From the NCBI RefSeq assembly GCF_023015765.1, contig NZ_JALKAL010000003.1, forward strand, positions 124,001-188,000: a stretch of 64,000 nucleotides of DNA. The letters are read 5' to 3'. Each line of letters begins with the position of its first letter. Position 1 is the stretch's first letter. The stretch is from Ornithinimicrobium sp. F0845. GTDB lineage: Bacteria; Actinomycetota; Actinomycetes; Actinomycetales; Dermatophilaceae. Positions 1 through 64,000 of this stretch are shown piece by piece. Made by a program: the position numbers and the translations under genes. The notes beneath the pieces are model-generated. The model saw only the letters and a list, made by a program, of their open reading frames with translations. It was not told the DNA's origin and ran no database searches.

Positions 1-1
1 G

Positions 2-610
2 TCACGCGCTCAGCGCCGGCACCTCGCGGGAGGCGAGGACCTGGTCCACCACGCCGTAGTCGACGGCGGCCTGCGCCGTGAGGATCAGGTCGCGGTCGGT
101 GTCGGACCGCACCTGCTCGGCGGAGTGGCCGGTGTGCAGCCCGAGGATCTCCTCCTGCATCCGCCGCACCCGCTCGACCTCGTCGGCCTCCAGGATCAGA
201 TCCGGCACGGTGCCCCGTCCCTCTGCTGCAGGCGCGTGGATCACGACCCGCCCGTGGGGCAGGATCGAGCGGTGACCGGCGGCACCGCCGGCGAGCAGGA
301 CCGCCGAGCTGGCGACCACCTGACCCACGCACGTGGTGTCGACCCGCGGCCGGACGAACTGCATCGCGTCATAGATCGCCAGGGTGGCCGGGATCGAGCC
401 GCCGACCGAGTTGAGGTAGAGCGCGATCGGCGCGTCCGGGTTGTCGTTCTCCAGGTGCAGCAGCTGGGCGATGACCGCGTTGGCGACGCCCTCGTCGATG
501 CCGGTGCCCAGATAGACGATCCGGTCGGCCAGCAGCCGGCTGTAGATGTCGAGCGTGCGCTCACCGCGCGGGCTCTGGGTCGTCACGTAGGGGATCGAGT
601 AGGTGCTCAT
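2..610 (-). CDS. clpP: ClpP-family protein, nucleophile serine replaced by alanine
   Basis: A 202-aa protein of ClpP fold and length. The adjacent paralogue aligns without gaps around the active site. His125 (in VIHAP) and Asp174 (in DTDRD) match the ClpP triad, and their spacing from the nucleophile position (25 and 74 residues) is the same as in the paralogue. That position holds Ala100 (GQVVASSAVLL), with Ser101 next to it, where ClpP normally reads GQAAS. The subunit may therefore be inactive or regulatory within a mixed ClpP ring, like ClpR. Its ATG overlaps the stop of the upstream clpP by 4 nt, so the two are translated together. ClpP normally works in the cytoplasm with ClpX or ClpC, neither of which is in the window. 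Confidence 0.85.
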   Translation of the reverse strand: MSTYSIPYVTTQSPRGERTLDIYSRLLADRIVYLGTGIDEGVANAVIAQLLHLENDNPDAPIALYLNSVGGSIPATLAIYDAMQFVRPRVDTTCVGQVVASSAVLLAGGAAGHRSILPHGRVVIHAPAAEGRGTVPDLILEADEVERVRRMQEEILGLHTGHSAEQVRSDTDRDLILTAQAAVDYGVVDQVLASREVPALSA

Positions 611-1227
611 CGTGCACCCCCCAGCCCGATCGGCGAGGTCCGGTCCGGCATCACCTCGCCCAGCGAGCCCACGATCGCGTCGACGAAGCCGTAGTCCAGC
701 GCCTCCTGCGCCGAGAACCACCGGTCCCGCCGGGAGTCCTCCTCGACGCGCGCGACCGACTGCCCGGTGTCCTCGGCGATGCAGCCCAGCACGGTGTCGC
801 GGGTGTGCCGCAGGTCGTCGGCCTGGATCGCGATGTCCATCGCGGTGCCGCCGATGCCGGCCGACCCCTGGTGCAGCAGCACCTTGGAGTGTGGCATCGC
901 GAACCGCTTGCCGCTCGTCCCTGCCGACAGCAGGAACTGTCCGGCGCTGTAGGCCATCCCGACGTTCACCGTCACCACGTCGTTGGGGATGATCCGCATG
1001 CAGTCGCGGATCGCCAGCATCCCGGGGACCGAGCCGCCGACCGAGTTGATCAGCAGCCGGATGTCCGCGCGGGGGTCGGCGTCGGCCAGCAGTAGGAGCG
1101 CGGTGCACAGCCGGTTGCTGTTCCGCTCCTCCAGCGCCTCGCCCAGCACCAGCGTGCGGCGGTCGAAGAGCTGTCGGTGGATCTCCTGGTCCAGCCCCTG
1201 GGCGGGGTCGAGTGTCTGCGTGCTCAT
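607..1227 (-). CDS. clpP: ATP-dependent Clp protease proteolytic subunit
   Basis: A 206-aa ClpP with an intact triad: Ser94 (AYSAGQF), His119 (LLHQ) and Asp168 (RRDRWFSA). It is the first gene of a two-gene operon with the Ala100 paralogue and overlaps it by ATGA. The ATG is preceded 6 nt upstream by CACGCT, a weak -10, so the message may be leaderless. The arrangement resembles the accessory clpP pairs of actinomycetes (such as Streptomyces clpP3/clpP4) rather than the housekeeping clpP1P2-clpX locus. That comparison rests on pairing and context, not on a phylogeny. Confidence 0.9.
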   Translation of the reverse strand: MSTQTLDPAQGLDQEIHRQLFDRRTLVLGEALEERNSNRLCTALLLLADADPRADIRLLINSVGGSVPGMLAIRDCMRIIPNDVVTVNVGMAYSAGQFLLSAGTSGKRFAMPHSKVLLHQGSAGIGGTAMDIAIQADDLRHTRDTVLGCIAEDTGQSVARVEEDSRRDRWFSAQEALDYGFVDAIVGSLGEVMPDRTSPIGLGGAR

Positions 1228-1233
1228 GTCGCC

Positions 1234-1239
1234 AGCGTG
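1234..1239 (-). promoter_or_regulatory. Weak -10-like box for the clpP pair
   Basis: CACGCT on the minus strand ends 6 nt before the ATG at 1227, the spacing seen for the leaderless starts in this window. It fits NANNNT rather than TANNNT, so support is modest. Confidence 0.35.
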
Positions 1240-1319
1240 CGCTGCGCACCGCCTCAGGCGGAAGGGCGCGCTGCTGTGAGCAGCGGGCGAGTATGCCGTG
1301 ACTCACCGGAGCCTGTCCG

Positions 1320-1325
1320 TAAGGT
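1320..1325 (+). promoter_or_regulatory. -10 box of a leaderless promoter
   Basis: TAAGGT lies 6 nt before the ATG at 1332. A GTGACT -35-like hexamer sits 16 bp further upstream (1298-1303). No Shine-Dalgarno sequence precedes the start, which suits a leaderless transcript. Confidence 0.55.
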
Positions 1326-1331
1326 CGCCGC

Positions 1332-2039
1332 ATGGCAACGACGACGGTTGCCCCCGAGGGGGTGGGGACGAGTCATCGGAGTCTGGATGCGTGGCAGCTG
1401 GCCCGCTGGCTGGTGCTCGGGCTGTATGCCGTGACGGTCGTGACCACGGCCCTCACGGGGTTCCGGCTCGAGTCCTACGACGACCTGCGTTCCGGCCTGG
1501 AGCGCGGCGCCGTCACCCAGGTGCGTGTCGTGGGGGCCGTCGGTGCACCGCAGAGCTACACCGAGGGAGTGGTGGGAGCCTCGACGGTCCGGCTCGAGTG
1601 GCGGGAGGGTTGGCACCGCAGCTCCGCCGAGGTCCTCCAGAGCAACTCGGTCGACGAGCTGCGCTCGCAGGGCTTCGACCCGCGCGCCCGCGACTTCATC
1701 ATCGGCGACGTGACCGACGCGCTGCGGCAGTCCTCGCCCGACGTGGAGGTCGTGTGGGCAACACCCTCAGACGGGATCTACACCACGGTCGGCGGGTGGG
1801 AGTTGCGCGGCGCGGCGGGCTACCTGATGGGGCTGCTCCTGATCAGTTTCCTCCTCCTCGTGCTGAACTCACCCCAGCCCCGCCTGGCCACCCGGTGGGC
1901 CTGGGTGTGGTTCGCGCTGAGCCCGGCCATGGTGGTGGCCGTGCCCGTCTTCCTCCTCATCGGGGCCCGCGGTCAGGTCCCGGGGCGCTGGCGCCTCCCC
2001 GGGGTCGGCGCCTTCCTGATCGCCGTGCTGCTGCTGTAG
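1332..2039 (+). CDS. Membrane protein of unknown function
   Basis: A 235-aa protein I do not recognise. It has one hydrophobic segment near residues 24-44, a soluble and presumably extracytoplasmic stretch to about 155, then three more hydrophobic segments up to the C-terminus (about 158-178, 186-206, 215-235). A short N-terminal anchor followed by a loop and a three-helix bundle is common in uncharacterised actinobacterial envelope proteins. It is divergent from the clpP pair and convergent with the flavoprotein 8 nt downstream. The start is supported by a -10 box 6 nt upstream. Confidence 0.75.
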   Translation: MATTTVAPEGVGTSHRSLDAWQLARWLVLGLYAVTVVTTALTGFRLESYDDLRSGLERGAVTQVRVVGAVGAPQSYTEGVVGASTVRLEWREGWHRSSAEVLQSNSVDELRSQGFDPRARDFIIGDVTDALRQSSPDVEVVWATPSDGIYTTVGGWELRGAAGYLMGLLLISFLLLVLNSPQPRLATRWAWVWFALSPAMVVAVPVFLLIGARGQVPGRWRLPGVGAFLIAVLLL

Positions 2040-2046
2040 CGCGGGC

Positions 2047-3273
2047 TCACAGGTCGGTGAGCGCGACGCCGCTGTCGGCCAGCCGCTCTGCGGCGATCTC
2101 GCGCCCGATGAGCTCCCGCAGGTCGTCGTTGACGTCCCAGATGTTCACGTTCATCGCCGCGCTCACGACGCCGTCGCGCAGCCAGAACGCGATGAACTCA
2201 CCGGAGGCCAGGTCGCCTCGGATTACCACGTCGTCGTCCGCGCTGCCGTGCCCGACATACTCCATGCCCAGGTCGAACTGGTCGGTGTAGAAGTAGGGCG
2301 CCCAGTCATAGACCTCGTCGCCGCCGGTGATCGTCGCGGCCGCGAGCTTGCCCTGCCGGATCGCGTTGTCCCAGTGCTCCACCCGCAGGGTCCCGCCCGA
2401 GGCAGTATGCCGTGCCTCGGCCACGTCACCGACCGCCAGGACGTCGGGGTCGTCGACCGAGCGCAGGTGCTCGTCGACCAATATGCCGGAGCCCACGGAC
2501 AGGCCCGCCGCGAGAGCCAGGTCGGTGTTGGGGGCGGCCCCCACGCCGAGCAGCACGAGATCGGCGGGGACCGTCTCCCCGTCGACGACGACCCCGGTGA
2601 CCCGGCCACCGTCGCCGGTGATCTCCGAGACGGTCACCCCGGTCCTCAGGTCCACCCCGTGGCCCGCGTGCAGCTGCGCGAAGTGCTGGGCGACCTCGGG
2701 CCCGAGCACCTGCAGGAGCGGGAGGTCGGCCATCTCGAGCACGGTGACCTCGGAGCCGCCCAGCCGTGCCGCGGCCGCGACCTCCAGGCCGATCCACCCG
2801 CCGCCGACGATCACGATCCGCCGGTGCTCGGCGATCGCTTCCTTCAGGGCGTCGCTGTCGGCGATCCGCCGCAGCGTCACCACGCCCTCCAGGTCGGCCC
2901 CCGGCAGGGGGAGGCGCCGCGGCTCGGCCCCGGTGGCCAGCACGAGGGTGCCGTAGGGGAGGCGCTCGCCGCTGGCGAGCTGGACCTCGTGGGCCTCGCA
3001 GTCGATGGCGACCGCAGCGTCGCCGAGGCGGGTGGTCACGTCGTGCTCGGCATACCACTGCGGGGGGTGGACGTAGACGCCGTCGATCTCGTCCGCCCCC
3101 TGCAGGTAGCCCTTGCTCAGGGGTGGGCGCTCGTAGGGGAGCTCGTCCTCGTCGCCCACGATGGTGAGCGGCCCGGCATACTCCCGCTCGCGCAGCGAGG
3201 TGACGACGTGGGCGCCGGCCAGGCCGGCCCCCACCACGACAACGCCTGCGGACGGGGCGGATGGGGTGGACAT
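2047..3273 (-). CDS. FAD/NAD(P)H-dependent oxidoreductase, ferredoxin-reductase type
   Basis: A 408-aa pyridine nucleotide-disulfide oxidoreductase-fold protein. The FAD-binding GAGLAG is at 15-20, the ATGAEPR loop near 113-119, and the NAD(P)H-binding GGGWIG at 157-162. The C-terminal region (YDWAPYFYTDQF) is typical of reductase-C domains in rhodocoxin, putidaredoxin and terpredoxin reductases. The likely role is electron transfer from NAD(P)H to a ferredoxin, for instance for a P450 or dioxygenase. No partner ferredoxin lies nearby. It sits 16 nt downstream of folE on the same strand and may share its transcript. Confidence 0.85.
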   Translation of the reverse strand: MSTPSAPSAGVVVVGAGLAGAHVVTSLREREYAGPLTIVGDEDELPYERPPLSKGYLQGADEIDGVYVHPPQWYAEHDVTTRLGDAAVAIDCEAHEVQLASGERLPYGTLVLATGAEPRRLPLPGADLEGVVTLRRIADSDALKEAIAEHRRIVIVGGGWIGLEVAAAARLGGSEVTVLEMADLPLLQVLGPEVAQHFAQLHAGHGVDLRTGVTVSEITGDGGRVTGVVVDGETVPADLVLLGVGAAPNTDLALAAGLSVGSGILVDEHLRSVDDPDVLAVGDVAEARHTASGGTLRVEHWDNAIRQGKLAAATITGGDEVYDWAPYFYTDQFDLGMEYVGHGSADDDVVIRGDLASGEFIAFWLRDGVVSAAMNVNIWDVNDDLRELIGREIAAERLADSGVALTDL

Positions 3274-3289
3274 GACAGGGTCCTTTCGG

Positions 3290-3958
3290 TCAGGTGATCA
3301 GGCTGAGGAACTCGGCGCGCGCGGCCGACTCGCGCAGGGTGCCGCGCAGCGCCGAGGTGCGGGTCGTCGCGCCGGTCGCACGCACCCCGCGCAGGGTCAT
3401 GCAGCTGTGCTCGGCCTCGATGACGACGCCGACCCCGCGCGGCTGGAGCTCGTGGTCGATCCACTCGGCGACCTGCTGGGTGAGCCGTTCCTGGACCTGC
3501 GGGCGGCGGGCGAACATCTCGACCACGCGGGCGAACTTGGACAGCCCGAGGATCCGCGACCCCGGCAGGTAGCCGACGTGGGCGATGCCGGTGAACGGCA
3601 GGAAGTGGTGCTCGCACAGCGACTGGACCGGGATCGAGCGGACCAGCACCAGCTCGTCGTAGCCCTCGTCGTTGTCGAAGGTCGTCATCTCGAAGGGCCG
3701 GGCGGTGAGCATCGCGGCGTAGGCCCGGGCCATCCGCCGAGGGCTGACCTGCATGCCCTCCCGGTCGCAGTCGACCCCGAGCGCGGCGAGGAACTCTGCC
3801 GCGGCCCGTGCCGCCCGGTCGATGCGGTCGCGCTCGAGTCGGTGGCCCTCGATCCGGTCGTCCACGAGCTGGACGGGCTCGGCCTCGCTCCCACGCGACC
3901 CGCCCTCACTCAGCCCACGGTCCCCGGGGGACCGGGAGAGGTCTGTGCTCGTCGTCAT
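3290..3958 (-). CDS. folE: GTP cyclohydrolase I
   Basis: A 222-aa enzyme converting GTP to 7,8-dihydroneopterin triphosphate, the first step of tetrahydrofolate synthesis. The Zn ligands are visible: Cys115 and His118 in LCEHHF, and Cys186 in EHSCM. The first 40 residues are a variable extension. It is divergent from a SufR-like regulator, with only 75 bp between the starts, so the two may share control. A TAGAAT -10-like box lies at 3970-3975 on the minus strand. Confidence 0.95.
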   Translation of the reverse strand: MTTSTDLSRSPGDRGLSEGGSRGSEAEPVQLVDDRIEGHRLERDRIDRAARAAAEFLAALGVDCDREGMQVSPRRMARAYAAMLTARPFEMTTFDNDEGYDELVLVRSIPVQSLCEHHFLPFTGIAHVGYLPGSRILGLSKFARVVEMFARRPQVQERLTQQVAEWIDHELQPRGVGVVIEAEHSCMTLRGVRATGATTRTSALRGTLRESAARAEFLSLIT

Positions 3959-4033
3959 ACTGGCCCACCATTCTAAAAGAGAGTAGCCTCGACGTTAGAC
4001 CCGTCGAGACGGTTCCGTCAAGAGGAGGAGATC
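3959..4033. promoter_or_regulatory. Divergent folE/regulator promoter region
   Basis: 75 bp of comparatively AT-rich DNA between two divergent starts. It holds a minus-strand TAGAAT (3970-3975) for folE, a small inverted repeat CCGTC-GA-GACGG at 4001-4012, and a strong AGGAGGAG Shine-Dalgarno at 4023-4030 before the regulator's GTG. The inverted repeat is a reasonable operator for the adjacent regulator, but this is inference. Confidence 0.4.
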
Positions 4034-4753
4034 GTGGCCGAGGCAGACTTCGACCGTGCGGTGGCCGGCATCGGCTCGCTGGCCGAGCCGGTGCGGCGCG
4101 AGCTCTACCGCTACGTGTGCAGCAGGGACGAGCCGGTGGGGCGTGAGGAGGCGGCTGCCGCCACGGGCCTGCCGCACCACCGGGTCAAGTTCCACCTGGA
4201 CCGGCTGGCGGCTGACGGGCTGCTCGAGGTGGACTACCAGCGGCTGGGGGAGCGGACCGGGCCCGGCGCCGGGAGGCCCGCCAAGCGCTACCGGCGCTCG
4301 GGTGCGGAGGTCGCGGTCTCCCTGCCCGCCCGGGACTACGAGCTGGCGGGCCGGTTGCTCGCGGCCGCCGTGGACGCCGCGGCGCGCTCGGGGGAGCCCG
4401 TCCTGGAGGTCCTGCACGAGGTGGCGGCTCGCGAGGGTCGGGGGCTCGCGACGCGGGTGGGGGCCGCCCTGACGACCGAGGAGATCGTCGCACGGGTGAT
4501 GGTCGTGCTGGCGGAGGCCGGCTTCGAGCCCCGGGAGGTCGAGCAGCGGATCACGCTGGGCAACTGTCCATTCCACGTGCTGGCCCAGGAGCACACCGAG
4601 CTGGTGTGCGGGATGAACCACGCGATGCTCGACAGCATGGCCCAGCACCTCGAGCCGCCCTGCCTGGAGGCATGTCTCGAGCCGGCGCCCGGACGGTGCT
4701 GCGTGGTCCTGCGCGCCCGGGAACGACATGTCGATCCGGGTGCGCTTCGCTAA
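4034..4753 (+). CDS. ArsR/SufR-like transcriptional regulator with C-terminal Cys/His motif
   Basis: A 239-aa protein. Residues ~15-80 form a winged helix-turn-helix of ArsR/DeoR type (AATGLPHHRVKFHLDRL). The C-terminal half carries NCPFH...EHTELVCGMNH plus further cysteines, the pattern of SufR-like regulators that bind an Fe-S cluster or metal. It may sense iron-sulfur or redox status. Start GTG is set by the strong Shine-Dalgarno 4 nt upstream. The next gene, a cation exchanger, starts 10 nt after the stop. DNA target and ligand are unknown. Confidence 0.75.
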   Translation: MAEADFDRAVAGIGSLAEPVRRELYRYVCSRDEPVGREEAAAATGLPHHRVKFHLDRLAADGLLEVDYQRLGERTGPGAGRPAKRYRRSGAEVAVSLPARDYELAGRLLAAAVDAAARSGEPVLEVLHEVAAREGRGLATRVGAALTTEEIVARVMVVLAEAGFEPREVEQRITLGNCPFHVLAQEHTELVCGMNHAMLDSMAQHLEPPCLEACLEPAPGRCCVVLRARERHVDPGALR

Positions 4754-4756
4754 CGT
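4751..4756 (+). promoter_or_regulatory. -10 box of a leaderless promoter inside an apparent operon
   Basis: TAACGT, overlapping the stop codon of the upstream regulator gene, ends 6 nt before the GTG at 4763. The exchanger gene may be transcribed on its own as well as by read-through. Confidence 0.45.
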
Positions 4757-4762
4757 GGCCCG

Positions 4763-5728
4763 GTGACTTCCGAGCTGCTCATCCTGCTGGGACTGGTCAC
4801 CCTGGTGGTGGGCGCCGAGGCCGTGGTGCGCGCCGGCACGCAGCTGGCCGGCAGGCTCGGCATCCCACCGATCGTCGTCGGCATCACGGTCGTGTCGGTG
4901 GGCACCTCCGCGCCGGAGCTGGCGGTGGGCATCGACGCCTCGCTCCGGGACGTGGGGGCGCTGGCCGTCGGCAACATCGCCGGCACCAACATGGTGAACC
5001 TGCTGCTCATCCTGGGCCTGAGCGCGGCCATCCGGCCGATCGCCATGGGGGCGCAGACCTTCCGGCTCGACGTCCCGGCCATGGCCCTGGCCGCGCTGGC
5101 ACTGGTGGCGATGAGCCTCGACGGCGAGATCTCCCGCCTGGACGGGCTCCTGCTGCTCGTCATCGCCGTCGCCTACACCGCCATCGTGGTCCAGCTGAGC
5201 CTGCGGCAGCGAGCCGCCAACCGCGCGCAGGTCATCACCAAGGAGTGGATGCCGTCCAGGAGGCGGGTCGCCGGTCAGGTCGGTGCGGACCTGGCCGTCC
5301 TGCTGCTGGGCATAGCCGTGATCGTGCTCGGCGCTGACTGGCTGGTGCGGGGTGCGTCGTGGCTGGCCCGCGATCTCGGCGTGTCCCACGCACTGATCGG
5401 CCTCACCGTCGTCGCGATCGGCACCTCGGCGCCGGAGCTGGCCACCACCCTGGTGTCGACCGTCCGCAACAACCGCGAAATCGCGATCGGCAACCTCATC
5501 GGCTCCAGCGTCTACAACATCGCCTTCATCCTGGGCGTCACCGTGCTCGTCGCCCCCATCAGCATCGGCGGGGAGCTGGTGCGCGTCGACCTGCCGCTGA
5601 TGGCCGCCGTCGCCCTCCTGTGCCTGCCGGTCTTCCGGACCGGCCGCCGGGTCTCGCGCACGGAGGGCGTCGTCTTCGTCGTGCTCTACCTGGCCTACCT
5701 GGCCTACCTGGTGGTCGCGCGCACCTAG
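4763..5728 (+). CDS. Calcium/sodium antiporter (CaCA family, YrbG-like)
   Basis: A 321-aa membrane protein with the two inverted alpha-repeats of the CaCA superfamily, each carrying GTSAPEL (near residues 48-54 and 219-225), with the matching GNI.GTN and GNLIGS motifs after them. About ten hydrophobic segments are visible. It is expected to exchange Ca2+ for Na+ or H+ across the plasma membrane. The C-terminal coding region contains a short tandem repeat encoding YLAYLAYL. It is convergent with the siderophore ABC ATPase gene (10-nt gap). Confidence 0.85.
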   Translation: MTSELLILLGLVTLVVGAEAVVRAGTQLAGRLGIPPIVVGITVVSVGTSAPELAVGIDASLRDVGALAVGNIAGTNMVNLLLILGLSAAIRPIAMGAQTFRLDVPAMALAALALVAMSLDGEISRLDGLLLLVIAVAYTAIVVQLSLRQRAANRAQVITKEWMPSRRRVAGQVGADLAVLLLGIAVIVLGADWLVRGASWLARDLGVSHALIGLTVVAIGTSAPELATTLVSTVRNNREIAIGNLIGSSVYNIAFILGVTVLVAPISIGGELVRVDLPLMAAVALLCLPVFRTGRRVSRTEGVVFVVLYLAYLAYLVVART

Positions 5729-5737
5729 CCGCCGGAC

Positions 5738-6601
5738 TCAGGCGCGCCAGGCGAACTCGGCCGCCTGCTCGTCCTGCGCCTGCCCGGGGCTCCCGTCGGT
5801 CTCGGGCTGCCCGGCCAGCGGGAGCGGCCCGACCGGGGCGCCGGTGGTCCAGAAGATCCCGAGGCGCATGCCGTTCAGGTCCTGCACGTGGATGTCCATG
5901 TCGAAGACCTCACGCAGGGTCTCCCGCTGCATGATCTCGGCGGGCGTGCCCTGCACCACGACCTTGCCGTCGCGCATCGCCACGATGTGGTCGGAGAAGC
6001 ACGAGGCGAAGTTGATGTCGTGCAGCACCAGCACGATCGTCTTGCCCAGATCGTCCGCGGCCCGGCGCAGCAGCGTCATCATCGACGACGAGTGCTTCAT
6101 GTCGAGGTTGTTCAACGGCTCGTCCAGCAGGATGTAGTCGGTGTCCTGCGCGAGGATCATCGCGATGTAGGCACGCTGGCGCTGGCCGCCGGAGAGCTGG
6201 TCGAGGTAGCGGTCCCGCAGGGGCTGCAGGTCGAGGTAGTCCAGCGCCTCGTCGACGACCACGTGGTCCTCCGGGGTCAACCGGCCCTTGCTGTAGGGGA
6301 AGCGGCCGAAGCGCACCAGGTCCACCACGCTGAGCCGGGCGGTGATCCGGTTGTCCTGACGCAGGACCGCCAGCCGCCTGGAGATGGCGTCGGCCCCGGC
6401 CGTCTGCACGTCGAGGTCGTCGATGAAGACCGTGCCCCGCTCCGGCTTGATCAAGCGGCTGATCACCGACAGCAGGGTGGACTTGCCGGCCCCGTTGGCC
6501 CCCACGATCGAGGTGAGCTGACCGACGGGGAGGGTCAGGCCCACCTCGTCGAGCACCACCTGCTTGTCGTAGCGGTGGGTGATGTCGCGCACGCTGATCA
6601 C
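5738..6601 (-). CDS. Iron-siderophore ABC transporter ATP-binding protein
   Basis: A 287-aa ATPase with Walker A GANGAGKST near residue 34, signature LSGGQRQR, Walker B ILLDEP and the H-loop His (LVLHD). It closely fits the FepC/FecE/YclP group that energises Fe3+-siderophore import. The C-terminal ~40 residues are an acidic, Gln-rich tail outside the fold. Its ATG overlaps the permease stop by 4 nt. It is the last gene of the substrate-binding protein-permease-permease-ATPase operon. Confidence 0.9.
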   Translation of the reverse strand: MISVRDITHRYDKQVVLDEVGLTLPVGQLTSIVGANGAGKSTLLSVISRLIKPERGTVFIDDLDVQTAGADAISRRLAVLRQDNRITARLSVVDLVRFGRFPYSKGRLTPEDHVVVDEALDYLDLQPLRDRYLDQLSGGQRQRAYIAMILAQDTDYILLDEPLNNLDMKHSSSMMTLLRRAADDLGKTIVLVLHDINFASCFSDHIVAMRDGKVVVQGTPAEIMQRETLREVFDMDIHVQDLNGMRLGIFWTTGAPVGPLPLAGQPETDGSPGQAQDEQAAEFAWRA

Positions 6602-7632
6602 AGTCGGACCGTCCTCATCAGGAGCAGGATGAAATAGATGCCGCCGACCAGGTTAACGACGACGCTGAGCGTGGTGCCGTTGTCCATCAGGTGGCCCACG
6701 ACGAACTGTCCGGCCACGGTAGCCAGGATCCCGACGAGGACCGAACCCAGGACCAGGTCAGTATGCCGATGGCTCGGGACCACCTGCCGCGCCAGGTTGG
6801 CGACGATGAGGCCCAGGAAGAGCATCGGGCCCACCAGCGCGGTGGAGACCGCCACCAGCAGGGTCACCACGGCGAGGGTCAGGGTGACCACCCGGTGGTA
6901 GGGGAGGCCGAGGGCGATCGCACTGTCATAGCCCAGGTCGACCACGTCGAGATAGCGCAGCAGCGGGACCAGGGCCAGCAGCCCCACGACGCAGACGGCA
7001 CCCACGATCCACAGCAGGTCGCCGTCGACGGTGTTGAAGGTGGCGAACATGACGTCCTGCAGGGTGAGGAAGTCGTTCGGGCTGAGCACGCGCGAGGCCA
7101 GCGACGTCAGGGAGTTGAACAGCGAGCCGATGACGATGCCGACCAGCACCAGGACCAGCAGGTTGCGGCTGTTGCGGCCGAACAACCAGCGGAAGAGCAG
7201 CATCCCGAAGAGGACGAGCGCCCCGGCGTTGATCAGGAACCGCTCGGCCACGCCCATCATCAGGAAGGTCGCGCTGCCGAAGAAGAAGACGATGATCGTC
7301 TGCACCAGCAGGTAGAGGGCGTCGAAGCCCATCACGCTGGGGGTCAGGATCCGGCTGCCGGCGATGGTCTGGAAGACCAGGCTCGAGGCGCCGACCGCCG
7401 CGCCGACGACGACCAGTGAGCCGACCTGGCGGGTGCGCAGGTCCATGGCGTAGTCCCAGGAGCCGCGGACGTCGTAGGTCAGGTAGGCGACCACGGCGAC
7501 GACGCACAACAACCCGAGGACGGCCAGGATCACCCGGATGCGGGTGCGCCGCCGGCGCTCCTCGGGGCTGGCGTGCTCGAGCGCCGCCGCGACGCGGGTG
7601 GTGCGGTCTCTGCGGGCCTGGAGGAACGTCAT
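6598..7632 (-). CDS. Iron-siderophore ABC transporter permease (FecCD family)
   Basis: A 344-aa permease with about nine membrane segments and the FecCD-family residues (MGFDALYLLVQ, GPMLFLGLIVANLAR). It resembles YclO-type second permeases. The N-terminal ~30 residues are charged and cytoplasmic. It overlaps both neighbouring genes by 4 nt, consistent with a stoichiometric heterodimer with the permease encoded at 7629-8597. Confidence 0.9.
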   Translation of the reverse strand: MTFLQARRDRTTRVAAALEHASPEERRRRTRIRVILAVLGLLCVVAVVAYLTYDVRGSWDYAMDLRTRQVGSLVVVGAAVGASSLVFQTIAGSRILTPSVMGFDALYLLVQTIIVFFFGSATFLMMGVAERFLINAGALVLFGMLLFRWLFGRNSRNLLVLVLVGIVIGSLFNSLTSLASRVLSPNDFLTLQDVMFATFNTVDGDLLWIVGAVCVVGLLALVPLLRYLDVVDLGYDSAIALGLPYHRVVTLTLAVVTLLVAVSTALVGPMLFLGLIVANLARQVVPSHRHTDLVLGSVLVGILATVAGQFVVGHLMDNGTTLSVVVNLVGGIYFILLLMRTVRL

Positions 7633-8597
7633 ACTGACGCCCCCTTGGCAGAGCGCATGATCAGCCAGATGAAGACCACCCCGCCGATGCCCCCGGCGAT
7701 GGTGGCGACGGGCAGCTCGTAGGGGTAGATCGCCGTGCGGCCGACGACGTCGCAGGCCAGGACGAAGCCGGCCCCCGCGAGGGCCGTGAGCGGCAGCACC
7801 TTCTTGACGTTGTCGCCCAGCAGCAGAGTCACCACATTGGGCACGATCAGGCCGAGGAACGGGATCGCGCCGACGACCACGACGACCACCGCGGCCATGA
7901 CGGACACGACCACGAGGCCGATATAGAGGATGCGCTGGTAGTTCAGGCCGAGGTTGGTGGCGAAGGACTCACCCATCCCGATGACGGTGAACCGGTCGGC
8001 GAACAGGTAGCCGATGACACCGACGAGCAGCACGATGTAGAGCGGCTCGTAGCGGCCCTCGAGGATGCCGGAGAACGAGCCGGTCGTCCAGATGTCGAGG
8101 TACTGCACCATGTCGCGCTGGTAGGCCACGAACGTGGTGATCGCGGCGAGCACGCCGCCGTACATGAGCCCGACGAGGGCGACCACGATGCCCTCGCGGT
8201 GCTGGATCCGTTGCAGCATCTGCAGGAAGACCATCGTGCCCGCGATGGCCGTCACGATGGCGATCAGCATCTTGACGACCAGCGAGGTGGAGCTGAACAG
8301 CATGGTCGCGATGAGGATGCCGAGCACGGCTGCCTCGACGGTGCCCGAGGTGCTGGGGGAGACGAACCGGTTGGCGGTGATCCGCTGCATGATCAGGCCG
8401 GCGACCGACAGCGAGGCGCCGGCCATCAGGATCGCCATGAGGCGCGGGATGCGCGAGGTGGCCAGGATGTGCCACTCATCGGCGGTGGGTGGGAACAGGT
8501 CGGCCACCCCGACACTGCTGGCGGCTCCGATGCCGAGCGAGAGGTAGCTGCCGACCAGCAGGACGCCCGCCGCGATCCACACGTGGACGGCACGCAC
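7629..8597 (-). CDS. Iron-siderophore ABC transporter permease (FecCD family)
   Basis: A 322-aa permease with SRIPRLMAILMAGASLSVAG and the conserved GAIPFLGLIVPN cytoplasmic loop of FecCD proteins, and about nine hydrophobic segments. The GTG start is chosen because no ATG lies between it and the stop of the substrate-binding protein gene 50 nt upstream. Its Shine-Dalgarno is weak, so the start is less certain than the reading frame. Confidence 0.88.
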   Translation of the reverse strand: MRAVHVWIAAGVLLVGSYLSLGIGAASSVGVADLFPPTADEWHILATSRIPRLMAILMAGASLSVAGLIMQRITANRFVSPSTSGTVEAAVLGILIATMLFSSTSLVVKMLIAIVTAIAGTMVFLQMLQRIQHREGIVVALVGLMYGGVLAAITTFVAYQRDMVQYLDIWTTGSFSGILEGRYEPLYIVLLVGVIGYLFADRFTVIGMGESFATNLGLNYQRILYIGLVVVSVMAAVVVVVVGAIPFLGLIVPNVVTLLLGDNVKKVLPLTALAGAGFVLACDVVGRTAIYPYELPVATIAGGIGGVVFIWLIMRSAKGASV

Positions 8598-8647
8598 CCC
8601 GCCCCGGCTCGGCGCCGGGGCGGGGCGGGTGGTTGTCGTGGTCGCGC

Positions 8648-9628
8648 TCAGAGGGTGGCCTTCACGTCGTCGATCATCTGCTGGATCGAGCTCGGCGCGG
8701 CAGTGGCGAGGTACCAGGCGAAGCCGTCGACGACGTGGATCTTGTCGTTGGTGGCGGCGTCCGTGGTATTGACCAGGTCGTTGTTGAGCACCTCCAGGGC
8801 CGGGGCCTCGTCCGAGCCGATCGCGGCGGCGCGGTCCAGCACGAGCAGGACGCCGGGGTTGTACTCGGTGAAGAACTCCTGGCTGATCTCCTGACCGTGC
8901 GAGCCCTCCTCGTCGATCGGGGCGTCGGTCGGGGTGTAGCCGAAGGCGTCGTAGACGATGCCGAAGCGCGAGCCGGGGCCGTAGGCGCTGGCCGTGCCGC
9001 CGGAGACCTGCACGAACAGGGCGGTCTCACCGGTCGCGGCCGCCTGCGTGCCGACCTCCTCGATCTGGGCGGTGAGGTCGTCCATGAGCTCCTGGGCCTC
9101 GGTCTCCTTGTCGAAGATCGAGCCGAGCTGGACCACGCGCTCCTCCGTCGCGGGGATCTGCTGGGAGGACTCCTCGAACCGGACCGACATGTCGATGACG
9201 TTGGGGGAGATCTTCTCCATCTCCGCCAGCACCTCGGGCGTGCCGCTGCGGGAGCCGATGATGATCAGGTCCGGCTCGAGCTCGTTGATGGCCTCGTAGT
9301 CGGGCTCCTGCAGGGTGCCGATGGTCGGGACGTCCCCGCCGGCGTACTGAGCGATGTCGTCCGGCAGCGCGGAGTTCGCCGCGGGCACGGCGTCGACCTC
9401 GATGCCCAGGTCAGACAGGGTGCGGATGACGCTCCAGTCGGTCGCCACGACCGTGCCGGGGTTGACCGGGACGTCGACCGTGCGGCCCTGTGAGTCCGTG
9501 ATCGAGACGGTCTCGCCGCCCGCCGCCTCGCCGTTGCCGTCGTCCGCGGCGCTGTCGCCTCCGCAGGCGCTGAGGGTGAGGGCTGCGATGAGGCCTAGGG
9601 CCGGCACGGTGAGGTGGCGCCGAGTCAT
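8648..9628 (-). CDS. Siderophore-binding lipoprotein of an ABC importer
   Basis: A 326-aa protein with a lipoprotein signal (hydrophobic h-region then LSAC at residues ~19-22), a Gly/Asp-rich linker, and a periplasmic-binding-protein (FecB/TroA-fold) domain with EPDLIII and DRAAAIG motifs. The binding domain resembles the YclQ/FpuA/CeuE group for catecholate or petrobactin-type siderophores, though the ligand cannot be read from sequence. It is the first gene of the four-gene operon and lies behind an IdeR/DtxR-like box. Confidence 0.9.
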   Translation of the reverse strand: MTRRHLTVPALGLIAALTLSACGGDSAADDGNGEAAGGETVSITDSQGRTVDVPVNPGTVVATDWSVIRTLSDLGIEVDAVPAANSALPDDIAQYAGGDVPTIGTLQEPDYEAINELEPDLIIIGSRSGTPEVLAEMEKISPNVIDMSVRFEESSQQIPATEERVVQLGSIFDKETEAQELMDDLTAQIEEVGTQAAATGETALFVQVSGGTASAYGPGSRFGIVYDAFGYTPTDAPIDEEGSHGQEISQEFFTEYNPGVLLVLDRAAAIGSDEAPALEVLNNDLVNTTDAATNDKIHVVDGFAWYLATAAPSSIQQMIDDVKATL

Positions 9629-9655
9629 ATGCGTGCTCCGATGCTGTGACGATGG

Positions 9656-9674
9656 TCAGGTAAGGCAAACCTAA
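9656..9674 (-). promoter_or_regulatory. IdeR/DtxR-type iron box
   Basis: Read on the minus strand, TTAGGTTTGCCTTACCTGA matches the 19-bp IdeR consensus TTAGGTTAGSCTAACCTAA at about 15 positions. It lies 28 nt upstream of the siderophore-binding lipoprotein gene in an AT-rich stretch. By family knowledge, iron-loaded IdeR/DtxR would bind here and repress uptake. Confidence 0.8.
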
Positions 9675-9740
9675 CTACGTATTCCACCATTTAGCAAACG
9701 AAGTCATGTCGCATATCTCACACTAGCTCCTCACCCCCTC

Positions 9741-9933
9741 GACCGAGCGCGTGGGGCGTAGATCTCCGGTCGTGTCGCGACCGCCAGCCCCACCGAGGCG
9801 TCTTCGAGCGCCTTGGTGATCCTCGGGCTGGCTGCAGTCGACCACAAGAACCAGTAGGCGCTCGAAGACGTCAGCCGGGCACTGGTTGTCGCGGGCAGCC
9901 GGCCCGACCGCTTGACACACAGAGAAGCATCGC
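9741..9933 (-). repeat. 3'-flank inverted-repeat element, copy 1
   Basis: The core at 9800-9869 (70 bp) has perfect 13-bp arms GTCTTCGAGCGCC / GGCGCTCGAAGAC around a 44-nt loop holding GACTGCAGCCAGCCCGAGGA. It lies about 120 nt after the stop of the gene at 9991-10350, on the same strand. The flanks also match copy 2: a block around TCTCTGTGTGTC (9906-9933) on one side, and GGTGGGGCTG..GGTC.GCGACACGAC plus ACGCGCTCGGT on the other. No open frame here has a credible start. This element fills the otherwise gene-free stretch 9675-9990. Confidence 0.8.
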
Positions 9934-9990
9934 GTGGGGCGGTGCTCCTGTGGTCCACCGGGCGCGTGGGGGTCGTGGCCAAGTGCTGGC

Positions 9991-10350
9991 TCAGGAGCGG
10001 ATCGGTGCGCGCACCCGCATGGCCTCCAGGAGCAGCTCAGCGCCGCGCAGGGCCGCTCGAAGCCGCAGCCCCTCCTGGGTGAGGGATCCGAGCACGTCCC
10101 CCATCGAGCCCGGTGGCAGGAGGGGCCCGAGGTCGGCACGGACATCGCGCCAGGCCCCCCGCATCGCATCCAGCTCAGCCTGAAGGTGCCGGACGCTGAT
10201 CCAGGCCAGGGCCACCGGGTGCCGACGCCAGGCACGGTAGGCGCGGTAGTCAGCAGGGCACTGGTCGAGCAACCACGAGACTGCTGCCTCCTCCCACCCG
10301 GGCACACCGGTGGGCGGCACTCGCTCTGGCCACCCGGGAGGTCCTGACAT
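9991..10350 (-). CDS. Conserved hypothetical protein next to dxs
   Basis: A 119-aa soluble protein rich in Arg, Leu and Trp, predicted mostly alpha-helical, with no motif I can assign. It has coding-like composition and sits divergently from dxs. I believe small proteins of this kind occur near dxs in other actinomycetes, but I cannot check that here. The ATG is supported by TACACT ending 6 nt upstream, so the transcript is probably leaderless. Confidence 0.6.
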   Translation of the reverse strand: MSGPPGWPERVPPTGVPGWEEAAVSWLLDQCPADYRAYRAWRRHPVALAWISVRHLQAELDAMRGAWRDVRADLGPLLPPGSMGDVLGSLTQEGLRLRAALRGAELLLEAMRVRAPIRS

Positions 10351-10356
10351 AGAACG

Positions 10357-10362
10357 AGTGTA
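10357..10362 (-). promoter_or_regulatory. -10 box of a leaderless promoter
   Basis: TACACT on the minus strand, followed by 6 nt and the ATG at 10350. Confidence 0.55.
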
Positions 10363-10377
10363 CGACCAAGTGTGGGC

Positions 10378-10497
10378 GGCGCGTCCGGTCGGGGTGGGTG
10401 GCGCAAGCCCGGGCGCGTTCGGTCGGGCCTGGGGCGCAGTCCGGCGCGTCCGGTCGGGGTGGGTGGCGCAGCCGGGCGCGCTCGGTCGAGGTGGGGG
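10378..10497 (+). repeat. Four-unit tandem array in the dxs upstream region
   Basis: Units of about 28 bp begin at 10378, 10411, 10443 and 10474, spaced 33, 32 and 31 bp (about three helical turns). Units 1 and 3 are identical (GGCGCGTCCGGTCGGGGTGG followed by GTGGCGCA). Units 2 and 4 are degenerate (GGGCGCG[T/C]TCGGTCG...). The array fills the space between the divergent gene and the dxs promoter, so it could be a multimeric protein-binding site. Confidence 0.7.
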
Positions 10498-10504
10498 AAA
10501 GCCG

Positions 10505-10510
10505 TAGACT
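10505..10510 (+). promoter_or_regulatory. Probable dxs -10 box
   Basis: TAGACT, 37 nt upstream of the dxs GTG and immediately after the repeat array. The -35 region is not recognisable. Confidence 0.4.
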
Positions 10511-10547
10511 CGGTGGCCACGTCCCCGGAGAAAGGCACTGACACATC

Positions 10548-12413
10548 GTGGGTCTGCTCAGCAGCATCTCCGGGCCAGCCGACCTCAGCCGGCTGTCCCC
10601 GGACCAGCTCACCGACCTCGCGGCCGAGATCCGCAGCTATCTGGTCGACTCCGTGTCCCGCACCGGCGGCCACCTGGGGCCCAACCTGGGTGTCGTCGAG
10701 CTGACCATGGCCATCCATCGCGTCTTCGACAGCCCGCGCGACACGGTCGTCTTCGACACCGGGCACCAGTCCTACGTGCACAAGCTGCTCACCGGGCGGC
10801 ACGACTTCGGCACCCTCCGCAAGGAGGGTGGCATCTCCGGTTACCCCAGCCGCGCCGAGTCCCGCCACGACGTCGTCGAGAACAGCCACGCCTCGACCTC
10901 CCTGTCCTGGGCGATCGGCATCGCGACGGGACGCAAGCTCCGGGGCGAGACCGATCGGCATACTGTCGCGGTCATCGGTGACGGGGCGCTCACCGGCGGG
11001 ATGGCGTGGGAGGCCCTCAACAACATCGCCGCCAACCCCGACCTCCCGCTGGTCATCGTCGTCAACGACAACGAGCGCTCCTACGCGCCGACCACCGGCG
11101 GCATGGCCGACTACCTCGCCTCGCTGCGGGCGACCAAGAACTACGAGAACGTCCTGTCCTGGGGCAAGCGGGTGCTGCACAAGACGCCGGTCGTGGGCAG
11201 ACGGACCTACGAGACGCTCCACGGCGTCAAGAAGGGGCTGAAGGACATCGTCAGCCCGCAGGGCATGTTCGAGGACCTGGGCCTGAAGTACCTCGGCCCC
11301 GTCGACGGCCACGACCTGGCGGCGATGGAGACCGCGCTGCGGCGCGCCCACGACTTCGGCGGTGTCGTGCTGGTGCACGCGATCACCGAGAAGGGCCACG
11401 GCTACACGCCCGCCACCAGCGACGAGGCCGACCGGTTCCACGCCGTCGGCGTCATCAACCCCGAGACCGGCCTGCCGCTGGAGCTGTCCGGGCGCTCCTG
11501 GACCGACGAGTTCAGCGACGAGCTGCTCGACCTGGCCGACGAGCGCGAGGACATCGTGGCGCTGACCGCCTCGATGCTGATCCCAGTCGGGCTCTCCGGC
11601 TTCGCCCAGGCCTACCCCGAGCGGGTCTTCGACGTCGGCATCGCCGAGCAGCACGCGGTCACCATGGCCTCCGGCCTGTCCTTCGCGGGGATGCACCCCG
11701 TGGTCGCGATCTATGCGACCTTCCTCAACCGCGCCTTCGACCAGCTGCTGATGGACTGCGCCCTCCACAGGCAGGGCGTCACGTTCGTGCTCGACCGGGC
11801 CGGCGTCACCGGCACCGACGGCGCCAGCCACAACGGCATGTGGGACATGGGCCTGCTCTCGATCGTGCCCGGGCTGCGGCTGGCCGCCCCGCGCGACGGC
11901 GCCCAGATCCGGGTGGCGCTGCGCGAGGCCGTCGCGGTCGAGGACGGCCCGACCGTGCTGCGCTTCCCCAAGGGCAGCGTCGCGGACCCGGTCCAGGCCG
12001 TCGGCGCCCACGGCGACGTCGACATCCTGCGCGAGAGCGAGCACCCCGACCTGCTCCTGGTCTCGGTCGGGGCCATGTCGGGGGTCTCCCTCGCCGTCGC
12101 GGAGAAGCTCGGCGCCCAGGGGATCTCGACCAAGGTCGTCGACCCCCGCTGGGTGCTGCCGGTCAGCGACGACCTGCTCGACCTGGTCGGCCGGTCCCCG
12201 GCGGTGGCCGTCGTGGAGGACAACCTGGTCGACACCGGCATCGGCTCGGCCATCGCCGCCCGGGTCCGCGCGGCCGGCAACCCGGTCCCGGTCTGGACCT
12301 ACGGCATACCGAAGCAGTTCCTCGACCACGGCTCGCGCGGTCAGGTCCTCGAGCGCATCGGACTGACGCCGGACACGATCGCGACCTCGCTCACCGAGCG
12401 CCTGCGCGACTAG
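10548..12413 (+). CDS. dxs: 1-deoxy-D-xylulose-5-phosphate synthase
   Basis: A 621-aa thiamine-diphosphate enzyme joining pyruvate and glyceraldehyde 3-phosphate to form DXP, the entry to the MEP isoprenoid pathway. Visible features are the N-terminal [11 protein letters not shown], the ThDP/Mg motif GDGALTGG...NDN near residues 145-180, and the transketolase pyrimidine domain with [10 protein letters not shown] and the [13 protein letters not shown] stretch. Length is normal. The GTG start lies behind GGAGAAAGG. The stop is followed 5 nt later by the lipid kinase-phosphatase gene, so both are likely co-transcribed. Confidence 0.96.
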
Positions 12414-12418
12414 CACCG

Positions 12419-14428
12419 ATGACCCGGGTCGCCGCGGTGCTCAACCCAGCCGCGGACCGCGCCTGGGCGGCCCAGGCCGAGCTGCACCGAGTATGCCGTG
12501 GGCTGGGCTGGCCGGACCCGCTCGTGCACTACACGACGGTCATCTCGCCCGGGGCCGAGCAGGCGCGCGCCGCGCTCGCCGAGGGGGCCGACCTGGTCGT
12601 CGTCGGCGGGGGTGACGGGACGGTCCGCAACGTCGCCGGGGTGCTGGCCGGCACGGGGGTGCCGCTGGGGATCCTGCCACTGGGCACCGCCAACCTGTTC
12701 GCCCGCAACCTGGGGCTCCCGCGCCACCGGGTGCAGGAGATGGTGCGCGTCGCGCTGCAGGGAGGGGAGCGGGCCGTGGACGTCGGCACGGCGCGCTACG
12801 TGCAGCTGGGGCCGGCCGGTCCGGTGGAGTCCCCGCCGCACCACTTCCTGGTGCTGGTCGGCATCGGGCACGACGCGGCCACGGTGGCCGCCACCCGGCA
12901 GGACCTCAAGCGGTGGGTGCGGTGGCTGGCCTACTTCGAGCCCGGGATCCGCCGGCTCGGCAAGCCGCTGCTGCCGCTCCGGCTCGAGGTCGACGGTGCC
13001 CCGCGGGAGGAGGTGTCCGCCTGGAGCCTGCTCGTCGGCAACTGCGGCCTGATCCCGGCGGGCATCACCGTCGTCGCTGACGCAGAGGTCGACGACGGGG
13101 TGCTGGACCTGGTCCAGGTCGCGCCCCGGACGCTGCTGCACTGGGCGCCGATCGCGCTCAAGGGACTCGTTGGCTTCCGCCGGGACGTGCCGGGCCTGGC
13201 CTACCGCCAGGCCCGCGCGCTCCGGATCTTCAGCGAGACGCCCGTGACCATCCAGGTCGACGGGGACCCGCACCCGGACGTGCTCGAGCTCGACATCTCG
13301 GTGGAGCAGCAGGTCCTGACCGTGCGCTCGCCCCGCTCGGCCCGGGCCGGCCAGGTCGCTCGCCTCATGCGCGGCTGGACCAGACGCGCAGGTGAGGGGC
13401 GGATCCTGCGTGCGCTGCGGCATACTCCCGTGGGGGAGCTGGACGACCTGCTCGGTGAGCTCGACCTGTCGGACCTGGTCCGCTCGATGGACGACCGGGT
13501 GCTCGGACCCGACCACCGCACCGCCCTGCTCGACCTGCTGACCCGGGAGCGGCGGGACGAGCTCTCGGTCCCGACGCTGACGCGGCTCGTGCGCGCGCTG
13601 CACACCGGGCCGACGCCGCGGAGCCACGAGCTGGCGGTCCGCGACATCATCCTCTCCTTGCGAGGCGCGGAGCTGGAGGCGTTCAAGACGCGGACGAATA
13701 CGGTCGGTGGCTACCACGACCTCGACCACCTGGTCTTCGACGACATCGACGATGAGGTGGTGCGCGAGGAGATCCTGGCGCACATCGCCCGGGAGGCAGC
13801 GGGGCTCGAGTCTGAGGACCTGCGCATCCTGTGCGACATCGACGACACGGTGCTGTGCATGCTGCACGACCGGCGCTATCCGCGGGGGACCGTCTATCCG
13901 GGTGCCGTGGCGTTCCTGCACGCTCTGGACCGGGGCGCGGCGCAGAATCCGAGCCGACCCGGCGACCTGACCTTCATCACCGCGCGGCCCAGCGACCCGC
14001 GGGGGCTGGTCGAGAGCTACACCCGCAACGGCCTGGCCGGCCTGGGGCTGCCGCCGCACTCGGTGATGACGGGCCACATCCTCAACCTGGCCACCAAGGG
14101 CCGCATCGCCGAGCGCAAGATGATCAACTTCGACCGGTCCCGGCTGCTGTTCCCGGAGTGCCAGGTGGTCTTCATCGGTGACAACGGTCAGGCGGACGTC
14201 GACGTCGGACGGGCCATGCTGGCGCGGGACCCCGACCACGTGCGGGCCGTGTTCATCCACAACGTGACGGGCGCGGGGGAGGACGTGCGGTCGGCGCTGG
14301 CGGAGGAGGGGATCTGGCTGTTCGACACGTATGACGAGGCCGCGGCCCGGGCGCACGAGCTGGGCCTGATCTCTGCGGAGGGTCTGGCCTCCGTGGGGGC
14401 GGCTGTCGCGGCCGGTTCGCTGCGGTGA
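12419..14428 (+). CDS. Diacylglycerol kinase-like / App1-type phosphatidate phosphatase fusion
   Basis: A 669-aa two-enzyme protein. Residues ~1-300 are a DAGK catalytic domain (GGGDGT at 63-68, LPLGTANLFARNL near 83-95, and a C-terminal beta-sandwich). Residues ~310-440 form a helical, charged linker. From ~465 there is a HAD-type App1 (DUF2183) domain with DIDDT at 473-477, FITARP, a conserved Lys (ATKGRIAERK) and FIGDNGQAD. By family, the first half would phosphorylate a lipid alcohol such as diacylglycerol and the second would dephosphorylate phosphatidate, so the chain may hold opposing activities. No signal peptide is seen. It follows dxs by 5 nt. Confidence 0.85.
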   Translation: MTRVAAVLNPAADRAWAAQAELHRVCRGLGWPDPLVHYTTVISPGAEQARAALAEGADLVVVGGGDGTVRNVAGVLAGTGVPLGILPLGTANLFARNLGLPRHRVQEMVRVALQGGERAVDVGTARYVQLGPAGPVESPPHHFLVLVGIGHDAATVAATRQDLKRWVRWLAYFEPGIRRLGKPLLPLRLEVDGAPREEVSAWSLLVGNCGLIPAGITVVADAEVDDGVLDLVQVAPRTLLHWAPIALKGLVGFRRDVPGLAYRQARALRIFSETPVTIQVDGDPHPDVLELDISVEQQVLTVRSPRSARAGQVARLMRGWTRRAGEGRILRALRHTPVGELDDLLGELDLSDLVRSMDDRVLGPDHRTALLDLLTRERRDELSVPTLTRLVRALHTGPTPRSHELAVRDIILSLRGAELEAFKTRTNTVGGYHDLDHLVFDDIDDEVVREEILAHIAREAAGLESEDLRILCDIDDTVLCMLHDRRYPRGTVYPGAVAFLHALDRGAAQNPSRPGDLTFITARPSDPRGLVESYTRNGLAGLGLPPHSVMTGHILNLATKGRIAERKMINFDRSRLLFPECQVVFIGDNGQADVDVGRAMLARDPDHVRAVFIHNVTGAGEDVRSALAEEGIWLFDTYDEAAARAHELGLISAEGLASVGAAVAAGSLR

Positions 14429-14501
14429 TGGCCGGATCTCGTGGGGAACCTGGATGTCGCTGGAGCGCACGGGGCTGACCCACGAGAACCGGGGCACCCG
14501 G

Positions 14502-15749
14502 TCAGGCGGGCTCCGGCTCGTCCTCGGGCATCTGTGCACGCAGGAACGGCGAGACCGTGGGGATGAGAGCCGCCACGGCCAGGCCGGCCACGCACACCAG
14601 GATGGTCGGTCTGTTGCCGTAGGTGACGGCGAACCACCCGGCCAGGGGCGCAGAGACCGTGATCGTGCCCCAGTTGAGGGAGCGGATCGTGGCGTTCATG
14701 CGTGCGCTGAGCCGGTCGGGCGTGACCGCGTTGCGATAGCTCATCTCCAACGGGCCGCGCAGTCCGTTGCCCACGCCGTAGATCAGCTGGGCCACGACCA
14801 GCACGACAACTCCGGTGCCGCCGGTCGGGGTCAGCGCCGTCATGAGGAAGGCCAACGGTGAGGTCCAGCCGGCCAGGCACACCACGACCCCCAGGCCGAA
14901 CCGCTCGGAGAGCCTCGGTGCCAAACCGGCCCCGATCACCCCGGACACTCCCGCGCTGGCGAGCACGAGGCCGATCGCGACGGGGTCGAGACCGAGCTCC
15001 TGCGAGGCGTAGAACACCAGGATCGTCATCACGGCCGAGTTGAAGAAGAACCAGGTGTGCAGGCCGACGGCGTAGGGCATCAGGGTGCGGTGCCGGTAGA
15101 CCCACCGGGCGCCCTCGACCAGCTCCCGCCCGAGGTGCCGGTCGGCGCGCGGGGCGGGGGCAGGCTCGGTCGTGCGGATGGTGGACAGGACGACGGCTGA
15201 CACGGCATACGTGACGGCGTTGGTGAGGATGGCGATCGGCGCGGACAGGGCCCGGACGAGCACGCCCGCCAGGAGCGGACCGACCGACTCAGCGGCCGTC
15301 ATGGACTGCTCGATGCGGGCGTTGGCACGGGGCAGCTCGACCGTGGGCACGAGCCGCGGCAGGAACGACTGGTGCGCCGCGGTGGCGCTCAGGGAGGCCA
15401 GACCGACGACGAACATCAGCGCGGCGACCAGCGGCACGGTCAGGTCTCCGGTCAGGCCGAGCACGCCGACCGTGCCGAAGGCGACCGCGCAGACCGCGTC
15501 GCCGACGACCAGTACGGGCTGGCGCCGCACCCGGTCGATGAGCACACCGGCGAGCAGCCCGAACAACAGCATCGGCAGCCACTGGGCTGAGCGCACCAGG
15601 CCCAGGTCCGCCTGGTCGGCACCCAGGTCCTGGATGAGCAGCAGCTGCAGGGCCAGGCCGGAGGTGAACAGTCCGAGCCACTTGACGGTGTCCGAGATCC
15701 ACAGGCGGACGAAGGCGGGATAGCTGAACACGCGCGCACCCCTCGCCAT
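14502..15749 (-). CDS. MFS exporter (EntS/MFS_3-like)
   Basis: A 415-aa major facilitator with about 12 hydrophobic segments. It has a cytoplasmic motif-A-like loop (GVLIDRVRRQPVL) and a GPLEMSYRNAVTP motif typical of MFS_3 proteins such as the enterobactin exporter EntS. Substrate is unknown, and a siderophore or drug is possible. The ATG at 15749 is chosen over more upstream starts because the extra residues are not MFS-like. It lies on the opposite strand from the broken lipoprotein genes that follow. Confidence 0.8.
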   Translation of the reverse strand: MARGARVFSYPAFVRLWISDTVKWLGLFTSGLALQLLLIQDLGADQADLGLVRSAQWLPMLLFGLLAGVLIDRVRRQPVLVVGDAVCAVAFGTVGVLGLTGDLTVPLVAALMFVVGLASLSATAAHQSFLPRLVPTVELPRANARIEQSMTAAESVGPLLAGVLVRALSAPIAILTNAVTYAVSAVVLSTIRTTEPAPAPRADRHLGRELVEGARWVYRHRTLMPYAVGLHTWFFFNSAVMTILVFYASQELGLDPVAIGLVLASAGVSGVIGAGLAPRLSERFGLGVVVCLAGWTSPLAFLMTALTPTGGTGVVVLVVAQLIYGVGNGLRGPLEMSYRNAVTPDRLSARMNATIRSLNWGTITVSAPLAGWFAVTYGNRPTILVCVAGLAVAALIPTVSPFLRAQMPEDEPEPA

Positions 15750-15876
15750 GTGCACAGTCAAACAGTTCTGTGGCGGCCCTCGCGACGGATGGTCGGCGTG
15801 CGACACCGGTGTGGGCGGAATGCAACAGGTGCTGCGCCGTTGACGACATAGGTGCGCACCATGTAGACCAGTGGAC

Positions 15877-16483
15877 ATGATCCGTCGGGCATGGTCGCTG
15901 GGTGGGGTGTGGGTCGCTCCTCCTCGTGGCGTGCAGCGGATCGGGTCCGCAGTCGGCTGAGCCGACGGGCCCGGCGTCTTTGCCGGCAGGTGTTGAGTCG
16001 TAACCTGCCCTCACGCAGGAGTCCGCGAGTCCGAGTGACGTTGACTTCAACGCGATCCAGGCCCAGGGCGATGCGGCAGTGGAGCGATCGAATCAGTGCA
16101 TGGAGGAGCGTGGTTTCGTCGTCACACGATTGCCATACGGTGAGTCCGAGATAGACATTCCGCCCGGTCCAGGCGGCGAGGAGGACCTACTGGAGAATTG
16201 GGAGGAGTGTGACGACCTGGCGGGGTTCCCGGAGCCCGTGGTGTTCTCGGATGACGACTTGAGTCGGATGTATGACCTTCAGCTGGAGCGTGGGGAGTGC
16301 CTGCGTGCCAACGGCTGGGAGCCGGCGGAGGCTCCGAGCAGGCAGACCTACATCGAGCACTACAAGTTGCTGCAGCAGGGTGGCAGCGAGCAGCCGCCCT
16401 ATGACCCGGCGATGGACCTGGCGCCCGCCGAGGCCAACGCCGCCCGTGATGCCTGCCCGGAGAAGAGTCTTGCGGACATGTAG
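15877..16483 (+). pseudogene. Broken secreted lipoprotein gene (family with 16492 and 31448)
   Basis: The reading frame beginning ATGATCCGTCGG (15877) gives a basic N-terminus. A +1 shift before about 15914 is needed to reach a hydrophobic stretch ending LLLVACSG (a lipobox). That second frame then meets TAA at 16001 before continuing as the mature domain (16004-16483, ending ...CPEKSLADM). The mature part shares LYD/MYD...CL..NGWE with the next gene. Two lesions in 130 bp suggest decay, but assembly errors would look the same. Function unknown. The region has lower GC and less biased codons than its neighbours. Confidence 0.6.
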
Positions 16484-16491
16484 TGCCCCCG

Positions 16492-17151
16492 GTGAGCAAG
16501 ACGCAAGACGGTCGGTAGCTCCGGCGACCGTGGCGGGCCTCCTCGCGGCCGTCATCTTGACCGCGTGTGGCTCTCAAGTCGGCCGAGTTTCTGGCGACGG
16601 AGAGGATCCCAGTGGTGCTGGCGTCTGGCAGGAGAACCTTGCAGAGGTGGCGGAGGCCGCCGGGATCACGGATCCTCCGGACGTGACGCCAAGTGCGCAC
16701 GGTTTCGCCTGAGGAGTCGAAGGCGGTGGTCGACGAGTGCCTCGTGGAGAGGGGGTGGGCCATGGATCCTGACGGTTCGTTCTCTATCCACCGCTCACAA
16801 CAGCAGCAGTTCGACCTAGATCGTTACGTCTGCATCGCGTCGTATCCCATCGGCGAGATCTACCTCGAGCCGTATGACCGGGGACAGTGGGAGGCGCTGT
16901 ACGACTACTGGGTGGCCGAGTTCCTGCCCTGTCTCGCGTCGAACGGGTTCGAGGTAGCGGATCCTCCGACGAAGGAGACCTTCCTGGCGGCACCGGAGGC
17001 GTGGCATCCGGTCGGAGACCGTGGTTTGCGGGACCAATTGAGCGCCGCCGAGGCGCAGGGGAGGATCAGTTCGTCCAACGAGTTCCTGGCGGAGGTCTGC
17101 TCGGTCAGCCCGGGAGAGTCGGTGTTGTACCCGGAGCAGTCGACCCCGTAG
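16492..17151 (+). pseudogene. Broken secreted lipoprotein gene, paralogue of 15877-16483
   Basis: A GTG start 8 nt after the previous stop gives a few residues and then TAG (frame 1). A shift restores a signal peptide ending AVILTACGS (lipobox, frame 0). Near 16690-16710 a second shift is needed to enter the mature domain (16693-17151, frame 1). The mature part holds LYDYWVAEFLPCLASNGFE, shared with the gene at 31448-32032. The compensating shifts leave an otherwise coding-like sequence, so recent decay or sequencing indels are both possible. Function unknown. Confidence 0.6.
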
Positions 17152-17171
17152 CTCACGTCGGGCCGACCGCG

Positions 17172-18122
17172 TCAGGTCGGGCTGACCTCCTCGAAGAGCG
17201 CCACGGGGTCGACGTCCAGCCCGCGGGCTCGGAACCACGAGCAGACGTTGCGGCAGTCCCGCATGAGGAACTCGGGCCCGTTGGGGTTGGCGACCAGATC
17301 GATGACCTGTGGGAGGTCGATGATGACCAGGCGGTCACCGGCGGCGAGGATGTTGTATGCCGAGAGGTCACCGTGGGCGACGCCCTCGGCGGCCATCACC
17401 GAGATCGCCGTGCGGAGCTGGACGAAGTACTCCTCGAGCAACCCGGCCCCCGGCCTGACCTGCGACAACCGCGGGGCGGGTGCTCCGTCATACTCGATGA
17501 GCTCCATGAGGATCTCGGTGCCGTCGATCTGGACCGGGTAGGGGACGGGAAGTCCGGCGGACCAGTAGCGGCACAATGCGTCCCACTCGGCGACCGCCCA
17601 CTGGCTCGCGGCCACGGCGCGTCCCCAGTCGGTCTTGCGGGACAGCGCGCGCCGGTCACGGCTGCGGCGCGCGGTGCGGCCGTCGGTGTAGGCCGAGCTG
17701 CGGCGGAAGCTGCGGTGGTCCAGGTCGCGGTAGCGCTTGGCCGCCATGACGACGCCGGTGCCGTCCGGGGCGGTGCGCTCCAGCAGGAAGACGTCGGCCT
17801 CCTTGCCGGTCTTGAGGATGCCGAGTTCGGTGTCGAGGGCGCCGGAATCGGTCACCACCCAGTCGGGGAGAGGGTCGGGGCCGCGGCAGCCCTTCTCGAC
17901 GTCCCAGTAGGTGGTGAAGCGTGGTCCGTCGTCGTGGGTGGGTTCGTGGCGTGGTCCGTCCGCGGGACGGTCGTCGGGTCCGTCGAGCGGCACGTAGTCG
18001 AAGGTGAAGAACGGATCGATGTCGGCCCAGCGGTCGTTGCCGTTCTGGCCTGTGGTGCTGGTGCGCTCGGCGGAGCGCGGGGTGCTACTGGTGGACGCGA
18101 GGTCCTGGTGCGGTGAGTGCAC
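17172..18122 (-). CDS. RIO-type atypical serine kinase
   Basis: A 316-aa protein of the RIO kinase family. It has a Lys-containing ATP-site segment (EADVFLLER..MAAKRYR), the catalytic loop HGDLSAYNIL and the metal-binding IDLPQVIDL in place of DFG. The first ~90 residues are Ser/Asp/Pro-rich and disordered. Bacterial RIO kinases have no settled role. The GTG at 18122 is preceded by AGGAG with 5-nt spacing. That Shine-Dalgarno lies inside a 31-codon upstream ORF in another frame, so translation may be coupled or regulated. Confidence 0.85.
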   Translation of the reverse strand: MHSPHQDLASTSSTPRSAERTSTTGQNGNDRWADIDPFFTFDYVPLDGPDDRPADGPRHEPTHDDGPRFTTYWDVEKGCRGPDPLPDWVVTDSGALDTELGILKTGKEADVFLLERTAPDGTGVVMAAKRYRDLDHRSFRRSSAYTDGRTARRSRDRRALSRKTDWGRAVAASQWAVAEWDALCRYWSAGLPVPYPVQIDGTEILMELIEYDGAPAPRLSQVRPGAGLLEEYFVQLRTAISVMAAEGVAHGDLSAYNILAAGDRLVIIDLPQVIDLVANPNGPEFLMRDCRNVCSWFRARGLDVDPVALFEEVSPT

Positions 18123-18180
18123 GTGAACTCCTGGGAGAGGGAAGGTGGGCGGTAAGCACGCCGAAGACAGTCGTGGACAT
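18085..18180 (-). CDS. 31-residue upstream ORF overlapping the RIO kinase start
   Basis: ATG preceded by an excellent AAAGGAGGAGAC Shine-Dalgarno, the best in the neighbourhood. It encodes MSTTVFGVL... and ends PRVHQ. It overlaps the first 38 nt of the kinase gene in another frame and contains that gene's Shine-Dalgarno. It may be a leader peptide controlling kinase translation. I know no homologue. The composition is Pro/Arg/Ser-rich and not membrane-like. Confidence 0.5.
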   Translation of the reverse strand: MSTTVFGVLTAHLPSPRSSRALTAPGPRVHQ

Positions 18181-18337
18181 GTCTCCTCCTTTCCTCTGGG
18201 CCGCAGGCTGCGGCCGATCCGTGCACGGCTGATGCCTTGCCTCAACCAGGCTGGCCGAGGCCTGGGCGCCCCGCAACTGGTTTTCGCCGAGGGGGAGTGC
18301 GGCGACGAGCTGTGTGCGGTTCAGCCTCAGTGACGGC

Positions 18338-20239
18338 TCAGCGCACGACCTCGCGGAGCTGGCCGTCGAGGCGGCGCGTCCAGCCACGGGCGTCGAGGTG
18401 CTCCAGCAATGGCACCGCCACCCGACGGGTCGTCCCGAGAGCTCGGCGTGCCGCGCTGAGGGTGAACGGCTGGTTCAGCGCGGCGAGCTCGCGCATCGCC
18501 CGTGCCGGACCGTCGGGGAGCAGCACGATGTCATCGGGCAGCCGCAGCAGCCTGCCCTGGCGAGCTGCGGCCGCCAGTTCACGGGGGCCCAGGCCGAGGG
18601 CGGTGAGCTCGTCGCGCTCCGGTGCGGCGAAGGGGTTGTCTCGCAGGCGCGATTCGACGGCGACGACCGCCGACTCCGCGGCGCCGAGCCCTCCGGCCTC
18701 CGGGGTCCGGACGCGACCGTCCGTGATGGTCAGTCCGGCGGTCCGGGCCAGGTGGCGCACGAGGTCCGGTGCCAGCGGCGGCAGGTCGTGGGGGAGGGAC
18801 CCGCCATCCGCACCTGGTCGCAGGTGATCGGGCAGGTCGAGGGCCTGCCCGGCCTCGCTCACCGGGACGCCCTGGCTCAGCGGGTTCTGAGCGTGGTGGT
18901 CACGGACGTGTCGGGCCAGTCGCTTCTGCCAGAGCGCCAGGGCCGAGGTGTCCACCCACCACGAGCCGACGCGCTCGCCGGCCGAGGGGCCGTGAAGTCC
19001 CAGCCTGGTCAGGACGGTGGGGTGCTCGGCGGAGCGGGAGCGCAGGCGGAGGTCGGCGGGCGATCTGGGAGCGTTGAGTTCCTCGCCGCGGTGGCGCGCG
19101 GCGCCGCGCCGCCGCAGCGGCAACGGGTCGACGTCGAGGACGTGCACCGACCAGAGGCGCCGGTCACCGGGGTCGCGGAGGACCGCGACGTCACCGACGT
19201 GCCACGGCAGGGGTTCGTCGGTGGTGAGGCGTGCGTGCCCCGCTGTGCCGTCCGTGTCAGCAAGGGGCCGCACGTGGATCGGCTGGGCAGCCGTCCCCAC
19301 GTGAAGCACCGCGCGAGCCGGCAGGTGCGCCGCGACCCGACCAGGGCGCTTCGGCCCATCATGCCCGGGCTCGCTCTGCCGTCCTTTGCCAGGCCAGGCC
19401 TCCACGGGGTCGAGCCGGACGTCGATGACCTGCGCAACGGCGAATGCCCCCGGCGCCATCAGCACCGAGGCTCGGCCCACCTCGCCCGGGTCGGCCCGCC
19501 GCAGGTTGACCGCCACCCGTGAGACCGGACCCACCGAGTCGTGCGCGACGTCCTCGCTGTGCAGCCCGCGCACGACGACCTCGCGCTGGTGCTGCGCCGA
19601 CAGGAGGGTCAGCCGGTCGCCGGTGCGCAGGGTGCCCGCTCCGAGCGTGCCTGTGACCACGGTGCCGGCGCCTGCGATTGTGAAGGAGCGGTCGCACCAC
19701 AGCCGCACGGGTGCGTCGGAGTCCGGTGCGGGCATCCGGGCGACGAGGTCGTCGAGGGCCGCGCGCAGGCCGTCCAGGCCCTCGCCGGTCATGGCGGAGA
19801 CCTGGCACACCGGGAGGGTGAGACCGGCCTGATCCAGGTGACGGACCGCCTCATCCCGGGTGGTGGCGAGCTGCTCGTCATCCACGAGGTCGCACCGGGT
19901 GAGCACCAGCACGCCGTCCCGGATGCCCAGGGCGTGGATCGCGGCCAGGTGCTCGGCGCTCTGCGCCTGCCAGCCCTGGTCCGCGGCCACGACGAACATC
20001 ACCGCGGCAGTGGGCCCCAGCCCAGCGAAGGTAGTGCCCAAGAAGCGCTGATGCCCTGGCACATCGACGAACGCGACGTCCGCGCCGCTAGGCAGGGTGG
20101 TCCAGGCGAACCCGAGCTCGATGGTCAAGCCCCGTGCCTTCTCCTGCGCGAGCCGGTCGGGGTCCTGTCCGGTGAGGGCGCGCACGAGCGTGGACTTGCC
20201 GTGGTCGACGTGCCCGGCGGTGGCGAGCACCCTCTTCAC
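18338..20239 (-). CDS. selB: Selenocysteine-specific elongation factor
   Basis: A 633-aa SelB. The N-terminal EF-Tu-like GTPase has GHVDHGKS at 9-16, ARGLTIELGF (switch I) and DVPGHQRF (G3), then beta-barrel domains and C-terminal winged helices (last ~60 residues, FTLSAARRALGTTRR) that bind the SECIS hairpin. It delivers Sec-tRNASec to UGA codons such as that in the formate dehydrogenase here. The GTG start gives the canonical N-terminus. It lies 44 nt downstream of selC on the same strand, so the two are probably expressed together. Confidence 0.95.
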   Translation of the reverse strand: MKRVLATAGHVDHGKSTLVRALTGQDPDRLAQEKARGLTIELGFAWTTLPSGADVAFVDVPGHQRFLGTTFAGLGPTAAVMFVVAADQGWQAQSAEHLAAIHALGIRDGVLVLTRCDLVDDEQLATTRDEAVRHLDQAGLTLPVCQVSAMTGEGLDGLRAALDDLVARMPAPDSDAPVRLWCDRSFTIAGAGTVVTGTLGAGTLRTGDRLTLLSAQHQREVVVRGLHSEDVAHDSVGPVSRVAVNLRRADPGEVGRASVLMAPGAFAVAQVIDVRLDPVEAWPGKGRQSEPGHDGPKRPGRVAAHLPARAVLHVGTAAQPIHVRPLADTDGTAGHARLTTDEPLPWHVGDVAVLRDPGDRRLWSVHVLDVDPLPLRRRGAARHRGEELNAPRSPADLRLRSRSAEHPTVLTRLGLHGPSAGERVGSWWVDTSALALWQKRLARHVRDHHAQNPLSQGVPVSEAGQALDLPDHLRPGADGGSLPHDLPPLAPDLVRHLARTAGLTITDGRVRTPEAGGLGAAESAVVAVESRLRDNPFAAPERDELTALGLGPRELAAAARQGRLLRLPDDIVLLPDGPARAMRELAALNQPFTLSAARRALGTTRRVAVPLLEHLDARGWTRRLDGQLREVVR

Positions 20240-20283
20240 CCGCGCTCCCTTCCCGTGCCGGGACCACCCGGCAAACGTCTGGC

Positions 20284-20375
20284 GGAGGCGAACGGGAATC
20301 GAACCCGCCAGACCGAGATGCTCGGTCTCACCGGTGTTGAAGACCGGGGGGCCCACCAGGAACCCAGACGCCTCC
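20284..20375 (-). tRNA. selC: tRNA-Sec (UCA anticodon)
   Basis: A 92-nt tRNA with acceptor arms GGAGGCG/CGCCTCC, anticodon stem CCGGT/ACCGG around CTTCAAC (anticodon UCA, plus-strand 20338-20340), a long variable arm AGACCGAG/CTCGGTCT, and a GGGTTCGATTCCC T-arm. The long extra arm and UCA anticodon identify tRNASec. CCA is not encoded. It is charged with serine, and SelA and SelD then convert this to Sec. It sits between selD (divergent) and selB (same strand). Confidence 0.96.
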
Positions 20376-20423
20376 GTCGATCAGCCTAGCGGGGTCGGGG
20401 TCGAGCCACGCCGGCCCCGGTGG

Positions 20424-20429
20424 CAGGCT
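20424..20429 (+). promoter_or_regulatory. Possible -10 box of selD
   Basis: CAGGCT ends 6 nt before the selD ATG, and no Shine-Dalgarno is present. It fits NANNNT only, so support is modest. Confidence 0.35.
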
Positions 20430-20435
20430 GTCGGC

Positions 20436-21443
20436 ATGGAACCCATCCGCCTGACCCAGTTCGCGCGCGGCGGCGGCTGCGCGTGCAAGATCCCGGCCGG
20501 CGAGCTCGAGGAGATCATCAGCGGTCTGCAGGTCCCCGTGCCGGAAGGTGCCGGGGAGGTGCTCGTCGGGTTGGACGACGGTGACGACGCCGCAGCGGTG
20601 CGGATCGAGGGCGGCACGGCCCTGCTGTCCACGGCAGACTTCTTCACGCCGGTCACCGACGACGCTTACGACTGGGGCCGGATCGCCGCGGCCAACGCGA
20701 TCTCCGACATCTACGCGATGGGTGGCACGCCGGTGATGGCGATCAACCTGGTGGCCTGGCCGCGCGAGGCCCTGCCGATCGAGCTGCTGCGCGAGGTGCT
20801 GCGCGGCGGTCTCGACGTCGCGGCGCAGGCCGGCTGCCCGGTCATCGGCGGGCACAGCATCGACGGGCCGGAGCCGATCTACGGCATGGCCGTCACCGGC
20901 ACTGCCGACCCCGAGCGACTGATGCGCAACGACGCCGCCGAGGCCGGGCTGCCGATCTCGCTGACCAAGCCGCTCGGCGTCGGCGTGCTCAACAACCGGC
21001 ACAAGGCCACCGGCGAGGTGAGCGCTGAGGCGGTGGCGAGCATGACCGCGCTCAACCGGGACGCGGCGGCGGGCGCCCTCGAGGCCGGCGTGCGCGCGGC
21101 GACGGACGTCACCGGGTTCGGGCTGCTGGGCCACCTCTACAAGATGTGCCGTGCCTCCGGCGTGGCCGCCCGGGTCGACGCCGGCGCCGTGCATTATGTC
21201 GCGGGGGCGCGTGAGGCGCTCGCCGCCGGCCACGTGCCGGGCGGGTCCCGTCGCAACCTGGACTGGGTGCGACCCTACGTCGCGGCCGGTCCCGGCATCA
21301 GCGAGGACGAGCTGATCCTGCTGGCCGACGCCCAGACCTCCGGCGGGCTGCTTGTCGTCGGCGAGATCCCGGGGGCGCCGGTCGTGGGGGAGACGGTGGC
21401 GGCCGGCAGCCTCGGCGACGGCATACTCATCGAGGTCAGCTGA
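20436..21443 (+). CDS. selD: Selenide, water dikinase (selenophosphate synthase)
   Basis: A 335-aa enzyme making selenophosphate from selenide and ATP, the selenium donor for Sec-tRNA synthesis. The N-terminal GGGCACKIP carries the catalytic Cys-x-Cys-Lys; the catalytic position is Cys, not Sec. LVGLDDGDDAAAV and DVTGFGLLGHL are the conserved ATP and metal loops. Length is normal. It diverges from selC-selB and runs convergently into the broken formate/oxalate antiporter gene (the ends overlap). Confidence 0.95.
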   Translation: MEPIRLTQFARGGGCACKIPAGELEEIISGLQVPVPEGAGEVLVGLDDGDDAAAVRIEGGTALLSTADFFTPVTDDAYDWGRIAAANAISDIYAMGGTPVMAINLVAWPREALPIELLREVLRGGLDVAAQAGCPVIGGHSIDGPEPIYGMAVTGTADPERLMRNDAAEAGLPISLTKPLGVGVLNNRHKATGEVSAEAVASMTALNRDAAAGALEAGVRAATDVTGFGLLGHLYKMCRASGVAARVDAGAVHYVAGAREALAAGHVPGGSRRNLDWVRPYVAAGPGISEDELILLADAQTSGGLLVVGEIPGAPVVGETVAAGSLGDGILIEVS

Positions 21444-22842
21444 CCGCCGAGGTGCCGTCCGGGTGCTTCGGGGGCTTGGCGATGAACGGCAGGATCGCGC
21501 CGACCAGGGCCATGATGCCGACCACGGTGTAGCCCAGGACGTAGGCACCGTCCTCGCCGACGAGCCAGGAGATCAGCATGGGGCCGATGATGCCGCCGAT
21601 GGACCAGCCGATGAGCATCAGGCCGTAGATGGCGCCGGCGTGCTTGACGCCGAAGAAGTCACCGGCCGTGGACGGCATCGTGCCGAACGCACCGCCGTAG
21701 CACGTGTAGATTACGGCGGCCAGGATGTAGAACAGCGCGACGTTGCCGGCGTGCGGGATCGCGAGCAAGGCCAGACCCTGGATGATGAGGATCCCCAGGA
21801 AGGCAGGCATCCGGCCGATCTTGTCGGAGATGCCGGCCCACAGGATGCGGCCGCCACCGTTGAACAGCCCCATGACGCCCACCAGGGTCGCCGCGCCCGC
21901 CGCGGTGAAACCGGCCACGTCCGTGGCGGTGTCGGCCGCGATGGAGATCAGCGCGATGCCGGCACTGACCGAGATGGTCAGGATCAGGGTGAGCAGATAC
22001 CACTGGGGCGTGCTGAGGGCCTCCTGCGGTGTGAAGTCGTGACCAGCGGCGTTCTTGCGCGCCACGGGTGCGGTCGCCGGCTGACGGTCGGGGTCCGCCG
22101 GGGGGGCCTCCGCGGCCTCAGTCGCCGGCACGTCTTCCCCCGCGGCTGCGGGCGTGGGCAGGTCGTCGCCAGGGCGGCGGGCGCCGCCGCACCGGGCACC
22201 GTGTAGCCCTCGGGCGGGTTGCGGAAGACCGAGGCGCCCAGGACCCCGGCGACCAGGTAGGCGATGCCGAGCCAGAGGAAGACCTTGGTGGGGTACTGCT
22301 GGTAGTCGGCGCTGCCGGCGATCATCTGCTGGGCCAGGGGAGAGGTGATGACCGCACCGAAGCCGAAGCCGCCGACGGCGATGCCGGTGATCAGGCCGCG
22401 CTTGTCGGGGTACCACTTCTGCAGCATCGCGATCGGCACCATGTAGGCCAGCCCGAGACCGAAGCCGCCCAGCACGCCGTAGCCGAGGATGAGCATCCAC
22501 AGGTCGGATTGCGTCGCGCGCGAAGCTGGCCAGCATGATGCCCAGCGACTAGATAGTGACACCCACGAGGGCGACGATCCGCGGCCCGCGCTTGTCCTGC
22601 GCGCGTCCCCCGAGGAAGCTGCCGACGAAGATCATCCCGATGGCCACGGTGAACGGCAGCGTGGCCTGCACCGGCGTCAGGTTGATCGCGGACGGCTCCG
22701 CCTGGATCGCCTTGCTGAACGTGCTCCAGGCATAGACAGCGCCGATCGCCAGCTGGACGAGCACGCCCCCCGCGAGGATCAGCAGGCGGTTGCCGCCTGC
22801 CGTGGAGGCCGGTGCCTCGGTGGTGTCCGGTGTCGTGGCCAT
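21436..22842 (-). pseudogene. OFA (oxalate/formate antiporter)-family MFS gene, interrupted
   Basis: The sequence encodes a ~460-aa MFS protein of the OFA family (YAWSTFSKAIQ, LITGIAVGGFGFGA, AVIYTCYGGAFGTMPS). It is not one frame: TAG at 22549-22551 sits where Tyr is expected (VGVTI*SLGIMLASFARDA), a +1 shift follows near 22505-22520, and a compensating shift occurs near 22150-22190. ATG 22842 has AGGAG 5 nt upstream. Position beside formate dehydrogenase suggests a former formate or oxalate carrier. Three lesions argue for inactivation unless the assembly is at fault. Confidence 0.8.
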
Positions 22843-22850
22843 GCGCACTC

Positions 22851-24014
22851 CTATCGCACGGTGACCGTGCTGTCGTGGACGGTGCCGGCGGCCCGGCGCT
22901 CCTCGAGACGTCGCTTCTGCGGGCCGACGGTGAACCTCGGGTCCTTGGCCGACTCGATGCCGGCCTCGACCATCCCGAACCGGGTCAGCGCGGAGGCGCC
23001 GGCCAGCGCCAGGCCGGAGGCGACCGCCACCGCCCGGCTGCGTCCGGCCAGCAGGGTGCCCAGGCCCCCGGCGATGGTGAGGACCTTGGCGAGCCTGAGC
23101 TTGGCTCCCGCCTCGCCGGTCCGGACGGGTTCATCCAGCTCCAGCTCCTCGAGGTGCTCCTCCAGACGGTGCATCGCGACCAGCTCGGTGGCCACCCCCA
23201 GGAGCGCGAACCGCCGGACGGGTCCGGTCTGGGAGGTCGGGGTGAGCACCATCTGCACGCCGGAGGAGGCCAGGGCGGCGGAGCCGACGAAGACGAACGG
23301 CAGCTCGCGCCGGCTCTCGAACCAGACCGGCGCCACGGTGTCAGAGAGCAGGACCGCGGTGTAGGCCGCGAGCGGCGGGGCGAAGAAGGCCTGTCCCACC
23401 GCGGCAGGGGCATCGACCGCGTCCAGCAGTCGCGCGATGACGCCGAGCGGTCCGTGCTCCGGGTGCGGCACCAGGCGCGCAACCTCCGTGGCCGTCGTCA
23501 CCCCGCTGAACGCGGCGAAGCCGGACAGGATCCAGGTGCCGACCGACATCGGCGAGGTGAGCTTGACGGTGCGCATCATGTTGAGGAAGCGCTCGGGCCG
23601 GCCGAGGTCCGCCACCAGGAAGGCCCCGCTGACCGCGACGCCCGCCATCGCGGTGAGCCGGCTGTTGCGCCGCAGGAGCTCGCGGCCGGTGGCGGCGGCC
23701 CCGGTGGCGATCAGCCCAGAGCCGGCCGCGACACCACCGACGAACAGGTAGGCGGGGATCTTGTAGTCCCACGGGACCGGCTTGATGACACCTCGCCCGT
23801 AGTAGCTGGAGAACTCGGCGTCTGGCACCGCGGGCGCCTCGCGCCGCCCCCCGCCGTCGCGGTTCAGCCAGCTGGTGCCGCGGCCCGCTCGGTCAGCGAC
23901 ACCCTGGGCGGCGTCGGAGACCGCCCCGGAGACGGCCCCCCGCACCCCGCTGCGCCGTCGGCGCCGGCGCCCCTCCTCCGGCGGCCGGTAGCTGTCGAAC
24001 GGAGAGGTGGTCAC
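22851..24014 (-). CDS. Formate dehydrogenase membrane subunit (NrfD/PsrC-like)
   Basis: A 387-aa protein. The first ~85 residues are a basic, disordered cytoplasmic segment. The rest has about eight hydrophobic helices and the NrfD-type motifs WDYKIPAYLFVGG and VADLGRPERFLNMMR. It should anchor the dehydrogenase and pass electrons to menaquinone. The GTG start overlaps the stop of the iron-sulfur subunit gene (GTGA). It is the last gene of the three-gene fdh operon, 8 nt before the broken antiporter. Confidence 0.88.
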   Translation of the reverse strand: MTTSPFDSYRPPEEGRRRRRRSGVRGAVSGAVSDAAQGVADRAGRGTSWLNRDGGGRREAPAVPDAEFSSYYGRGVIKPVPWDYKIPAYLFVGGVAAGSGLIATGAAATGRELLRRNSRLTAMAGVAVSGAFLVADLGRPERFLNMMRTVKLTSPMSVGTWILSGFAAFSGVTTATEVARLVPHPEHGPLGVIARLLDAVDAPAAVGQAFFAPPLAAYTAVLLSDTVAPVWFESRRELPFVFVGSAALASSGVQMVLTPTSQTGPVRRFALLGVATELVAMHRLEEHLEELELDEPVRTGEAGAKLRLAKVLTIAGGLGTLLAGRSRAVAVASGLALAGASALTRFGMVEAGIESAKDPRFTVGPQKRRLEERRAAGTVHDSTVTVR

Positions 24015-25174
24015 CGGCGACCCCCCAGGAACGCGGCGGCCGCGGCGGCCAGCAGGCCGGTGCCCGCCCAGCCCGCCATACGGAACATCTCGGCCAGCTT
24101 GGAGGTGGCGCAGACCGGGTCCGGCGGGAGGCCGTAGACCTCCGGCTCGTCCAGCAGCAGGAAGACCGAGCCGGTCCCGCCCACGCCGTCATCCTCGTTG
24201 GCGCCGTAGAGCCGGGCCTCGGTGAAGCCCTGCTCGTGGAGCTGGACGACCCGCTCGCGGGCGGCGGCCACCATCTCCTCGCGCTCGCCGAACCTGATGG
24301 AGGTCGTCGGGCACGTCTGGGCGCAGGCGGGCCTCTGGTCGTGCTGCAGCCGGTCGTAGCAGAGCGTGCACTTCTGGGCCACGCCGACGTTGGGCACGTG
24401 GCCGTCCGCGCGCACCGAGGCGGCCGAGTCGGTCCGTCGCTCGATGACGCCGAACGGGCAGGCGCCCACGCAGTAGCCGCAGCCGTTGCAGATGTCGGCC
24501 TGCACCACGACGGTGCCGTGCTCGCTGCGGAACAGCGCGCCGGTCGGGCACACGTCCAGGCACCCGGCGTGGGTGCAGTGCTTGCACACGTCGGAGGCCA
24601 TCAGCCAGCGGAACTCCGGCAGCGGGCCGACCATCGGCGTCCCGTCGACCGTGGTGCCGTGGGCGCCGTTCTCGACGGCGTCCTTCTCGGTCAGCAGGTC
24701 ACCCAGCGAGGGCCCGTGGTCCTCCGGCGGCGCCGGCAGCGTCCCGTAGCCCGCGGGCATCCCATTCTTGGGGAGGTTTTGCCCGCCGCCCGCGCCTTCT
24801 TGGGGAGATCCTGCCCGGTCCGGGAGGGAGCCCCCCGGTGCGGCGGAGGGGGCGCCGACTGACGGCATACCGAGATCGACCAGCCGGCGACCCGACTCAC
24901 GGGCGGCCTCGATGCGGTCCTGGCTCTGCTCGACGAAGGCGACGTGCCGCCAGGTGCTGGCCCCCAGCCCACCGGTGTTGTCGTAGGAGTTGCCGGAGAG
25001 CTCGAGGCCGTCCAGTGGGAGGGCGTTCCACTCCTTGCAGGCGACCTCGCAGGCCTTGCAGCCGATGCAGATCGAGGTGTCGGTGAAGAAGCCCTTGCGG
25101 CTCGGCGGCTCCTCCCACCCGGCGTCCGGGGCGGGGTCCGTGCGTCCGCCGAGCTGGCGGGCGAGGTAACCCAT
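24011..25174 (-). CDS. Formate dehydrogenase iron-sulfur subunit
   Basis: A 387-aa ferredoxin-like electron-transfer subunit with four [4Fe-4S] Cys clusters: CIGCKACEVACKEWN, CKHCTHAGCLDVCP, CNGCGYCVGACPFG and CTLCYDR...CAQTCP. A C-terminal hydrophobic stretch (LLAAAAAAFLGG) may anchor it. An unusual Gly/Pro-rich insert (around residues 110-145) lies between the first and second clusters. Part of it is encoded by the dimeric 52-bp repeat (24763-24814), giving QNLPKNG. The gene overlaps both neighbours by 4 nt. It relays electrons from FdhA to the NrfD subunit. Confidence 0.92.
   Translation of the reverse strand: MGYLARQLGGRTDPAPDAGWEEPPSRKGFFTDTSICIGCKACEVACKEWNALPLDGLELSGNSYDNTGGLGASTWRHVAFVEQSQDRIEAARESGRRLVDLGMPSVGAPSAAPGGSLPDRAGSPQEGAGGGQNLPKNGMPAGYGTLPAPPEDHGPSLGDLLTEKDAVENGAHGTTVDGTPMVGPLPEFRWLMASDVCKHCTHAGCLDVCPTGALFRSEHGTVVVQADICNGCGYCVGACPFGVIERRTDSAASVRADGHVPNVGVAQKCTLCYDRLQHDQRPACAQTCPTTSIRFGEREEMVAAARERVVQLHEQGFTEARLYGANEDDGVGGTGSVFLLLDEPEVYGLPPDPVCATSKLAEMFRMAGWAGTGLLAAAAAAFLGGRR
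24763..24814 (-). repeat. Dimeric 32-bp-period repeat, copy B (inside fdh iron-sulfur gene)
   Basis: Minus-strand units GCAGGATCTCCCCAAGAAGG and GCAAAACCTCCCCAAGAATG start 32 bp apart with the 12-bp spacer CGCGGGCGGCGG. The element is in the sense direction of the host gene and is translated (AGSPQEG...QNLPKNG). It is nearly identical to the copy in the TetR gene at 41795-41847. Confidence 0.85.
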
Positions 25175-28100
25175 CAGCGGTCTCCTTCCAGGTCGGGCGG
25201 GGTGTCGCTCCGGGCCACCGCGGCCCGGCGCTGCTCGATCTCGGCCGGGGCGTCGGAGAGCCGCTGGTTGCCGGTCTCGGTGGTGGCGCCGGAGCGCGAC
25301 TGGTACTCGGCCACCAGACGCAGCAGCGCCTCACCGCGGGGACGACGACCGGGCTGTATGTCGCACGAGCCCACCTTGGACTCCTGGATCTGCACGTTGG
25401 GGTCCAGCACGATGCCGAGCAGGTCGTTGGCGCCGTCCCCCTCGACCACGGCGTCGCCGCCGACGCCCCAGTGGTAGGGCAGGCCGATCTGGTGGACGGT
25501 GTGGCCCTTGATCGTCAGCGGTGTCATCCGGTCGGTCACCAGCACCCGGGCCTCGATCGCGGCCCGCGGGGAGATGATCGTGGCCCACTCGCCGTTGGTC
25601 AGCCCGCGCTCCTCGGCGAGCTCGGGGGAGACCTCGCAGAACATCTCCGGCTGCAGCTCGGACAGGTAGGGCAGCCACCGGCTCATGCCGCCGGCCGTGT
25701 GGTGCTCGGTGAGCCGGTAGGTCGTGAAGACGTAGGGGTAGGCCTCGGCCCCCGGCTGGCGGCCGGACGGCGCCCACAGGTTGTCCTTGCGCGGGTAGAT
25801 GAGCCGGCTGGGGTTGCTCTGCTGGGGGTAGAGCGGGTTCGGGACGGGGGACTCCTGCGCCTCGTAGTGCGTGGGCAGCGGACCGTCCACCATGCCCTTG
25901 GGCGCGAACAGCCATCCCTTGCCGTCGGCCTGCATGATGAACGGGTCATCGCCCGCGATCGCCGCAGGACCGCCCACGTCGGGGTCGGGCCGGAACGAGG
26001 GATCGCGGTCGACCGGGAAGTCGGGCACGTCCTTGCCGACCCACCTGCGCTGGTCCGCGTCCCACCAGACGTACTTCTTGCGCTCGCTCCACGGGCGGCC
26101 CTGCGGGTCCGCCGAGGCGCGGTTGTAGAGGATCCGGCGGTTCAGTGGCCAGGCCCAGCCCCACTCGGAGGCGATCTCGTCCTGCTCCTCGGGGGGCATC
26201 CGCCGGTCGGAGCGGTTGATGCCGCCGGCGAAGACCCCGGTGTAGATCCAGCAGCCGCCCGAGGTCGACCCGTCGGCCTTCATCTGCACGAAGCTGTCGA
26301 GCAGATCCCCGGCGTTGTCGCCGGCCAGGTGGTAGCCGTTGATCTCCTTGAGCACGGCCTCGCCGTCCGGCTCGCCGTGCTCGTCGACCGGGTAGTCCCA
26401 GGTCAGGTCGAGCAGCGGGCGGTCCCGCTCGTCGGTTGACCCGGCGAGCCGCTCGCGGATCCGCTTGCCCAGGTCGTAGAAGAACTGCAGCTCGCTGCGG
26501 GCGTCGCCCGGCGGGTGGACCGCCTGGTGGCGCCACTGCAGCATCCGCTGGGTCTGGGTGAAGGTCCCCGACTTCTCCACGTGGTTGGCCGCGGGGAAGA
26601 AGAAGACCTCGGTGTCGATGTCCTCGGTGCGCAGCTCGCCGGTGGCGATCTCGGGGGAGTCCTTCCAGAAGGTCGCGGTCTCGATGAGCTGGAAGTCGCG
26701 CACCACGACCCACTTCAGGTGGGTCAGCGCCATCCGCTGCATCTTGCCGTGCGCCGACCCGACCGCCGGGTTCTGCCCCAGCACGAAGTAGCCCTCGACC
26801 TCGTCCTCGAGCATGGCCAGGGCGGTCTGGTAGGTGCCGTGCGCGCCGGTCAGCCTGGGCAGGTAGTCGTAGCAGAAGTCGTTCTCGGGCGTGGCCGCCT
26901 CACCCCACCAGGCCTTGAGCAGGCTGGCGGTGTAGGCATCGGCGTTGGTCCAGAAGCCCTTCTGCAGCGGGGAGGCGATGGAGGCCAGGTAGTCCTCCAG
27001 GGTGTCGTGCTGACCCACCATCGGCATCGGCAGGTAGCCGGGCAGGATGTTGAACAGCGTCGGGATGTCGGTGGACCCCTGGATGCTGGCGTGGCCGCGC
27101 AGCGCCATGATGCCGCCACCCGGCCGGCCCATGTTGCCCATCAGCAGCTGCAGTATGGCGGCGGTCCGTATGAACTGCGCCCCCAGGCTGTGCTGGGTCC
27201 AGCCGAGTGCGTAGGCGAAGCAGGTGGTCCGCTCCCGGCCCGAGTTCTCGGTGAGCGCGCTCGCCACCTCCTCGAACAGCTCGACCGGGATGCCACAGAC
27301 CTCCTGCACCATCTCCGGCGTGTAGCGCTCGTAGTGGCGCTTGAGGATCTGGAAGACCGAACGTGGGTGCTGCAGGGTCTCATCCCGTATGACGTTCGCG
27401 TGCGAGAGCGCTGCACCCGCGGCCCCCAGCTCGTGTCCGGCCGCCCGCGCCCGCTGCCTGGCGCCGTGCTCGTCCCCGGCGGGTTCGTCGATCTGACCCT
27501 CGGAGGAGGCCCCGCCGTCCAGGGCCTCGCCGCCGATCGAGGCACCGCCCGCGGGACCATCGCCCGCGGGACCACCGGGCTCGGGAGAGGTGCCCTCGGG
27601 AGCCTCGCGCTCGGCATACGACCAGGACGAGATGTCATAGGTGCCGGTCTCGGGGTCGAAGCCGGAGAAGATGCCACCCAGGTCCTCGGTGTCAACGAAG
27701 TCGTCGTTGATGAGCGTCGCGGCGTTGGTGTAGGAGACCACGTAGTCGTGGAAGTAGAGCTCCTTGGTCAGCACGTGGTTGATCAGGCCGCCGAGCAGCA
27801 CCACGTCGGTGCCGGCCCGCAGGGGGACGTGCGTGTCAGCGATCGCCGAGGTGCGTGTGAACCGGGGGTCGATGTGGATGACGCGCGCGCCCCGTGCCTT
27901 GGCCTCGGAGACCCACTGGAAGCCCACGGGATGGCACTCGGCCATGTTGGAGCCCTGGATGATGACGCAGTCGGCGTTGGCCATGTCCTGCAGGGACTGG
28001 GTGGCGCCGCCACGACCGAACGAGGATCCCAGACTGGGAACCGTGGAGCTGTGTCATATGCGGGCCTGGTTCTCGATCTGGATCGCCCCGGAAGCTGTGT

Positions 28101-28683
28101 ACAGCTTCTTCATGAGGTAGTTCTCCTCGTTGTCGAGGGTGGCTCCCCCGAGCGAGGCGATGCCCATCGTGCGGCGCAGGCGCCGGCCCTTGTCGTCGAG
28201 CTCCTGCCACTTGTTCTCGCGGGCCTGCAGGTAGCGGTCGGCCACCATGTCCATGGCCTTGTCCAGCTCGATGCGCTGGAACTCGGTCCCGCCGGGCGCG
28301 CGGTAGAGGACGTGCGTCTGGCGGGTGGGGGAGTTGACCAGCTGCTCGCTGGCGGCTCCCTTGGGGCACAGTCGCCCCCGGCTGACAGGGGAGTCGGGGT
28401 CGCCCTCGATCTGCACGACCTTCTCGTCCTTGACGAAGACGTTCTGGCCGCAGCCGACGGCGCAGTAGGGGCAGACGCTCTTGACGACGCGGTCGGCGGT
28501 CGTGGTGCGCGCCTCCACCTCCCGCGTGCGCCGCGAGGTCACCGCCGCCCCGCGCCCCAGGAGGTCGCCGGTGGCGAACTGCCGCAGGACGGGCCAGCCC
28601 AGGAAGGTCGAGTCCTTGGGAGCTATGTCATCCTCCACGCCGAGTGTCTGCTCACCGTAGCGGGGCCCGGGGGTTTTCGGCAC
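25174..28683 (-). CDS. fdhA: Selenocysteine-containing formate dehydrogenase, catalytic subunit
   Basis: 1169 residues counting Sec. The N-terminal [4Fe-4S] ligands are Cys71, Cys74, Cys78 and Cys106. An in-frame UGA is codon 210 (28054-28056) in NQARI-U-HSSTV, exactly where formate dehydrogenases carry Sec, followed by a SECIS-like hairpin and uninterrupted homology (SFGRGGATQS..., NADCVIIQGSNMAECHP). The molybdopterin domains follow, and the C-terminal dinucleotide domain has the QIGLPYHWG motif. A Gly/Ser/Asp-rich insert of ~90 residues lies near 355-445. No Tat signal is visible. It oxidises formate to CO2 with a Mo/W-bis-MGD cofactor. GTG start; weak Shine-Dalgarno, so the exact start is uncertain. 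Confidence 0.93.
28024..28056 (-). promoter_or_regulatory. UGA-Sec codon and SECIS-like hairpin in fdhA
   Basis: After UGA (28056-28054) come 11 nt and then GGTTCCC (28042-28036), loop AGTCT (28035-28031) and GGGATCC (28030-28024). This is a 7-bp stem with one T-T mismatch and a loop beginning 18 nt after UGA that contains GU. Bacterial SECIS elements have this spacing and a GU in the loop. Confidence 0.88.
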
Positions 28684-28714
28684 GTGGACGCGTAGACCGG
28701 GCGGGTCGCGGGCG

Positions 28715-29773
28715 TCAGGGGGTGGGGGCCGGTGCGGGCGAGGGGGTGACTTCGCCGGGGTAGACCACGCCGATCTGGCGGCGGATCTCGTCGGTCGTGG
28801 TCAGTATGCCGATCGTCTCCTCCAGCGGAAGCAGCGGCGAGTCCGTGGTCCCGTCCGCGACGAGCTGGGCCAGGTGGGCCGCGGGGTAGACGAGGCCCTC
28901 GTGGCCGAGGATCCGGCCGGGATCGGCCGTCAGGGTCGTGTGGCCGGTGCTGACCCTCAGCGGGACGGGCGTGTAGAAGTCGGCCGGCAGGTCGACCCGG
29001 GCGAGGGTGCCGATCACCTGGGCCGTGGTGTGCGTCCGCGCGGTGAGCGAGGTCGTCAGGACGGCCTCGGCCGCACCCGCGCGCAGCACGGCCCGGACGT
29101 GCTCGTCGATCCCGGCCGCGGTGAGCTGGCCCGTGGCGGTCACCTGCTCAGGTGGTCCCAGCACCAGGGAGGCGAAGGAGACCGGATAGATCCCGAGGTC
29201 GAGCAGCGCACCGCCGGCGAGGGCCGGATCGTGCAACCGCACGGCGTCCTCGGGCGGGATCCGCAGCCCGAAGTCGGCAGTGACCGAGACGACCTCGCCG
29301 AGCGCACCGTCGGTGAGCAGCTGGCGCAGCACGTCGGTCCCGGGGAGGAAGCGGGTCCACATCGCCTCCAGCGCCACGACGCCGGCGGCCGTGGCTGCGT
29401 CGGCGACCTCTCGTGCCTCGGTGGCGTTGCGGGTGAAGGCCTTCTCGACGAGGACGTGCTTGCCCGCGGCGATCGCCAGGAGCGCCTGCGCGTGGTGGTG
29501 GGAGTGGGGCGTGGCGACGTAGACCACGTCGACCTGTGGGTCGGCGACCAGTGACTCGTAGCTGGTGTGCACCCGCGGGATCTCGAACTCCGCGGCGAAC
29601 GCCTCGGCTCGTTCGGGGGAGCGAGATCCCACGGCCACGAGCTGCTGCCGGGAGTGCTTCTGCACGCTGCGCGCGAAGGCGTGGGCGATGCCTCCCGGTC
29701 CGAGGATGCCCCAGCGCAGAGGGGGCGCGAGCGAGGGGTCCGGGACGCGACTGACCGGAAGCGAGGTGATCAC
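28715..29773 (-). CDS. Gfo/Idh/MocA-family oxidoreductase
   Basis: A 352-aa NAD(P)-dependent dehydrogenase. The N-terminal Rossmann motif GILGPGGIA is followed by VYVATPHSHHHAQA and VLVEKAF (catalytic Lys of EKP/EKA type) and a C-terminal alpha/beta domain with GGALLDLGIYP. It is probably a sugar or polyol dehydrogenase; trans-1,2-dihydrobenzene-1,2-diol dehydrogenase-like proteins look similar. GTG at 29773 is chosen because TAGCGT lies 7 nt upstream and the residues after it include the normal N-terminus. It diverges from the NCS2 permease. Confidence 0.85.
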   Translation of the reverse strand: MITSLPVSRVPDPSLAPPLRWGILGPGGIAHAFARSVQKHSRQQLVAVGSRSPERAEAFAAEFEIPRVHTSYESLVADPQVDVVYVATPHSHHHAQALLAIAAGKHVLVEKAFTRNATEAREVADAATAAGVVALEAMWTRFLPGTDVLRQLLTDGALGEVVSVTADFGLRIPPEDAVRLHDPALAGGALLDLGIYPVSFASLVLGPPEQVTATGQLTAAGIDEHVRAVLRAGAAEAVLTTSLTARTHTTAQVIGTLARVDLPADFYTPVPLRVSTGHTTLTADPGRILGHEGLVYPAAHLAQLVADGTTDSPLLPLEETIGILTTTDEIRRQIGVVYPGEVTPSPAPAPTP

Positions 29774-29780
29774 GCGCGCA

Positions 29781-29786
29781 ACGCTA
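29781..29786 (-). promoter_or_regulatory. -10 box of a leaderless promoter
   Basis: TAGCGT on the minus strand, 7 nt before the GTG at 29773. Confidence 0.5.
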
Positions 29787-29820
29787 GACCGGGTTCCGCG
29801 TCGGGCAGGCCAGGCGACCT

Positions 29821-29873
29821 GCAAAACCACTACCAAAATGCGTGGCGGGCCTACAAAACCACTATCAAAATGG
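29821..29873 (+). repeat. Dimeric 32-bp-period repeat, copy C (upstream of permease)
   Basis: GCAAAACCACTACCAAAATG (29821) and ACAAAACCACTATCAAAATG (29853) start exactly 32 bp apart, with the 12-bp spacer CGTGGCGGGCCT. Layout and ends match copies A and B, but the middle reads ACTAYC instead of TCCCCA. Here the element is intergenic, about 90 nt upstream of the permease start, and could act as a regulatory site. Confidence 0.8.
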
Positions 29874-29962
29874 GGGATAGGATCACGCGGGCTGACCCCT
29901 CCAACCCGGCCCACGGCATACGAACGGCGTTGCCGTCACCCACGACTGCTGAGGAGACCCGC

Positions 29963-31375
29963 GTGAGCCTGTGGCGCGTGCACGGTAACGGATATCGCAT
30001 CGAGCCCGGCCAGGTGGTGGCCCCTGGGGAGCGGCTGGCCTGGGCGCCCACCATCGGGATCGGGATGCAGCACGTCGTCGCCATGTTCGGCGCGACCTTC
30101 CTGGTGCCGCTGATCACCGGCTTCCCGCCGAGCACGACGCTGCTGTTCAGCGGTGTCGGCACGCTGCTCTTCCTGCTCATCACCGGCAACCGGGTGCCGT
30201 CCTACCTCGGCTCGTCCTTCGCCTTCCTCGCCCCGATCGCCGCCGCCCAGACCCAGCACGGGCCGGCCGGTGCGCTCGGCGGCATCGTCATGGCGGGTGC
30301 GGCGCTGTTCCTCATCGGCCTCATCGTGCAGGCGGTCGGGCACGGGTGGATCAGCCGCCTGATGCCGCCCATGGTGACCGGCGCGATCGTCGCCCTGATC
30401 GGCCTCAACCTCGCGCCCGCTGCCTGGAACAACGTCAAGGAGGCGCCCACCACCGCCTTCGCGACGCTGCTGGCGATCGTCCTCTGCACGGTGCTCTTCC
30501 GCGGTCTGCTGGGTCGCCTGTCGATCCTGCTGGGTGTGCTCGTCGGGTATGCCGTGGCTGCCGTCCGCGGGGAGGTGGACACCGGCGCGATCGGCGAGGC
30601 GGGCTGGTTCGGGGCGCCGGAGTTCATGGCACCGGAGATCCACTGGAACGTCGTCGGGCTCTTCCTGCCGGTGGTGCTCGTGCTGGTCGCCGAGAACATC
30701 GGGCACGTGAAGTCTGTGGCCCAGATGACCGACAACTCCTCCGAGGCGCTGGACCCCTATCTCGGCCGCACGCTGATGGCCGACGGCCTGGCCACCACGC
30801 TCGCCGGTGCCGGTGGTGGGTCGGGGACGACGACCTATGCCGAGAACATCGGGGTCATGGCGGCGACCAAGGTCTACTCGACCGCCGCCTACTGGGTCGC
30901 CGGACTCACCGCGGTCGGGCTGGCCTTCCTGCCCAAGTTCGGTGCCGCGATCCAGACCGTCCCCGTGGGGGTGCTCGGCGGTGCGGCGACGGTGCTCTAC
31001 GGCATGATCGGCGTGCTCGGCTTCCGGATCTGGGTCGAGCACCGGGTCGACTTCGGCAACCCGATCAACCTGACCACCGGTGCGGTGTCGCTCATCGTGG
31101 GCATCGCCAACTACAGCTGGACCGCCGGTGACCTGGTCTTCGAGGGCATCGCGCTGGGGACGGCCGCCGCCCTGATCCTCTACCACGGCATGAATGCCAT
31201 CAACAGGTTGACCGGCGCGGTCGCCAGCGAGGGCGACCACCTGCAGGTCGGTGGCCCCACCAACCCCGAGCCGGAGTTCGCGCGGCCCAGCTGGCAGGAC
31301 CCGGCACAGCACGATCCGACCCTGCAGGATCTGGGCCAGCATGATCCGACCGGACAGAACCCCCACCCCCGGTGA
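29963..31375 (+). CDS. Uracil/xanthine permease (NCS2 family)
   Basis: A 470-aa NCS2 (UraA-type) nucleobase:H+ symporter with about 12-14 membrane segments: MQHVVAMFGATFLVP, AENIGHVKSVAQM (substrate-site Glu) and GGGSGTTTYAENIGVMA are family hallmarks. UraA-like uracil transport is most likely; xanthine or uric acid is possible. The C-terminal tail carries two Gln/Asp/His/Pro repeats (QDPAQHDPT, QDLGQHDPT). GTG start with GAGGAG 6 nt upstream. Confidence 0.9.
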   Translation: MSLWRVHGNGYRIEPGQVVAPGERLAWAPTIGIGMQHVVAMFGATFLVPLITGFPPSTTLLFSGVGTLLFLLITGNRVPSYLGSSFAFLAPIAAAQTQHGPAGALGGIVMAGAALFLIGLIVQAVGHGWISRLMPPMVTGAIVALIGLNLAPAAWNNVKEAPTTAFATLLAIVLCTVLFRGLLGRLSILLGVLVGYAVAAVRGEVDTGAIGEAGWFGAPEFMAPEIHWNVVGLFLPVVLVLVAENIGHVKSVAQMTDNSSEALDPYLGRTLMADGLATTLAGAGGGSGTTTYAENIGVMAATKVYSTAAYWVAGLTAVGLAFLPKFGAAIQTVPVGVLGGAATVLYGMIGVLGFRIWVEHRVDFGNPINLTTGAVSLIVGIANYSWTAGDLVFEGIALGTAAALILYHGMNAINRLTGAVASEGDHLQVGGPTNPEPEFARPSWQDPAQHDPTLQDLGQHDPTGQNPHPR

Positions 31376-31447
31376 CCCGAGTGCTCACCGGCGTGGCCAG
31401 GAGGGGCCGGCTCACGGCATACTGGCTGGCTCACGCGGGAGAGGGGC

Positions 31448-32032
31448 ATGCCCGATGACACGGCGACCAGGTGGATGGAGCGCTGCCGGTGAGGCGGCCC
31501 GGGCGACTCGGACGCGTCGTTCCCACCGGTGACCCGTGACGACCTGCTCGACGCACTCTGGGAGATCGCCGACCTGGACGGCGAGAGACCCGAGGTCGAC
31601 CTGATCCGCGAGGTCGGTGACGACGCGTGGCTCGCCGTGCACGTGGAGTGCCTGACGCAGGCTGGCTTCCCTCCCACGAGCAACGACGACCAGGCGGTGC
31701 GGTGGGACACCCCGGCCGAGCAGTCAGACGCGTTTGCTCTCGCGGAGTTCACCTGCGCCGCGCAGTATCCGCGGCTGATGGCCTATCAGCAGCCCTACTC
31801 CGCCGAGCAACTGGCCCTCATGTACGACTGGATGGTCGAGGAGACCATCCCGTGCCTGGCCGGCGAGGGTTACGAGGTCACGGACGTGATCTCGCTGGAA
31901 GCCTTCCGCGCGAGCTATGCGCCAGAGTCCGGCTTCTGGACGCCTGATGCTGGGGTTCCGGGCGGGGTTCCGCTCGCGATCCAGGGCAGGTGCCCTCACA
32001 TGCCACCGCAGGAAGTTCTCTACGGGGAGTAG
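31448..32032 (+). pseudogene. Degenerate member of the 15877/16492 lipoprotein-like family
   Basis: ATG (31448) with GGAGAGGGG upstream opens a frame stopped by TGA at codon 15 (31490-31492). The same frame then runs open to 32032 for 180 codons. That part aligns with the mature domain at 16693-17151: MYDWMVEETIPCLAGEGYEV against LYDYWVAEFLPCLASNGFEV. No signal peptide precedes it, so the export region may have been lost. The GTG at 31529 could rescue a shorter cytoplasmic protein but has no Shine-Dalgarno. Function unknown. Confidence 0.55.
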
Positions 32033-32106
32033 ACGTGAGGTCGTCCGCCCGGCCAGACGGCGCCCTCCCCGACCCGTCTGCGTCTGGCCGCAGCCTCTGA
32101 TGCGGT

Positions 32107-32577
32107 TCACCGTGCCGCGCGCAGCTGCTCCACCAGGATGTCGCCGTGGCCGGCGTGCCGGGCCAGCTCGGCGATCAGGTGCCCGTAGAGGTAGCGCAGG
32201 CTCAGCCGCCCGTGCGGTCCGGAGAACTGTGCGTCGAGCTCGTGGGCTGAGGCGATGCGCCGCGACTCCTCGCACGCGGCCCGATAGTCCTGCAGCACGG
32301 AGGCGATGGTGTGCTCGTCGGTGACCAGAAAGCTCTCGTCGACCGTCTCGGGGATGCCGACCTCGACCCGCGAGAGGCCCTGCACCCGGTGGTGGAACCA
32401 GACCTTCTCCACGTAGGTGGCGTGCGTGACCAGACCCAGCGGTGTCGTGAGTGAGGGCACCAGCCGGCGGCGGGCCTCCTCCTCGCTGAGTCCGTCGAGC
32501 AGCGTTGCGATCGCCTCGCGCTGCGTGTCGACGAAACCCTCGAGGACGGCACGCTCGTCGGCGGTGTAGAAGGCCAC
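32107..32577 (-). CDS. DinB/DUF664-family protein
   Basis: A 156-aa four-helix DinB-superfamily protein. Helical segments with HATYVEKVWFHHRV (first metal His) and RYLYGHLIAELARHAGHGDILVEQL (terminal His pair) match the metal-binding DUF664 group, which includes mycothiol/bacillithiol-dependent transferase-like proteins. The enzymatic role is unknown. The GTG start is supported by TAGTCT 6 nt upstream. Confidence 0.8.
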   Translation of the reverse strand: MAFYTADERAVLEGFVDTQREAIATLLDGLSEEEARRRLVPSLTTPLGLVTHATYVEKVWFHHRVQGLSRVEVGIPETVDESFLVTDEHTIASVLQDYRAACEESRRIASAHELDAQFSGPHGRLSLRYLYGHLIAELARHAGHGDILVEQLRAAR

Positions 32578-32583
32578 GCGGAC

Positions 32584-32589
32584 AGACTA
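32584..32589 (-). promoter_or_regulatory. -10 box of a leaderless promoter
   Basis: TAGTCT on the minus strand, 6 nt before the GTG at 32577. Confidence 0.55.
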
Positions 32590-32690
32590 GTCAGACCGAC
32601 GATCCGTCCCGCCGGGGCAGGACGTGTCGCGCGATTAGTGTCGGCACCCGACCGGCGAGTGGCGGCTGAGGGCGACGACCCGGCCCCCGG

Positions 32691-32696
32691 CATACT
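32691..32696 (+). promoter_or_regulatory. -10 box of a leaderless promoter
   Basis: CATACT, within a CGGCATAC octamer, ends 6 nt before the ATG at 32703. The same layout occurs at 57235 and, with GACATACT, at 54136. Confidence 0.5.
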
Positions 32697-32702
32697 GACC
32701 TC

Positions 32703-33287
32703 ATGACTGACTCGCCCGATCACCGGCCGGATGCACCGATGAGTGCCGGGCAGACCAGGCCCTCCGGCGGACTGGTGCTGCCATTGGGGGACCGGGTGCC
32801 CGACATCCATCCGGACGCCTGGCTGGCGCCGCAGAGTGTGGTCTCAGGGCGGGTGCGGATCGGTGCCGGGAGCAGCATCTGGTACGGCGCGTCCGTGCGC
32901 GCGGACGCCGAGGACATCACCATCGGGCAGAACTCCAACCTCCAGGACAACGCGGTCATCCATGCGGATGTGGGCTTCCCGGCGGTGGTGGGCGACGACG
33001 TCTCGGTCGGGCACGCCGCGGTCCTGCACGGGTGCACCGTCGGGGAGGGGACCATCGTCGGCATGGGGTCGGTCGTCCTCAACGGTGCCGTGATCGGTGC
33101 CGGGAGCCTCGTGGCCGCTGGTGCCGTGGTGCTCGAGGGCACGCAGGTGCCGCCCGGCTCGCTCGTCGCGGGCGTTCCGGCCAAGGTCCGTCGGGCGCTG
33201 ACCGAGGAGGAGCGCGCGGGCCTGCGGGAGTCGATCGGCCACTACCCGAGTCTGGCCGCCATGCACCGCGAGGCGCTCTCCGACTGA
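32703..33287 (+). CDS. Gamma-carbonic anhydrase-like hexapeptide-repeat protein
   Basis: A 194-aa left-handed beta-helix protein with about seven hexapeptide turns (VRIGAGSSIWYGASVRAD, NLQDNAVIHAD, VSVGHAAVLHGC). His residues in IHAD, VGHAA and VLHG are placed like the Zn ligands of gamma-carbonic anhydrases (YrdA/PaaY type). It may hydrate CO2 or act on thioesters. The first 25 residues are a variable extension. Confidence 0.85.
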   Translation: MTDSPDHRPDAPMSAGQTRPSGGLVLPLGDRVPDIHPDAWLAPQSVVSGRVRIGAGSSIWYGASVRADAEDITIGQNSNLQDNAVIHADVGFPAVVGDDVSVGHAAVLHGCTVGEGTIVGMGSVVLNGAVIGAGSLVAAGAVVLEGTQVPPGSLVAGVPAKVRRALTEEERAGLRESIGHYPSLAAMHREALSD

Positions 33288-33412
33288 CTGCGGCCCTGTC
33301 GGACAGCACCGGTGGGAGCGGTGGTGACCGTGCCCGGTCCACGCCGACCGCTCGGGCACCCCCGTGCCCGACGCCCGGCAGCACCGGGCGGGTGACCCCT
33401 CGGGTGCTGAGC

Positions 33413-33418
33413 TACGTT
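33413..33418 (+). promoter_or_regulatory. -10 box of a leaderless promoter
   Basis: TACGTT, 6 nt before the GTG at 33425. Confidence 0.5.
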
Positions 33419-33424
33419 GAGGGC

Positions 33425-34198
33425 GTGGACACGGACGAGGTGCTGGCCCTGCTGCAGGAGGTGGCCGAGGAGGTCATCAACCCCCGGTTCCGGGCTCTCG
33501 CCGACCACCAGGTCCTGGAGAAGAACCCGGGCGACCTGGTCACCGTCGCCGACCGGGAGGCCGAGGTCCTCATCACCCGCAGGCTGCGGGAGGCCTACCC
33601 GGAGGCCGTGGTGCTGGGCGAGGAGCACTTCGAGGAGAACCCTGACGTCCTGACCGCCTATGCCGCGGCTCCGCACGCCTTCACCGTCGACCCGATCGAC
33701 GGCACCAAGAACTTCGTCAGGGGCAGCAAGGACCACGGGGTGATGGTGGCCGAGCTCCGGGGACCACACGTGGTACGGAGCTGGATCTGGCAGCCGCAGC
33801 ACCAGGTGGCCTACGTCGCCGAGCAGGGCGCCGGCGCCTTCCGTAACGGGGAGCGCCTCACCCGGCCGTCGGTGGCCAGTCCGGCGGAGCCCCGGGGCGT
33901 GACCTCGTATCGCAAGTGGATCGGCACGAGCCTGGGGGAGTTCCCGCCGATGGAACTCACCTGGGTCTGCTGCGCCGTCGACTACCCCATGCTCGTGCAG
34001 GGGGCCGCAGACTACATCGTCTACCGGGGGCGGCAGCCGTGGGACCACGCGCCGGGATCGCTGCTGGTCAGCGAGGCGGGCGGTTTCCTGGGCACCTTCG
34101 ACGGCGAGGCCTACGACGCCAGGACGATTCCTGCGCGGGGGATCGTGGGTGCCGCCAGCCGGGAGCTGTATGACGTGCTGGTGCCCCTGATCCCGTAG
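33425..34198 (+). CDS. Inositol monophosphatase-family phosphatase
   Basis: A 257-aa Mg2+-dependent phosphatase with the family motifs GEEHFEE, DPIDGTKNF (metal ligands) and a C-terminal PWDHAPG (WDxAxG). Actinobacterial homologues include histidinol-phosphatase HisN, so either histidinol phosphate or inositol phosphate is a plausible substrate. The GTG at 33425 is preferred because of the -10 spacing and because it gives the usual N-terminal helix (EVLALLQEVAEEVI). Confidence 0.85.
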   Translation: MDTDEVLALLQEVAEEVINPRFRALADHQVLEKNPGDLVTVADREAEVLITRRLREAYPEAVVLGEEHFEENPDVLTAYAAAPHAFTVDPIDGTKNFVRGSKDHGVMVAELRGPHVVRSWIWQPQHQVAYVAEQGAGAFRNGERLTRPSVASPAEPRGVTSYRKWIGTSLGEFPPMELTWVCCAVDYPMLVQGAADYIVYRGRQPWDHAPGSLLVSEAGGFLGTFDGEAYDARTIPARGIVGAASRELYDVLVPLIP

Positions 34199-34216
34199 GG
34201 GGTTCGTCGCGCGACG

Positions 34217-34455
34217 CGGTGCTCCTCTGTGTGTCGAGCGGTGGGCTTGGCGAGCACGAACGCGACCTGCTGCGGCGACGGCCACGGCACCCGGCGCCCG
34301 CCCGCCGTCTTCGATCGCCCTTTGGTTCTTGAGGCCGACTGCAGCCAGCCCGAGGATCACGTAGGCGCTCGAAGACGCCTGGGTGGGGCTGACGGTCCGC
34401 GACACGACGCCGGGGCTGACGGTCCGCGACACGACGCGATGCACGCGCTCGGTAG
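34217..34455 (+). repeat. 3'-flank inverted-repeat element, copy 2
   Basis: The core at 34307-34376 has arms GTCTTCGATCGCC / GGCGCTCGAAGAC (one mismatch) and the loop block GACTGCAGCCAGCCCGAGGA. It begins 108 nt after the stop of the phosphatase gene, on its strand. The flanking blocks CTCTGTGTGTC (34217-34242) and ACGCGCTCGGT (34442-34453) match copy 1. A 27-bp tandem duplication (GGGGCTGACGGTCCGCGACA...) occupies 34385-34438. The rest of the 405-bp gap 34199-34604 holds the promoter and operator listed separately; no gene is seen. Confidence 0.8.
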
Positions 34456-34519
34456 GGCGGGCGGCGCGCCACAAGGACGCTCGGGTGTGCGTCGTGACCA
34501 CATCGTGACCTGTGTCGCG

Positions 34520-34548
34520 TTGACTTCCCACGGCCCCGCCGTTAGCGT
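34520..34548 (+). promoter_or_regulatory. Promoter of the nine-gene operon
   Basis: -35 TTGACT (34520-34525), a 17-bp spacer, and -10 TAGCGT (34543-34548). This is the best sigma70-type promoter in the window. The predicted start falls near 34555, right at the inverted repeat. Confidence 0.65.
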
Positions 34549-34555
34549 TTCGCCG

Positions 34556-34579
34556 AAACCTGAATCACCTTTCAGGTTT
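34556..34579 (+). promoter_or_regulatory. Inverted repeat, likely operator
   Basis: AAACCTGAA (34556-34564), a 6-nt spacer and TTCAGGTTT (34571-34579) form a perfect 9-bp palindrome at the expected transcription start. GTTTCG/CGAAAC (34547-34559) overlaps it, so the two hairpins are mutually exclusive. The TetR in the operon is the obvious candidate binder. Inference from position and symmetry. Confidence 0.6.
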
Positions 34580-34604
34580 GGAGAGTCACACAAAGGAGTG
34601 CTCG

Positions 34605-35858
34605 ATGTCCCGCAAGTCCCTCATGGCCCTGTCGGTGGCCGCGGTCCTGGCGCTGGCAGCGTGCGCCCCGTCCGCCTCCGACGACGACAACGGCAACAAC
34701 GACGACGAAACCACCCCCGGCGGCGGCGCGACCGACGACAGCGCGGCCACGGCGGAGGACGCCGGCGGCGGCGAGCCGTTCAAGGTCGGCATCATCTACT
34801 CGGAGACCGGTCCGCTGGCGGCCTACGGTGAGCAGTACAAGGCCGGTCTGGAGGCCGGCATCGACTACGCCACCGACGGCAGCGGCGCCATCGACGGTCG
34901 CGAGATCGAGATCACCTACCGCGACGACACCGGTGTCCCGGACACCGCCGTGGCCGCGGCCAAGGACCTCATCGGCCAGGACTACAAGATCCTGGGCGGC
35001 ACCATCGTCTCCGGCATCGCGGTCGCGATGGCCGAGCAGGCCGAGCAGAACGAGATCCTCTACATCTCCGGGCCGGCCGCCGTCGACGCCCTGACCGGTG
35101 TCAACGACTACACCTTCCGCTCCGGCCGGCAGAGCCTGCAGGACGTCGCCACCGCCGGCGCGTTCCTGGACGGCGAGGGCCAGAAGGTCGTCGTCTTCGC
35201 GCAGGACAACGCGTTCGGGCAGGGCAACCTGGCCGCCGTCGAGGCGGTCCTCGGCGGCGAGGGTGCCGAGGTCTCCAGCGTGCTGGTGCCCGAGGACGCC
35301 ACCGAGTTCACCCCCTTCGCCGCGCAGCTGAAGGAGGCGCAGCCGGACATGATCTTCGTGGCCTGGGCCGGCGCCACCTCCGCCAACATGTGGCAGTCGC
35401 TGGAGCAGCAGGAGGTCTTCGACGTCGCCCCGGTCGTCACCGGTCTGGGTGACTCGGTCACCTTCGACGCCTACGGCCCGGTCGCCGAGAACATCAGCTT
35501 CCTCAACCACTACTTCCCGGGCGCGCCGGACAACGAGATCAACGACGCGATGGTCGAGGCCATCGAGGCGGCCGGCAGCACGCCGGACCTGTTCAGCCCC
35601 GACGGCTTCGTCGCCGGCCAGATGATCGTCCACGCGCTCACCGAGGGTGAGAACGACGTCAACGCGATGATCGACGCGCTCGAGGGCTGGGAGTTCCAGG
35701 GCCCGAAGGGTGACTACACCATCCGCGAGAGCGACCACGCCCTCATCCAGGACATGTACACCGCCAAGCTGGTCGCCGACGGTGACTCCTGGAAGCCCGA
35801 GCTCCTCTCGGTCGTGCCGGGCGCGGACGTCGCACCGCCGGAGGCGTCCGGCAAGTGA
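34605..35858 (+). CDS. Branched-chain-type ABC transporter substrate-binding lipoprotein
   Basis: A 417-aa protein with a lipoprotein signal (LALAAC at ~15-20), a long Asp/Asn/Gly-rich linker to residue ~60, and a Leu/Ile/Val-binding-protein (Peripla_BP_6) fold (FKVGIIYSETGPLAAYGEQ, FVAWAGATSANMW). It would capture the substrate outside the cell for the LivGFHM-type importer that follows. ATG with AAAGGAG 6 nt upstream. The operon context points to a carboxylic acid rather than an amino acid (inference). Confidence 0.88.
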   Translation: MSRKSLMALSVAAVLALAACAPSASDDDNGNNDDETTPGGGATDDSAATAEDAGGGEPFKVGIIYSETGPLAAYGEQYKAGLEAGIDYATDGSGAIDGREIEITYRDDTGVPDTAVAAAKDLIGQDYKILGGTIVSGIAVAMAEQAEQNEILYISGPAAVDALTGVNDYTFRSGRQSLQDVATAGAFLDGEGQKVVVFAQDNAFGQGNLAAVEAVLGGEGAEVSSVLVPEDATEFTPFAAQLKEAQPDMIFVAWAGATSANMWQSLEQQEVFDVAPVVTGLGDSVTFDAYGPVAENISFLNHYFPGAPDNEINDAMVEAIEAAGSTPDLFSPDGFVAGQMIVHALTEGENDVNAMIDALEGWEFQGPKGDYTIRESDHALIQDMYTAKLVADGDSWKPELLSVVPGADVAPPEASGK

Positions 35859-36646
35859 CGGCCCCCCAGCCCACCAGCGCGGGAGCGGCCACCGCCGCTC
35901 CCGCGCTGGAGGTCCGGGACCTGTCCCTGCGCATCGGCGGGGCGCAGATCCTGGAAGACATCAGCTTCACCGTGCCGACCGGTCAGATCGTCGGCGTCAT
36001 CGGTCCCAACGGGGCCGGCAAGACGACGCTGTTCAACCTGGTCTCCGGCGTGATGACACCGACCAGCGGGACCGTGCTGCTGGACGGCCGTGACGTCACC
36101 GGACGCTCGGTCACCCAGCGTGCCGTCGCCGGGCTCGGCCGGACCTTCCAGACGTCCTCGATCTTCCCCGCCCTCTCGGTCGAGGAGAACGTCCGCCTGG
36201 CTGCCCAGGTCGCCGAGGGCCGCGCGCTGTCGCTGCTCACGTTCCCCCGCCGGAACGACCGCGCCAGCAGCCGCGCCCGCGACCTGCTCGGCGAGGTGGG
36301 CCTGGCCCACCGTGGAGCGCACCGGGCCGGTGACCTGCCGCACGGCGACAAGCGCAAGCTGGAGATCGCGATGCTGCTGGCGACCAACCCCTCGGTCGTC
36401 CTCCTCGACGAGCCGATGGCCGGCGTGGCCTCCGGCGACGTCGCCGGGCTGACCGAGGTGATCCGCAGCCTGCACACCGACCACGGGTGCACCGTGCTGA
36501 TGGTCGAGCACCACATGGAGGTCCTGCTCGGCCTCGTCGAGCGCGTCGCCGTGCTCCACTTCGGGCACCTGCTCGCCCTGGACACCCCGGAGGCGGTCAT
36601 GGCCGACCCCACCGTCCAGAGCGCCTACCTGGGAGAGTCAGTATGA
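35855..36646 (+). CDS. Branched-chain-type ABC transporter ATPase (LivG-like)
   Basis: A 263-aa ATPase with Walker A GPNGAGKTT, a LivG-type Q-loop (GRTFQTSSIF), a degenerate signature (LPHGDKRKLEIAML) and Walker B VVLLDEPMAG. Its GTG overlaps the stop of the binding protein gene by 4 nt. It pairs with the LivF-like ATPase to power import. Confidence 0.9.
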   Translation: MTAPQPTSAGAATAAPALEVRDLSLRIGGAQILEDISFTVPTGQIVGVIGPNGAGKTTLFNLVSGVMTPTSGTVLLDGRDVTGRSVTQRAVAGLGRTFQTSSIFPALSVEENVRLAAQVAEGRALSLLTFPRRNDRASSRARDLLGEVGLAHRGAHRAGDLPHGDKRKLEIAMLLATNPSVVLLDEPMAGVASGDVAGLTEVIRSLHTDHGCTVLMVEHHMEVLLGLVERVAVLHFGHLLALDTPEAVMADPTVQSAYLGESV

Positions 36647-37404
36647 CGTCCGCCACCCGGCCTGACCCCGTCACCACCGAGACGGTCACCGACGCGGTCC
36701 TGTCCGTGCGCGGGCTGCAGGCCCACGTCGCCGGGCAGCAGGTCGTCGAGCACGTCGACCTCGACGTCGCCGCGGCCGGTGTCACCGCGCTGCTGGGCCG
36801 CAACGGGGTCGGCAAGACCTCCACGATCAAGGCGATCATGGGCCTGATCAGCCGGTCCGGCACGGTCACCCTCGACGGTCAGGACATCGCCTCGCTGCCG
36901 ACCCACAAGGTGGCCCAGCTCGGCGTCGGCTACGTGCCCGAGGACCGCGAGGTCTTCTCGGGCCTGACCGTCAGCGAGAACCTGCGCATCGCCGAGCGTC
37001 CCGGGCACGACCACCGCTACGGCCTGGTCTACGAGCTCTTCCCCGAGCTCAAGGAGCGGGCCGGCCAGGCCGCCGGCACCCTGTCCGGCGGTCAGCAGCA
37101 GATGGTCTCCCTGGCCCGCGCGCTGCTCAACGACAACCGGGTGCTGCTCGTCGACGAGCCCACCAAGGGCCTGGCCCCCCGGCTCGTGCAGGAGGTCGGC
37201 AAGGTGCTGGCCCGCGCCGCCGAGGCCGTGCCCGTGCTCCTCGTCGAGCAGAACCTCCAGGTGGTGCGCGAGCTGGCGCACCACGCCGTCGTCCTCACCG
37301 GCGGGCGCAGCGTCCACCACGGACCCGCCGCCGAGTTCCTTAACGACCCCGAGGCCACGCAGCGCCTGCTGGGCGTGCACACCGGTGCGGAGGGAGCTGC
37401 ATGA
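36643..37404 (+). CDS. Branched-chain-type ABC transporter ATPase (LivF-like)
   Basis: A 253-aa ATPase with GRNGVGKTS (Walker A), GYVPEDREVF (LivF-type Q-loop), LSGGQQQMVSLARAL (signature) and VLLVDEPTKGL (Walker B). The ATG overlaps the stop of the LivG-like gene, and its own stop overlaps the LivH-like start, which fits balanced synthesis of the complex. Confidence 0.9.
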   Translation: MTSATRPDPVTTETVTDAVLSVRGLQAHVAGQQVVEHVDLDVAAAGVTALLGRNGVGKTSTIKAIMGLISRSGTVTLDGQDIASLPTHKVAQLGVGYVPEDREVFSGLTVSENLRIAERPGHDHRYGLVYELFPELKERAGQAAGTLSGGQQQMVSLARALLNDNRVLLVDEPTKGLAPRLVQEVGKVLARAAEAVPVLLVEQNLQVVRELAHHAVVLTGGRSVHHGPAAEFLNDPEATQRLLGVHTGAEGAA

Positions 37405-38276
37405 GCACCGTCATTCTCCTGGCCATCACGGGCGTGGGCCTGGGAGCCATCTACTTCCTGGTCGCCTGCGGGCTGTCCCTGATCTACGGCCTGATGGGCG
37501 TGCTGAACTTCGCCCACGGCGTCTTCCTGGCCTTCGGGGCCTTCCTCGGCTTCGAGATCGCCAACGCGATGGGCGCCACCACCTGGGCTGGCTTCGCGGT
37601 GTCGCTGCTGGTCGGTGCCCTCGCCGGCGCCGTCTTCGCGGCCCTCACCGAGCGCATCCTCGTGCAGCGGCTCTACAACCGGCACATCGAGCAGGTCCTG
37701 GTCACCGTCGGCCTCGCGCTGGCCGCCGTCGCCCTGTTCGACGGCATCTGGGGCACCGACCCGCGGTTCCCCTCCGCGCCGGCCTGGCTCAACGAGACCA
37801 CCAACATCGCCGGGGCCAACGTGCCCAACGACCGGTTCGTCGCGATCCTGGCCGCGGTGGCCGTGCTCGTGGCGATCGTGCTGTTCCTGAAGAAGACGCG
37901 CTACGGCATGATCATCCGCGCCGGCGTCGAGAACCGCTCGATGGTCACCGCCCTGGGCATCGACGTGCGCACCGCGTTCACCCTGGTCTTCACCATCGGC
38001 GGTGCGGCCGCCGGGCTGGGCGGGGTGCTCGCCTCGCACTACTTCGGCTACGTCTCCCCGCTGCTGGGGCAGACCCTACTGATCTTCGCGTTCATCGTCA
38101 CCGTCATCGGTGGCCTCGGCTCGCTGCTGGGTGCCGCGATCGCCTCCGTGCTCGTGGCCCTGCTGCAACAGTTCGCCAACTTCTACCTGTCGGGCACCGG
38201 CGACTTCGCCGTCGTCATCCTGCTCGCCGTGGTGCTGCTCACCCGACCGTCCGGACTCATGGGGAGGAAGGCATGA
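37401..38276 (+). CDS. Branched-chain-type ABC transporter permease (LivH-like)
   Basis: A 291-aa permease with about eight membrane segments and the LivH hallmarks GLSLIYGLMGVLNFAHG near the N-terminus, the cytoplasmic loop KKTRYGMIIRAGVENRSMVTALGI, and VIGGLGSLLGA. It starts with ATGA overlap. Confidence 0.9.
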   Translation: MSTVILLAITGVGLGAIYFLVACGLSLIYGLMGVLNFAHGVFLAFGAFLGFEIANAMGATTWAGFAVSLLVGALAGAVFAALTERILVQRLYNRHIEQVLVTVGLALAAVALFDGIWGTDPRFPSAPAWLNETTNIAGANVPNDRFVAILAAVAVLVAIVLFLKKTRYGMIIRAGVENRSMVTALGIDVRTAFTLVFTIGGAAAGLGGVLASHYFGYVSPLLGQTLLIFAFIVTVIGGLGSLLGAAIASVLVALLQQFANFYLSGTGDFAVVILLAVVLLTRPSGLMGRKA

Positions 38277-39496
38277 CCACCATGAACACCAGGGGCACGG
38301 ACGAGACCAGCGCCGAGAAGTCGGTCGAGAAGAAGGTGGACGAGATGCGCACGGCCGCCCGGCCCCCGCTGGACACCGCCCCCGCCGGCGACCTGAGGTC
38401 GCGCGCTCTCGGGCTCATCGTGCCGCTCGGCCTGGTCGTGCTGATGGCCTGCCTGCCGCTGCTCAACCTGTCCCTCCCGGGGGTGCTGCCCGGCGCGACC
38501 TACACACCGGGCACGCTGCACATGCTGGCGCTGGCGATGGTGATGGCCGGTGCCGCGCTCTCCTACCACCTGTTGTTCGGGGTGGCGGGGCTGCTCTCCT
38601 TCGGTCACGCGCTCTACTTCGCGATCGGCGCCTACGGCCTCGGCATCGTCATGGAGCACCTGGAGCTCGGCCTCGTGCCGGCCGCCCTCCTGATCGTGGT
38701 GGCAGCCGTCGTGCTGTCCACGCTGCTCGGCGCGATCTCGTTGCAGGTCACCGGCATCCCCTTCGCCATGGTCACCCTCGCCTTCGCCCAGGCCGGCTTC
38801 GTGCTGGTCCGCAAGGACCCCGGTCGCCTGACCGGCGGCGAGGAGGGCCTGCGGCTGCCCACCGACTACGTGCCGGACTGGCTGGTCGGGGTCGCCGACA
38901 CCCGCAACCTCTACTGGCTCGCGCTGGCCGGGCTCGTGCTGGCGTTCGTCGTCGTCACCTGGGTGCAGCGCAGCCGCGCCGGCCACGTCGCCGAGGCGGT
39001 CCGGGAGAACGAGCTGCGCGTCCAGGTGCTGGGCATGCGCCCGTTCCTGGTCAAGCTGGCGATCTTCGTGGCAGCCTCCGTCATCGCGGCCGCCATGGGC
39101 ATGGTCCACCTGCTGCTGAACTCCGGCGCCGTGCCGCACATCACCAGCGCCGAGTTCACCATCTCGCTGCTGCTGATGGTCGTCCTCGGCGGCGTCGGCT
39201 CCCGCTGGGGCGCGCTCGTGGGCGCGTTCGTCTACGTGATCCTCAGCCAGCGCCTGGCGGTCCTGGCCCAGCTGCCCGCCATCGAGAACCTGCCGGCCGT
39301 GCTGCGGATCCCGCTGTCCGAGCCGATGTTCATCCTCGGCACCATCTTCGTGCTCGTGGTCATGTTCCTGCCCGGCGGTCTGGCCGGGCTGGGTCTGCGG
39401 GTGCGGGCCCTCTTCTCGCGGCGCTCCGCAGCGGACCTCGACGAGCAGGCACGCACCCCCGAGGCCCTGGTGCAGGAGGATGATCAGCAGCGATGA
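38273..39496 (+). CDS. Branched-chain-type ABC transporter permease (LivM-like)
   Basis: A 407-aa permease. The first ~45 residues are a charged cytoplasmic extension (AEKSVEKKVDEMR), longer than usual. The rest has about ten membrane segments with LLFGVAGLLSFGHALYFAIGAY and the loop AEAVRENELRVQVLGM typical of LivM. The C-terminal ~30 residues are acidic. It overlaps both neighbours by 4 nt. Confidence 0.9.
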   Translation: MTTMNTRGTDETSAEKSVEKKVDEMRTAARPPLDTAPAGDLRSRALGLIVPLGLVVLMACLPLLNLSLPGVLPGATYTPGTLHMLALAMVMAGAALSYHLLFGVAGLLSFGHALYFAIGAYGLGIVMEHLELGLVPAALLIVVAAVVLSTLLGAISLQVTGIPFAMVTLAFAQAGFVLVRKDPGRLTGGEEGLRLPTDYVPDWLVGVADTRNLYWLALAGLVLAFVVVTWVQRSRAGHVAEAVRENELRVQVLGMRPFLVKLAIFVAASVIAAAMGMVHLLLNSGAVPHITSAEFTISLLLMVVLGGVGSRWGALVGAFVYVILSQRLAVLAQLPAIENLPAVLRIPLSEPMFILGTIFVLVVMFLPGGLAGLGLRVRALFSRRSAADLDEQARTPEALVQEDDQQR

Positions 39497-41181
39497 CGCC
39501 TCACCAGACCACCACCCACGGCGCCCCGGGACCGCACACCCTGGGGCGCTGGCCCGCCGACCGCGCCCGGCTCCGCCCGGGCCGGGCCGCGATCGTGGAC
39601 CGCGGGGTGGAGCTGACCTACCGCGACCTGGACGAGCGCTCCCGGGCGCTCGCCCAGGCGTGGCGACGTGCCGGCTACCGGCGCGGCGACCGGGTCGCGA
39701 CGCTGGTGGGCAACAGCGCGGAGCACGTGATCGCCTTCTTCTCCTGCGCCCGCGAGGGCCTGGTGCTGGTGCCGCTGTCGTGGCGGCTGACCGCCACCGA
39801 GCTCGCCGACCAGCTCACCCAGGCGGACCCGGCGGTCCTGCTCATCGAGGACGAGACCGAGACCCTGGCCCGCGGCGCCCTGTCGCGCACCGCCGCCCCC
39901 GTCCCCACGGCATACGTCGGTCAGGTCGGTGTGGAGGCCCCCGCCCCCACGCCCTGGCACAGCGGGCACGACCCCGCGCAGTATGCCGAGGGCCGGCTCC
40001 CCGCCGCGGCCGCCGGTCGGGCGGGGCTCCCGCTGGGCGAGGCGGGACCGGTGCAGGACGACGACCCGCTGCTCATGGTCTTCACCTCCGGCAGCTCGGC
40101 CCGGCCCAAGGCGGCGGTGCTCACCCACGCCTCGTGCTTCTGGACCAACCTCTCGCTCTCGCGCACCCTGGAGCTGGACGAGACCGACGTGGTGCTCAGC
40201 GTGCTGCCGCAGTTCCACGTCGGCGGCTGGAACATCCAGCCCCTCCTGGCCTGGTGGATGGGGGCCACGGTCGTGCTCGAGCGGTCCTTCGACCCCGGCC
40301 GTGCCCTCTGCCTGATCGCCGAGCACAAGGTCTCCACGATGATGGGCGTCCCGACGCACTACGCGCGGTTGGCCGAGCACCCGCACTTCGCGCGGACCGA
40401 CCTCAGCTCGTTGCGCAGCGCCGTCGTCGGGGGAGCCCCCATGCCCGCCCCGCTGCTGCGGATCTTCCACGAGCACGGGGTCGCGCTCACCCAGGGCTAC
40501 GGTCTGACCGAGGCGGGCCCCAACGTGCTGTGCGTGCCGCCGCGCGAGGCGATGGAGCGGCTCGGCTGGGCCGGTGTGCCCTACCCCCACGTCGAGGTCC
40601 AGCTCGCGGACCCGGCGACCGGCGAGCACCTGGACGGTCCGGCCACCGGCGAGCTGCTGGTCCGAGGGCCCGGGATGTTCGCCGGCTACTTCCGGGACGA
40701 GGCGGCGACGCGCGCGATCTGGCGGGACGGCTGGCTGGCCACCGGTGACGTGGCGACCCGGGACGAGGCGGGCTACCTGCGGATCGTCGACCGGCTGCGC
40801 AACATCTTCATCACCGGCGGTGAGAACGTCGCCCCGGCCGAGGTCGAGGCCGCCCTGCGCACCCACCCGGCCGTGGAGGACGTGGTGGTCGTCGGCGTGC
40901 CGGACGAGCGCTGGGGCGAGCGCGGCGTCGCCCTGGTGGTGAGGCGCCCCGGCGTGGTAACCGACGCGGCCGAGCTGACCGAGCACTGCCGGGAGCGCCT
41001 GGCCGCCTTCAAGGTGCCGACCGCCGTGCACTTCGTCAGCCAGCTGCCCTACGCAGCGCTCGGCAAGGTGGCCCGTCAGGAGGCGCTCGAGCGCGCCCTG
41101 CGGGCCGAGGAGACGGTGACCACCGACGGCCCGGGAGCCGCGGACCACGGTGCGCACACGACATACGGAGGACGCTCATGA
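39493..41181 (+). CDS. AMP-dependent acyl-CoA synthetase
   Basis: A 562-aa member of the ANL superfamily. The phosphate-binding loop is FTSGSSARPKAAVLTH, followed by YGLTEAGPNV, the hinge GYLRIVDRLRN (motif GDxxxxD..GYL..DR) and the catalytic Lys in ALGKVARQ. It activates a carboxylic acid to the CoA ester with ATP. With 3-hydroxybutyrate dehydrogenase in the same operon, acetoacetate or a 3-hydroxyacid is a sensible substrate, but sequence alone does not settle this. ATGA overlap with the preceding gene. Confidence 0.88.
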   Translation: MTPHQTTTHGAPGPHTLGRWPADRARLRPGRAAIVDRGVELTYRDLDERSRALAQAWRRAGYRRGDRVATLVGNSAEHVIAFFSCAREGLVLVPLSWRLTATELADQLTQADPAVLLIEDETETLARGALSRTAAPVPTAYVGQVGVEAPAPTPWHSGHDPAQYAEGRLPAAAAGRAGLPLGEAGPVQDDDPLLMVFTSGSSARPKAAVLTHASCFWTNLSLSRTLELDETDVVLSVLPQFHVGGWNIQPLLAWWMGATVVLERSFDPGRALCLIAEHKVSTMMGVPTHYARLAEHPHFARTDLSSLRSAVVGGAPMPAPLLRIFHEHGVALTQGYGLTEAGPNVLCVPPREAMERLGWAGVPYPHVEVQLADPATGEHLDGPATGELLVRGPGMFAGYFRDEAATRAIWRDGWLATGDVATRDEAGYLRIVDRLRNIFITGGENVAPAEVEAALRTHPAVEDVVVVGVPDERWGERGVALVVRRPGVVTDAAELTEHCRERLAAFKVPTAVHFVSQLPYAALGKVARQEALERALRAEETVTTDGPGAADHGAHTTYGGRS

Positions 41182-41864
41182 GGACTGGGGGAGTGGCGCA
41201 GCCCGTGGACCGGACCGCCCGCACACCGCGTGGTGCCCGCACCCGCGCCAAGCTGCTGGAGGCCGCCGAGCACGTGTTCGCCACGGTCGGCTACCCCGAG
41301 GCGTCGATCGTCAAGATCACCGAGGAGGCCGGGGTCGCCCTCGGCACCTTCTACACCCACTTCGAGGGCAAGAAGGAGATCTTCGACGAGGTCGTGGACG
41401 ACCTCTCGCACCGTGTGCGGATGGCGATGAGCGAGGCCTCGGCGGGCGTTTCTGACCGGATCGAGGCCGAGCGCGCGGGCTTCCGGGCCTTCTTCGCCTT
41501 CACCGCCGAGCACCCCGCGCTCTACCGCATCATCCGGCAGGCCGAGTTCGTCTCGCCCGAGGCGATGCGCCGGCACTACGACAACATCGTCGACGGCTAC
41601 GCCACCGGGCTCGCGGCGGCGCGGGAACGCGGCGAGATCCGCGACGTGGACCCGGTCGTCGCCGCCTGGGCCCTGATGGGTGCCGGTGAGCTGATCGGCA
41701 TGCGGTGGGTGCTGTGGGAGGACGCGGAGGGGATCCCCGCGCCGGTCTACGAGGGTCTGATGGACGTGATCCAGGGGGCCCTGGCGCCGACCGCACAAAA
41801 CCTCCCCAAAAATGCGCGGGGGGCGGACAAAACCTCCCCAAGAATGGAAGGGACCCAGGCATGA
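41178..41864 (+). CDS. TetR-family transcriptional regulator
   Basis: A 228-aa regulator. The N-terminal TetR helix-turn-helix spans about residues 20-66 (AAEHVFATVGYPEASIVKITEEAGVALGTFYTHF). A ligand-binding helical domain runs to ~205 (FRAFFAFTAEHPALYRII). The last ~22 residues (after GALAPTA) are not TetR-like: they are encoded by the dimeric 52-bp repeat (QNLPKN...DKTSPRM). It lies within the operon and probably controls it through the 34556-34579 palindrome, responding to the transported acid or its CoA ester. Confidence 0.88.
   Translation: MRTGGVAQPVDRTARTPRGARTRAKLLEAAEHVFATVGYPEASIVKITEEAGVALGTFYTHFEGKKEIFDEVVDDLSHRVRMAMSEASAGVSDRIEAERAGFRAFFAFTAEHPALYRIIRQAEFVSPEAMRRHYDNIVDGYATGLAAARERGEIRDVDPVVAAWALMGAGELIGMRWVLWEDAEGIPAPVYEGLMDVIQGALAPTAQNLPKNARGADKTSPRMEGTQA
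41795..41847 (+). repeat. Dimeric 32-bp-period repeat, copy A (3' end of tetR gene)
   Basis: ACAAAACCTCCCCAAAAATG (41795) and ACAAAACCTCCCCAAGAATG (41827) start 32 bp apart with the spacer CGCGGGGGGCGG. The element is in frame and encodes the C-terminal tail of the TetR. Because 32 is not a multiple of 3, the two units are read in different frames (QNLPKN, then KTSPRM). Confidence 0.88.
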
Positions 41865-42595
41865 CGCGCAAGGCAGTGGTCACCGGCGGGGCCAGCGGCA
41901 TCGGTGCCGCGGTCGCCCGGCAGCTCGCGAAGGACGGTCTGCACGTCGTCGTCGCCGACCGGGATGCACCGGCCGCCGAGGCGCTGGCCGCAGAGATCGG
42001 CGGCGAGGCCTGGAGCATCGACCTGTCCGACACGGCGGCTCTGGAGGACCTGCGGCTGGACTGCGACGTGCTGGTGAACAACGCCGGCATCCAGCGGGTG
42101 GCCCCGATCCACGAGTTCGACCCGGCGGACTTCCGGCTCATCCACCGGCTGATGCTGGAGGCGCCCTTCCTGCTGGTCCGGGCCGCCCTGCCGCACATGT
42201 ACGCCCAGGGCTGGGGGCGCGTCATCAACGTGTCGTCCGCGCACGGGCTGCGCGCCTCGGAGTTCAAGGTCGCCTACGTCTCGGCCAAGCACGGCCTGGA
42301 GGGCCTCTCGAAGGTGACCGCCCTGGAGGGTGCCGCGCACGGGGTGACGTCCAACTGCATCAACCCCGGCTACGTCCGGACACCGTTGGTGGAGAAGCAG
42401 ATCGCCGACCAGGCCGCCACGCACGGGATCCCCGAGGACGAGGTGGTCGAGAAGATCATGCTCACCCGGTCGGCGATCAAGAAGCTCATCGACCCCGAGG
42501 ACGTCGGTGCGCTCGCCAGCTTCCTGGCCAGTGACGCCGCGGCCATGGTGAGCGGCACCTCCTACGCGATGGACGGCGGGTGGACGGCACAGTGA
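41861..42595 (+). CDS. 3-hydroxybutyrate dehydrogenase (SDR family)
   Basis: A 244-aa classical short-chain dehydrogenase. TGGASGIG is at 8-15, followed by NNAGIQ, a Ser in VSSAHGL and YVSAK (Tyr-Lys pair). The stretch GVTSNCINPGYVRTPLVEKQI and the C-terminal DGGWTAQ are characteristic of D-3-hydroxybutyrate dehydrogenases, which interconvert 3-hydroxybutyrate and acetoacetate with NAD+. The ATG overlaps the tetR stop. Confidence 0.88.
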   Translation: MTRKAVVTGGASGIGAAVARQLAKDGLHVVVADRDAPAAEALAAEIGGEAWSIDLSDTAALEDLRLDCDVLVNNAGIQRVAPIHEFDPADFRLIHRLMLEAPFLLVRAALPHMYAQGWGRVINVSSAHGLRASEFKVAYVSAKHGLEGLSKVTALEGAAHGVTSNCINPGYVRTPLVEKQIADQAATHGIPEDEVVEKIMLTRSAIKKLIDPEDVGALASFLASDAAAMVSGTSYAMDGGWTAQ

Positions 42596-43521
42596 CCACG
42601 ACAGAGCTCCTCCCGTCGCTGGCCGCGGTCGTCGGCGACCGCTACCGCAGTCACGAGGTCCCCGTCCGCGGCGGCTCCATGCACGTCGGGGTCTGGGAGC
42701 CGGCCGGCGGCGACCCGCAGGCCCCGACCGTGCTGGCGATCCACGGCATCACCGCCTCCCACGTCGCCTGGCCGCTGCTGGCCGAGGCCATGCCCGACGT
42801 GCGGGTCATCGCACCGGACCTGCGGGGCCGCGGGCGTTCCCGCGACCTGCCCCCGCCCTACGGCATGCCGAGCCACGCCGACGACGTCGCGGCCGTCCTG
42901 GACCACCTCGGGGTCGGGCAGGCAGTCGTGGTCGGCCACTCGATGGGCGCGTTCGTGTCCCTGGTGCTGGCGGACCGGCACGCGGAGAAGGTCAGCGACC
43001 TGGTGCTGGTGGACGGCGGGATGCCCCTGCTCCCGGCGCCCGGCGTGCCGCCGGAGGCGCTGGCGCAGGCGATCCTCGGGCCCGCCGCAGAGCGGCTGGC
43101 GATGACCTTCCCGGACCACACGGCATACCGCGAGATGTGGCGCACCCACCCGGCCTTCACCGAGTGGACCGACCTGACCAGCGCCTACGTCGACTACGAC
43201 CTGGTGTCCGAGGACGGCGTGCTGCGCCCCGCGACCCGGGCCGAGGCGCTCGACGAGGACATCCGTGAACTCGTCGACGGCGACTCGCTGGTCCGGGCGC
43301 TGGCGGGCCGCCGGCACCCGGCCGCGTGGCTGATCGCCCCGCGCGGGCTGATGGACGAGGTGCCGCCGCTGTATCCGGAGGCCGCTCGGGAGCGCTGGAC
43401 GGCCGAGCACCCGGACCTCGAGGTGGCGGTGGTCGAGGATGTCAACCACTACACGATCGTCATGCTGCCCCGGGGCATCGCCCAGGTGGTCCCGCACGTG
43501 CGTGCAGCGCTGTCCCGCTGA
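42592..43521 (+). CDS. Alpha/beta hydrolase
   Basis: A 309-aa alpha/beta-hydrolase fold protein with HGITASH (oxyanion-hole region), the nucleophile elbow GHSMGA near residue 115, and a C-terminal catalytic His in EDVNHYTIVM. GTG at 42592 is chosen because it overlaps the SDR stop (GTGA), as at every other junction of this operon; GTG at 42580 is possible. It lacks a signal peptide, so it is cytoplasmic. It could cleave an ester or lactone such as a hydroxybutyrate oligomer. Substrate not proven. Confidence 0.85.
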   Translation: MTTTELLPSLAAVVGDRYRSHEVPVRGGSMHVGVWEPAGGDPQAPTVLAIHGITASHVAWPLLAEAMPDVRVIAPDLRGRGRSRDLPPPYGMPSHADDVAAVLDHLGVGQAVVVGHSMGAFVSLVLADRHAEKVSDLVLVDGGMPLLPAPGVPPEALAQAILGPAAERLAMTFPDHTAYREMWRTHPAFTEWTDLTSAYVDYDLVSEDGVLRPATRAEALDEDIRELVDGDSLVRALAGRRHPAAWLIAPRGLMDEVPPLYPEAARERWTAEHPDLEVAVVEDVNHYTIVMLPRGIAQVVPHVRAALSR

Positions 43522-43527
43522 CGCCGT

Positions 43528-43560
43528 GGTGACGATCCGGTTGCCTCCGGTGACGATCCG
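43528..43560 (+). promoter_or_regulatory. Direct repeats upstream of the VanZ-GH15 gene
   Basis: GGTGACGATCCG occurs at 43528-43539 and again at 43549-43560, 21 bp apart (two helical turns). The pair ends about 12 bp before the expected -35 position of the downstream promoter. This suits an activator or repressor site. Confidence 0.45.
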
Positions 43561-43594
43561 ATAACGAGTCGCGGGTGCTGCGCGTCGGCGCACG

Positions 43595-43600
43595 TAGTGT
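43595..43600 (+). promoter_or_regulatory. -10 box of a leaderless promoter
   Basis: TAGTGT, 6 nt before the GTG at 43607. Confidence 0.55.
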
Positions 43601-43606
43601 GCCTGC

Positions 43607-45229
43607 GTGACCTCCGCAGCCGTGACCCTGCGCGTCGCGGTCGTGGCGGTTCTCGGGTGGTTCGTGGCACTGACGGCGCTGCCGCCCCGCGGCGGCCCGG
43701 TCCGCGGCCTCGGCCGATCCTTCGACCCGCACGTCGACCACCTCCTGTGGCCCTGGACGTGGGGTCAGGCCGACCCTCGGTTGCTGCTGATCGCGCCCAT
43801 GGTCCTGGCGGGGGCGCTGCTCTGCCGACGGGTGGGTTGGCTCGTCGCTGTCGCGGTGCTCCCGGTGCTCGTCGAGGTCTGGCAGTATGCCGTGCCCCAG
43901 GTCGCGCAGGCCGCCTCCGCCCGCGACGTGGTGCACGCCTGGATCGGGCTCGGCGTGGGCGCGCTCCTCGGTCGACTGGTGCTGCTGGCCGCCCGACTGC
44001 TGGCTCGGTCGAGCCGACCCGTGCGGGTGGTGACGCCCGTCCTCACGGTCTGCGTCCTGGCGATGCTGGCAGTGGTGACGCTGCGGCCCGCGGCCGAGCC
44101 CGAGGAGATCGCGGCGGCCGGGGTGCCCGCGCCGCAGGGGGAGCTGCTCGGCGAGGGGTTCCACGAGTCCGACGTGCCCGCGCCGGCGGTGCGGGCGTGG
44201 ATGACGGAGGGGACCCTCCCGGGTGAGGGCACGGCATACGAGGAGATGGCGCGGGTCGCCCTGTGGGACCTGGCCCTGCTGACCCGGGGTCTGGACAAGG
44301 GGCTCCTGCCGGTGGCGGGGCCGGCGGCGAAGTGGGACTACTTCTGGCCGCGGGACGGTGCGTTCGTGGCCGTGGCTCTGGCCCGGTCCGGGCACGCGGA
44401 TGACGCCGTGCGACTGCTGGAGCTGGTCTCCGGCCTCTATCTGGACCCGCTCTACGGCTTCGACGCGCGGTATCTGTCCGACGGCGGGCGCGTGGTCGAG
44501 GACGCCCGCGGTGCGCAGGTGGACGGATGCGGCTGGGTGTTGTGGGCCGTGCACGAGACCGGGCTGGTCACAAACCTGCCCCCGCGGGTGTCCGACCTCC
44601 GGGACCGGTGCACCGATCAGCTGCTGCGCGCCACGGGCGGCGGGTCGCGGCTGGCGGCGGCGAGCCCGGACTACTGGGAGCGGGCCACCTTCGACCGGCT
44701 GCTCGGTGCGAACGCGCCGCTGGCGTCGGGGCTGCGGTCTGCGGCTGCGGACTACGAGGCCGCCGGGTTGCCGGACCGGGCAGCCGTGGTCGGAGCGGCG
44801 GCGGAGAGCTTCCGCGGGGTGTTGGGTGAGTCGTTCGGCCCGGACTTCGAGCGGGGCGGGGACGGCGGCGGACTCGACGCCGCGACCACGATGCTGCTGC
44901 CACCCTTCGACCCTGAACCGCTGCCCGGGGCGCGTGAGGCCTGGCTCGGCTACCAGGAGGGGGCGCTGCGACCGGCCGGCGGTCTGGCGCCGGGCACCGC
45001 GTGGAAGCAGGACGGCGTGAGCTGGACGCCCGAGGTTGCGCTGGTCGCATATACCGCCGCCGCCGACGGGCAGGACGCGATCGCGCGCCACTGGCTGGAC
45101 TGGCTCGACGCGCACCGGGCCCCCTCGGGGTCGCTGCCGGAGAAGGTCGGGCCGGACGGCATGGCCGGCGGCCCAAGCCCGCTCGGCTGGACCAGTGCCC
45201 TGGTGCTGTTGACGCTGGCCGAGCTCTGA
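43607..45229 (+). CDS. VanZ-like membrane domain fused to a GH15 glucoamylase-like domain
   Basis: A 540-aa protein. Residues ~1-160 hold four or five membrane helices with the VanZ signature (VEVWQYAVPQVAQAASARDVVHAWIGLGVGALLG). From ~215 there is an (alpha/alpha)6 domain of GH15 type: KWDYFWPRDGAFVAVALARSG near 240-260 and SLPEKV...PLGWTSALVL near the C-terminus, where the Glu (~511) fits the GH15 catalytic base. It probably acts on an alpha-glucan or surface glycan at the membrane. GTG start supported by the -10 spacing. Confidence 0.75.
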   Translation: MTSAAVTLRVAVVAVLGWFVALTALPPRGGPVRGLGRSFDPHVDHLLWPWTWGQADPRLLLIAPMVLAGALLCRRVGWLVAVAVLPVLVEVWQYAVPQVAQAASARDVVHAWIGLGVGALLGRLVLLAARLLARSSRPVRVVTPVLTVCVLAMLAVVTLRPAAEPEEIAAAGVPAPQGELLGEGFHESDVPAPAVRAWMTEGTLPGEGTAYEEMARVALWDLALLTRGLDKGLLPVAGPAAKWDYFWPRDGAFVAVALARSGHADDAVRLLELVSGLYLDPLYGFDARYLSDGGRVVEDARGAQVDGCGWVLWAVHETGLVTNLPPRVSDLRDRCTDQLLRATGGGSRLAAASPDYWERATFDRLLGANAPLASGLRSAAADYEAAGLPDRAAVVGAAAESFRGVLGESFGPDFERGGDGGGLDAATTMLLPPFDPEPLPGAREAWLGYQEGALRPAGGLAPGTAWKQDGVSWTPEVALVAYTAAADGQDAIARHWLDWLDAHRAPSGSLPEKVGPDGMAGGPSPLGWTSALVLLTLAEL

Positions 45230-45252
45230 CCGGGCGCCCGTTCCTGACTCCC

Positions 45253-45322
45253 GTCTTCGAGCGCCCTCGCGTTCTGAGGGCCGACTGCAACCAGCCCGAG
45301 GAACCGGGAGGCGCTCGAAGAC
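45253..45322 (+). repeat. 3'-flank inverted-repeat element, copy 3 (core only)
   Basis: 70 bp with perfect arms GTCTTCGAGCGCC / GGCGCTCGAAGAC and loop block GACTGCAACCAGCCCGAGGA. It starts 23 nt after the stop of the VanZ-GH15 gene, on the same strand. The outer flanks shared by copies 1 and 2 are absent, which marks the 70-bp core as the unit. It lies between two convergent genes. Confidence 0.8.
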
Positions 45323-45332
45323 GCGCCTGGGC

Positions 45333-45881
45333 TCAGTCGGCGGCGTAGAGGACGGTGAACTCCTCCAGCAGGACCGGCAGGTCGTCGGTGACCGGGGCGC
45401 CATCGGCGGAGTTCTCGAAGAAGCGGCGGTGCACGTCGCGCCAGTGCTCCAGGCTGAGGTCGCCCTCGCCCTCGGCCGCTGCGTGCGCGGCGTCGACCTC
45501 ACCGAAGGGCACCGTGCGCACGGAGGTGGTCTGGATCAGCGCACGAGGGTGTCCCGCGCCATCGGTGATGATCGACAGGTCGCCTTCGGAGGGCATGACC
45601 TCCTCGCCGTCCTCGTAGTCCCGGACCGCTGACGACGTCGCGGTCTTGGTGCCGGCGAGCACGAGTGCGAGGAGTTCGTCCGCGTCGTCGGGACCTGCGC
45701 CGAAGGACCACGCCGGGGGCACCAGGGACTCGCGGGCGTTGACGCCGAGGTAGCCGGGGACCCGGTTCACCTTGGCGCGCAGCCGGGCGTCGTCCCAGAA
45801 GGACTGGAGCCGGTCGCCGGAGGTCGGGTGGTCGTTGCTTACCGAGTGGTCGTCGCCGGTCGTTGGGTTGGCGTCGGTCAT
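45333..45881 (-). CDS. ASCH-domain protein
   Basis: A 182-aa protein of the YhfF/DUF437-like ASCH group. It has the family features FGAGPDDADELLALVLAGTKTATSS, an RNA-binding-like beta-barrel (GDLSIITDGAGHPRALI) and a C-terminal EHWRDVHRRFF. ASCH domains are thought to bind RNA; the YqfB branch hydrolyses N4-acetylcytidine. The first ~25 residues are a polar extension. The ATG overlaps the DUF2304 gene stop by 4 nt. Confidence 0.8.
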   Translation of the reverse strand: MTDANPTTGDDHSVSNDHPTSGDRLQSFWDDARLRAKVNRVPGYLGVNARESLVPPAWSFGAGPDDADELLALVLAGTKTATSSAVRDYEDGEEVMPSEGDLSIITDGAGHPRALIQTTSVRTVPFGEVDAAHAAAEGEGDLSLEHWRDVHRRFFENSADGAPVTDDLPVLLEEFTVLYAAD

Positions 45882-46246
45882 CAGGAGTCCTTCGGTCGGT
45901 GTCGGGCCTCGTGGACAGCGTGGTTGAGGGCCAGCTGCCGCGCCAGGATGGTGTTCTGCTGCTCCAACTGACGCATCCGACGGTAGCTGGCGGCGACATA
46001 GCCCAGGAAGGTGATGGTCAGCCCGTAGAGCAGCAGGTCGGCGCCACGACCGACGCCGACGAACCGCGCGACCTGGGTGAGCAGCGGCGGGAAGAGGATG
46101 GCCATGGCCGCCAGAAGCACGAAGCCGACGAGCAGCAGGCGGCGCACCGCCTGGTGGCGGACACCGGCCGTGGATCGTGTCAGCAGCACCGTGACACCGA
46201 CGATCCCGACGAGCAGGATGACCTTGATCAGCGGTTGGTCCAGCAT
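45881..46246 (-). CDS. DUF2304 membrane protein
   Basis: A 121-aa protein with three hydrophobic helices (about residues 5-22, 36-54, 70-88) followed by a C-terminal amphipathic, probably coiled-coil stretch (MRQLEQQNTILARQLAL). DUF2304 proteins are usually encoded beside GT2 glycosyltransferases and are thought to form a membrane partner for them. Here the GT2 gene lies 10 nt upstream. Confidence 0.8.
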   Translation of the reverse strand: MLDQPLIKVILLVGIVGVTVLLTRSTAGVRHQAVRRLLLVGFVLLAAMAILFPPLLTQVARFVGVGRGADLLLYGLTITFLGYVAASYRRMRQLEQQNTILARQLALNHAVHEARHRPKDS

Positions 46247-46256
46247 CGGCAGGTCC

Positions 46257-46982
46257 TCACTTGATGATCGTGTCGATCAGGATGTTGACGGAGTTGATCA
46301 GGGACTGTCCCTTGGCGCGGGAGTAGTCGGTGTAGACGATGAGCACCGGGTGCTCCACCCACGGCAGCTTGGTCCGGGACAGCTGCAGCACGATCTCGGT
46401 CGCGTGCGCCATCCGGTTCTGCGCCAGGTGCAGACCCTGGGCGGCGTCCCGCCGGATCACCCGCAGCCCGTTGTGCGCGTCGGACAGCCGCAGGCCGGTT
46501 TGCTGGTTGGTGATCCAGACCGCGCCCTTGAGGATGATCCGCCGCAGCAGGCCCGGCTTGGTCCGGCCGTCGAGGAAGCGTGAGCCGAAGACGATCGCGA
46601 CGTCCTCCTCGCGGGCCCGGCGGACCATCGCCGCGGCGTCCTCCACCCGGTGCTGGCCGTCGGCGTCGAAGGTCACGACATACTGCGCGTCGGTGGTCTG
46701 CAGGACGTAGTCGATGCCGGTCTGTAGCGCCGCACCCTGCCCGAGGTTGAAGGGGTGGGTCACGACAGCGGCCCCCACCTCCCGAGCGGCCACCCCGGAG
46801 CCGTCGGTGGACGCGTCGTCGACGCACACCACGTGCGGGAAGGTCTTGCGCGCCTCCGTGATCACCTCACGGAGCACGCTCGCCTCGTTAAAGAGGGGGA
46901 TGACGAGCCAGGCGTCCTCGATCGGCTCATGGTGGGCGGTGCCGTCGGCAACCGAGCCAGCGTCGGGTGGCGTTAGGCTCAT
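46257..46982 (-). CDS. Family 2 glycosyltransferase
   Basis: A 241-aa GT-A fold enzyme of the dolichol-phosphate-mannose-synthase-like group: WLVIPLFNEASVL, VDDASTDGS, HPFNLGQGAALQTG and FDADGQH (DxD). No membrane helix is seen. It likely transfers a sugar to a polyprenyl phosphate for surface-glycan assembly. ATG 46982 is supported by GACAAT 6 nt upstream on the minus strand. Confidence 0.88.
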   Translation of the reverse strand: MSLTPPDAGSVADGTAHHEPIEDAWLVIPLFNEASVLREVITEARKTFPHVVCVDDASTDGSGVAAREVGAAVVTHPFNLGQGAALQTGIDYVLQTTDAQYVVTFDADGQHRVEDAAAMVRRAREEDVAIVFGSRFLDGRTKPGLLRRIILKGAVWITNQQTGLRLSDAHNGLRVIRRDAAQGLHLAQNRMAHATEIVLQLSRTKLPWVEHPVLIVYTDYSRAKGQSLINSVNILIDTIIK

Positions 46983-46988
46983 GCGTGC

Positions 46989-46994
46989 ATTGTC
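46989..46994 (-). promoter_or_regulatory. -10 box of a leaderless promoter
   Basis: GACAAT on the minus strand, 6 nt before the ATG at 46982. Confidence 0.45.
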
Positions 46995-47028
46995 TCCCAC
47001 GCTCGCACCCACACCCTGGAGGACACCG

Positions 47029-47625
47029 GTGACCACGCGCATCGTCGACAGCGCCGAGGTCTCCGACGAGGCCACCGTCGGCGACGGCTCGTCGGTCTGG
47101 CACCTCGCGCAGGTGCGCGAGGGAGCCGTCCTCGGGCAGGGCTGCATCATCGGGCGCGGCGCCTACATCGGCACCGGCGTGCGGCTCGGCGACCACTGCA
47201 AGGTGCAGAACTACGCACTGGTCTACGAGCCGGCCGTCCTGGAGGACGGGGTCTTCATCGGGCCGGCGGTGGTGCTGACCAACGACACCTTCCCCCGGGC
47301 GATCAACCCCGACGGCAGCCTGAAGAGCGCGTCGGACTGGGAGCCGGTGGGCGTCACCATCCGGCGCGGCGCCTCGGTCGGTGCGCGCGCGGTGTGCGTG
47401 GCGCCGGTGACGATTGGTCGGTGGGCGACGGTCGCGGCCGGGGCGGTGGTTACCAAGGACGTGCCGGACCACGCGCTGGTCGCGGGGGTCCCCGCCCGGC
47501 GCATCGGCTGGGTTGGCGAGGCCGGCCACCCGCTGCGGGACGAGGGGGAGGGGCGCTGGTCCTGCCCGGTGACGGGCACGGCATACGAAGAGCACGAGCA
47601 GACCCTTCGGAAGGTGACGACATGA
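47029..47625 (+). CDS. WbpD-like sugar-nucleotide N-acetyltransferase
   Basis: A 198-aa left-handed beta-helix acetyltransferase. Hexapeptide turns (VGDGSSVWHLAQVREGAVLGQGCIIGRGAYIG), NYALVYEPAVLEDGVFIGPAVVLTND and VTIGRWATVAAGAVVTKDVPDHALVAGVPAR match WbpD/WlbB, which acetylates the 3-amino group of UDP-2-acetamido-3-amino-sugars. GTG start behind GGAGG. It overlaps the aminotransferase gene by ATGA, which supports the assignment. Confidence 0.85.
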   Translation: MTTRIVDSAEVSDEATVGDGSSVWHLAQVREGAVLGQGCIIGRGAYIGTGVRLGDHCKVQNYALVYEPAVLEDGVFIGPAVVLTNDTFPRAINPDGSLKSASDWEPVGVTIRRGASVGARAVCVAPVTIGRWATVAAGAVVTKDVPDHALVAGVPARRIGWVGEAGHPLRDEGEGRWSCPVTGTAYEEHEQTLRKVTT

Positions 47626-48746
47626 GTGAACCGGCCATGATCCCTGCGGCGAGGCCGATCATCGGGGATGAGGAGCGGGAGGCTGTTGACCGAGTGATGC
47701 GTTCGGGGATGGTTGCCCAGGGGCCGGAGGTCGCGGCCTTTGAGCAGGAGTTCGCTGATCAGCTGGTCGGGGGGCGCACGTGTGTGGCGGTGAACTCGGG
47801 GACCTCGGGGCTGCACCTGGGCCTGTTGGCGGCGGGGATCGGGGCGGGTGATGAGGTGATCGTGCCCTCGTTCACGTTCGCGGCGACGGCCAACTCGGTG
47901 GCGTTGACGGGGGCGACTCCGGTGTTCGCCGATATCGAGGCGGACACGTTCAACCTGGACCCGGAGAGTGTGCGGGCGGCGGTGACGGATGCGACGGCGG
48001 CGATCATGCCGGTGCACCTGTATGGTCACCCGGCGGAGATGAGGGGTCTGCTGGAGGTGGCTGAGGATGCGGGGGTGCAGCTGTTCGAGGACGCTGCGCA
48101 GGCGCACGGGGCGCAGTATGACGGGGCGCCGGTGGGTAGTTTCGGCACCTTCGCGATGTTCAGCCTGTATCCGACGAAGAACATGACCTCGGGGGAGGGC
48201 GGGATGGTGGCGTGTGAGGATGAGGAGATCGCGCGGGGGATCCGGTTGCTGCGCAACCAGGGGATGGAGAAGCAGTACGCGAACGAGATCGTGGGGCTGA
48301 ACAACCGGATGACCGATATCCATGCGGCGATCGGGCGGGTGCAGCTGGGCAAGGTCGGGGGGTGGACGGCCAGGCGCCAGGAGAACGCGGCGTGGCTGGA
48401 CGCGGCCCTGGGTGGTGTCGCCGGTGTGGTGGTGCCGCCGGTGCGTCAGGGGTGCACGCACGTGTATCACCAGTACACGATCCGTCTGGCCGGGGCCAGC
48501 GGTGCGGAGCGGGACGCGGTGGTGACCGCGTTGCGGGAGGAGCACCGGGTGGGGTGCGGGGTGTACTACCCGATCCCCAACCACGAGCTGGTCTCGTTGC
48601 ACCGGTTCGCCCCGGCGCATGAGCTGCCTCAGACGGCGCGGGCGGCCGCTGAGGTGATCAGCCTGCCGGTGCACCCGTCGCTGAGCGAGGATGACCTGGA
48701 GCGGATCGCCGCGGCGGTGTCGGCTGCGGTGGGGGCGGGAGCCTGA
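47622..48746 (+). CDS. DegT/DnrJ/EryC1-family sugar aminotransferase (WbpE-like)
   Basis: A 374-aa PLP enzyme with GTSGLHLGLLAAGIGAGDEVIVPSFTF, VHLYGHPAEM, EDAAQAHGA and the PLP Lys in SLYPTKNMTSGEGG. It would transaminate a UDP-3-keto-sugar made by the downstream dehydrogenase. Codon use here favours G-ending codons (GGG, GCG, TCG, GAT), unlike the C-ending style of its neighbours, which could mean recent acquisition. It overlaps the next gene by 1 nt (TGATG). Confidence 0.88.
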   Translation: MSEPAMIPAARPIIGDEEREAVDRVMRSGMVAQGPEVAAFEQEFADQLVGGRTCVAVNSGTSGLHLGLLAAGIGAGDEVIVPSFTFAATANSVALTGATPVFADIEADTFNLDPESVRAAVTDATAAIMPVHLYGHPAEMRGLLEVAEDAGVQLFEDAAQAHGAQYDGAPVGSFGTFAMFSLYPTKNMTSGEGGMVACEDEEIARGIRLLRNQGMEKQYANEIVGLNNRMTDIHAAIGRVQLGKVGGWTARRQENAAWLDAALGGVAGVVVPPVRQGCTHVYHQYTIRLAGASGAERDAVVTALREEHRVGCGVYYPIPNHELVSLHRFAPAHELPQTARAAAEVISLPVHPSLSEDDLERIAAAVSAAVGAGA

Positions 48747-49786
48747 TGGGCGGGCAGGACATGACGGGTCAGGAGGTGACCAGTGGTGTGATTCCGGAGG
48801 GGCAGCCGATCCGGATGGGTCTGATCGGGTTGGGCTCGATGGGTCGCCACCATGCGCGGGTGATCCGTGAGGTGGAGGGGATGGAGCTGGTCGCGGTCGC
48901 CGACGCGCACGGTGATGCCCATGGGGTGGCGCGCGGGCTGGAGGTGCTGCCGGACGTGGAGGCGCTGGTCGCGGCGGGGATCGACGCGGCGATGGTGGCG
49001 GTGCCGACCTATCTGCACGAGGAGGTCGGGTTGGCGCTGGCGGCCGCGGGGGTGCACGCGATGATCGAGAAGCCGATCGCGGCGACGGTGGCCGAGGGGG
49101 AGCGGGTGGCCGCGGCCTTCGAGGAGGCCCGGTTGGTGGGGTGCGTGGGGTATGTGGAGCGGTGCAACCCGGCGCTGTTGGAGATGCGGCGCCGGATCGA
49201 GGCCGGTGAGCTGGGCAGCCTGTACCAGATCACCACCAGCAGGCAGGGGCCGTTCCCGGCGCGGATCGCGGACGTGGGGGTGGTCAAGGACCTGGCCACC
49301 CACGACGTGGACCTGACCGCCTGGATCGCCCAGTCGGCATACTCGATGATCAGCGCCCAGGTGACCCACCGCTCGGGCCGGGAGCATGAGGACATGGTGG
49401 TGGCCACCGGGCGGTTGGCCAACGGCACGATCGTCAACCACATCGTCAACTGGCTCTCGCCGCTGAAGATCCGGGAGACGGTCGCCACGGGGGAGAAGGG
49501 CTCGTTCATCGCCAACACCCTCTCCGGTGACCTGACCTTCGTGAAGAACGGGGACGTGGCCTCCAGCTGGGACCGGGTGGCGGTCTTCCGCGGGGTCTCC
49601 GAGGGCGACTCGATCCGCTACGCGATCGCCAAGCGCGAGCCGCTGCGGGTGGAGCAGGAGAACTTCCGCGACCGGCTCTGGGGACGTCCCTCCGAGGCGG
49701 TCAGTATGTCGGAGGGCGTGCACGCGCTCAAGGTCGTCGAGGCGGTGCTCGAGTCCGCCGCGAGCGGCACGACCGTGACCCTCTGA
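48746..49786 (+). CDS. Gfo/Idh/MocA-family UDP-sugar 3-dehydrogenase (WbpB/GnnA-like)
   Basis: A 346-aa oxidoreductase with a Rossmann motif GLIGLGSMGRHHAR (after a ~24-residue extension), MIEKPIA (catalytic Lys), GYVERCNPAL and DLATHDVDLTAW. These match UDP-GlcNAc/UDP-GlcNAcA 3-dehydrogenases. With the aminotransferase and acetyltransferase, it would yield a UDP-2,3-diacetamido sugar. The 6-dehydrogenase (WbpA) that would make the uronic acid form is not in the window, so the neutral UDP-GlcNAc route (GnnA/GnnB) is equally possible. Confidence 0.85.
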   Translation: MGGQDMTGQEVTSGVIPEGQPIRMGLIGLGSMGRHHARVIREVEGMELVAVADAHGDAHGVARGLEVLPDVEALVAAGIDAAMVAVPTYLHEEVGLALAAAGVHAMIEKPIAATVAEGERVAAAFEEARLVGCVGYVERCNPALLEMRRRIEAGELGSLYQITTSRQGPFPARIADVGVVKDLATHDVDLTAWIAQSAYSMISAQVTHRSGREHEDMVVATGRLANGTIVNHIVNWLSPLKIRETVATGEKGSFIANTLSGDLTFVKNGDVASSWDRVAVFRGVSEGDSIRYAIAKREPLRVEQENFRDRLWGRPSEAVSMSEGVHALKVVEAVLESAASGTTVTL

Positions 49787-49795
49787 CCTGCGTCG

Positions 49796-50995
49796 ATGGT
49801 GCGCGTCACCCTGGTCACCAGGATCTTCGCCCCGGAGGCCGCGGCCGCGACCTTCCGGCTGACCGAGGTCGTCCGGGCGCTGGTCGCCCGCGGCGCCCAG
49901 GTGCGTGTGCTGACCAGCGACCCTCCGCCGGGCCGGTCCGCGGACGACGCCTCCGTGGTGGGGGGCGCCCGGGTCCAGCGCGCCCCGGTGCTGCGGGACG
50001 CGAGTGGCTACGTGCGCGGCTACCTGCAGTACCTCTCGTTCGACCTGCCGGCGGCTGTCCGGCTGCTCGTGACGCCCCGACCGGACGTGGTGCTGGTCGA
50101 GCCACCTCCGACGACCGGGGCCGTCGTGCGCGCCGTGACAGGTCTGCGGTCGCTGGTCGGGACCCGGGTGCCCTATGTCTACTACGCCGCCGACGTGTGG
50201 TCCGACGCCTCGGAGTCCGTCGGTGCGCCCGCGGTTGTCGTGTCCCTGCTGCGCGCCGTCGAGCAGTTCGCCCTGCGCGGCGCGGCGCAGGTGCTGGCGG
50301 TCTCCGACGGGGTCGCCGACCGGGTGCGTGAGCTCGGCGCCGACCCGGTGACGGTCGTGCGCAACGGCATCGACACCACCGTCTTCAGCCCCGACGGGCC
50401 GCCCCCCGCGGACGCGCCGGAGGCGCCGTTCCTGGTCTATGCCGGGACCGCCTCGGAGTGGCAGGGCGCCGAGGTCTTCGCCGAGGCGATGCGGGAGGTC
50501 CTGCGCCAGGTGCCCGGTGCCCGCCTGGTCTACCTCGGGCAGGGCAGCTCGTGGCCGGCGCTGCAGCGGGTCGCCGCACAGCTCCCGACGGGCGCGATCG
50601 AGCTGCGGCCCCTCGTGCCGCCCGGGGAGGCCGCGGCCTGGCAGCGGGCGGCGGCGGGTGCGCTGGTCTCCATCAAGCCCGGTCTCGGCTACGACTTCGC
50701 CTATCCGACCAAGGTGCTGGCCGCCCTGGCCTGCGGCACCCCGGTCGTCTACGCCGGCCCCGGGCCCGCTGCCGACGACCTGCGGGAGCACGACCTGGGC
50801 GAGGCGGTGGAGTATGCCGTGGGGCCGGTGGCCGCGGCGATGGTCCGGGTGCTGTCGGCGCGGTCCGCGGAGGGTGATCGTGAGCGACGGGCTGCGTGGG
50901 TGCGCGAGCACCGGTCCCTGTCCCGCACCGGGGCGGAGGCCGCTCAGGCGGTGCTGGCAGGCGGCGCCGCTCGCCCCACGGGCAGCGAACAGTAG
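49796..50995 (+). CDS. Glycosyltransferase (GT4-like, GT-B fold)
   Basis: A 399-aa GT-B protein: N-terminal VTRIFAPEAAAATFRLTEVVRALVARG, middle VVRNGIDTTVF and LVYAGTASEWQGAEVFAEAM, C-terminal FAYPTKVLAALACGTPVVYAGPG. It lacks a signal peptide. It follows the diamino-sugar genes by 9 nt and probably transfers that or another sugar during surface-polysaccharide assembly. Confidence 0.85.
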   Translation: MVRVTLVTRIFAPEAAAATFRLTEVVRALVARGAQVRVLTSDPPPGRSADDASVVGGARVQRAPVLRDASGYVRGYLQYLSFDLPAAVRLLVTPRPDVVLVEPPPTTGAVVRAVTGLRSLVGTRVPYVYYAADVWSDASESVGAPAVVVSLLRAVEQFALRGAAQVLAVSDGVADRVRELGADPVTVVRNGIDTTVFSPDGPPPADAPEAPFLVYAGTASEWQGAEVFAEAMREVLRQVPGARLVYLGQGSSWPALQRVAAQLPTGAIELRPLVPPGEAAAWQRAAAGALVSIKPGLGYDFAYPTKVLAALACGTPVVYAGPGPAADDLREHDLGEAVEYAVGPVAAAMVRVLSARSAEGDRERRAAWVREHRSLSRTGAEAAQAVLAGGAARPTGSEQ

Positions 50996-51077
50996 CCTCG
51001 GCCCTTGAGGCCCTGATCCGGTCGAGCACGACCAGCTCTGACCTCCGACCACGCCCACGCCACTGAGGGAGCTCGCG

Positions 51078-52154
51078 ATGGTGATGACAGTGCGGCGAGC
51101 AGCGGACCCGTTGGGCCGGCTGCGGCGCAGTCGCCGCAACACCATTCTGGTCACTGTCCTGCTGACCCTGCTGAGCGTGACGGTGCTGGCGACGACCGCA
51201 CTCGGCCCCGTCTCCGTGGATCCCGGGACAGTGGCCCGCATCCTGGCCGGCAAGCTCTTCGCCGTCGGCGACCCCACCTGGGACGCGACCGCGGAGGGGA
51301 TCGTGTGGGCGGGGCGGTTCCCGCGGGTGCTGCTCGCCGTGGCCGTGGGTGCCGGTCTGGCGGTCTGCGGGATGGCGCTGCAGGCGATGGTGCGCAACAT
51401 GCTGGCCGACCCCTACCTGCTCGGCATCAACTCGGGTGCGTCAACCGGGGCCGCCCTCTCGATCCTGTTCGGGTTCGGGCTCGGCTTCGGCGAGTACGCC
51501 CTGACCGGCAGTGCCTTCCTCGGTGCACTGGCGGCTTCCCTGCTGGTCTTCTTCGTGGCCCGGGCTGCAGGAACGGTCACCTCGGTGCGGCTGCTCCTGG
51601 CCGGCGTCGCCGTCGGCTATGCGCTGTCGGCGCTGACCAGCTTCCTGATCTTCATGTCCGGGTCGGCCGAGGGCTCACGGTCGGTGATGTTCTGGCTGCT
51701 GGGCTCCCTGGCGCTGGCCTCCTGGGGCGTCCCCCTGCTGATCGTCGTGGTCGTCGTCATCCTGACCATCGGGGTGCTCACCGCGTGGGGCACCAGGCTC
51801 GACGCACTGGCCATCGGCGACGAGACCGCGCACATCCTCGGTGTCTCGGCGACCCGGTTCCGGACGCAGCTGCTGCTCCTGGTGTCCCTCTGTGTGGGTG
51901 TCGTGGTGGCGGCCTCGGGAAGCATCGGCTTCGTCGGCCTGGTGATCCCGCACCTGGCCCGGCGACTGGCCGGGGCCGCTCACGCCTGGTCGCTGCCGGC
52001 GGCCGCGCTGATGGGTGGCATCTTTCTGGCCTGGGCGGACCTGCTGGCTCGCACCGCGCTGCAACCCCGGGAACTGCCGATCGGCATCATCACCGCACTG
52101 GTCGGCGCACCCTTCCTGCTCTACCTCATCCGCAGTCTCTATCGAACCACCTGA
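51078..52154 (+). CDS. FecCD-family ABC transporter permease
   Basis: A 358-aa permease with about nine membrane segments and the motifs RFPRVLLAVAVGAGLAVCGMALQAMVRNMLADPYLLGINSGAS and GSIGFVGLVIPHLAR. It belongs to an iron-siderophore, heme or cobalamin importer with the next two genes. Only one permease gene is present, so it should act as a homodimer, unlike the heterodimeric system at 5738-9628. I found no IdeR box or cobalamin riboswitch in the 82 bp upstream. Confidence 0.88.
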   Translation: MVMTVRRAADPLGRLRRSRRNTILVTVLLTLLSVTVLATTALGPVSVDPGTVARILAGKLFAVGDPTWDATAEGIVWAGRFPRVLLAVAVGAGLAVCGMALQAMVRNMLADPYLLGINSGASTGAALSILFGFGLGFGEYALTGSAFLGALAASLLVFFVARAAGTVTSVRLLLAGVAVGYALSALTSFLIFMSGSAEGSRSVMFWLLGSLALASWGVPLLIVVVVVILTIGVLTAWGTRLDALAIGDETAHILGVSATRFRTQLLLLVSLCVGVVVAASGSIGFVGLVIPHLARRLAGAAHAWSLPAAALMGGIFLAWADLLARTALQPRELPIGIITALVGAPFLLYLIRSLYRTT

Positions 52155-52226
52155 GGACGTGCTGGCCTCGTCCGACACCCACCCGATCGATGCCCAGCCA
52201 CACACTGACCCCGACTGGAGAAGAAG

Positions 52227-53230
52227 ATGACCCACCGTCCGACGGCCCGCCGTGCCGCACCTGTCGTCCTGGCCACCCTGGTGTTCGGGCTGGCCAGCTG
52301 CGGTGTGGTGTCCGAGGTCGACGACAGCGAGGGACAGGAGGCGAGGACCGGGTTCCCCCTGACGCTCACCAACTGCGGCGCGGAGGTGACCCTCGAGGCG
52401 CCGCCGGAGCAGGTGCTGCTGCTGAAGAGCTGGCCGGTCATCTATCTGCACGAGCTCGGGGTGATGGACCGGGTGATCAGCCGCGCAGGGGCCTACCCGG
52501 ACGAGTACTACGACGAGGAGACCCGATCCGAGCTGGCGGACGTGCCGCTGCTCACCGACCAGCTCGACCCCAGCGGGCACCTGCAGATCTCCCGGGAGGT
52601 CGTGCTCGCGCAGGAACCCGACCTGATCTTCGGAGAGGTCGAGAACCTCGACCGGACCACCCTCGGCTCCGCGGGCATCTCGGTGCTGGAGGAGCCGGCC
52701 CTGTGTCCAACTGGTGGTGCAGATGCAGCCCCGCAGTTCGAGGACATCTACGAGCAGATGGAGGTCTATGGGGCGGTGTTCGCCGTTCCCGGTGGTGGCG
52801 CCGACCAGGCGGCTGCGCTGCGGCAGCGCGTCGAGGCCATCGTCGAGACCGTCCCGGCGGGGGAGACCCGCACCGCCGCGGTGCTGTACCCCACCGTGGG
52901 CGGCGGCACGACCTACGCCTACGGCACCCGCTCGATGGCACACCCGCAGCTGACCGCGGCCGGCTTTGAGAACGTCTTCGCCGACGTGGATGAGAGGGTG
53001 TTCGAGGTGAGCGTCGAAGAACTCGTCGGACGGGACCCGGACGTCCTGGTGCTCCTCTACTCCGACGGTGAGCCCGGTCCGGTGAAGGATGCCGTCACGG
53101 CGCTGCCCGGCGCCGACGGGATCACCGCCATCGTCGAGGATGAGGTCCTGGTGCAGCTCTTCAACTTCACCGAGCCGCCGAGCCCGCTGGCCGTGGACGG
53201 CCTTGAGCGCATCGTCGACCGGTTCCACCC

Positions 53231-53234
<4 letters not shown>
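52227..53234 (+). CDS. ABC transporter substrate-binding lipoprotein (PBP2/FecB-like)
   Basis: A 335-aa protein with a lipoprotein signal (LVFGLASC, Cys ~25) and a TroA/FecB-type binding fold (KSWPVIYLHELGVMDRVISRAG, EVVLAQEPDLIFGEVENLD, ELVGRDPDVLVLL). Substrate cannot be assigned. Shine-Dalgarno GGAGAAGAAG precedes the ATG. The stop overlaps the ATPase start (GTGA). Confidence 0.85.
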
Positions 53235-54055
<821 letters not shown>

Positions 54056-54135
54056 TTCCGGGCAGGCGGCCACGGACCACAGGGCGGTTCGCCACCGAGG
54101 ATCAGGTGAGATGGGGTGCTGTCAGGAGCGCGCGA

Positions 54136-54141
54136 CATACT
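54136..54141 (+). promoter_or_regulatory. -10 box of a leaderless promoter
   Basis: CATACT, 6 nt before the ATG at 54148. Confidence 0.5.
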
Positions 54142-54147
54142 GCTGGC

Positions 54148-54981
54148 ATGTTCGGGTCACGGCGGCGCAGGCAGCGCGAGATGGAGCGCCGCCTGCGCGA
54201 GCTGGACTGGCTGGACCAGACCTACGGGATGGGCTCCTACGGCCCGGTGTCCCCGCCGCCGCGCAAGCCCTCACGGGCGTCCGGGGTGGTCGCCCTCATC
54301 GTGCTGGCGGCCGTCACCGTGTCGGCGGTCTTCGCCATGCAGCCGGGGGTCTTCCCCGACCGGGTGCACGAGCTGCTCGGGACCAGCCCGGAGCGGTTGC
54401 TGCCCGCCCGCGACATCCCGACCGGACCCGGGGAGTTCAGCTTCATGGCGACCCAGCCCGACTCGGACGAGCCTGTGGGCTACAACCCGTGCCGGGTCAT
54501 CAGCGTGGCGATCAACCCCGAGGGGGCACCCGACGACCACCGGGAGCTGGTCGAGACGGCGATGGCCCGCACCAGCGACGCGACGGGCCTGCAGTTCGAG
54601 CTCGTCGGCACCACGGACGACCGGGACTTCGAGCACATGGGGATGGACGACCCGGTGCTCGTCATGTGGGCCGACGAGACCGAGGCCCCCGACCTGGCCG
54701 GTGACATCGCCGGGGTGGGTGGCAGCTACCGCGTGTCGCCCTTTGGCGGTGGCAGGGAGCGTTATGTGACAGGGTTCGTCATCCTCGACGTCGATGCCTA
54801 CGACCGCATGCGCTCCGGGGCGATCCGGCAGGCGGTCATGGACCACGAGTTCGGTCACCTCGTCGGGCTCGGGCACGTCGAGGACCCTCGCCAGCTGATG
54901 CACGCCCGCGGGGGCTTCACGACCGAGTACGGCGACGGTGACCTGGCTGGTCTTGCGGAGCTCGGCGCCATCTCCTGCTGA
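54148..54981 (+). CDS. Membrane-anchored zinc metalloprotease (matrixin/metzincin-like)
   Basis: A 277-aa protein. An Arg/Glu-rich cytoplasmic N-terminus (~40 residues) is followed by one membrane helix (about 45-64) and an external domain. HEFGHLVGLGH at 233-243 is the extended HExxHxxGxxH zinc motif, and ARGGF about 20 residues later could be a Met-turn region (LMHA precedes it). It is a likely type II membrane protease. A upstream ATG at 54106 exists, but the -10 spacing favours 54148. Confidence 0.8.
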   Translation: MFGSRRRRQREMERRLRELDWLDQTYGMGSYGPVSPPPRKPSRASGVVALIVLAAVTVSAVFAMQPGVFPDRVHELLGTSPERLLPARDIPTGPGEFSFMATQPDSDEPVGYNPCRVISVAINPEGAPDDHRELVETAMARTSDATGLQFELVGTTDDRDFEHMGMDDPVLVMWADETEAPDLAGDIAGVGGSYRVSPFGGGRERYVTGFVILDVDAYDRMRSGAIRQAVMDHEFGHLVGLGHVEDPRQLMHARGGFTTEYGDGDLAGLAELGAISC

Positions 54982-55032
54982 GAGCCACGGCCGCTGCCCA
55001 TCGCCGTCGCGGCGGTTGATTGGATGGTGAGC

Positions 55033-55815
55033 ATGACGACGGCTACCTGGGATCCCGGTCAGTACCTGCGTTATGGGGACGAGCGCGGCCGGCCCTTCGT
55101 CGACCTGGTCTCCCGGATCACCAGCGAGGCCTGCACGGTCGTCGACCTGGGCTGCGGCCCCGGGCAGCTGACCCCGGTGCTGCGGGCGCGCTGGCCGCAG
55201 GCACGCATCACCGGGCTCGACTCCTCCCCGGAGATGATCGCGCGGGCGGAGGAGCAGAACACGGACCCGCTCACGGAGTATGCCGTGGCGGACGCCGCGG
55301 ACTGGAGCCCCGAGGGTCCGGTGGATGTCCTGGTCTCCAACGCGATGCTGCAGTGGGTCCCCGGCCACGCCGACCTGCTGCTGCCCTGGACCGAGCACAT
55401 CGCGCCGGGCGGCGCCCTGGCCTTCCAGGTGCCGGGCAACTTCGCCGCGCCCAGCCACCGGCTGCTGTGGGAGACCGCAGCACGCCCGGCATACTCCCGC
55501 TTCACCCAGGACCTGGGGCCGCGCGCCGCGGTCCTGGACCCGGCCGACTACCTGGCGCTGCTCAGCCGGCCCGGGTGGACGGTGGACGCGTGGGAGACCA
55601 CCTATCTGCACGTGCTGCCGGGGGAGGACCCCGTGTTCGAGTGGATCTCCGGGACGGGCGCCCGGCCGGTCCTGCAGGCGCTGCCGGACGAGGTGCGCGG
55701 GGAGTTCGAGGCGGAGTACAAGGCGGCGCTGCGCGAGGCCTATCCGCGTCAGGACGTCGGCACCGTGCTGCCGTTCCGGCGAATCTTCGTGGTGGCCCAC
55801 AGGACCAATTTGTAG
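55033..55815 (+). CDS. tam: Trans-aconitate 2-methyltransferase-like SAM methyltransferase
   Basis: A 260-aa class I methyltransferase: WDPGQYLRYGDERGRPF at the N-terminus, VVDLGCGPGQLT (SAM motif I), GLDSSPEMIARA, and SNAMLQWVPGH near 95. All are characteristic of Tam, which methylates trans-aconitate and so protects aconitase from its inhibition. The final VVAHRTNL fits the family end. ATG 55024 is an alternative start three codons upstream. Confidence 0.85.
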   Translation: MTTATWDPGQYLRYGDERGRPFVDLVSRITSEACTVVDLGCGPGQLTPVLRARWPQARITGLDSSPEMIARAEEQNTDPLTEYAVADAADWSPEGPVDVLVSNAMLQWVPGHADLLLPWTEHIAPGGALAFQVPGNFAAPSHRLLWETAARPAYSRFTQDLGPRAAVLDPADYLALLSRPGWTVDAWETTYLHVLPGEDPVFEWISGTGARPVLQALPDEVRGEFEAEYKAALREAYPRQDVGTVLPFRRIFVVAHRTNL

Positions 55816-55843
55816 ACTGGACGGCCCCACGGAGGGAGGCATC

Positions 55844-55957
55844 GTGGCTGACCGGATCAGTGACTTCGCGCTCCTGCTGCCGGGCGCCTGGCCGGACGAG
55901 CCGTGGGACGGCGACCGACTGCCGAGGAAGCACCGGCCGGAGGGATGGGACGCATGA
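55844..55957 (+). CDS. 37-residue protein coupled to the DUF1992 gene
   Basis: GTG preceded by GGAGGGAGG. It encodes MADRISDFALLLPG... and ends PEGWDA. It is acidic, with several Trp and Pro, and has no membrane segment. Its stop overlaps the ATG of the DUF1992 gene (ATGA), so translation is coupled. The clear ribosome-binding site and overlap support a real small protein or leader ORF. No function known. Confidence 0.6.
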   Translation: MADRISDFALLLPGAWPDEPWDGDRLPRKHRPEGWDA

Positions 55958-56619
55958 GTATGCCGAGTGGCACACCGGGACAGCGACCCGACGGGGAGGT
56001 CGGGGCAGAGACCGAGGCCGACGCGCGGGAGCGGGAGCGCCGGACGCAGGCGCAGCAGGCGCGGCCGCGGATGAACGTCCAGCAGATCCACTCGTGGGTG
56101 GACCTGGAGATCGAGCAGGCCCTGCGGCGCGGCGAGTTCGACAACCTGCCGGGCGCTGGCAAGCCGATCAAGAACCTGGAGCAGAACGACCCGGACTGGT
56201 GGGTCAAGGGGCTCATCGAGCGGGAGAAGCTCGACCTCAGCTCCGCCCTCCCGACCGTGATGGCGCTGCGCCAGGAGCGGCGCGGGTTCCCCGAGTCCCT
56301 GGCCGGGATCTCCGACGAGGTGGCGGTGCGGGAGCGGCTGGAGGACTACAACCAGCGGGTCCTCGAGGACCGTCGCAAGCCCGTGGTCGGCCCGAACCCA
56401 CCGGCCGTCGCCGGTCGTGTCGACGTGGACGAGATGGTGGCCCAGTGGCGCCAACTGCGGATCGACCGGGAGCGGCGGGTCTCCGCGGGGCCCGCGACGG
56501 TGCAGGCCAGCGAACCGTCCGTGGAGCAGGGCCGCACCGGCTGGTCCGTGAGCCGCACCGCGGCCGCCGTCGCGGTGGTGCTGATCGTGCTGGTGGTCCT
56601 GCTGTGGGTGGTGCTGTAG
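55954..56619 (+). CDS. DUF1992 protein with C-terminal membrane helix
   Basis: A 221-aa protein. The DUF1992 (DnaJ-homologue subfamily C member 28, conserved) domain spans about residues 45-130 with WVDLEIEQALRRGEFDNLPGAGKPI. A second Arg-rich helical segment follows, and a hydrophobic helix at the extreme C-terminus (AVAVVLIVLVVLLWVVL) gives a tail-anchored layout. DUF1992 function is unknown. The start overlaps the small upstream ORF. Confidence 0.85.
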   Translation: MSMPSGTPGQRPDGEVGAETEADARERERRTQAQQARPRMNVQQIHSWVDLEIEQALRRGEFDNLPGAGKPIKNLEQNDPDWWVKGLIEREKLDLSSALPTVMALRQERRGFPESLAGISDEVAVRERLEDYNQRVLEDRRKPVVGPNPPAVAGRVDVDEMVAQWRQLRIDRERRVSAGPATVQASEPSVEQGRTGWSVSRTAAAVAVVLIVLVVLLWVVL

Positions 56620-56649
56620 AGCGGGCTCGACCAGGTCGCACAGAACGCC

Positions 56650-57168
56650 TCAGAAGTGATAGGTCGTCTGTCCGTGGGGGGCCTTGGTGAACGCGATGGC
56701 GCGTGCGGGCGCGACGCGAAAGACCAGCGCCCGGTCGCCGTCGGGGTCGAAGAACTCCTCGTCCACTGAGAAGTCCCAGTCGTTGCCGTACTTGGCGCGG
56801 TAGGCGTCCGCGAGGTCTCTCAGCACCCCTCCGGTCACCCGTGTCGCCGTGCCGCTGACGACGACGTCGGTGCCCTCGGCCCACGTGTTGACCCCTGTCA
56901 TGAGGCTCACGGCCGGTGACCGCTCCAGGTTGCGCGCCTTCTGCTCGCCACCACCCGTGCAGAAGATGAAGGCGCCCTGGTGCCACAGTCCGACCAGGGG
57001 GGTCGTGTGCGGCACCGGCCCCTCGGGGGCTGCCTCTCGGACGGTGGTGAGCCAGTACAGCTCCGCCGTGGTCAGGAGGGTCTCTGCGGCGGCCCAGGGC
57101 AGTGCCTCCGTGGCCTCGCTGAAGCGGGCGTCGAGCTGCTCGACGCGCGGTGTCGCGGACGTGGTCAT
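56650..57168 (-). CDS. Pyridoxamine 5'-phosphate oxidase-family protein
   Basis: A 172-aa split-barrel flavin-binding protein (PPOx/FMN or F420-binding type): LTTVREAAPEGPVPHTTPLVGLWH, AFIFCTGGGEQKARNL, GTDVVVSGTATRVT and FTKAPHGQTTYHF at the C-terminus. The last segment is typical of actinobacterial F420-dependent PPOx-like proteins. Substrate unknown. Confidence 0.8.
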   Translation of the reverse strand: MTTSATPRVEQLDARFSEATEALPWAAAETLLTTAELYWLTTVREAAPEGPVPHTTPLVGLWHQGAFIFCTGGGEQKARNLERSPAVSLMTGVNTWAEGTDVVVSGTATRVTGGVLRDLADAYRAKYGNDWDFSVDEEFFDPDGDRALVFRVAPARAIAFTKAPHGQTTYHF

Positions 57169-57234
57169 GCGGGTGCTGACCTGCCCGCGGATCGGAACTC
57201 ATCGGTGGGCGTACGCACTCTCGCCGGCGCACGG

Positions 57235-57240
57235 CATACT
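57235..57240 (+). promoter_or_regulatory. -10 box of a leaderless promoter
   Basis: CATACT, part of CGGCATAC, 7 nt before the ATG at 57248. Confidence 0.5.
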
Positions 57241-57247
57241 GCCTGAC

Positions 57248-57865
57248 ATGCCGGAGTCCAGTCAGGAGTGGTTCGAGAGAGTCTCTGCCGAGATCGAGAG
57301 GTCCGGCCGCCGGTCGTCCGACTGGGCGCAGTGGTCGAGCTGGCCGTTCGAGGGAGAGCTGACGCCCAAGCCACTGGACCCACCGGCACAGGAGCCGCCA
57401 CGCAGGGGCCTCGGGGGCGAGGGCTGCTTCATCTGCGACAAGCTCGCGGCGGGGGACCGCACCTACGTGTTCTGGGAGGACGAGCACGCGATCCTCGGGG
57501 TGCCGGCCGAGCCGAGGGCCCTGCCGTTCGCGGCCTTCCTCATGCCGCGTGTCCACGCGGACCTGGCTGACCTGCCGCTCCCGTCCGCCGCCCGGATGGG
57601 CGAGCTGCTAACCCTCATCGAGCGCGCCGCCTGCGACGTGCTCGACGTGCCGCGTATCCAGGCAGCCCGGTGGGGCGACGGGCAGGAGCACCTGCACTGG
57701 TGGCTGTTCGCCCGGCCGACGGGGATGCGGCAGCTGCGCGGGACCTTCCTGTCGCACTGGGACGACGTGCTGCCCTCCGCCCCGATCGAGCAGCTGCGGG
57801 CCGACCTCGACCTGGTCGCTGCACGGCTGGTCGAGCTGGCCGGCGGCCGGGCGTTCCCCGGCTGA
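57248..57865 (+). CDS. HIT-like superfamily protein
   Basis: A 205-aa protein. CFICDKLAAGD resembles the N-terminal Cys pair of HIT hydrolases, and QEHLHWWLFARP matches H-phi-H-phi-H with Gln in the first position and the catalytic His kept. A nucleotide hydrolase or transferase role is likely. The first ~55 residues (SSDWAQWSSWPFEG) are an extension I cannot place. Confidence 0.75.
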   Translation: MPESSQEWFERVSAEIERSGRRSSDWAQWSSWPFEGELTPKPLDPPAQEPPRRGLGGEGCFICDKLAAGDRTYVFWEDEHAILGVPAEPRALPFAAFLMPRVHADLADLPLPSAARMGELLTLIERAACDVLDVPRIQAARWGDGQEHLHWWLFARPTGMRQLRGTFLSHWDDVLPSAPIEQLRADLDLVAARLVELAGGRAFPG

Positions 57866-57900
57866 TCGGCAGTATGCCGAGGCACGCGCGATCTGCTCCG

Positions 57901-57906
57901 TAGACT
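57901..57906 (+). promoter_or_regulatory. -10 box of a leaderless promoter
   Basis: TAGACT, 6 nt before the ATG at 57913. Confidence 0.55.
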
Positions 57907-57912
57907 CCGCGC

Positions 57913-58473
57913 ATGGCAACGCAGCGACGGGCCTTCGACGACGTGGTCCTGGAGGGGGATGGTCTCCGGTTGCGGCGCCCCGTGCTCGCGGACGTGCCCC
58001 GGGTCGTGGCGGCCTGCACGGACGAGGAGACGGTGCGCTGGTTGCCGTTGCCGAGCCCCTACGGCCCGGTTGAGGCGATCTCGTTCATCGAGACGAGGGC
58101 CCCGACCGTGCTGCGCGAGGGCACCGGGCTGATCTCGGCGATCGAGGTCGACGGCGAGCTCGCCGGGATGGTCGACCTGATAGGCGTCGACTGGCGGGAG
58201 CAGACGGTGGAGATCGGCTACTGGATCTCCCCGGACCGTCGCGGCCAGGGCCTGGCCGGCCGCGCCGCGGGTCTCCTGGCGCGCTGGGCGCTGCAGGAGC
58301 AGGACGTGGAACGCGTCGAGATCCGCGCGGCGACCGGCAACGTGGCCTCGCAACGCGCGGCCCTGGCGGCGGGCTTCGAGCCGGAGGGGGTGCTCCGCTC
58401 CGCGGGTTTCACGCCTGAGGGACGGGTGGACCTGGTCGTCTTCGGGCTCACCCGAGACGACCTCCTCGGGTGA
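57913..58473 (+). CDS. GNAT-family N-acetyltransferase (RimJ/RimL-like)
   Basis: A 186-aa acetyltransferase: LRLRRPVLADVPRVVAACTDEETVRWL at the N-terminus, EIGYWISPDRRGQGLAGRA (acetyl-CoA-binding motif A) and NVASQRAALAAGFEPEGVLR. RimJ/RimL proteins acetylate protein N-termini, but many relatives act on small amines. Leaderless start. Confidence 0.85.
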   Translation: MATQRRAFDDVVLEGDGLRLRRPVLADVPRVVAACTDEETVRWLPLPSPYGPVEAISFIETRAPTVLREGTGLISAIEVDGELAGMVDLIGVDWREQTVEIGYWISPDRRGQGLAGRAAGLLARWALQEQDVERVEIRAATGNVASQRAALAAGFEPEGVLRSAGFTPEGRVDLVVFGLTRDDLLG

Positions 58474-58518
58474 TGCAGGCGTGCGCCGCGGCACTGGTCT
58501 GGTCGGCGCCGGGAGGGG

Positions 58519-58585
58519 CGGTGCGAGCGGATCTGGGTCGGTGCGAGCGCATGGACCTCGCACGGAGCCGTTCTTGCTCGCACCG
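58519..58585. repeat. Inverted/direct repeats between convergent genes
   Basis: CGGTGCGAGC occurs at 58519-58528 and 58539-58548, and its reverse complement GCTCGCACCG at 58576-58585. The second and third copies can form a 10-bp hairpin with a 27-nt loop. The block lies in the 150-bp gap between two convergent genes, a suitable place for a two-way terminator, though no T-run follows. Confidence 0.5.
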
Positions 58586-58624
58586 ATCTCTGGCCTGCCG
58601 TTTGCCGCCGCCTCAGCGTCAGGA

Positions 58625-59869
58625 TCACCTGGTCGGCGGCGCGAGCCAGGTGGCCAGGACTGCGGCGGCGCGGGTGCCGTCGTGGTTGCGGCGGGACCAC
58701 GCCGGCCCTCGGTCGGCGACCTGCTGGTATGCCGTGCGGTCACCGAGCACCTGCCGCAGCACCTCCTCGAGGGTGTCGGGGTCGGCCTCCACGATCGGCG
58801 GGCCCACAGCCTCGGCGTCGAGTCCCGCGGCGCCGACCCCCTCTGCGTCGAACTCCGCCATCCGATCCCGGACCTCCGGCGCGAGGTGACCGATCACGAG
58901 CCGCCCCGCCGCGGTCGCCTCGGCCGTGAGGGTGCCAGCGTTGCCCAGCGCGATCTGGTCGATCACGATGTCCGCCTCGGCGAGGAAGCCGGGCATCTGC
59001 TGGTTGGGGACGCCTTCGAGTTTGCGGTAGGTCACCAGACCCTCGTCCTCCAGACCGTGCAGGACCCCCTCGACGATCTCCGTGCCCTTCAGCCGGGGGT
59101 TGGTGGGGGCGTGCAGCACGACCGGCCGATCCCGCTCCAGGACCGGCACGCCGGGCCGTCCGGACCCGACGGTGAACCTGTCGACGTCGACCACGACCGG
59201 CAGCAGCGAGGCGCCCGGCACGAAGTCCAGCATGTCGTGCGTGGTCACGAAGACCGGCCCGTCGAACCGCTCGACGATCGCCCGGGTCCGCTCGACGGTG
59301 GCCTGCATCCGGTGCCACCGCTCGTCCCACTCCCCACGGAACGGCGAGTGGGAGTATGCCGTGGCGTGCCGGTGCAGGTCCCGCATCTCCGAGCCGTGGA
59401 TGAGCAGGCCAGGCTCGACGCCGTGCTCCCGCAGGCGCGGCAGATCCTCGAGGATGGTGCGGTCCAGGGGCGCGTCCAGGATCGCACGCCCCGACTCGGC
59501 CAGCACGTGGGTCAGGCCCAGCACCTGGTCCTGATACGGCCGCATGCCCCGCAGCTGGACCTTCCGGCTGAGGAACCAGTCCGTGTCATAGCCATAGCCG
59601 GTGAACCCCCGGACCCGGCGCTCGACGGCCATGCTGCGGGCCGCGACGCCGGGCACCTGCTCCGCGGACCGCGCCCAGCGCTCTGCCTGCCCGGCCGTGT
59701 TCAGCGGACCGATGAGCAGACGTCGCGGGGCGGGTCCGAATCCGGTCAGCTTCCTGGCCTCGTGCTCGGCCTTCAGGCGCAGTGCGGTCTCGCCTGCGGC
59801 GCGCACGGGACCGGGGAGTGCCTGGAAGCTGCGGTAGGCCCACTGTGCAGGTCCTCGCAGCGCAGCCAC
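58625..59869 (-). CDS. Glycosyltransferase-like protein (GT-B fold)
   Basis: A 414-aa protein. RLLIGPLNTAGQAERWARS near residue 50 and FVTTHDMLDFVPGA, VVLHAPTNPRLKGTEIV and NAGTLTAEATAAGRLVIGHL further on fit a GT-B glycosyltransferase of the surface-polysaccharide kind. The N-terminal helix (AQWAYRSFQALPGPVRAAGE) may contact the membrane. The GTG start is supported by TACTCT 6 nt upstream. It diverges from another glycosyltransferase 35 nt away. Confidence 0.7.
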   Translation of the reverse strand: MAALRGPAQWAYRSFQALPGPVRAAGETALRLKAEHEARKLTGFGPAPRRLLIGPLNTAGQAERWARSAEQVPGVAARSMAVERRVRGFTGYGYDTDWFLSRKVQLRGMRPYQDQVLGLTHVLAESGRAILDAPLDRTILEDLPRLREHGVEPGLLIHGSEMRDLHRHATAYSHSPFRGEWDERWHRMQATVERTRAIVERFDGPVFVTTHDMLDFVPGASLLPVVVDVDRFTVGSGRPGVPVLERDRPVVLHAPTNPRLKGTEIVEGVLHGLEDEGLVTYRKLEGVPNQQMPGFLAEADIVIDQIALGNAGTLTAEATAAGRLVIGHLAPEVRDRMAEFDAEGVGAAGLDAEAVGPPIVEADPDTLEEVLRQVLGDRTAYQQVADRGPAWSRRNHDGTRAAAVLATWLAPPTR

Positions 59870-59875
59870 AGGCCG

Positions 59876-59881
59876 AGAGTA
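59876..59881 (-). promoter_or_regulatory. -10 box of a leaderless promoter
   Basis: TACTCT on the minus strand, 6 nt before the GTG at 59869. It faces the -10 of the divergent gene at 59892. Confidence 0.55.
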
Positions 59882-59891
59882 CCCGCCTGAC

Positions 59892-59897
59892 TAAGAT
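59892..59897 (+). promoter_or_regulatory. -10 box of a leaderless promoter
   Basis: TAAGAT, 7 nt before the GTG at 59905. This decides the start in favour of GTG over the ATG at 59896, which lies inside the box. Confidence 0.5.
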
Positions 59898-59904
59898 GCG
59901 ACGC

Positions 59905-61080
59905 GTGACCGACACCCGCCCCCGACTGCTCATCATGTCGTACTCGCACCTGTTCCGGGACGCGCGGCTGCTCCGTCAGATCAAGCTCTTTTCGACGGAG
60001 TATGCCGTCACGACCTGCGGGTACGGGCCCGCCCCCGAGGGTGTCGTGGCCCACCACGAGATCCCAGGCAACATCACGGCCAAACAACTGGATCGCAGTC
60101 TGCTGCTGACGCGACGCTTCCAGCAGGCCTATGACCGGCTGGCGATCACCCGCCACGTCCGGGGGGTGCTCGGCAACAGCGAGTTCGACGTCATCCTGGC
60201 CAACGACGTCGACACGGTCCCGATCGCGGTCGGGCTCAAGCCCGTCGGAGGGGTGCACGCGGACCTCCACGAGTACGCCACGCGTCAGCAGGAAGAGTTC
60301 TGGCGGTTCCGGTGGTTCATCGCCCCCTACCTGGCGTTCCTGATCCGCAGATACGTCCGGCAGGCCGACTCGGTGACCACGGTCGGGGCGCAGCTGGCCA
60401 AGGAGTACGAGCGCGAGTTCGGGGTCCCTTGCGGCATCGTGCTGAACGCACCGCACCGGGCTGACCTGCCGGTCGGTCCGGTGGGCGACCCGATCCGGCT
60501 CGTCCACGCGGGGGGTGCGACGCCCGCTCGACTCGACACGATGTTGGCGGCGATGGACCTGGTGCGGACCGACACCACCCTGGATCTCTTCCTGGTCGAC
60601 TCCGGTGGTGGGTATGTCGAGCAGGTGCGCCAGCGGTTCGCGGGACACCCGCGCGTCGCCGTGCACGACGCCGTGCCCACCGAGGCGCTGGTCGCCACGC
60701 TCAACGCCTTCGACGTGGGGATCCACATCCTCCCGCCGATCTCCTTCAACCACCGCTACGCGATGCCCAACAAGCTCTTCGACTTCGTCCAGGCACGGCT
60801 CGGCGTGCTGACCGGCCCCAGCCCCGAGATGGCTGCGCTGGTGCGCGAGCACGACATCGGCTTCGTCACCGCAGACTTCACCCCGGAGGCGGTGGCCCGT
60901 CAGATCGAGGCCCTGACGCCGGACACCGTGCAGACCGTGAAGGAGAACAGCGACCGGGCCGCGGAGCTCCTCTGCGCGGAGGAGCAGGTGGTCGGATGGA
61001 CCACCCCGGTCAAACACCTCGCGGACCGGGCCGCACGCCGGGCCGAGCCCGTGCAAGAGTCGACCGACCAGAGCGGCTGA
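59905..61080 (+). CDS. Glycosyltransferase (GT-B fold)
   Basis: A 391-aa protein: LLIMSYSHLFRDARLLRQIKLF at the N-terminus, DVILANDVDTVPIAV, DLHEYATRQQEEFWRF, then a C-terminal half with VHAGGATPARLDTML and FNHRYAMPNKLFDFVQARLGVLTG. It is typical of GT4-like surface-polysaccharide transferases. It is followed by an ABC flippase gene after 2 nt and then another glycosyltransferase, so it belongs to the export operon. Confidence 0.82.
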   Translation: MTDTRPRLLIMSYSHLFRDARLLRQIKLFSTEYAVTTCGYGPAPEGVVAHHEIPGNITAKQLDRSLLLTRRFQQAYDRLAITRHVRGVLGNSEFDVILANDVDTVPIAVGLKPVGGVHADLHEYATRQQEEFWRFRWFIAPYLAFLIRRYVRQADSVTTVGAQLAKEYEREFGVPCGIVLNAPHRADLPVGPVGDPIRLVHAGGATPARLDTMLAAMDLVRTDTTLDLFLVDSGGGYVEQVRQRFAGHPRVAVHDAVPTEALVATLNAFDVGIHILPPISFNHRYAMPNKLFDFVQARLGVLTGPSPEMAALVREHDIGFVTADFTPEAVARQIEALTPDTVQTVKENSDRAAELLCAEEQVVGWTTPVKHLADRAARRAEPVQESTDQSG

Positions 61081-61082
61081 GG

Positions 61083-62900
61083 ATGGTCACGCTGTTCCGC
61101 ACCGTGCGGCAACTGCTGGCGGTGCTGCCGGCGGGCACGCGCAGGTTCATCATCGTCTTCGCGGTGCTCCAGAGCCTCCTGGCCGTGCTCGATGTCGCCG
61201 CACTCGGCCTGCTGGCGGTCACTCTGGCCCCCATGCTCACCGGCAACGAGATGACCCTCCCTGTGGTGGGCACGCTCAGCGAGCCGGCGGACTTCCGCAA
61301 CATCCTGATCCTGGTCGGCCTGCTGATCATCCTGAAGAGCGCGCTGGCGATCGCCCTGCAGTACTGGGCCACCCGCCGGTTCGCGCGCTTCGAGCAGGTG
61401 CTGGGTGCGCGGCTGCTGGAGACCACCTTCAAGGCTCCCTGGACCGAGCGGCTGACCCGCAACTCCAACGACCTGGTGCGCGCGACCGACGTGGGCGTGG
61501 GCGCGACCGTCTCCGGGGTGCTGATCCCGTTCGCGCAGCTGTCCGGTGAGCTCTTCACCTTCCTCGCCGTGCTGGTCGTGCTGGTGGTTGCCGAGCCGCT
61601 GCTGGCCACGGCCACCATCGTCTACTTCGGCATCGTCGCGGCGATCCTCTACACGTGGGTGCTGCGGAAGGCAGTCAAGGCCGGGCAGGACAACCGGACC
61701 TACTCCAACAAGGCGGTGCGCCTGCTCGGCGAGATGGTGCACTCCCTCAAGGAGGTCACCCTGCGCAACAAGTCGGCCGAGGTGGCCGAGGTGGTGCTGT
61801 CGGTGCGCAAGCGCGCCTCCGAGGCCCGGGCGAACCAGAGTTTCCTGGGAGCCATCCCGCGCTATGTCCTGGAGGCCGCGCTCATCGGTGGTCTGGGGAT
61901 CGGCGGCACGATCGGGTGGGTCCAGGCCCAGAGCGCAGGTGACCCGCAGCCGATGAACGGGGCACTGGCCGCCGTCGCGCTGTTCGGCGTGGCCGGGTTC
62001 CGCATCGTGCCCTCGCTGACCCGCTTCCAGACGATCATGGGCCAGACCGGCGCCAACCTGCCCTTCGCCCAGGATGTGATGCGCGAGATCGAGCGTGGTC
62101 AGCAGTATGTCGCTGCCGAGCGGGCTGCCGGGGACACCTCGCTGCCGGAGGGAGCGCACTCGCTCACCCTGGAGGAGGTCACCTTCACCTACCCGGATGC
62201 CGACGGGCCCGCGGTGCGCGACGTGAACCTGGAGCTGCCCTTCGGACAGACACTGGCGCTGGTCGGTGCCTCGGGGTCGGGCAAGACCACCCTCGTGGAC
62301 ATCATCCTGGGACTGCTCGAGCCGCAGGAGGGGCAGGTGCTGGTGGGGGGCACGCCGCTGCAGCAGGTGCTGCAGGGCTGGCGCGCCCGGGTCGGCTACG
62401 TCCCCCAGGACGTCTCGCTGTTCGACGCCTCGGTCGCCCGCAACGTGGCGCTGACCTGGAAGGACGAGGAGGTCGACGAGGAGCGGGTGCGGCGCGCCCT
62501 GGCCCGCGCCCAGCTGCTCGACGTCGTCGAGTCCCGCCCCGGCGGCATCCACGGCAAGGTGGGCGAGCGCGGCCTCAACCTCTCCGGTGGACAGCGGCAG
62601 CGTCTCGGGGTCGCCCGCGCCCTCTACACGGACCCGCTGGTCCTCGTGATGGACGAGGCGACCTCGGCGTTGGACACATCGACCGAGGCAGCCGTCACCT
62701 CCGCGATCCGCGAACTGGCGGGAGAGGTCAGCGTCATCGTCGTGGCGCACCGGCTGGCCACCATCCGGCACAGTGAACAGGTGTGCTTCATGCGCGACGG
62801 GCAGATGATCGCCAAGGGCAGTTTCGACGAGGTGGTCGCAGCCGAGCCCGACTTCGCCACCCAGGCGGCCCTGGCCGGGCTGACGGGCGCAGACTCATGA
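61083..62900 (+). CDS. ABC transporter, fused permease-ATPase (polysaccharide/lipid flippase type)
   Basis: A 605-aa half-transporter. The N-terminal ~330 residues form a six-helix exporter domain (FIIVFAVLQSLLAVLDVAALGLLAV, NSNDLVRATDVGVGATVSGVLIP). The ATPase domain has Walker A GASGSGKTT near 395, signature LSGGQRQRLG near 500, Walker B LVMDEATSALD and the H-loop. It resembles PglK-like flippases that move lipid-linked oligosaccharides. Its place between glycosyltransferase genes supports export of a glycan or glycolipid. It overlaps the next start by 4 nt. Confidence 0.88.
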   Translation: MVTLFRTVRQLLAVLPAGTRRFIIVFAVLQSLLAVLDVAALGLLAVTLAPMLTGNEMTLPVVGTLSEPADFRNILILVGLLIILKSALAIALQYWATRRFARFEQVLGARLLETTFKAPWTERLTRNSNDLVRATDVGVGATVSGVLIPFAQLSGELFTFLAVLVVLVVAEPLLATATIVYFGIVAAILYTWVLRKAVKAGQDNRTYSNKAVRLLGEMVHSLKEVTLRNKSAEVAEVVLSVRKRASEARANQSFLGAIPRYVLEAALIGGLGIGGTIGWVQAQSAGDPQPMNGALAAVALFGVAGFRIVPSLTRFQTIMGQTGANLPFAQDVMREIERGQQYVAAERAAGDTSLPEGAHSLTLEEVTFTYPDADGPAVRDVNLELPFGQTLALVGASGSGKTTLVDIILGLLEPQEGQVLVGGTPLQQVLQGWRARVGYVPQDVSLFDASVARNVALTWKDEEVDEERVRRALARAQLLDVVESRPGGIHGKVGERGLNLSGGQRQRLGVARALYTDPLVLVMDEATSALDTSTEAAVTSAIRELAGEVSVIVVAHRLATIRHSEQVCFMRDGQMIAKGSFDEVVAAEPDFATQAALAGLTGADS

Positions 62901-64000
62901 CCGGGCAGGACACCGACGAGACGGGTCCGCTCCCGCAGGTCCCGCCGCTGCCGGAGGACGCGCTCGTCCACCTGCCCGACATCGATGGGCGGCCCCCGCG
63001 GGTGACCCTGTTGGTCTATCGGCACCCCGACACCGACTCACGCGTCCTGAAGACCGCCGCGACCCTGCGCGACGCCGGCGCGGAGGTGCTGATCATCGGT
63101 TCCGCGCCCCGTGGATCGGGCATCCCTGCAGGCCACGCCACAAGCCCCGACGGGCTCCCCATCTATCGCGCGCCCGACCTCGACCTGGTCCGGTCCTTCT
63201 CCCGCGCGGCGGGAGTATGGCGGCGCTGGCGCGGGCGGGACCCGGAGACCGGGGCGACCCGCACGGCCGCCGACCAGGCGAGCCCCGGCGAGGAATCGGC
63301 GGACACCGGCCCGGCGCCACGGCATACTGCCGTCGTCGTGCCCCCGCAGTCGCTCCCGGCGCGCACCAAGGCTCTGGCGGTGGATGCCTATATGCGGGCC
63401 TACCAGGCGGGGCGGCTCGGCTACTACTGGCTCGGTGCGGTGCGCGAGGCCCGCGGTTTCGCACCCGACGCGGTGCACGCCAACGACGGCAACACGCTCG
63501 CGCCCGCCATGCTGCTCAAGGCGCTGGACGGGGCCCGAGTCGTCTACGACTCACATGAGCTGTGGCTGCGCCGCAACGTCCGGCAGGACCGCTGGCTCGC
63601 CCCGGCCGTCGAGGCAGTCACCGAGCGGTTGGGGGTGGCGATGTCGGATGGCATCATCACGGTTTCGCCCTCGATCGCGCGCTGGCTGCAGGACAGCTAC
63701 CGACTGCGGGTGGCGCCGACGCTCGTGCGCAACATCCCGCTGCGGGAGGGCGCGCCGCCCGACCCGGGCGCCGGGCGGTTGCGCGAGCTGACCGGGCTGG
63801 GGCCCCAGGACCGGATCGTGTCCTACGTCGGCGGCATCACCAGCGGTCGTGGCCTGGAGGAGACGGTCGAGGCGCTGACCCTGCTGCCCGACAACGTCCA
63901 CCTGGTCCTGCTTGGGTTCGGCAGCAGGGAGTATGTCGAGGGGCTGCTCGCCCTCGCAGCCGAGCGGGAAGTGTGGGAGCGGGTGCACCTGGCCGGGCAG
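62897..64000 (+). CDS. Glycosyltransferase (GT4-like), partial at window end
   Basis: An open frame of 368 codons running off the window. TLLVYRHPDTDSRVLKTAATLRDAGAEVLIIGSAPRG at ~36-72 is a GT-B N-terminal fold. An Ala/Asp/Glu-rich insert lies at ~110-150. HANDGNTLAPAMLLKAL, VVYDSHELWLRRN and IVSYVGGITSGRGLEETVEAL follow. The C-terminal sugar-nucleotide site is beyond the edge. ATGA overlap with the ABC exporter gene indicates one operon. Confidence 0.82.
   Translation, partial: MTGQDTDETGPLPQVPPLPEDALVHLPDIDGRPPRVTLLVYRHPDTDSRVLKTAATLRDAGAEVLIIGSAPRGSGIPAGHATSPDGLPIYRAPDLDLVRSFSRAAGVWRRWRGRDPETGATRTAADQASPGEESADTGPAPRHTAVVVPPQSLPARTKALAVDAYMRAYQAGRLGYYWLGAVREARGFAPDAVHANDGNTLAPAMLLKALDGARVVYDSHELWLRRNVRQDRWLAPAVEAVTERLGVAMSDGIITVSPSIARWLQDSYRLRVAPTLVRNIPLREGAPPDPGAGRLRELTGLGPQDRIVSYVGGITSGRGLEETVEALTLLPDNVHLVLLGFGSREYVEGLLALAAEREVWERVHLAGQ

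Follow-up and report, generated by a model that had tools for sequence, protein, structure and literature searches.

The 64,000-nucleotide stretch of Ornithinimicrobium sp. F0845 DNA analysed here (the window) carries three copies of a 70 bp palindrome from a family that is dispersed through the host genome, and in relatives palindromes of the same architecture flank a gene whose product combines an AbiEi_4 domain with a Vsr-like fold. The palindromes are associated with this partner gene and vary in presence between orthologous sites. We consider it probable, at roughly 60%, that the window elements are non-autonomous dispersed palindromes of a REPtron-like system with an AbiEi-Vsr-like partner.

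Architecture of the window copies

The three copies, their half-sites and their surroundings are as follows.

9800..9869, minus strand: palindrome copy 1; covariance E 9.2e-16; 24/35 paired
9860-9867, 9841-9848, 9821-9828, 9802-9809, minus-strand order: half-sites of copy 1
9741..9935, minus strand: extended repeat flank of copy 1; from alignment, limits approximate
34307..34376, plus strand: palindrome copy 2; covariance E 2.8e-15; 23/35 paired
34309-34316, 34328-34335, 34348-34355, 34367-34374, plus strand: half-sites of copy 2
about 34215-34460, plus strand: part common to the copy 2 flank; from alignment, limits approximate
45253..45322, plus strand: palindrome copy 3; covariance E 7.5e-17; 25/35 paired
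45255-45262, 45274-45281, 45294-45301, 45313-45320, plus strand: half-sites of copy 3
45229 (plus) and 45333 (minus): ends of the convergent genes on either side of copy 3

Direct reading of the sequence confirmed the core positions given in a preliminary description of this DNA, which had portrayed each core as a stem enclosing a 44-nt loop. The stem-loop model was wrong: the supposed loop contains a second inverted repeat, of 11 bp, and thus the entire 70 bp form a single imperfect palindrome with the layout 13+5+11+12+11+5+13. Each palindrome consists of four half-sites, two in direct orientation (19 bp apart) followed by two inverted. A palindrome scan of the window reached at least 24/35 paired positions only at copies 1 and 3 and 23/35 at copy 2 and one other place (35857-35926), while the control scan found two places at or above 24/35 in 106 kb from 29 genus loci.

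The copies had been placed 121, 108 and 23 nt downstream of the stop codons of three unrelated genes, each on the strand of its gene. These distances are correct, provided that the small open reading frame at 9991-10350 (119 aa) is a gene, but on its other side copy 3 is only 10 bp away from where a convergent gene ends. We likewise recovered the longer homology noted between copies 1 and 2 outside the core, as a flank of 116 nt matching at 84%, pieces of which recur at further copies in the host genome.

Dispersal through the host genome

A covariance model found 39 places genome-wide at E <= 7.4e-5, every one matched on both strands; 24 of the 39 were the training set of the model, and their E-values are therefore favourable by construction. 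Thirty-two places are exactly 70 bp long and the rest 65-72 bp. Beyond these, the genome holds one half copy and two interrupted copies, the latter carrying a 191 bp insert that was seen in a search for the 13 bp arms with one mismatch allowed. All but one of the 39 copies lie outside called genes, the exception (C12:326024) falling within a weakly called one. By gene context, 19 copies are convergent, 16 tandem, 3 divergent and 1 at a contig end, compared with 4 convergent, 18 tandem and 13 divergent among other gaps of at least 100 bp. Gene contexts, here and in relatives, rest on a home-made gene caller that took its codon usage from the window; a Pfam check of nine frames agreed with the caller at both places offering two strands, the called gene at 43607-45229 had no Pfam match, and weakly called genes such as 9991-10350 are uncertain.

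The preliminary description had proposed either a 3′UTR or small-RNA structure with fixed orientation or a REP-like mobile unit. Genome-wide, fixed orientation does not hold, as nine of the 16 tandem copies are oriented with the gene and seven against it. RNA structure as the main explanation was rejected: compensatory changes among own-genome copies amounted to 2 cells, where shuffling gave 5.8 on average, G-U mismatches (26) were not in excess over A-C mismatches (36), and the Rfam 15 covariance models gave no match above gathering score at the window copies, the only match in the window being a tRNA-Sec elsewhere. The mobile-unit proposal gained support from the number of copies, from their location outside genes and from their absence at the sites orthologous to copy 3.

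Genomes G023, G006, G015 and G019 have no family member at the site orthologous to copy 3. Among 30 loci compared for the orthologous gap, 20 were readable across it: five, including the query genome, contain the palindrome, 12 contain none (counting L275, where almost no gap remains), and the other three hold a related palindrome (L287), an unrelated palindrome (L283) and a borderline case (L281). An unrelated palindrome-like stretch, 23/35 paired, occupies the copy 3 site in G023. Larger, near-identical units were present in G008, where comparison rows L088 and L073 represent one place; target-site duplications and exact unit ends were not readable in the G008 copies or in the orthologous-gap comparison.

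The partner gene and its flanking palindromes

Palindromes flank the partner gene within the genus and across six families of the order, the host family being one of them. The AbiEi winged-helix assignment of the N-terminal part of its product is based on PF13338, which matched 17/17 aligned members of the family (E <= 0.1), and on a Foldseek match to the AbiEi structure 6y8q (E 9.2e-6). The C-terminal half matched 3r3p, 1cw0, 1vsr and 4oky at modest E-values (0.007-0.07), thus resembling the catalytic domain of I-Bth0305I and Vsr structures, and residues D245, E256, D258, K262 and E291 are invariant in all 17 proteins. Judged from this fold and these residues, the C-terminal domain is Vsr/homing-endonuclease-like, of PD-(D/E)XK type, and a predicted nuclease. 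Genes of this type are common in the order (93/149 genomes at E <= 1e-15), and NCBIfam supplied no name for the three members scanned.

We counted 58 of 60 loci, leaving out L167 and L201 at contig ends, and found 66 palindromes with at least 23/35 paired in the 51 kb adjoining the gene versus 4 in the remaining 174.5 kb of these loci, many of which are orthologues or paralogues and non-independent. The gene had a palindrome on each side in 24 loci, on one side in 17 and on neither in 17. Locus L177, from Ornithinimicrobium tianjinense, has a palindrome on either side. Identity between the two flanks had a median of 54.5/70 within the both-sided loci versus 25 between loci, and the pair matched in every both-sided locus except L196. 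Pairing outward from the centre reached background at 34-38 bases, alike for flanks from the genus (36), flanks from the order (31) and host copies (32), which sets the unit length at about 70 bp; the 36 rows of one palindrome alignment were trimmed to 70 bp by the analyst and are gap-free. Two tests were restricted to the 35 loci whose palindrome reached 24/35 or more. The direct repeat at 19 bp within the arms gave z 12.4 (35 palindromes), a value raised by counting both arms of each, and similarity between proteins was correlated with similarity between palindromes (Spearman 0.33; 0/2000 permutations as high). Covariation within the palindromes is partly built in because they were selected for palindromy. 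Four of the 16 named loci (L174, L175, L180 and L188) had no palindrome at 23/35, L188 being the homologue from Nocardia niwae, and the association is read within the order.

Accepting a match to any of 19 palindromes, we found dispersed relatives in 15/19 gene-bearing genomes queried, among the matches listed. All 22 copies examined in G149 and G087 lie no more than 113 nt from the nearest stop and none is divergent; one of the 13 dispersed copies in G149 adjoins another homologue of the partner gene. Of the six genus genomes tabulated, five had dispersed copies nearest to the flanks of their own genome; the comparison covers selected copies only (7/39 for the host), and three genomes contribute one copy each. 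The single dispersed copy in G019 was marginally closer to the G010 flank than to that of its own genome.

The close gene form is found among shared neighbours in G023, G006 and G008. The gene is missing from the syntenic locus of the host, whose neighbouring genes we take from their sequences to be of acyltransferase, F420 and LuxR type, and this locus keeps a half palindrome (C57:107485); the host copies therefore look like orphans. The only profile-level homologue in the host (C12:153522) has no palindrome. Both the host genome and G015 have several copies yet no close partner gene.

Competing explanations and known systems

The palindromes might instead be operators of an autoregulating AbiEi-type protein, with the dispersed copies acting as regulatory or decoy sites that the nuclease did not move. 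They do lie near the partner gene, and AbiEi and Rv2827c are described in PMC7319586 as binding several inverted repeats at their own promoters. We regard a regulon as unlikely: 24/58 loci carry palindromes on both sides, in pairs that match except in L196; host copies are rarely in divergent (promoter) gaps (3/38) and are found near 3′ ends instead, as are those in G149 and G087; and neither presence or absence at orthologous sites nor the larger G008 units would be explained. Slightly more doubtful is the idea that these are bidirectional terminators or mRNA-stabilising hairpins kept by the host and spread by other means, with the nuclease a coincidental neighbour. Half of the copies (19/38) occupy convergent gaps and the three window copies form strong hairpins, with z between -4.8 and -5.0 on the gene strand and between -3.1 and -4.3 on the opposite one, but none is followed by the 3′ T run of an intrinsic terminator, G-U mismatches do not exceed A-C, and neither the palindromes on either side of one gene family nor their co-divergence with its protein would be explained.

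An ordinary MITE, in which 35 bp terminal repeats belonging to a classical IS transposase are set back to back and the nuclease gene is a passenger or domesticated insertion, would account for palindromic form, dispersal and the G008 units. This origin seems improbable, since the host arm search revealed no longer arm-bounded element except the two interrupted copies (the remaining matches, in coding DNA, were looked at in part) and the same architecture recurs beside the nuclease gene with unrelated sequences. We give hardly any credence to a true REP/RAYT family that has lost its Y1 transposase, despite a layout like that of the REPtrons in PMC2817692: the flanked gene of the relatives encodes an AbiEi and Vsr-like protein, and the search for a RAYT transposase gene, as the preliminary description advised, yielded no Y1_Tnp (PF01797) match in the host, while 5/14 control genomes were positive.

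Under the preferred reading, that of a REPtron-like system, the partner nuclease would bind, cut and spread the palindromes. Its AbiEi-type domain would contact the half-sites in dimeric or tetrameric form, and the nuclease may nick or cut the palindrome, be it a duplex, a cruciform or a lagging-strand hairpin; new copies would arise via repair or replication. PD-(D/E)XK nucleases are not known to join strands by themselves, so the copying route has to be assumed. Surviving copies would sit where they are least harmful, between gene 3′ ends, and the host would have lost the partner gene, leaving orphans that may serve as bidirectional terminators or merely persist.

We see about even chances that this is a categorically new class of bacterial selfish palindrome, short, intergenic and with four half-sites, order-wide, with many co-diverged enzyme-palindrome pairs, and multiplied throughout the genome by a free-standing AbiEi-Vsr nuclease without an HUH, DDE, serine or tyrosine recombinase. 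The findings suggest a possibly unrecognised route by which short pieces of DNA multiply in bacterial chromosomes, and our search of the open-access literature found no description of such a palindrome-nuclease system. If the nuclease does spread the palindrome, the gene family would acquire a function, and its members would offer natural enzyme-site pairs for the joint change of a DNA-binding domain and its site.

ERIC and NEMIS are palindromic MITEs, short intergenic units that often lie near gene ends. The present family resembles them in these respects and differs in that the arm search found no parent IS in the host genome and in having a nuclease-like partner gene. The C-terminal domain of the partner matches, at modest E-values, I-Bth0305I, a free-standing homing endonuclease of Vsr fold; here, in contrast, the dispersed part is a short palindrome, and the gene in its close form stays beside shared neighbours. 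The N-terminal part matches AbiEi models and the 6y8q fold, and known AbiE type IV antitoxins (AbiEi, Rv2827c) bind inverted repeats adjoining their own gene (PMC7319586), whereas the partner has an extra C-terminal nuclease-like domain and its palindromes occur to either side of the gene as well as dispersed genome-wide. The likeness to REP/RAYT systems is one of layout: a gene sits between palindromes whose dispersed copies are intergenic, genome-specific and co-diverge with the gene, an analogy that involves a different enzyme, an AbiEi winged helix with a Vsr-like domain in place of an HUH Y1 transposase. The units differ as well, at about 70 bp with four half-sites and at most tens of copies seen, versus 20-40 bp for REPs in PMC3733652 and usually more than 100 copies in PMC2817692. 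Dispersed palindromes with a flanked enzyme gene are thus a known arrangement, found here around an unrelated protein.

Palindrome architecture and distribution in the host genome

Re-reading of the sequence placed the three cores exactly where the preliminary description had them in the window:

9800-9869, minus strand, palindrome copy 1
34307-34376, plus strand, palindrome copy 2
45253-45322, plus strand, palindrome copy 3

The segment between the 13-bp arms, originally taken as a 44-nt loop, was found to hold an 11-bp inner inverted repeat (consensus GTTCTTCGGGC / GCCCGAGGAAC) around a 12-bp centre (CGACTGCARCCA); the whole 70 bp is thus a palindrome with the plan 13+5+11+12+11+5+13. Copy 3 has a convergent gene on either side, one ending 23 bp and the other 10 bp from it. 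Also noted in the window were:

9991-10350, minus strand, 119-aa ORF of unknown function and uncertain reality, in the interval separating dxs from an iron-type binding-protein gene
10377-10481, pair of 40-bp direct repeats (65 bp apart, 88% alike) directly upstream of the gene for 1-deoxyxylulose-5-phosphate synthase
20284-20375, minus strand, selenocysteine tRNA gene (Rfam, 74.8 bits)

The 4.2 Mb host genome consists of 59 contigs, with the window in contig C23. A pattern search combined with a covariance model trained on 24 copies identified 39 places at E <= 7.4e-5, every one matched on both strands because the element is a palindrome; 32 were exactly 70 bp long and the others 65-72 bp. 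Searching with the 13-bp arm alone added three places. One is a half copy that stops at the palindrome centre; in the other two the palindrome is split at its centre by a 191-bp insert, which has inverted ends (GGGCCTGTTGC...GCAACAGGCCC) and a TGCA on each side and seems to be a second miniature element targeting the palindrome centre:

C57:34422-34686 (locus L082:2422-2686), palindrome with 191-bp central insert
C57:96840-97104 (locus L106), palindrome with 191-bp central insert

According to our gene calls, 38 of the 39 copies lie outside genes, the remaining one being within a weakly called gene. Their contexts were convergent in 19 cases, tandem in 16 and divergent in 3, with one at a contig end, compared with 4 convergent, 18 tandem and 13 divergent among the remaining gaps of 100 bp and above in that DNA. 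In tandem contexts nine copies were oriented with the gene and seven against it. The proposed genome-wide placement in 3′ flanks therefore holds as a preference for 3′ ends, but the fixed orientation does not. A 3′UTR or small-RNA structure, as initially suggested, is disfavoured: in the transcript orientation of the upstream gene, G-U mismatches were not above A-C mismatches (26 versus 36), host-genome copies had no excess of compensatory changes, and Rfam gave no match at the palindromes, so that the constraint looks like that on DNA rather than RNA.

A nuclease-like gene flanked by palindromes

Covariance-model matches at E <= 0.001 were found in 10 of 31 genus genomes, with many in some (G023, G006, G008, G015 and G004); the palindrome sequence varies between genomes, with length and plan kept. 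Near-identical copies in G008 (L058, L067, L070 and L086-L088) sit inside a larger repeated unit extending tens of bases past the 70 bp. In G023 one gene has a palindrome on each side. Its product contains an AbiEi_4 domain, present in 17/17 aligned homologues, with residues 9-195 matching AbiEi models. In its AlphaFold model (mean pLDDT 90.4), Foldseek related the N-terminal part to the AbiEi antitoxin 6y8q (E 9.2e-6) and Rv2827c (E 0.0037), and the C-terminal domain to the I-Bth0305I homing endonuclease catalytic domain, Vsr and PvuRts1I (E 0.007 to 0.07). D245, E256, D258, K262 and E291 are invariant in all 17 homologues. At E <= 1e-15 the family occurs in 93 of 149 genomes of the order.

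We scanned for imperfect 70-bp palindromes around 30 nuclease homologues of the genus and 29 control loci. With at least 24 of 35 positions paired, the 21 kb adjoining the gene yielded 28 palindromes and the other 95 kb of these loci none; control loci had two in 106 kb. At least one palindrome (>=23 of 35) adjoined the gene in 12 of 16 named loci, mainly from Ornithinimicrobium and Serinicoccus and largely from the same genomes as the genus scan. Both sides carried palindromes in 13 of 29 further order-level loci, representing, with L196 left out for its mismatched sides, six families (f1, the host's own, f2, f3, f7, f9 and f19). Overall, 58 loci were scored (24 with palindromes on both sides, 17 on one, 17 on none), giving 66 palindromes at >=23 of 35 in the 51 kb adjoining the gene versus 4 in the other 174.5 kb.

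Median identity between the two flanks of the same gene was 54.5 of 70 positions (24 loci, range 24-66), compared with 25 between loci. Followed outward from the centre, pairing dropped to background after 34-38 bases, whether in genus flanks (36), order flanks (31) or host copies (32), so the scan did not itself impose the length of about 70 bp. When trimmed to 70 bp, the 36 flanks from the genus aligned without gaps and had changes on both sides at 32 of 33 pairs; their covariation was 0.688 against 0.206 when shuffled, a value partly built in since the set was picked for palindromy. Shifting by exactly 19 bp reveals a direct repeat within the arms (z 12.4, 35 palindromes; 19 bp was the best offset in 17 of the 24 clear cases), giving four half-sites per palindrome. 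Protein and palindrome similarity were correlated (Spearman 0.33; 0/2000 permutations as high).

Dispersed relatives of 19 gene-flanking palindromes were present in at least 15 of the 19 source genomes among the matches listed. The 22 dispersed copies examined in G149 and G087 were convergent (12) or tandem (10), never divergent, and each had a stop codon at most 113 nt away; one adjoins another nuclease-gene homologue. In five of six gene-bearing genus genomes the dispersed copies compared were most like the flanks of the genome they came from; G019 was slightly nearer G010.

Site variation and probable loss of the gene in the host

No family member was found at the site orthologous to window copy 3 in G023, G006, G015 or G019; G023 has an unrelated palindrome-like stretch there (23 of 35), and in G008 a gene-length stretch separates the two genes. 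For G010 the comparison covered one side of the site. Different short repeats, many CGCGCTCGGT-like, occupy this gap by species (L114-L119). For mobility, a single orthologous gap with convergent genes on its two sides was compared across the genus of G149, where 20 of 30 loci could be read across: five, including the query genome, had the same palindrome, one a related, one an unrelated and one a borderline palindrome (23 of 35), and twelve had none. Neither precise element ends nor target duplications were recognisable in this comparison. In L283 this gap is occupied by a different palindrome, made of GTGGCGATAAGTCTGAATTCTCC with its complement, and L282 has a degenerate version of it; several palindrome families thus seem to be drawn to this gap.

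The host site syntenic to the G023 cassette keeps both neighbours (DNA identity 94% and 78% over matched stretches), with other genes between them and neither the nuclease gene nor the outer palindrome. A 37-bp half palindrome is left at C57:107485. In G006 the nuclease gene directly adjoins the same acyltransferase-like neighbour; in G008 it is about 8 kb from it, close to a LuxR-like gene of the same region. On this synteny the gene has probably been lost from the host, and the window copies would thus be orphans.

Possible mechanism and comparison with known systems

Layout, pairing, dispersal and site variation were observed. Published work describes binding to 23-bp inverted repeats next to the protein's own gene, with two such repeats for AbiEi and four for Rv2827c (PMC7319586). 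The AbiEi part of the protein may bind the palindrome half-sites and the Vsr-like part may nick or cut the palindrome; repair or replication would then leave new copies, which would survive between the 3′ ends of genes. Among the papers listed in searches of mainly open-access literature, none tied AbiEi or DUF559-type nucleases to flanking palindromes in its title or the start of its abstract, which does not prove absence from the literature.

The REP-like mobile unit first proposed is supported in its working, which resembles that of a REPtron (REP palindromes with a RAYT gene) as outlined in PMC2817692 and PMC3733652. It does not extend to REPtron membership: the host genome, checked for a RAYT-type transposase, has no Y1 transposase, the flanked enzyme is of another kind, and the palindrome measures about 70 bp. 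We rate the palindrome-nuclease system as a novel form of the repeat-plus-cognate-enzyme arrangement; were the nuclease shown to move palindromes, it would be a new class.
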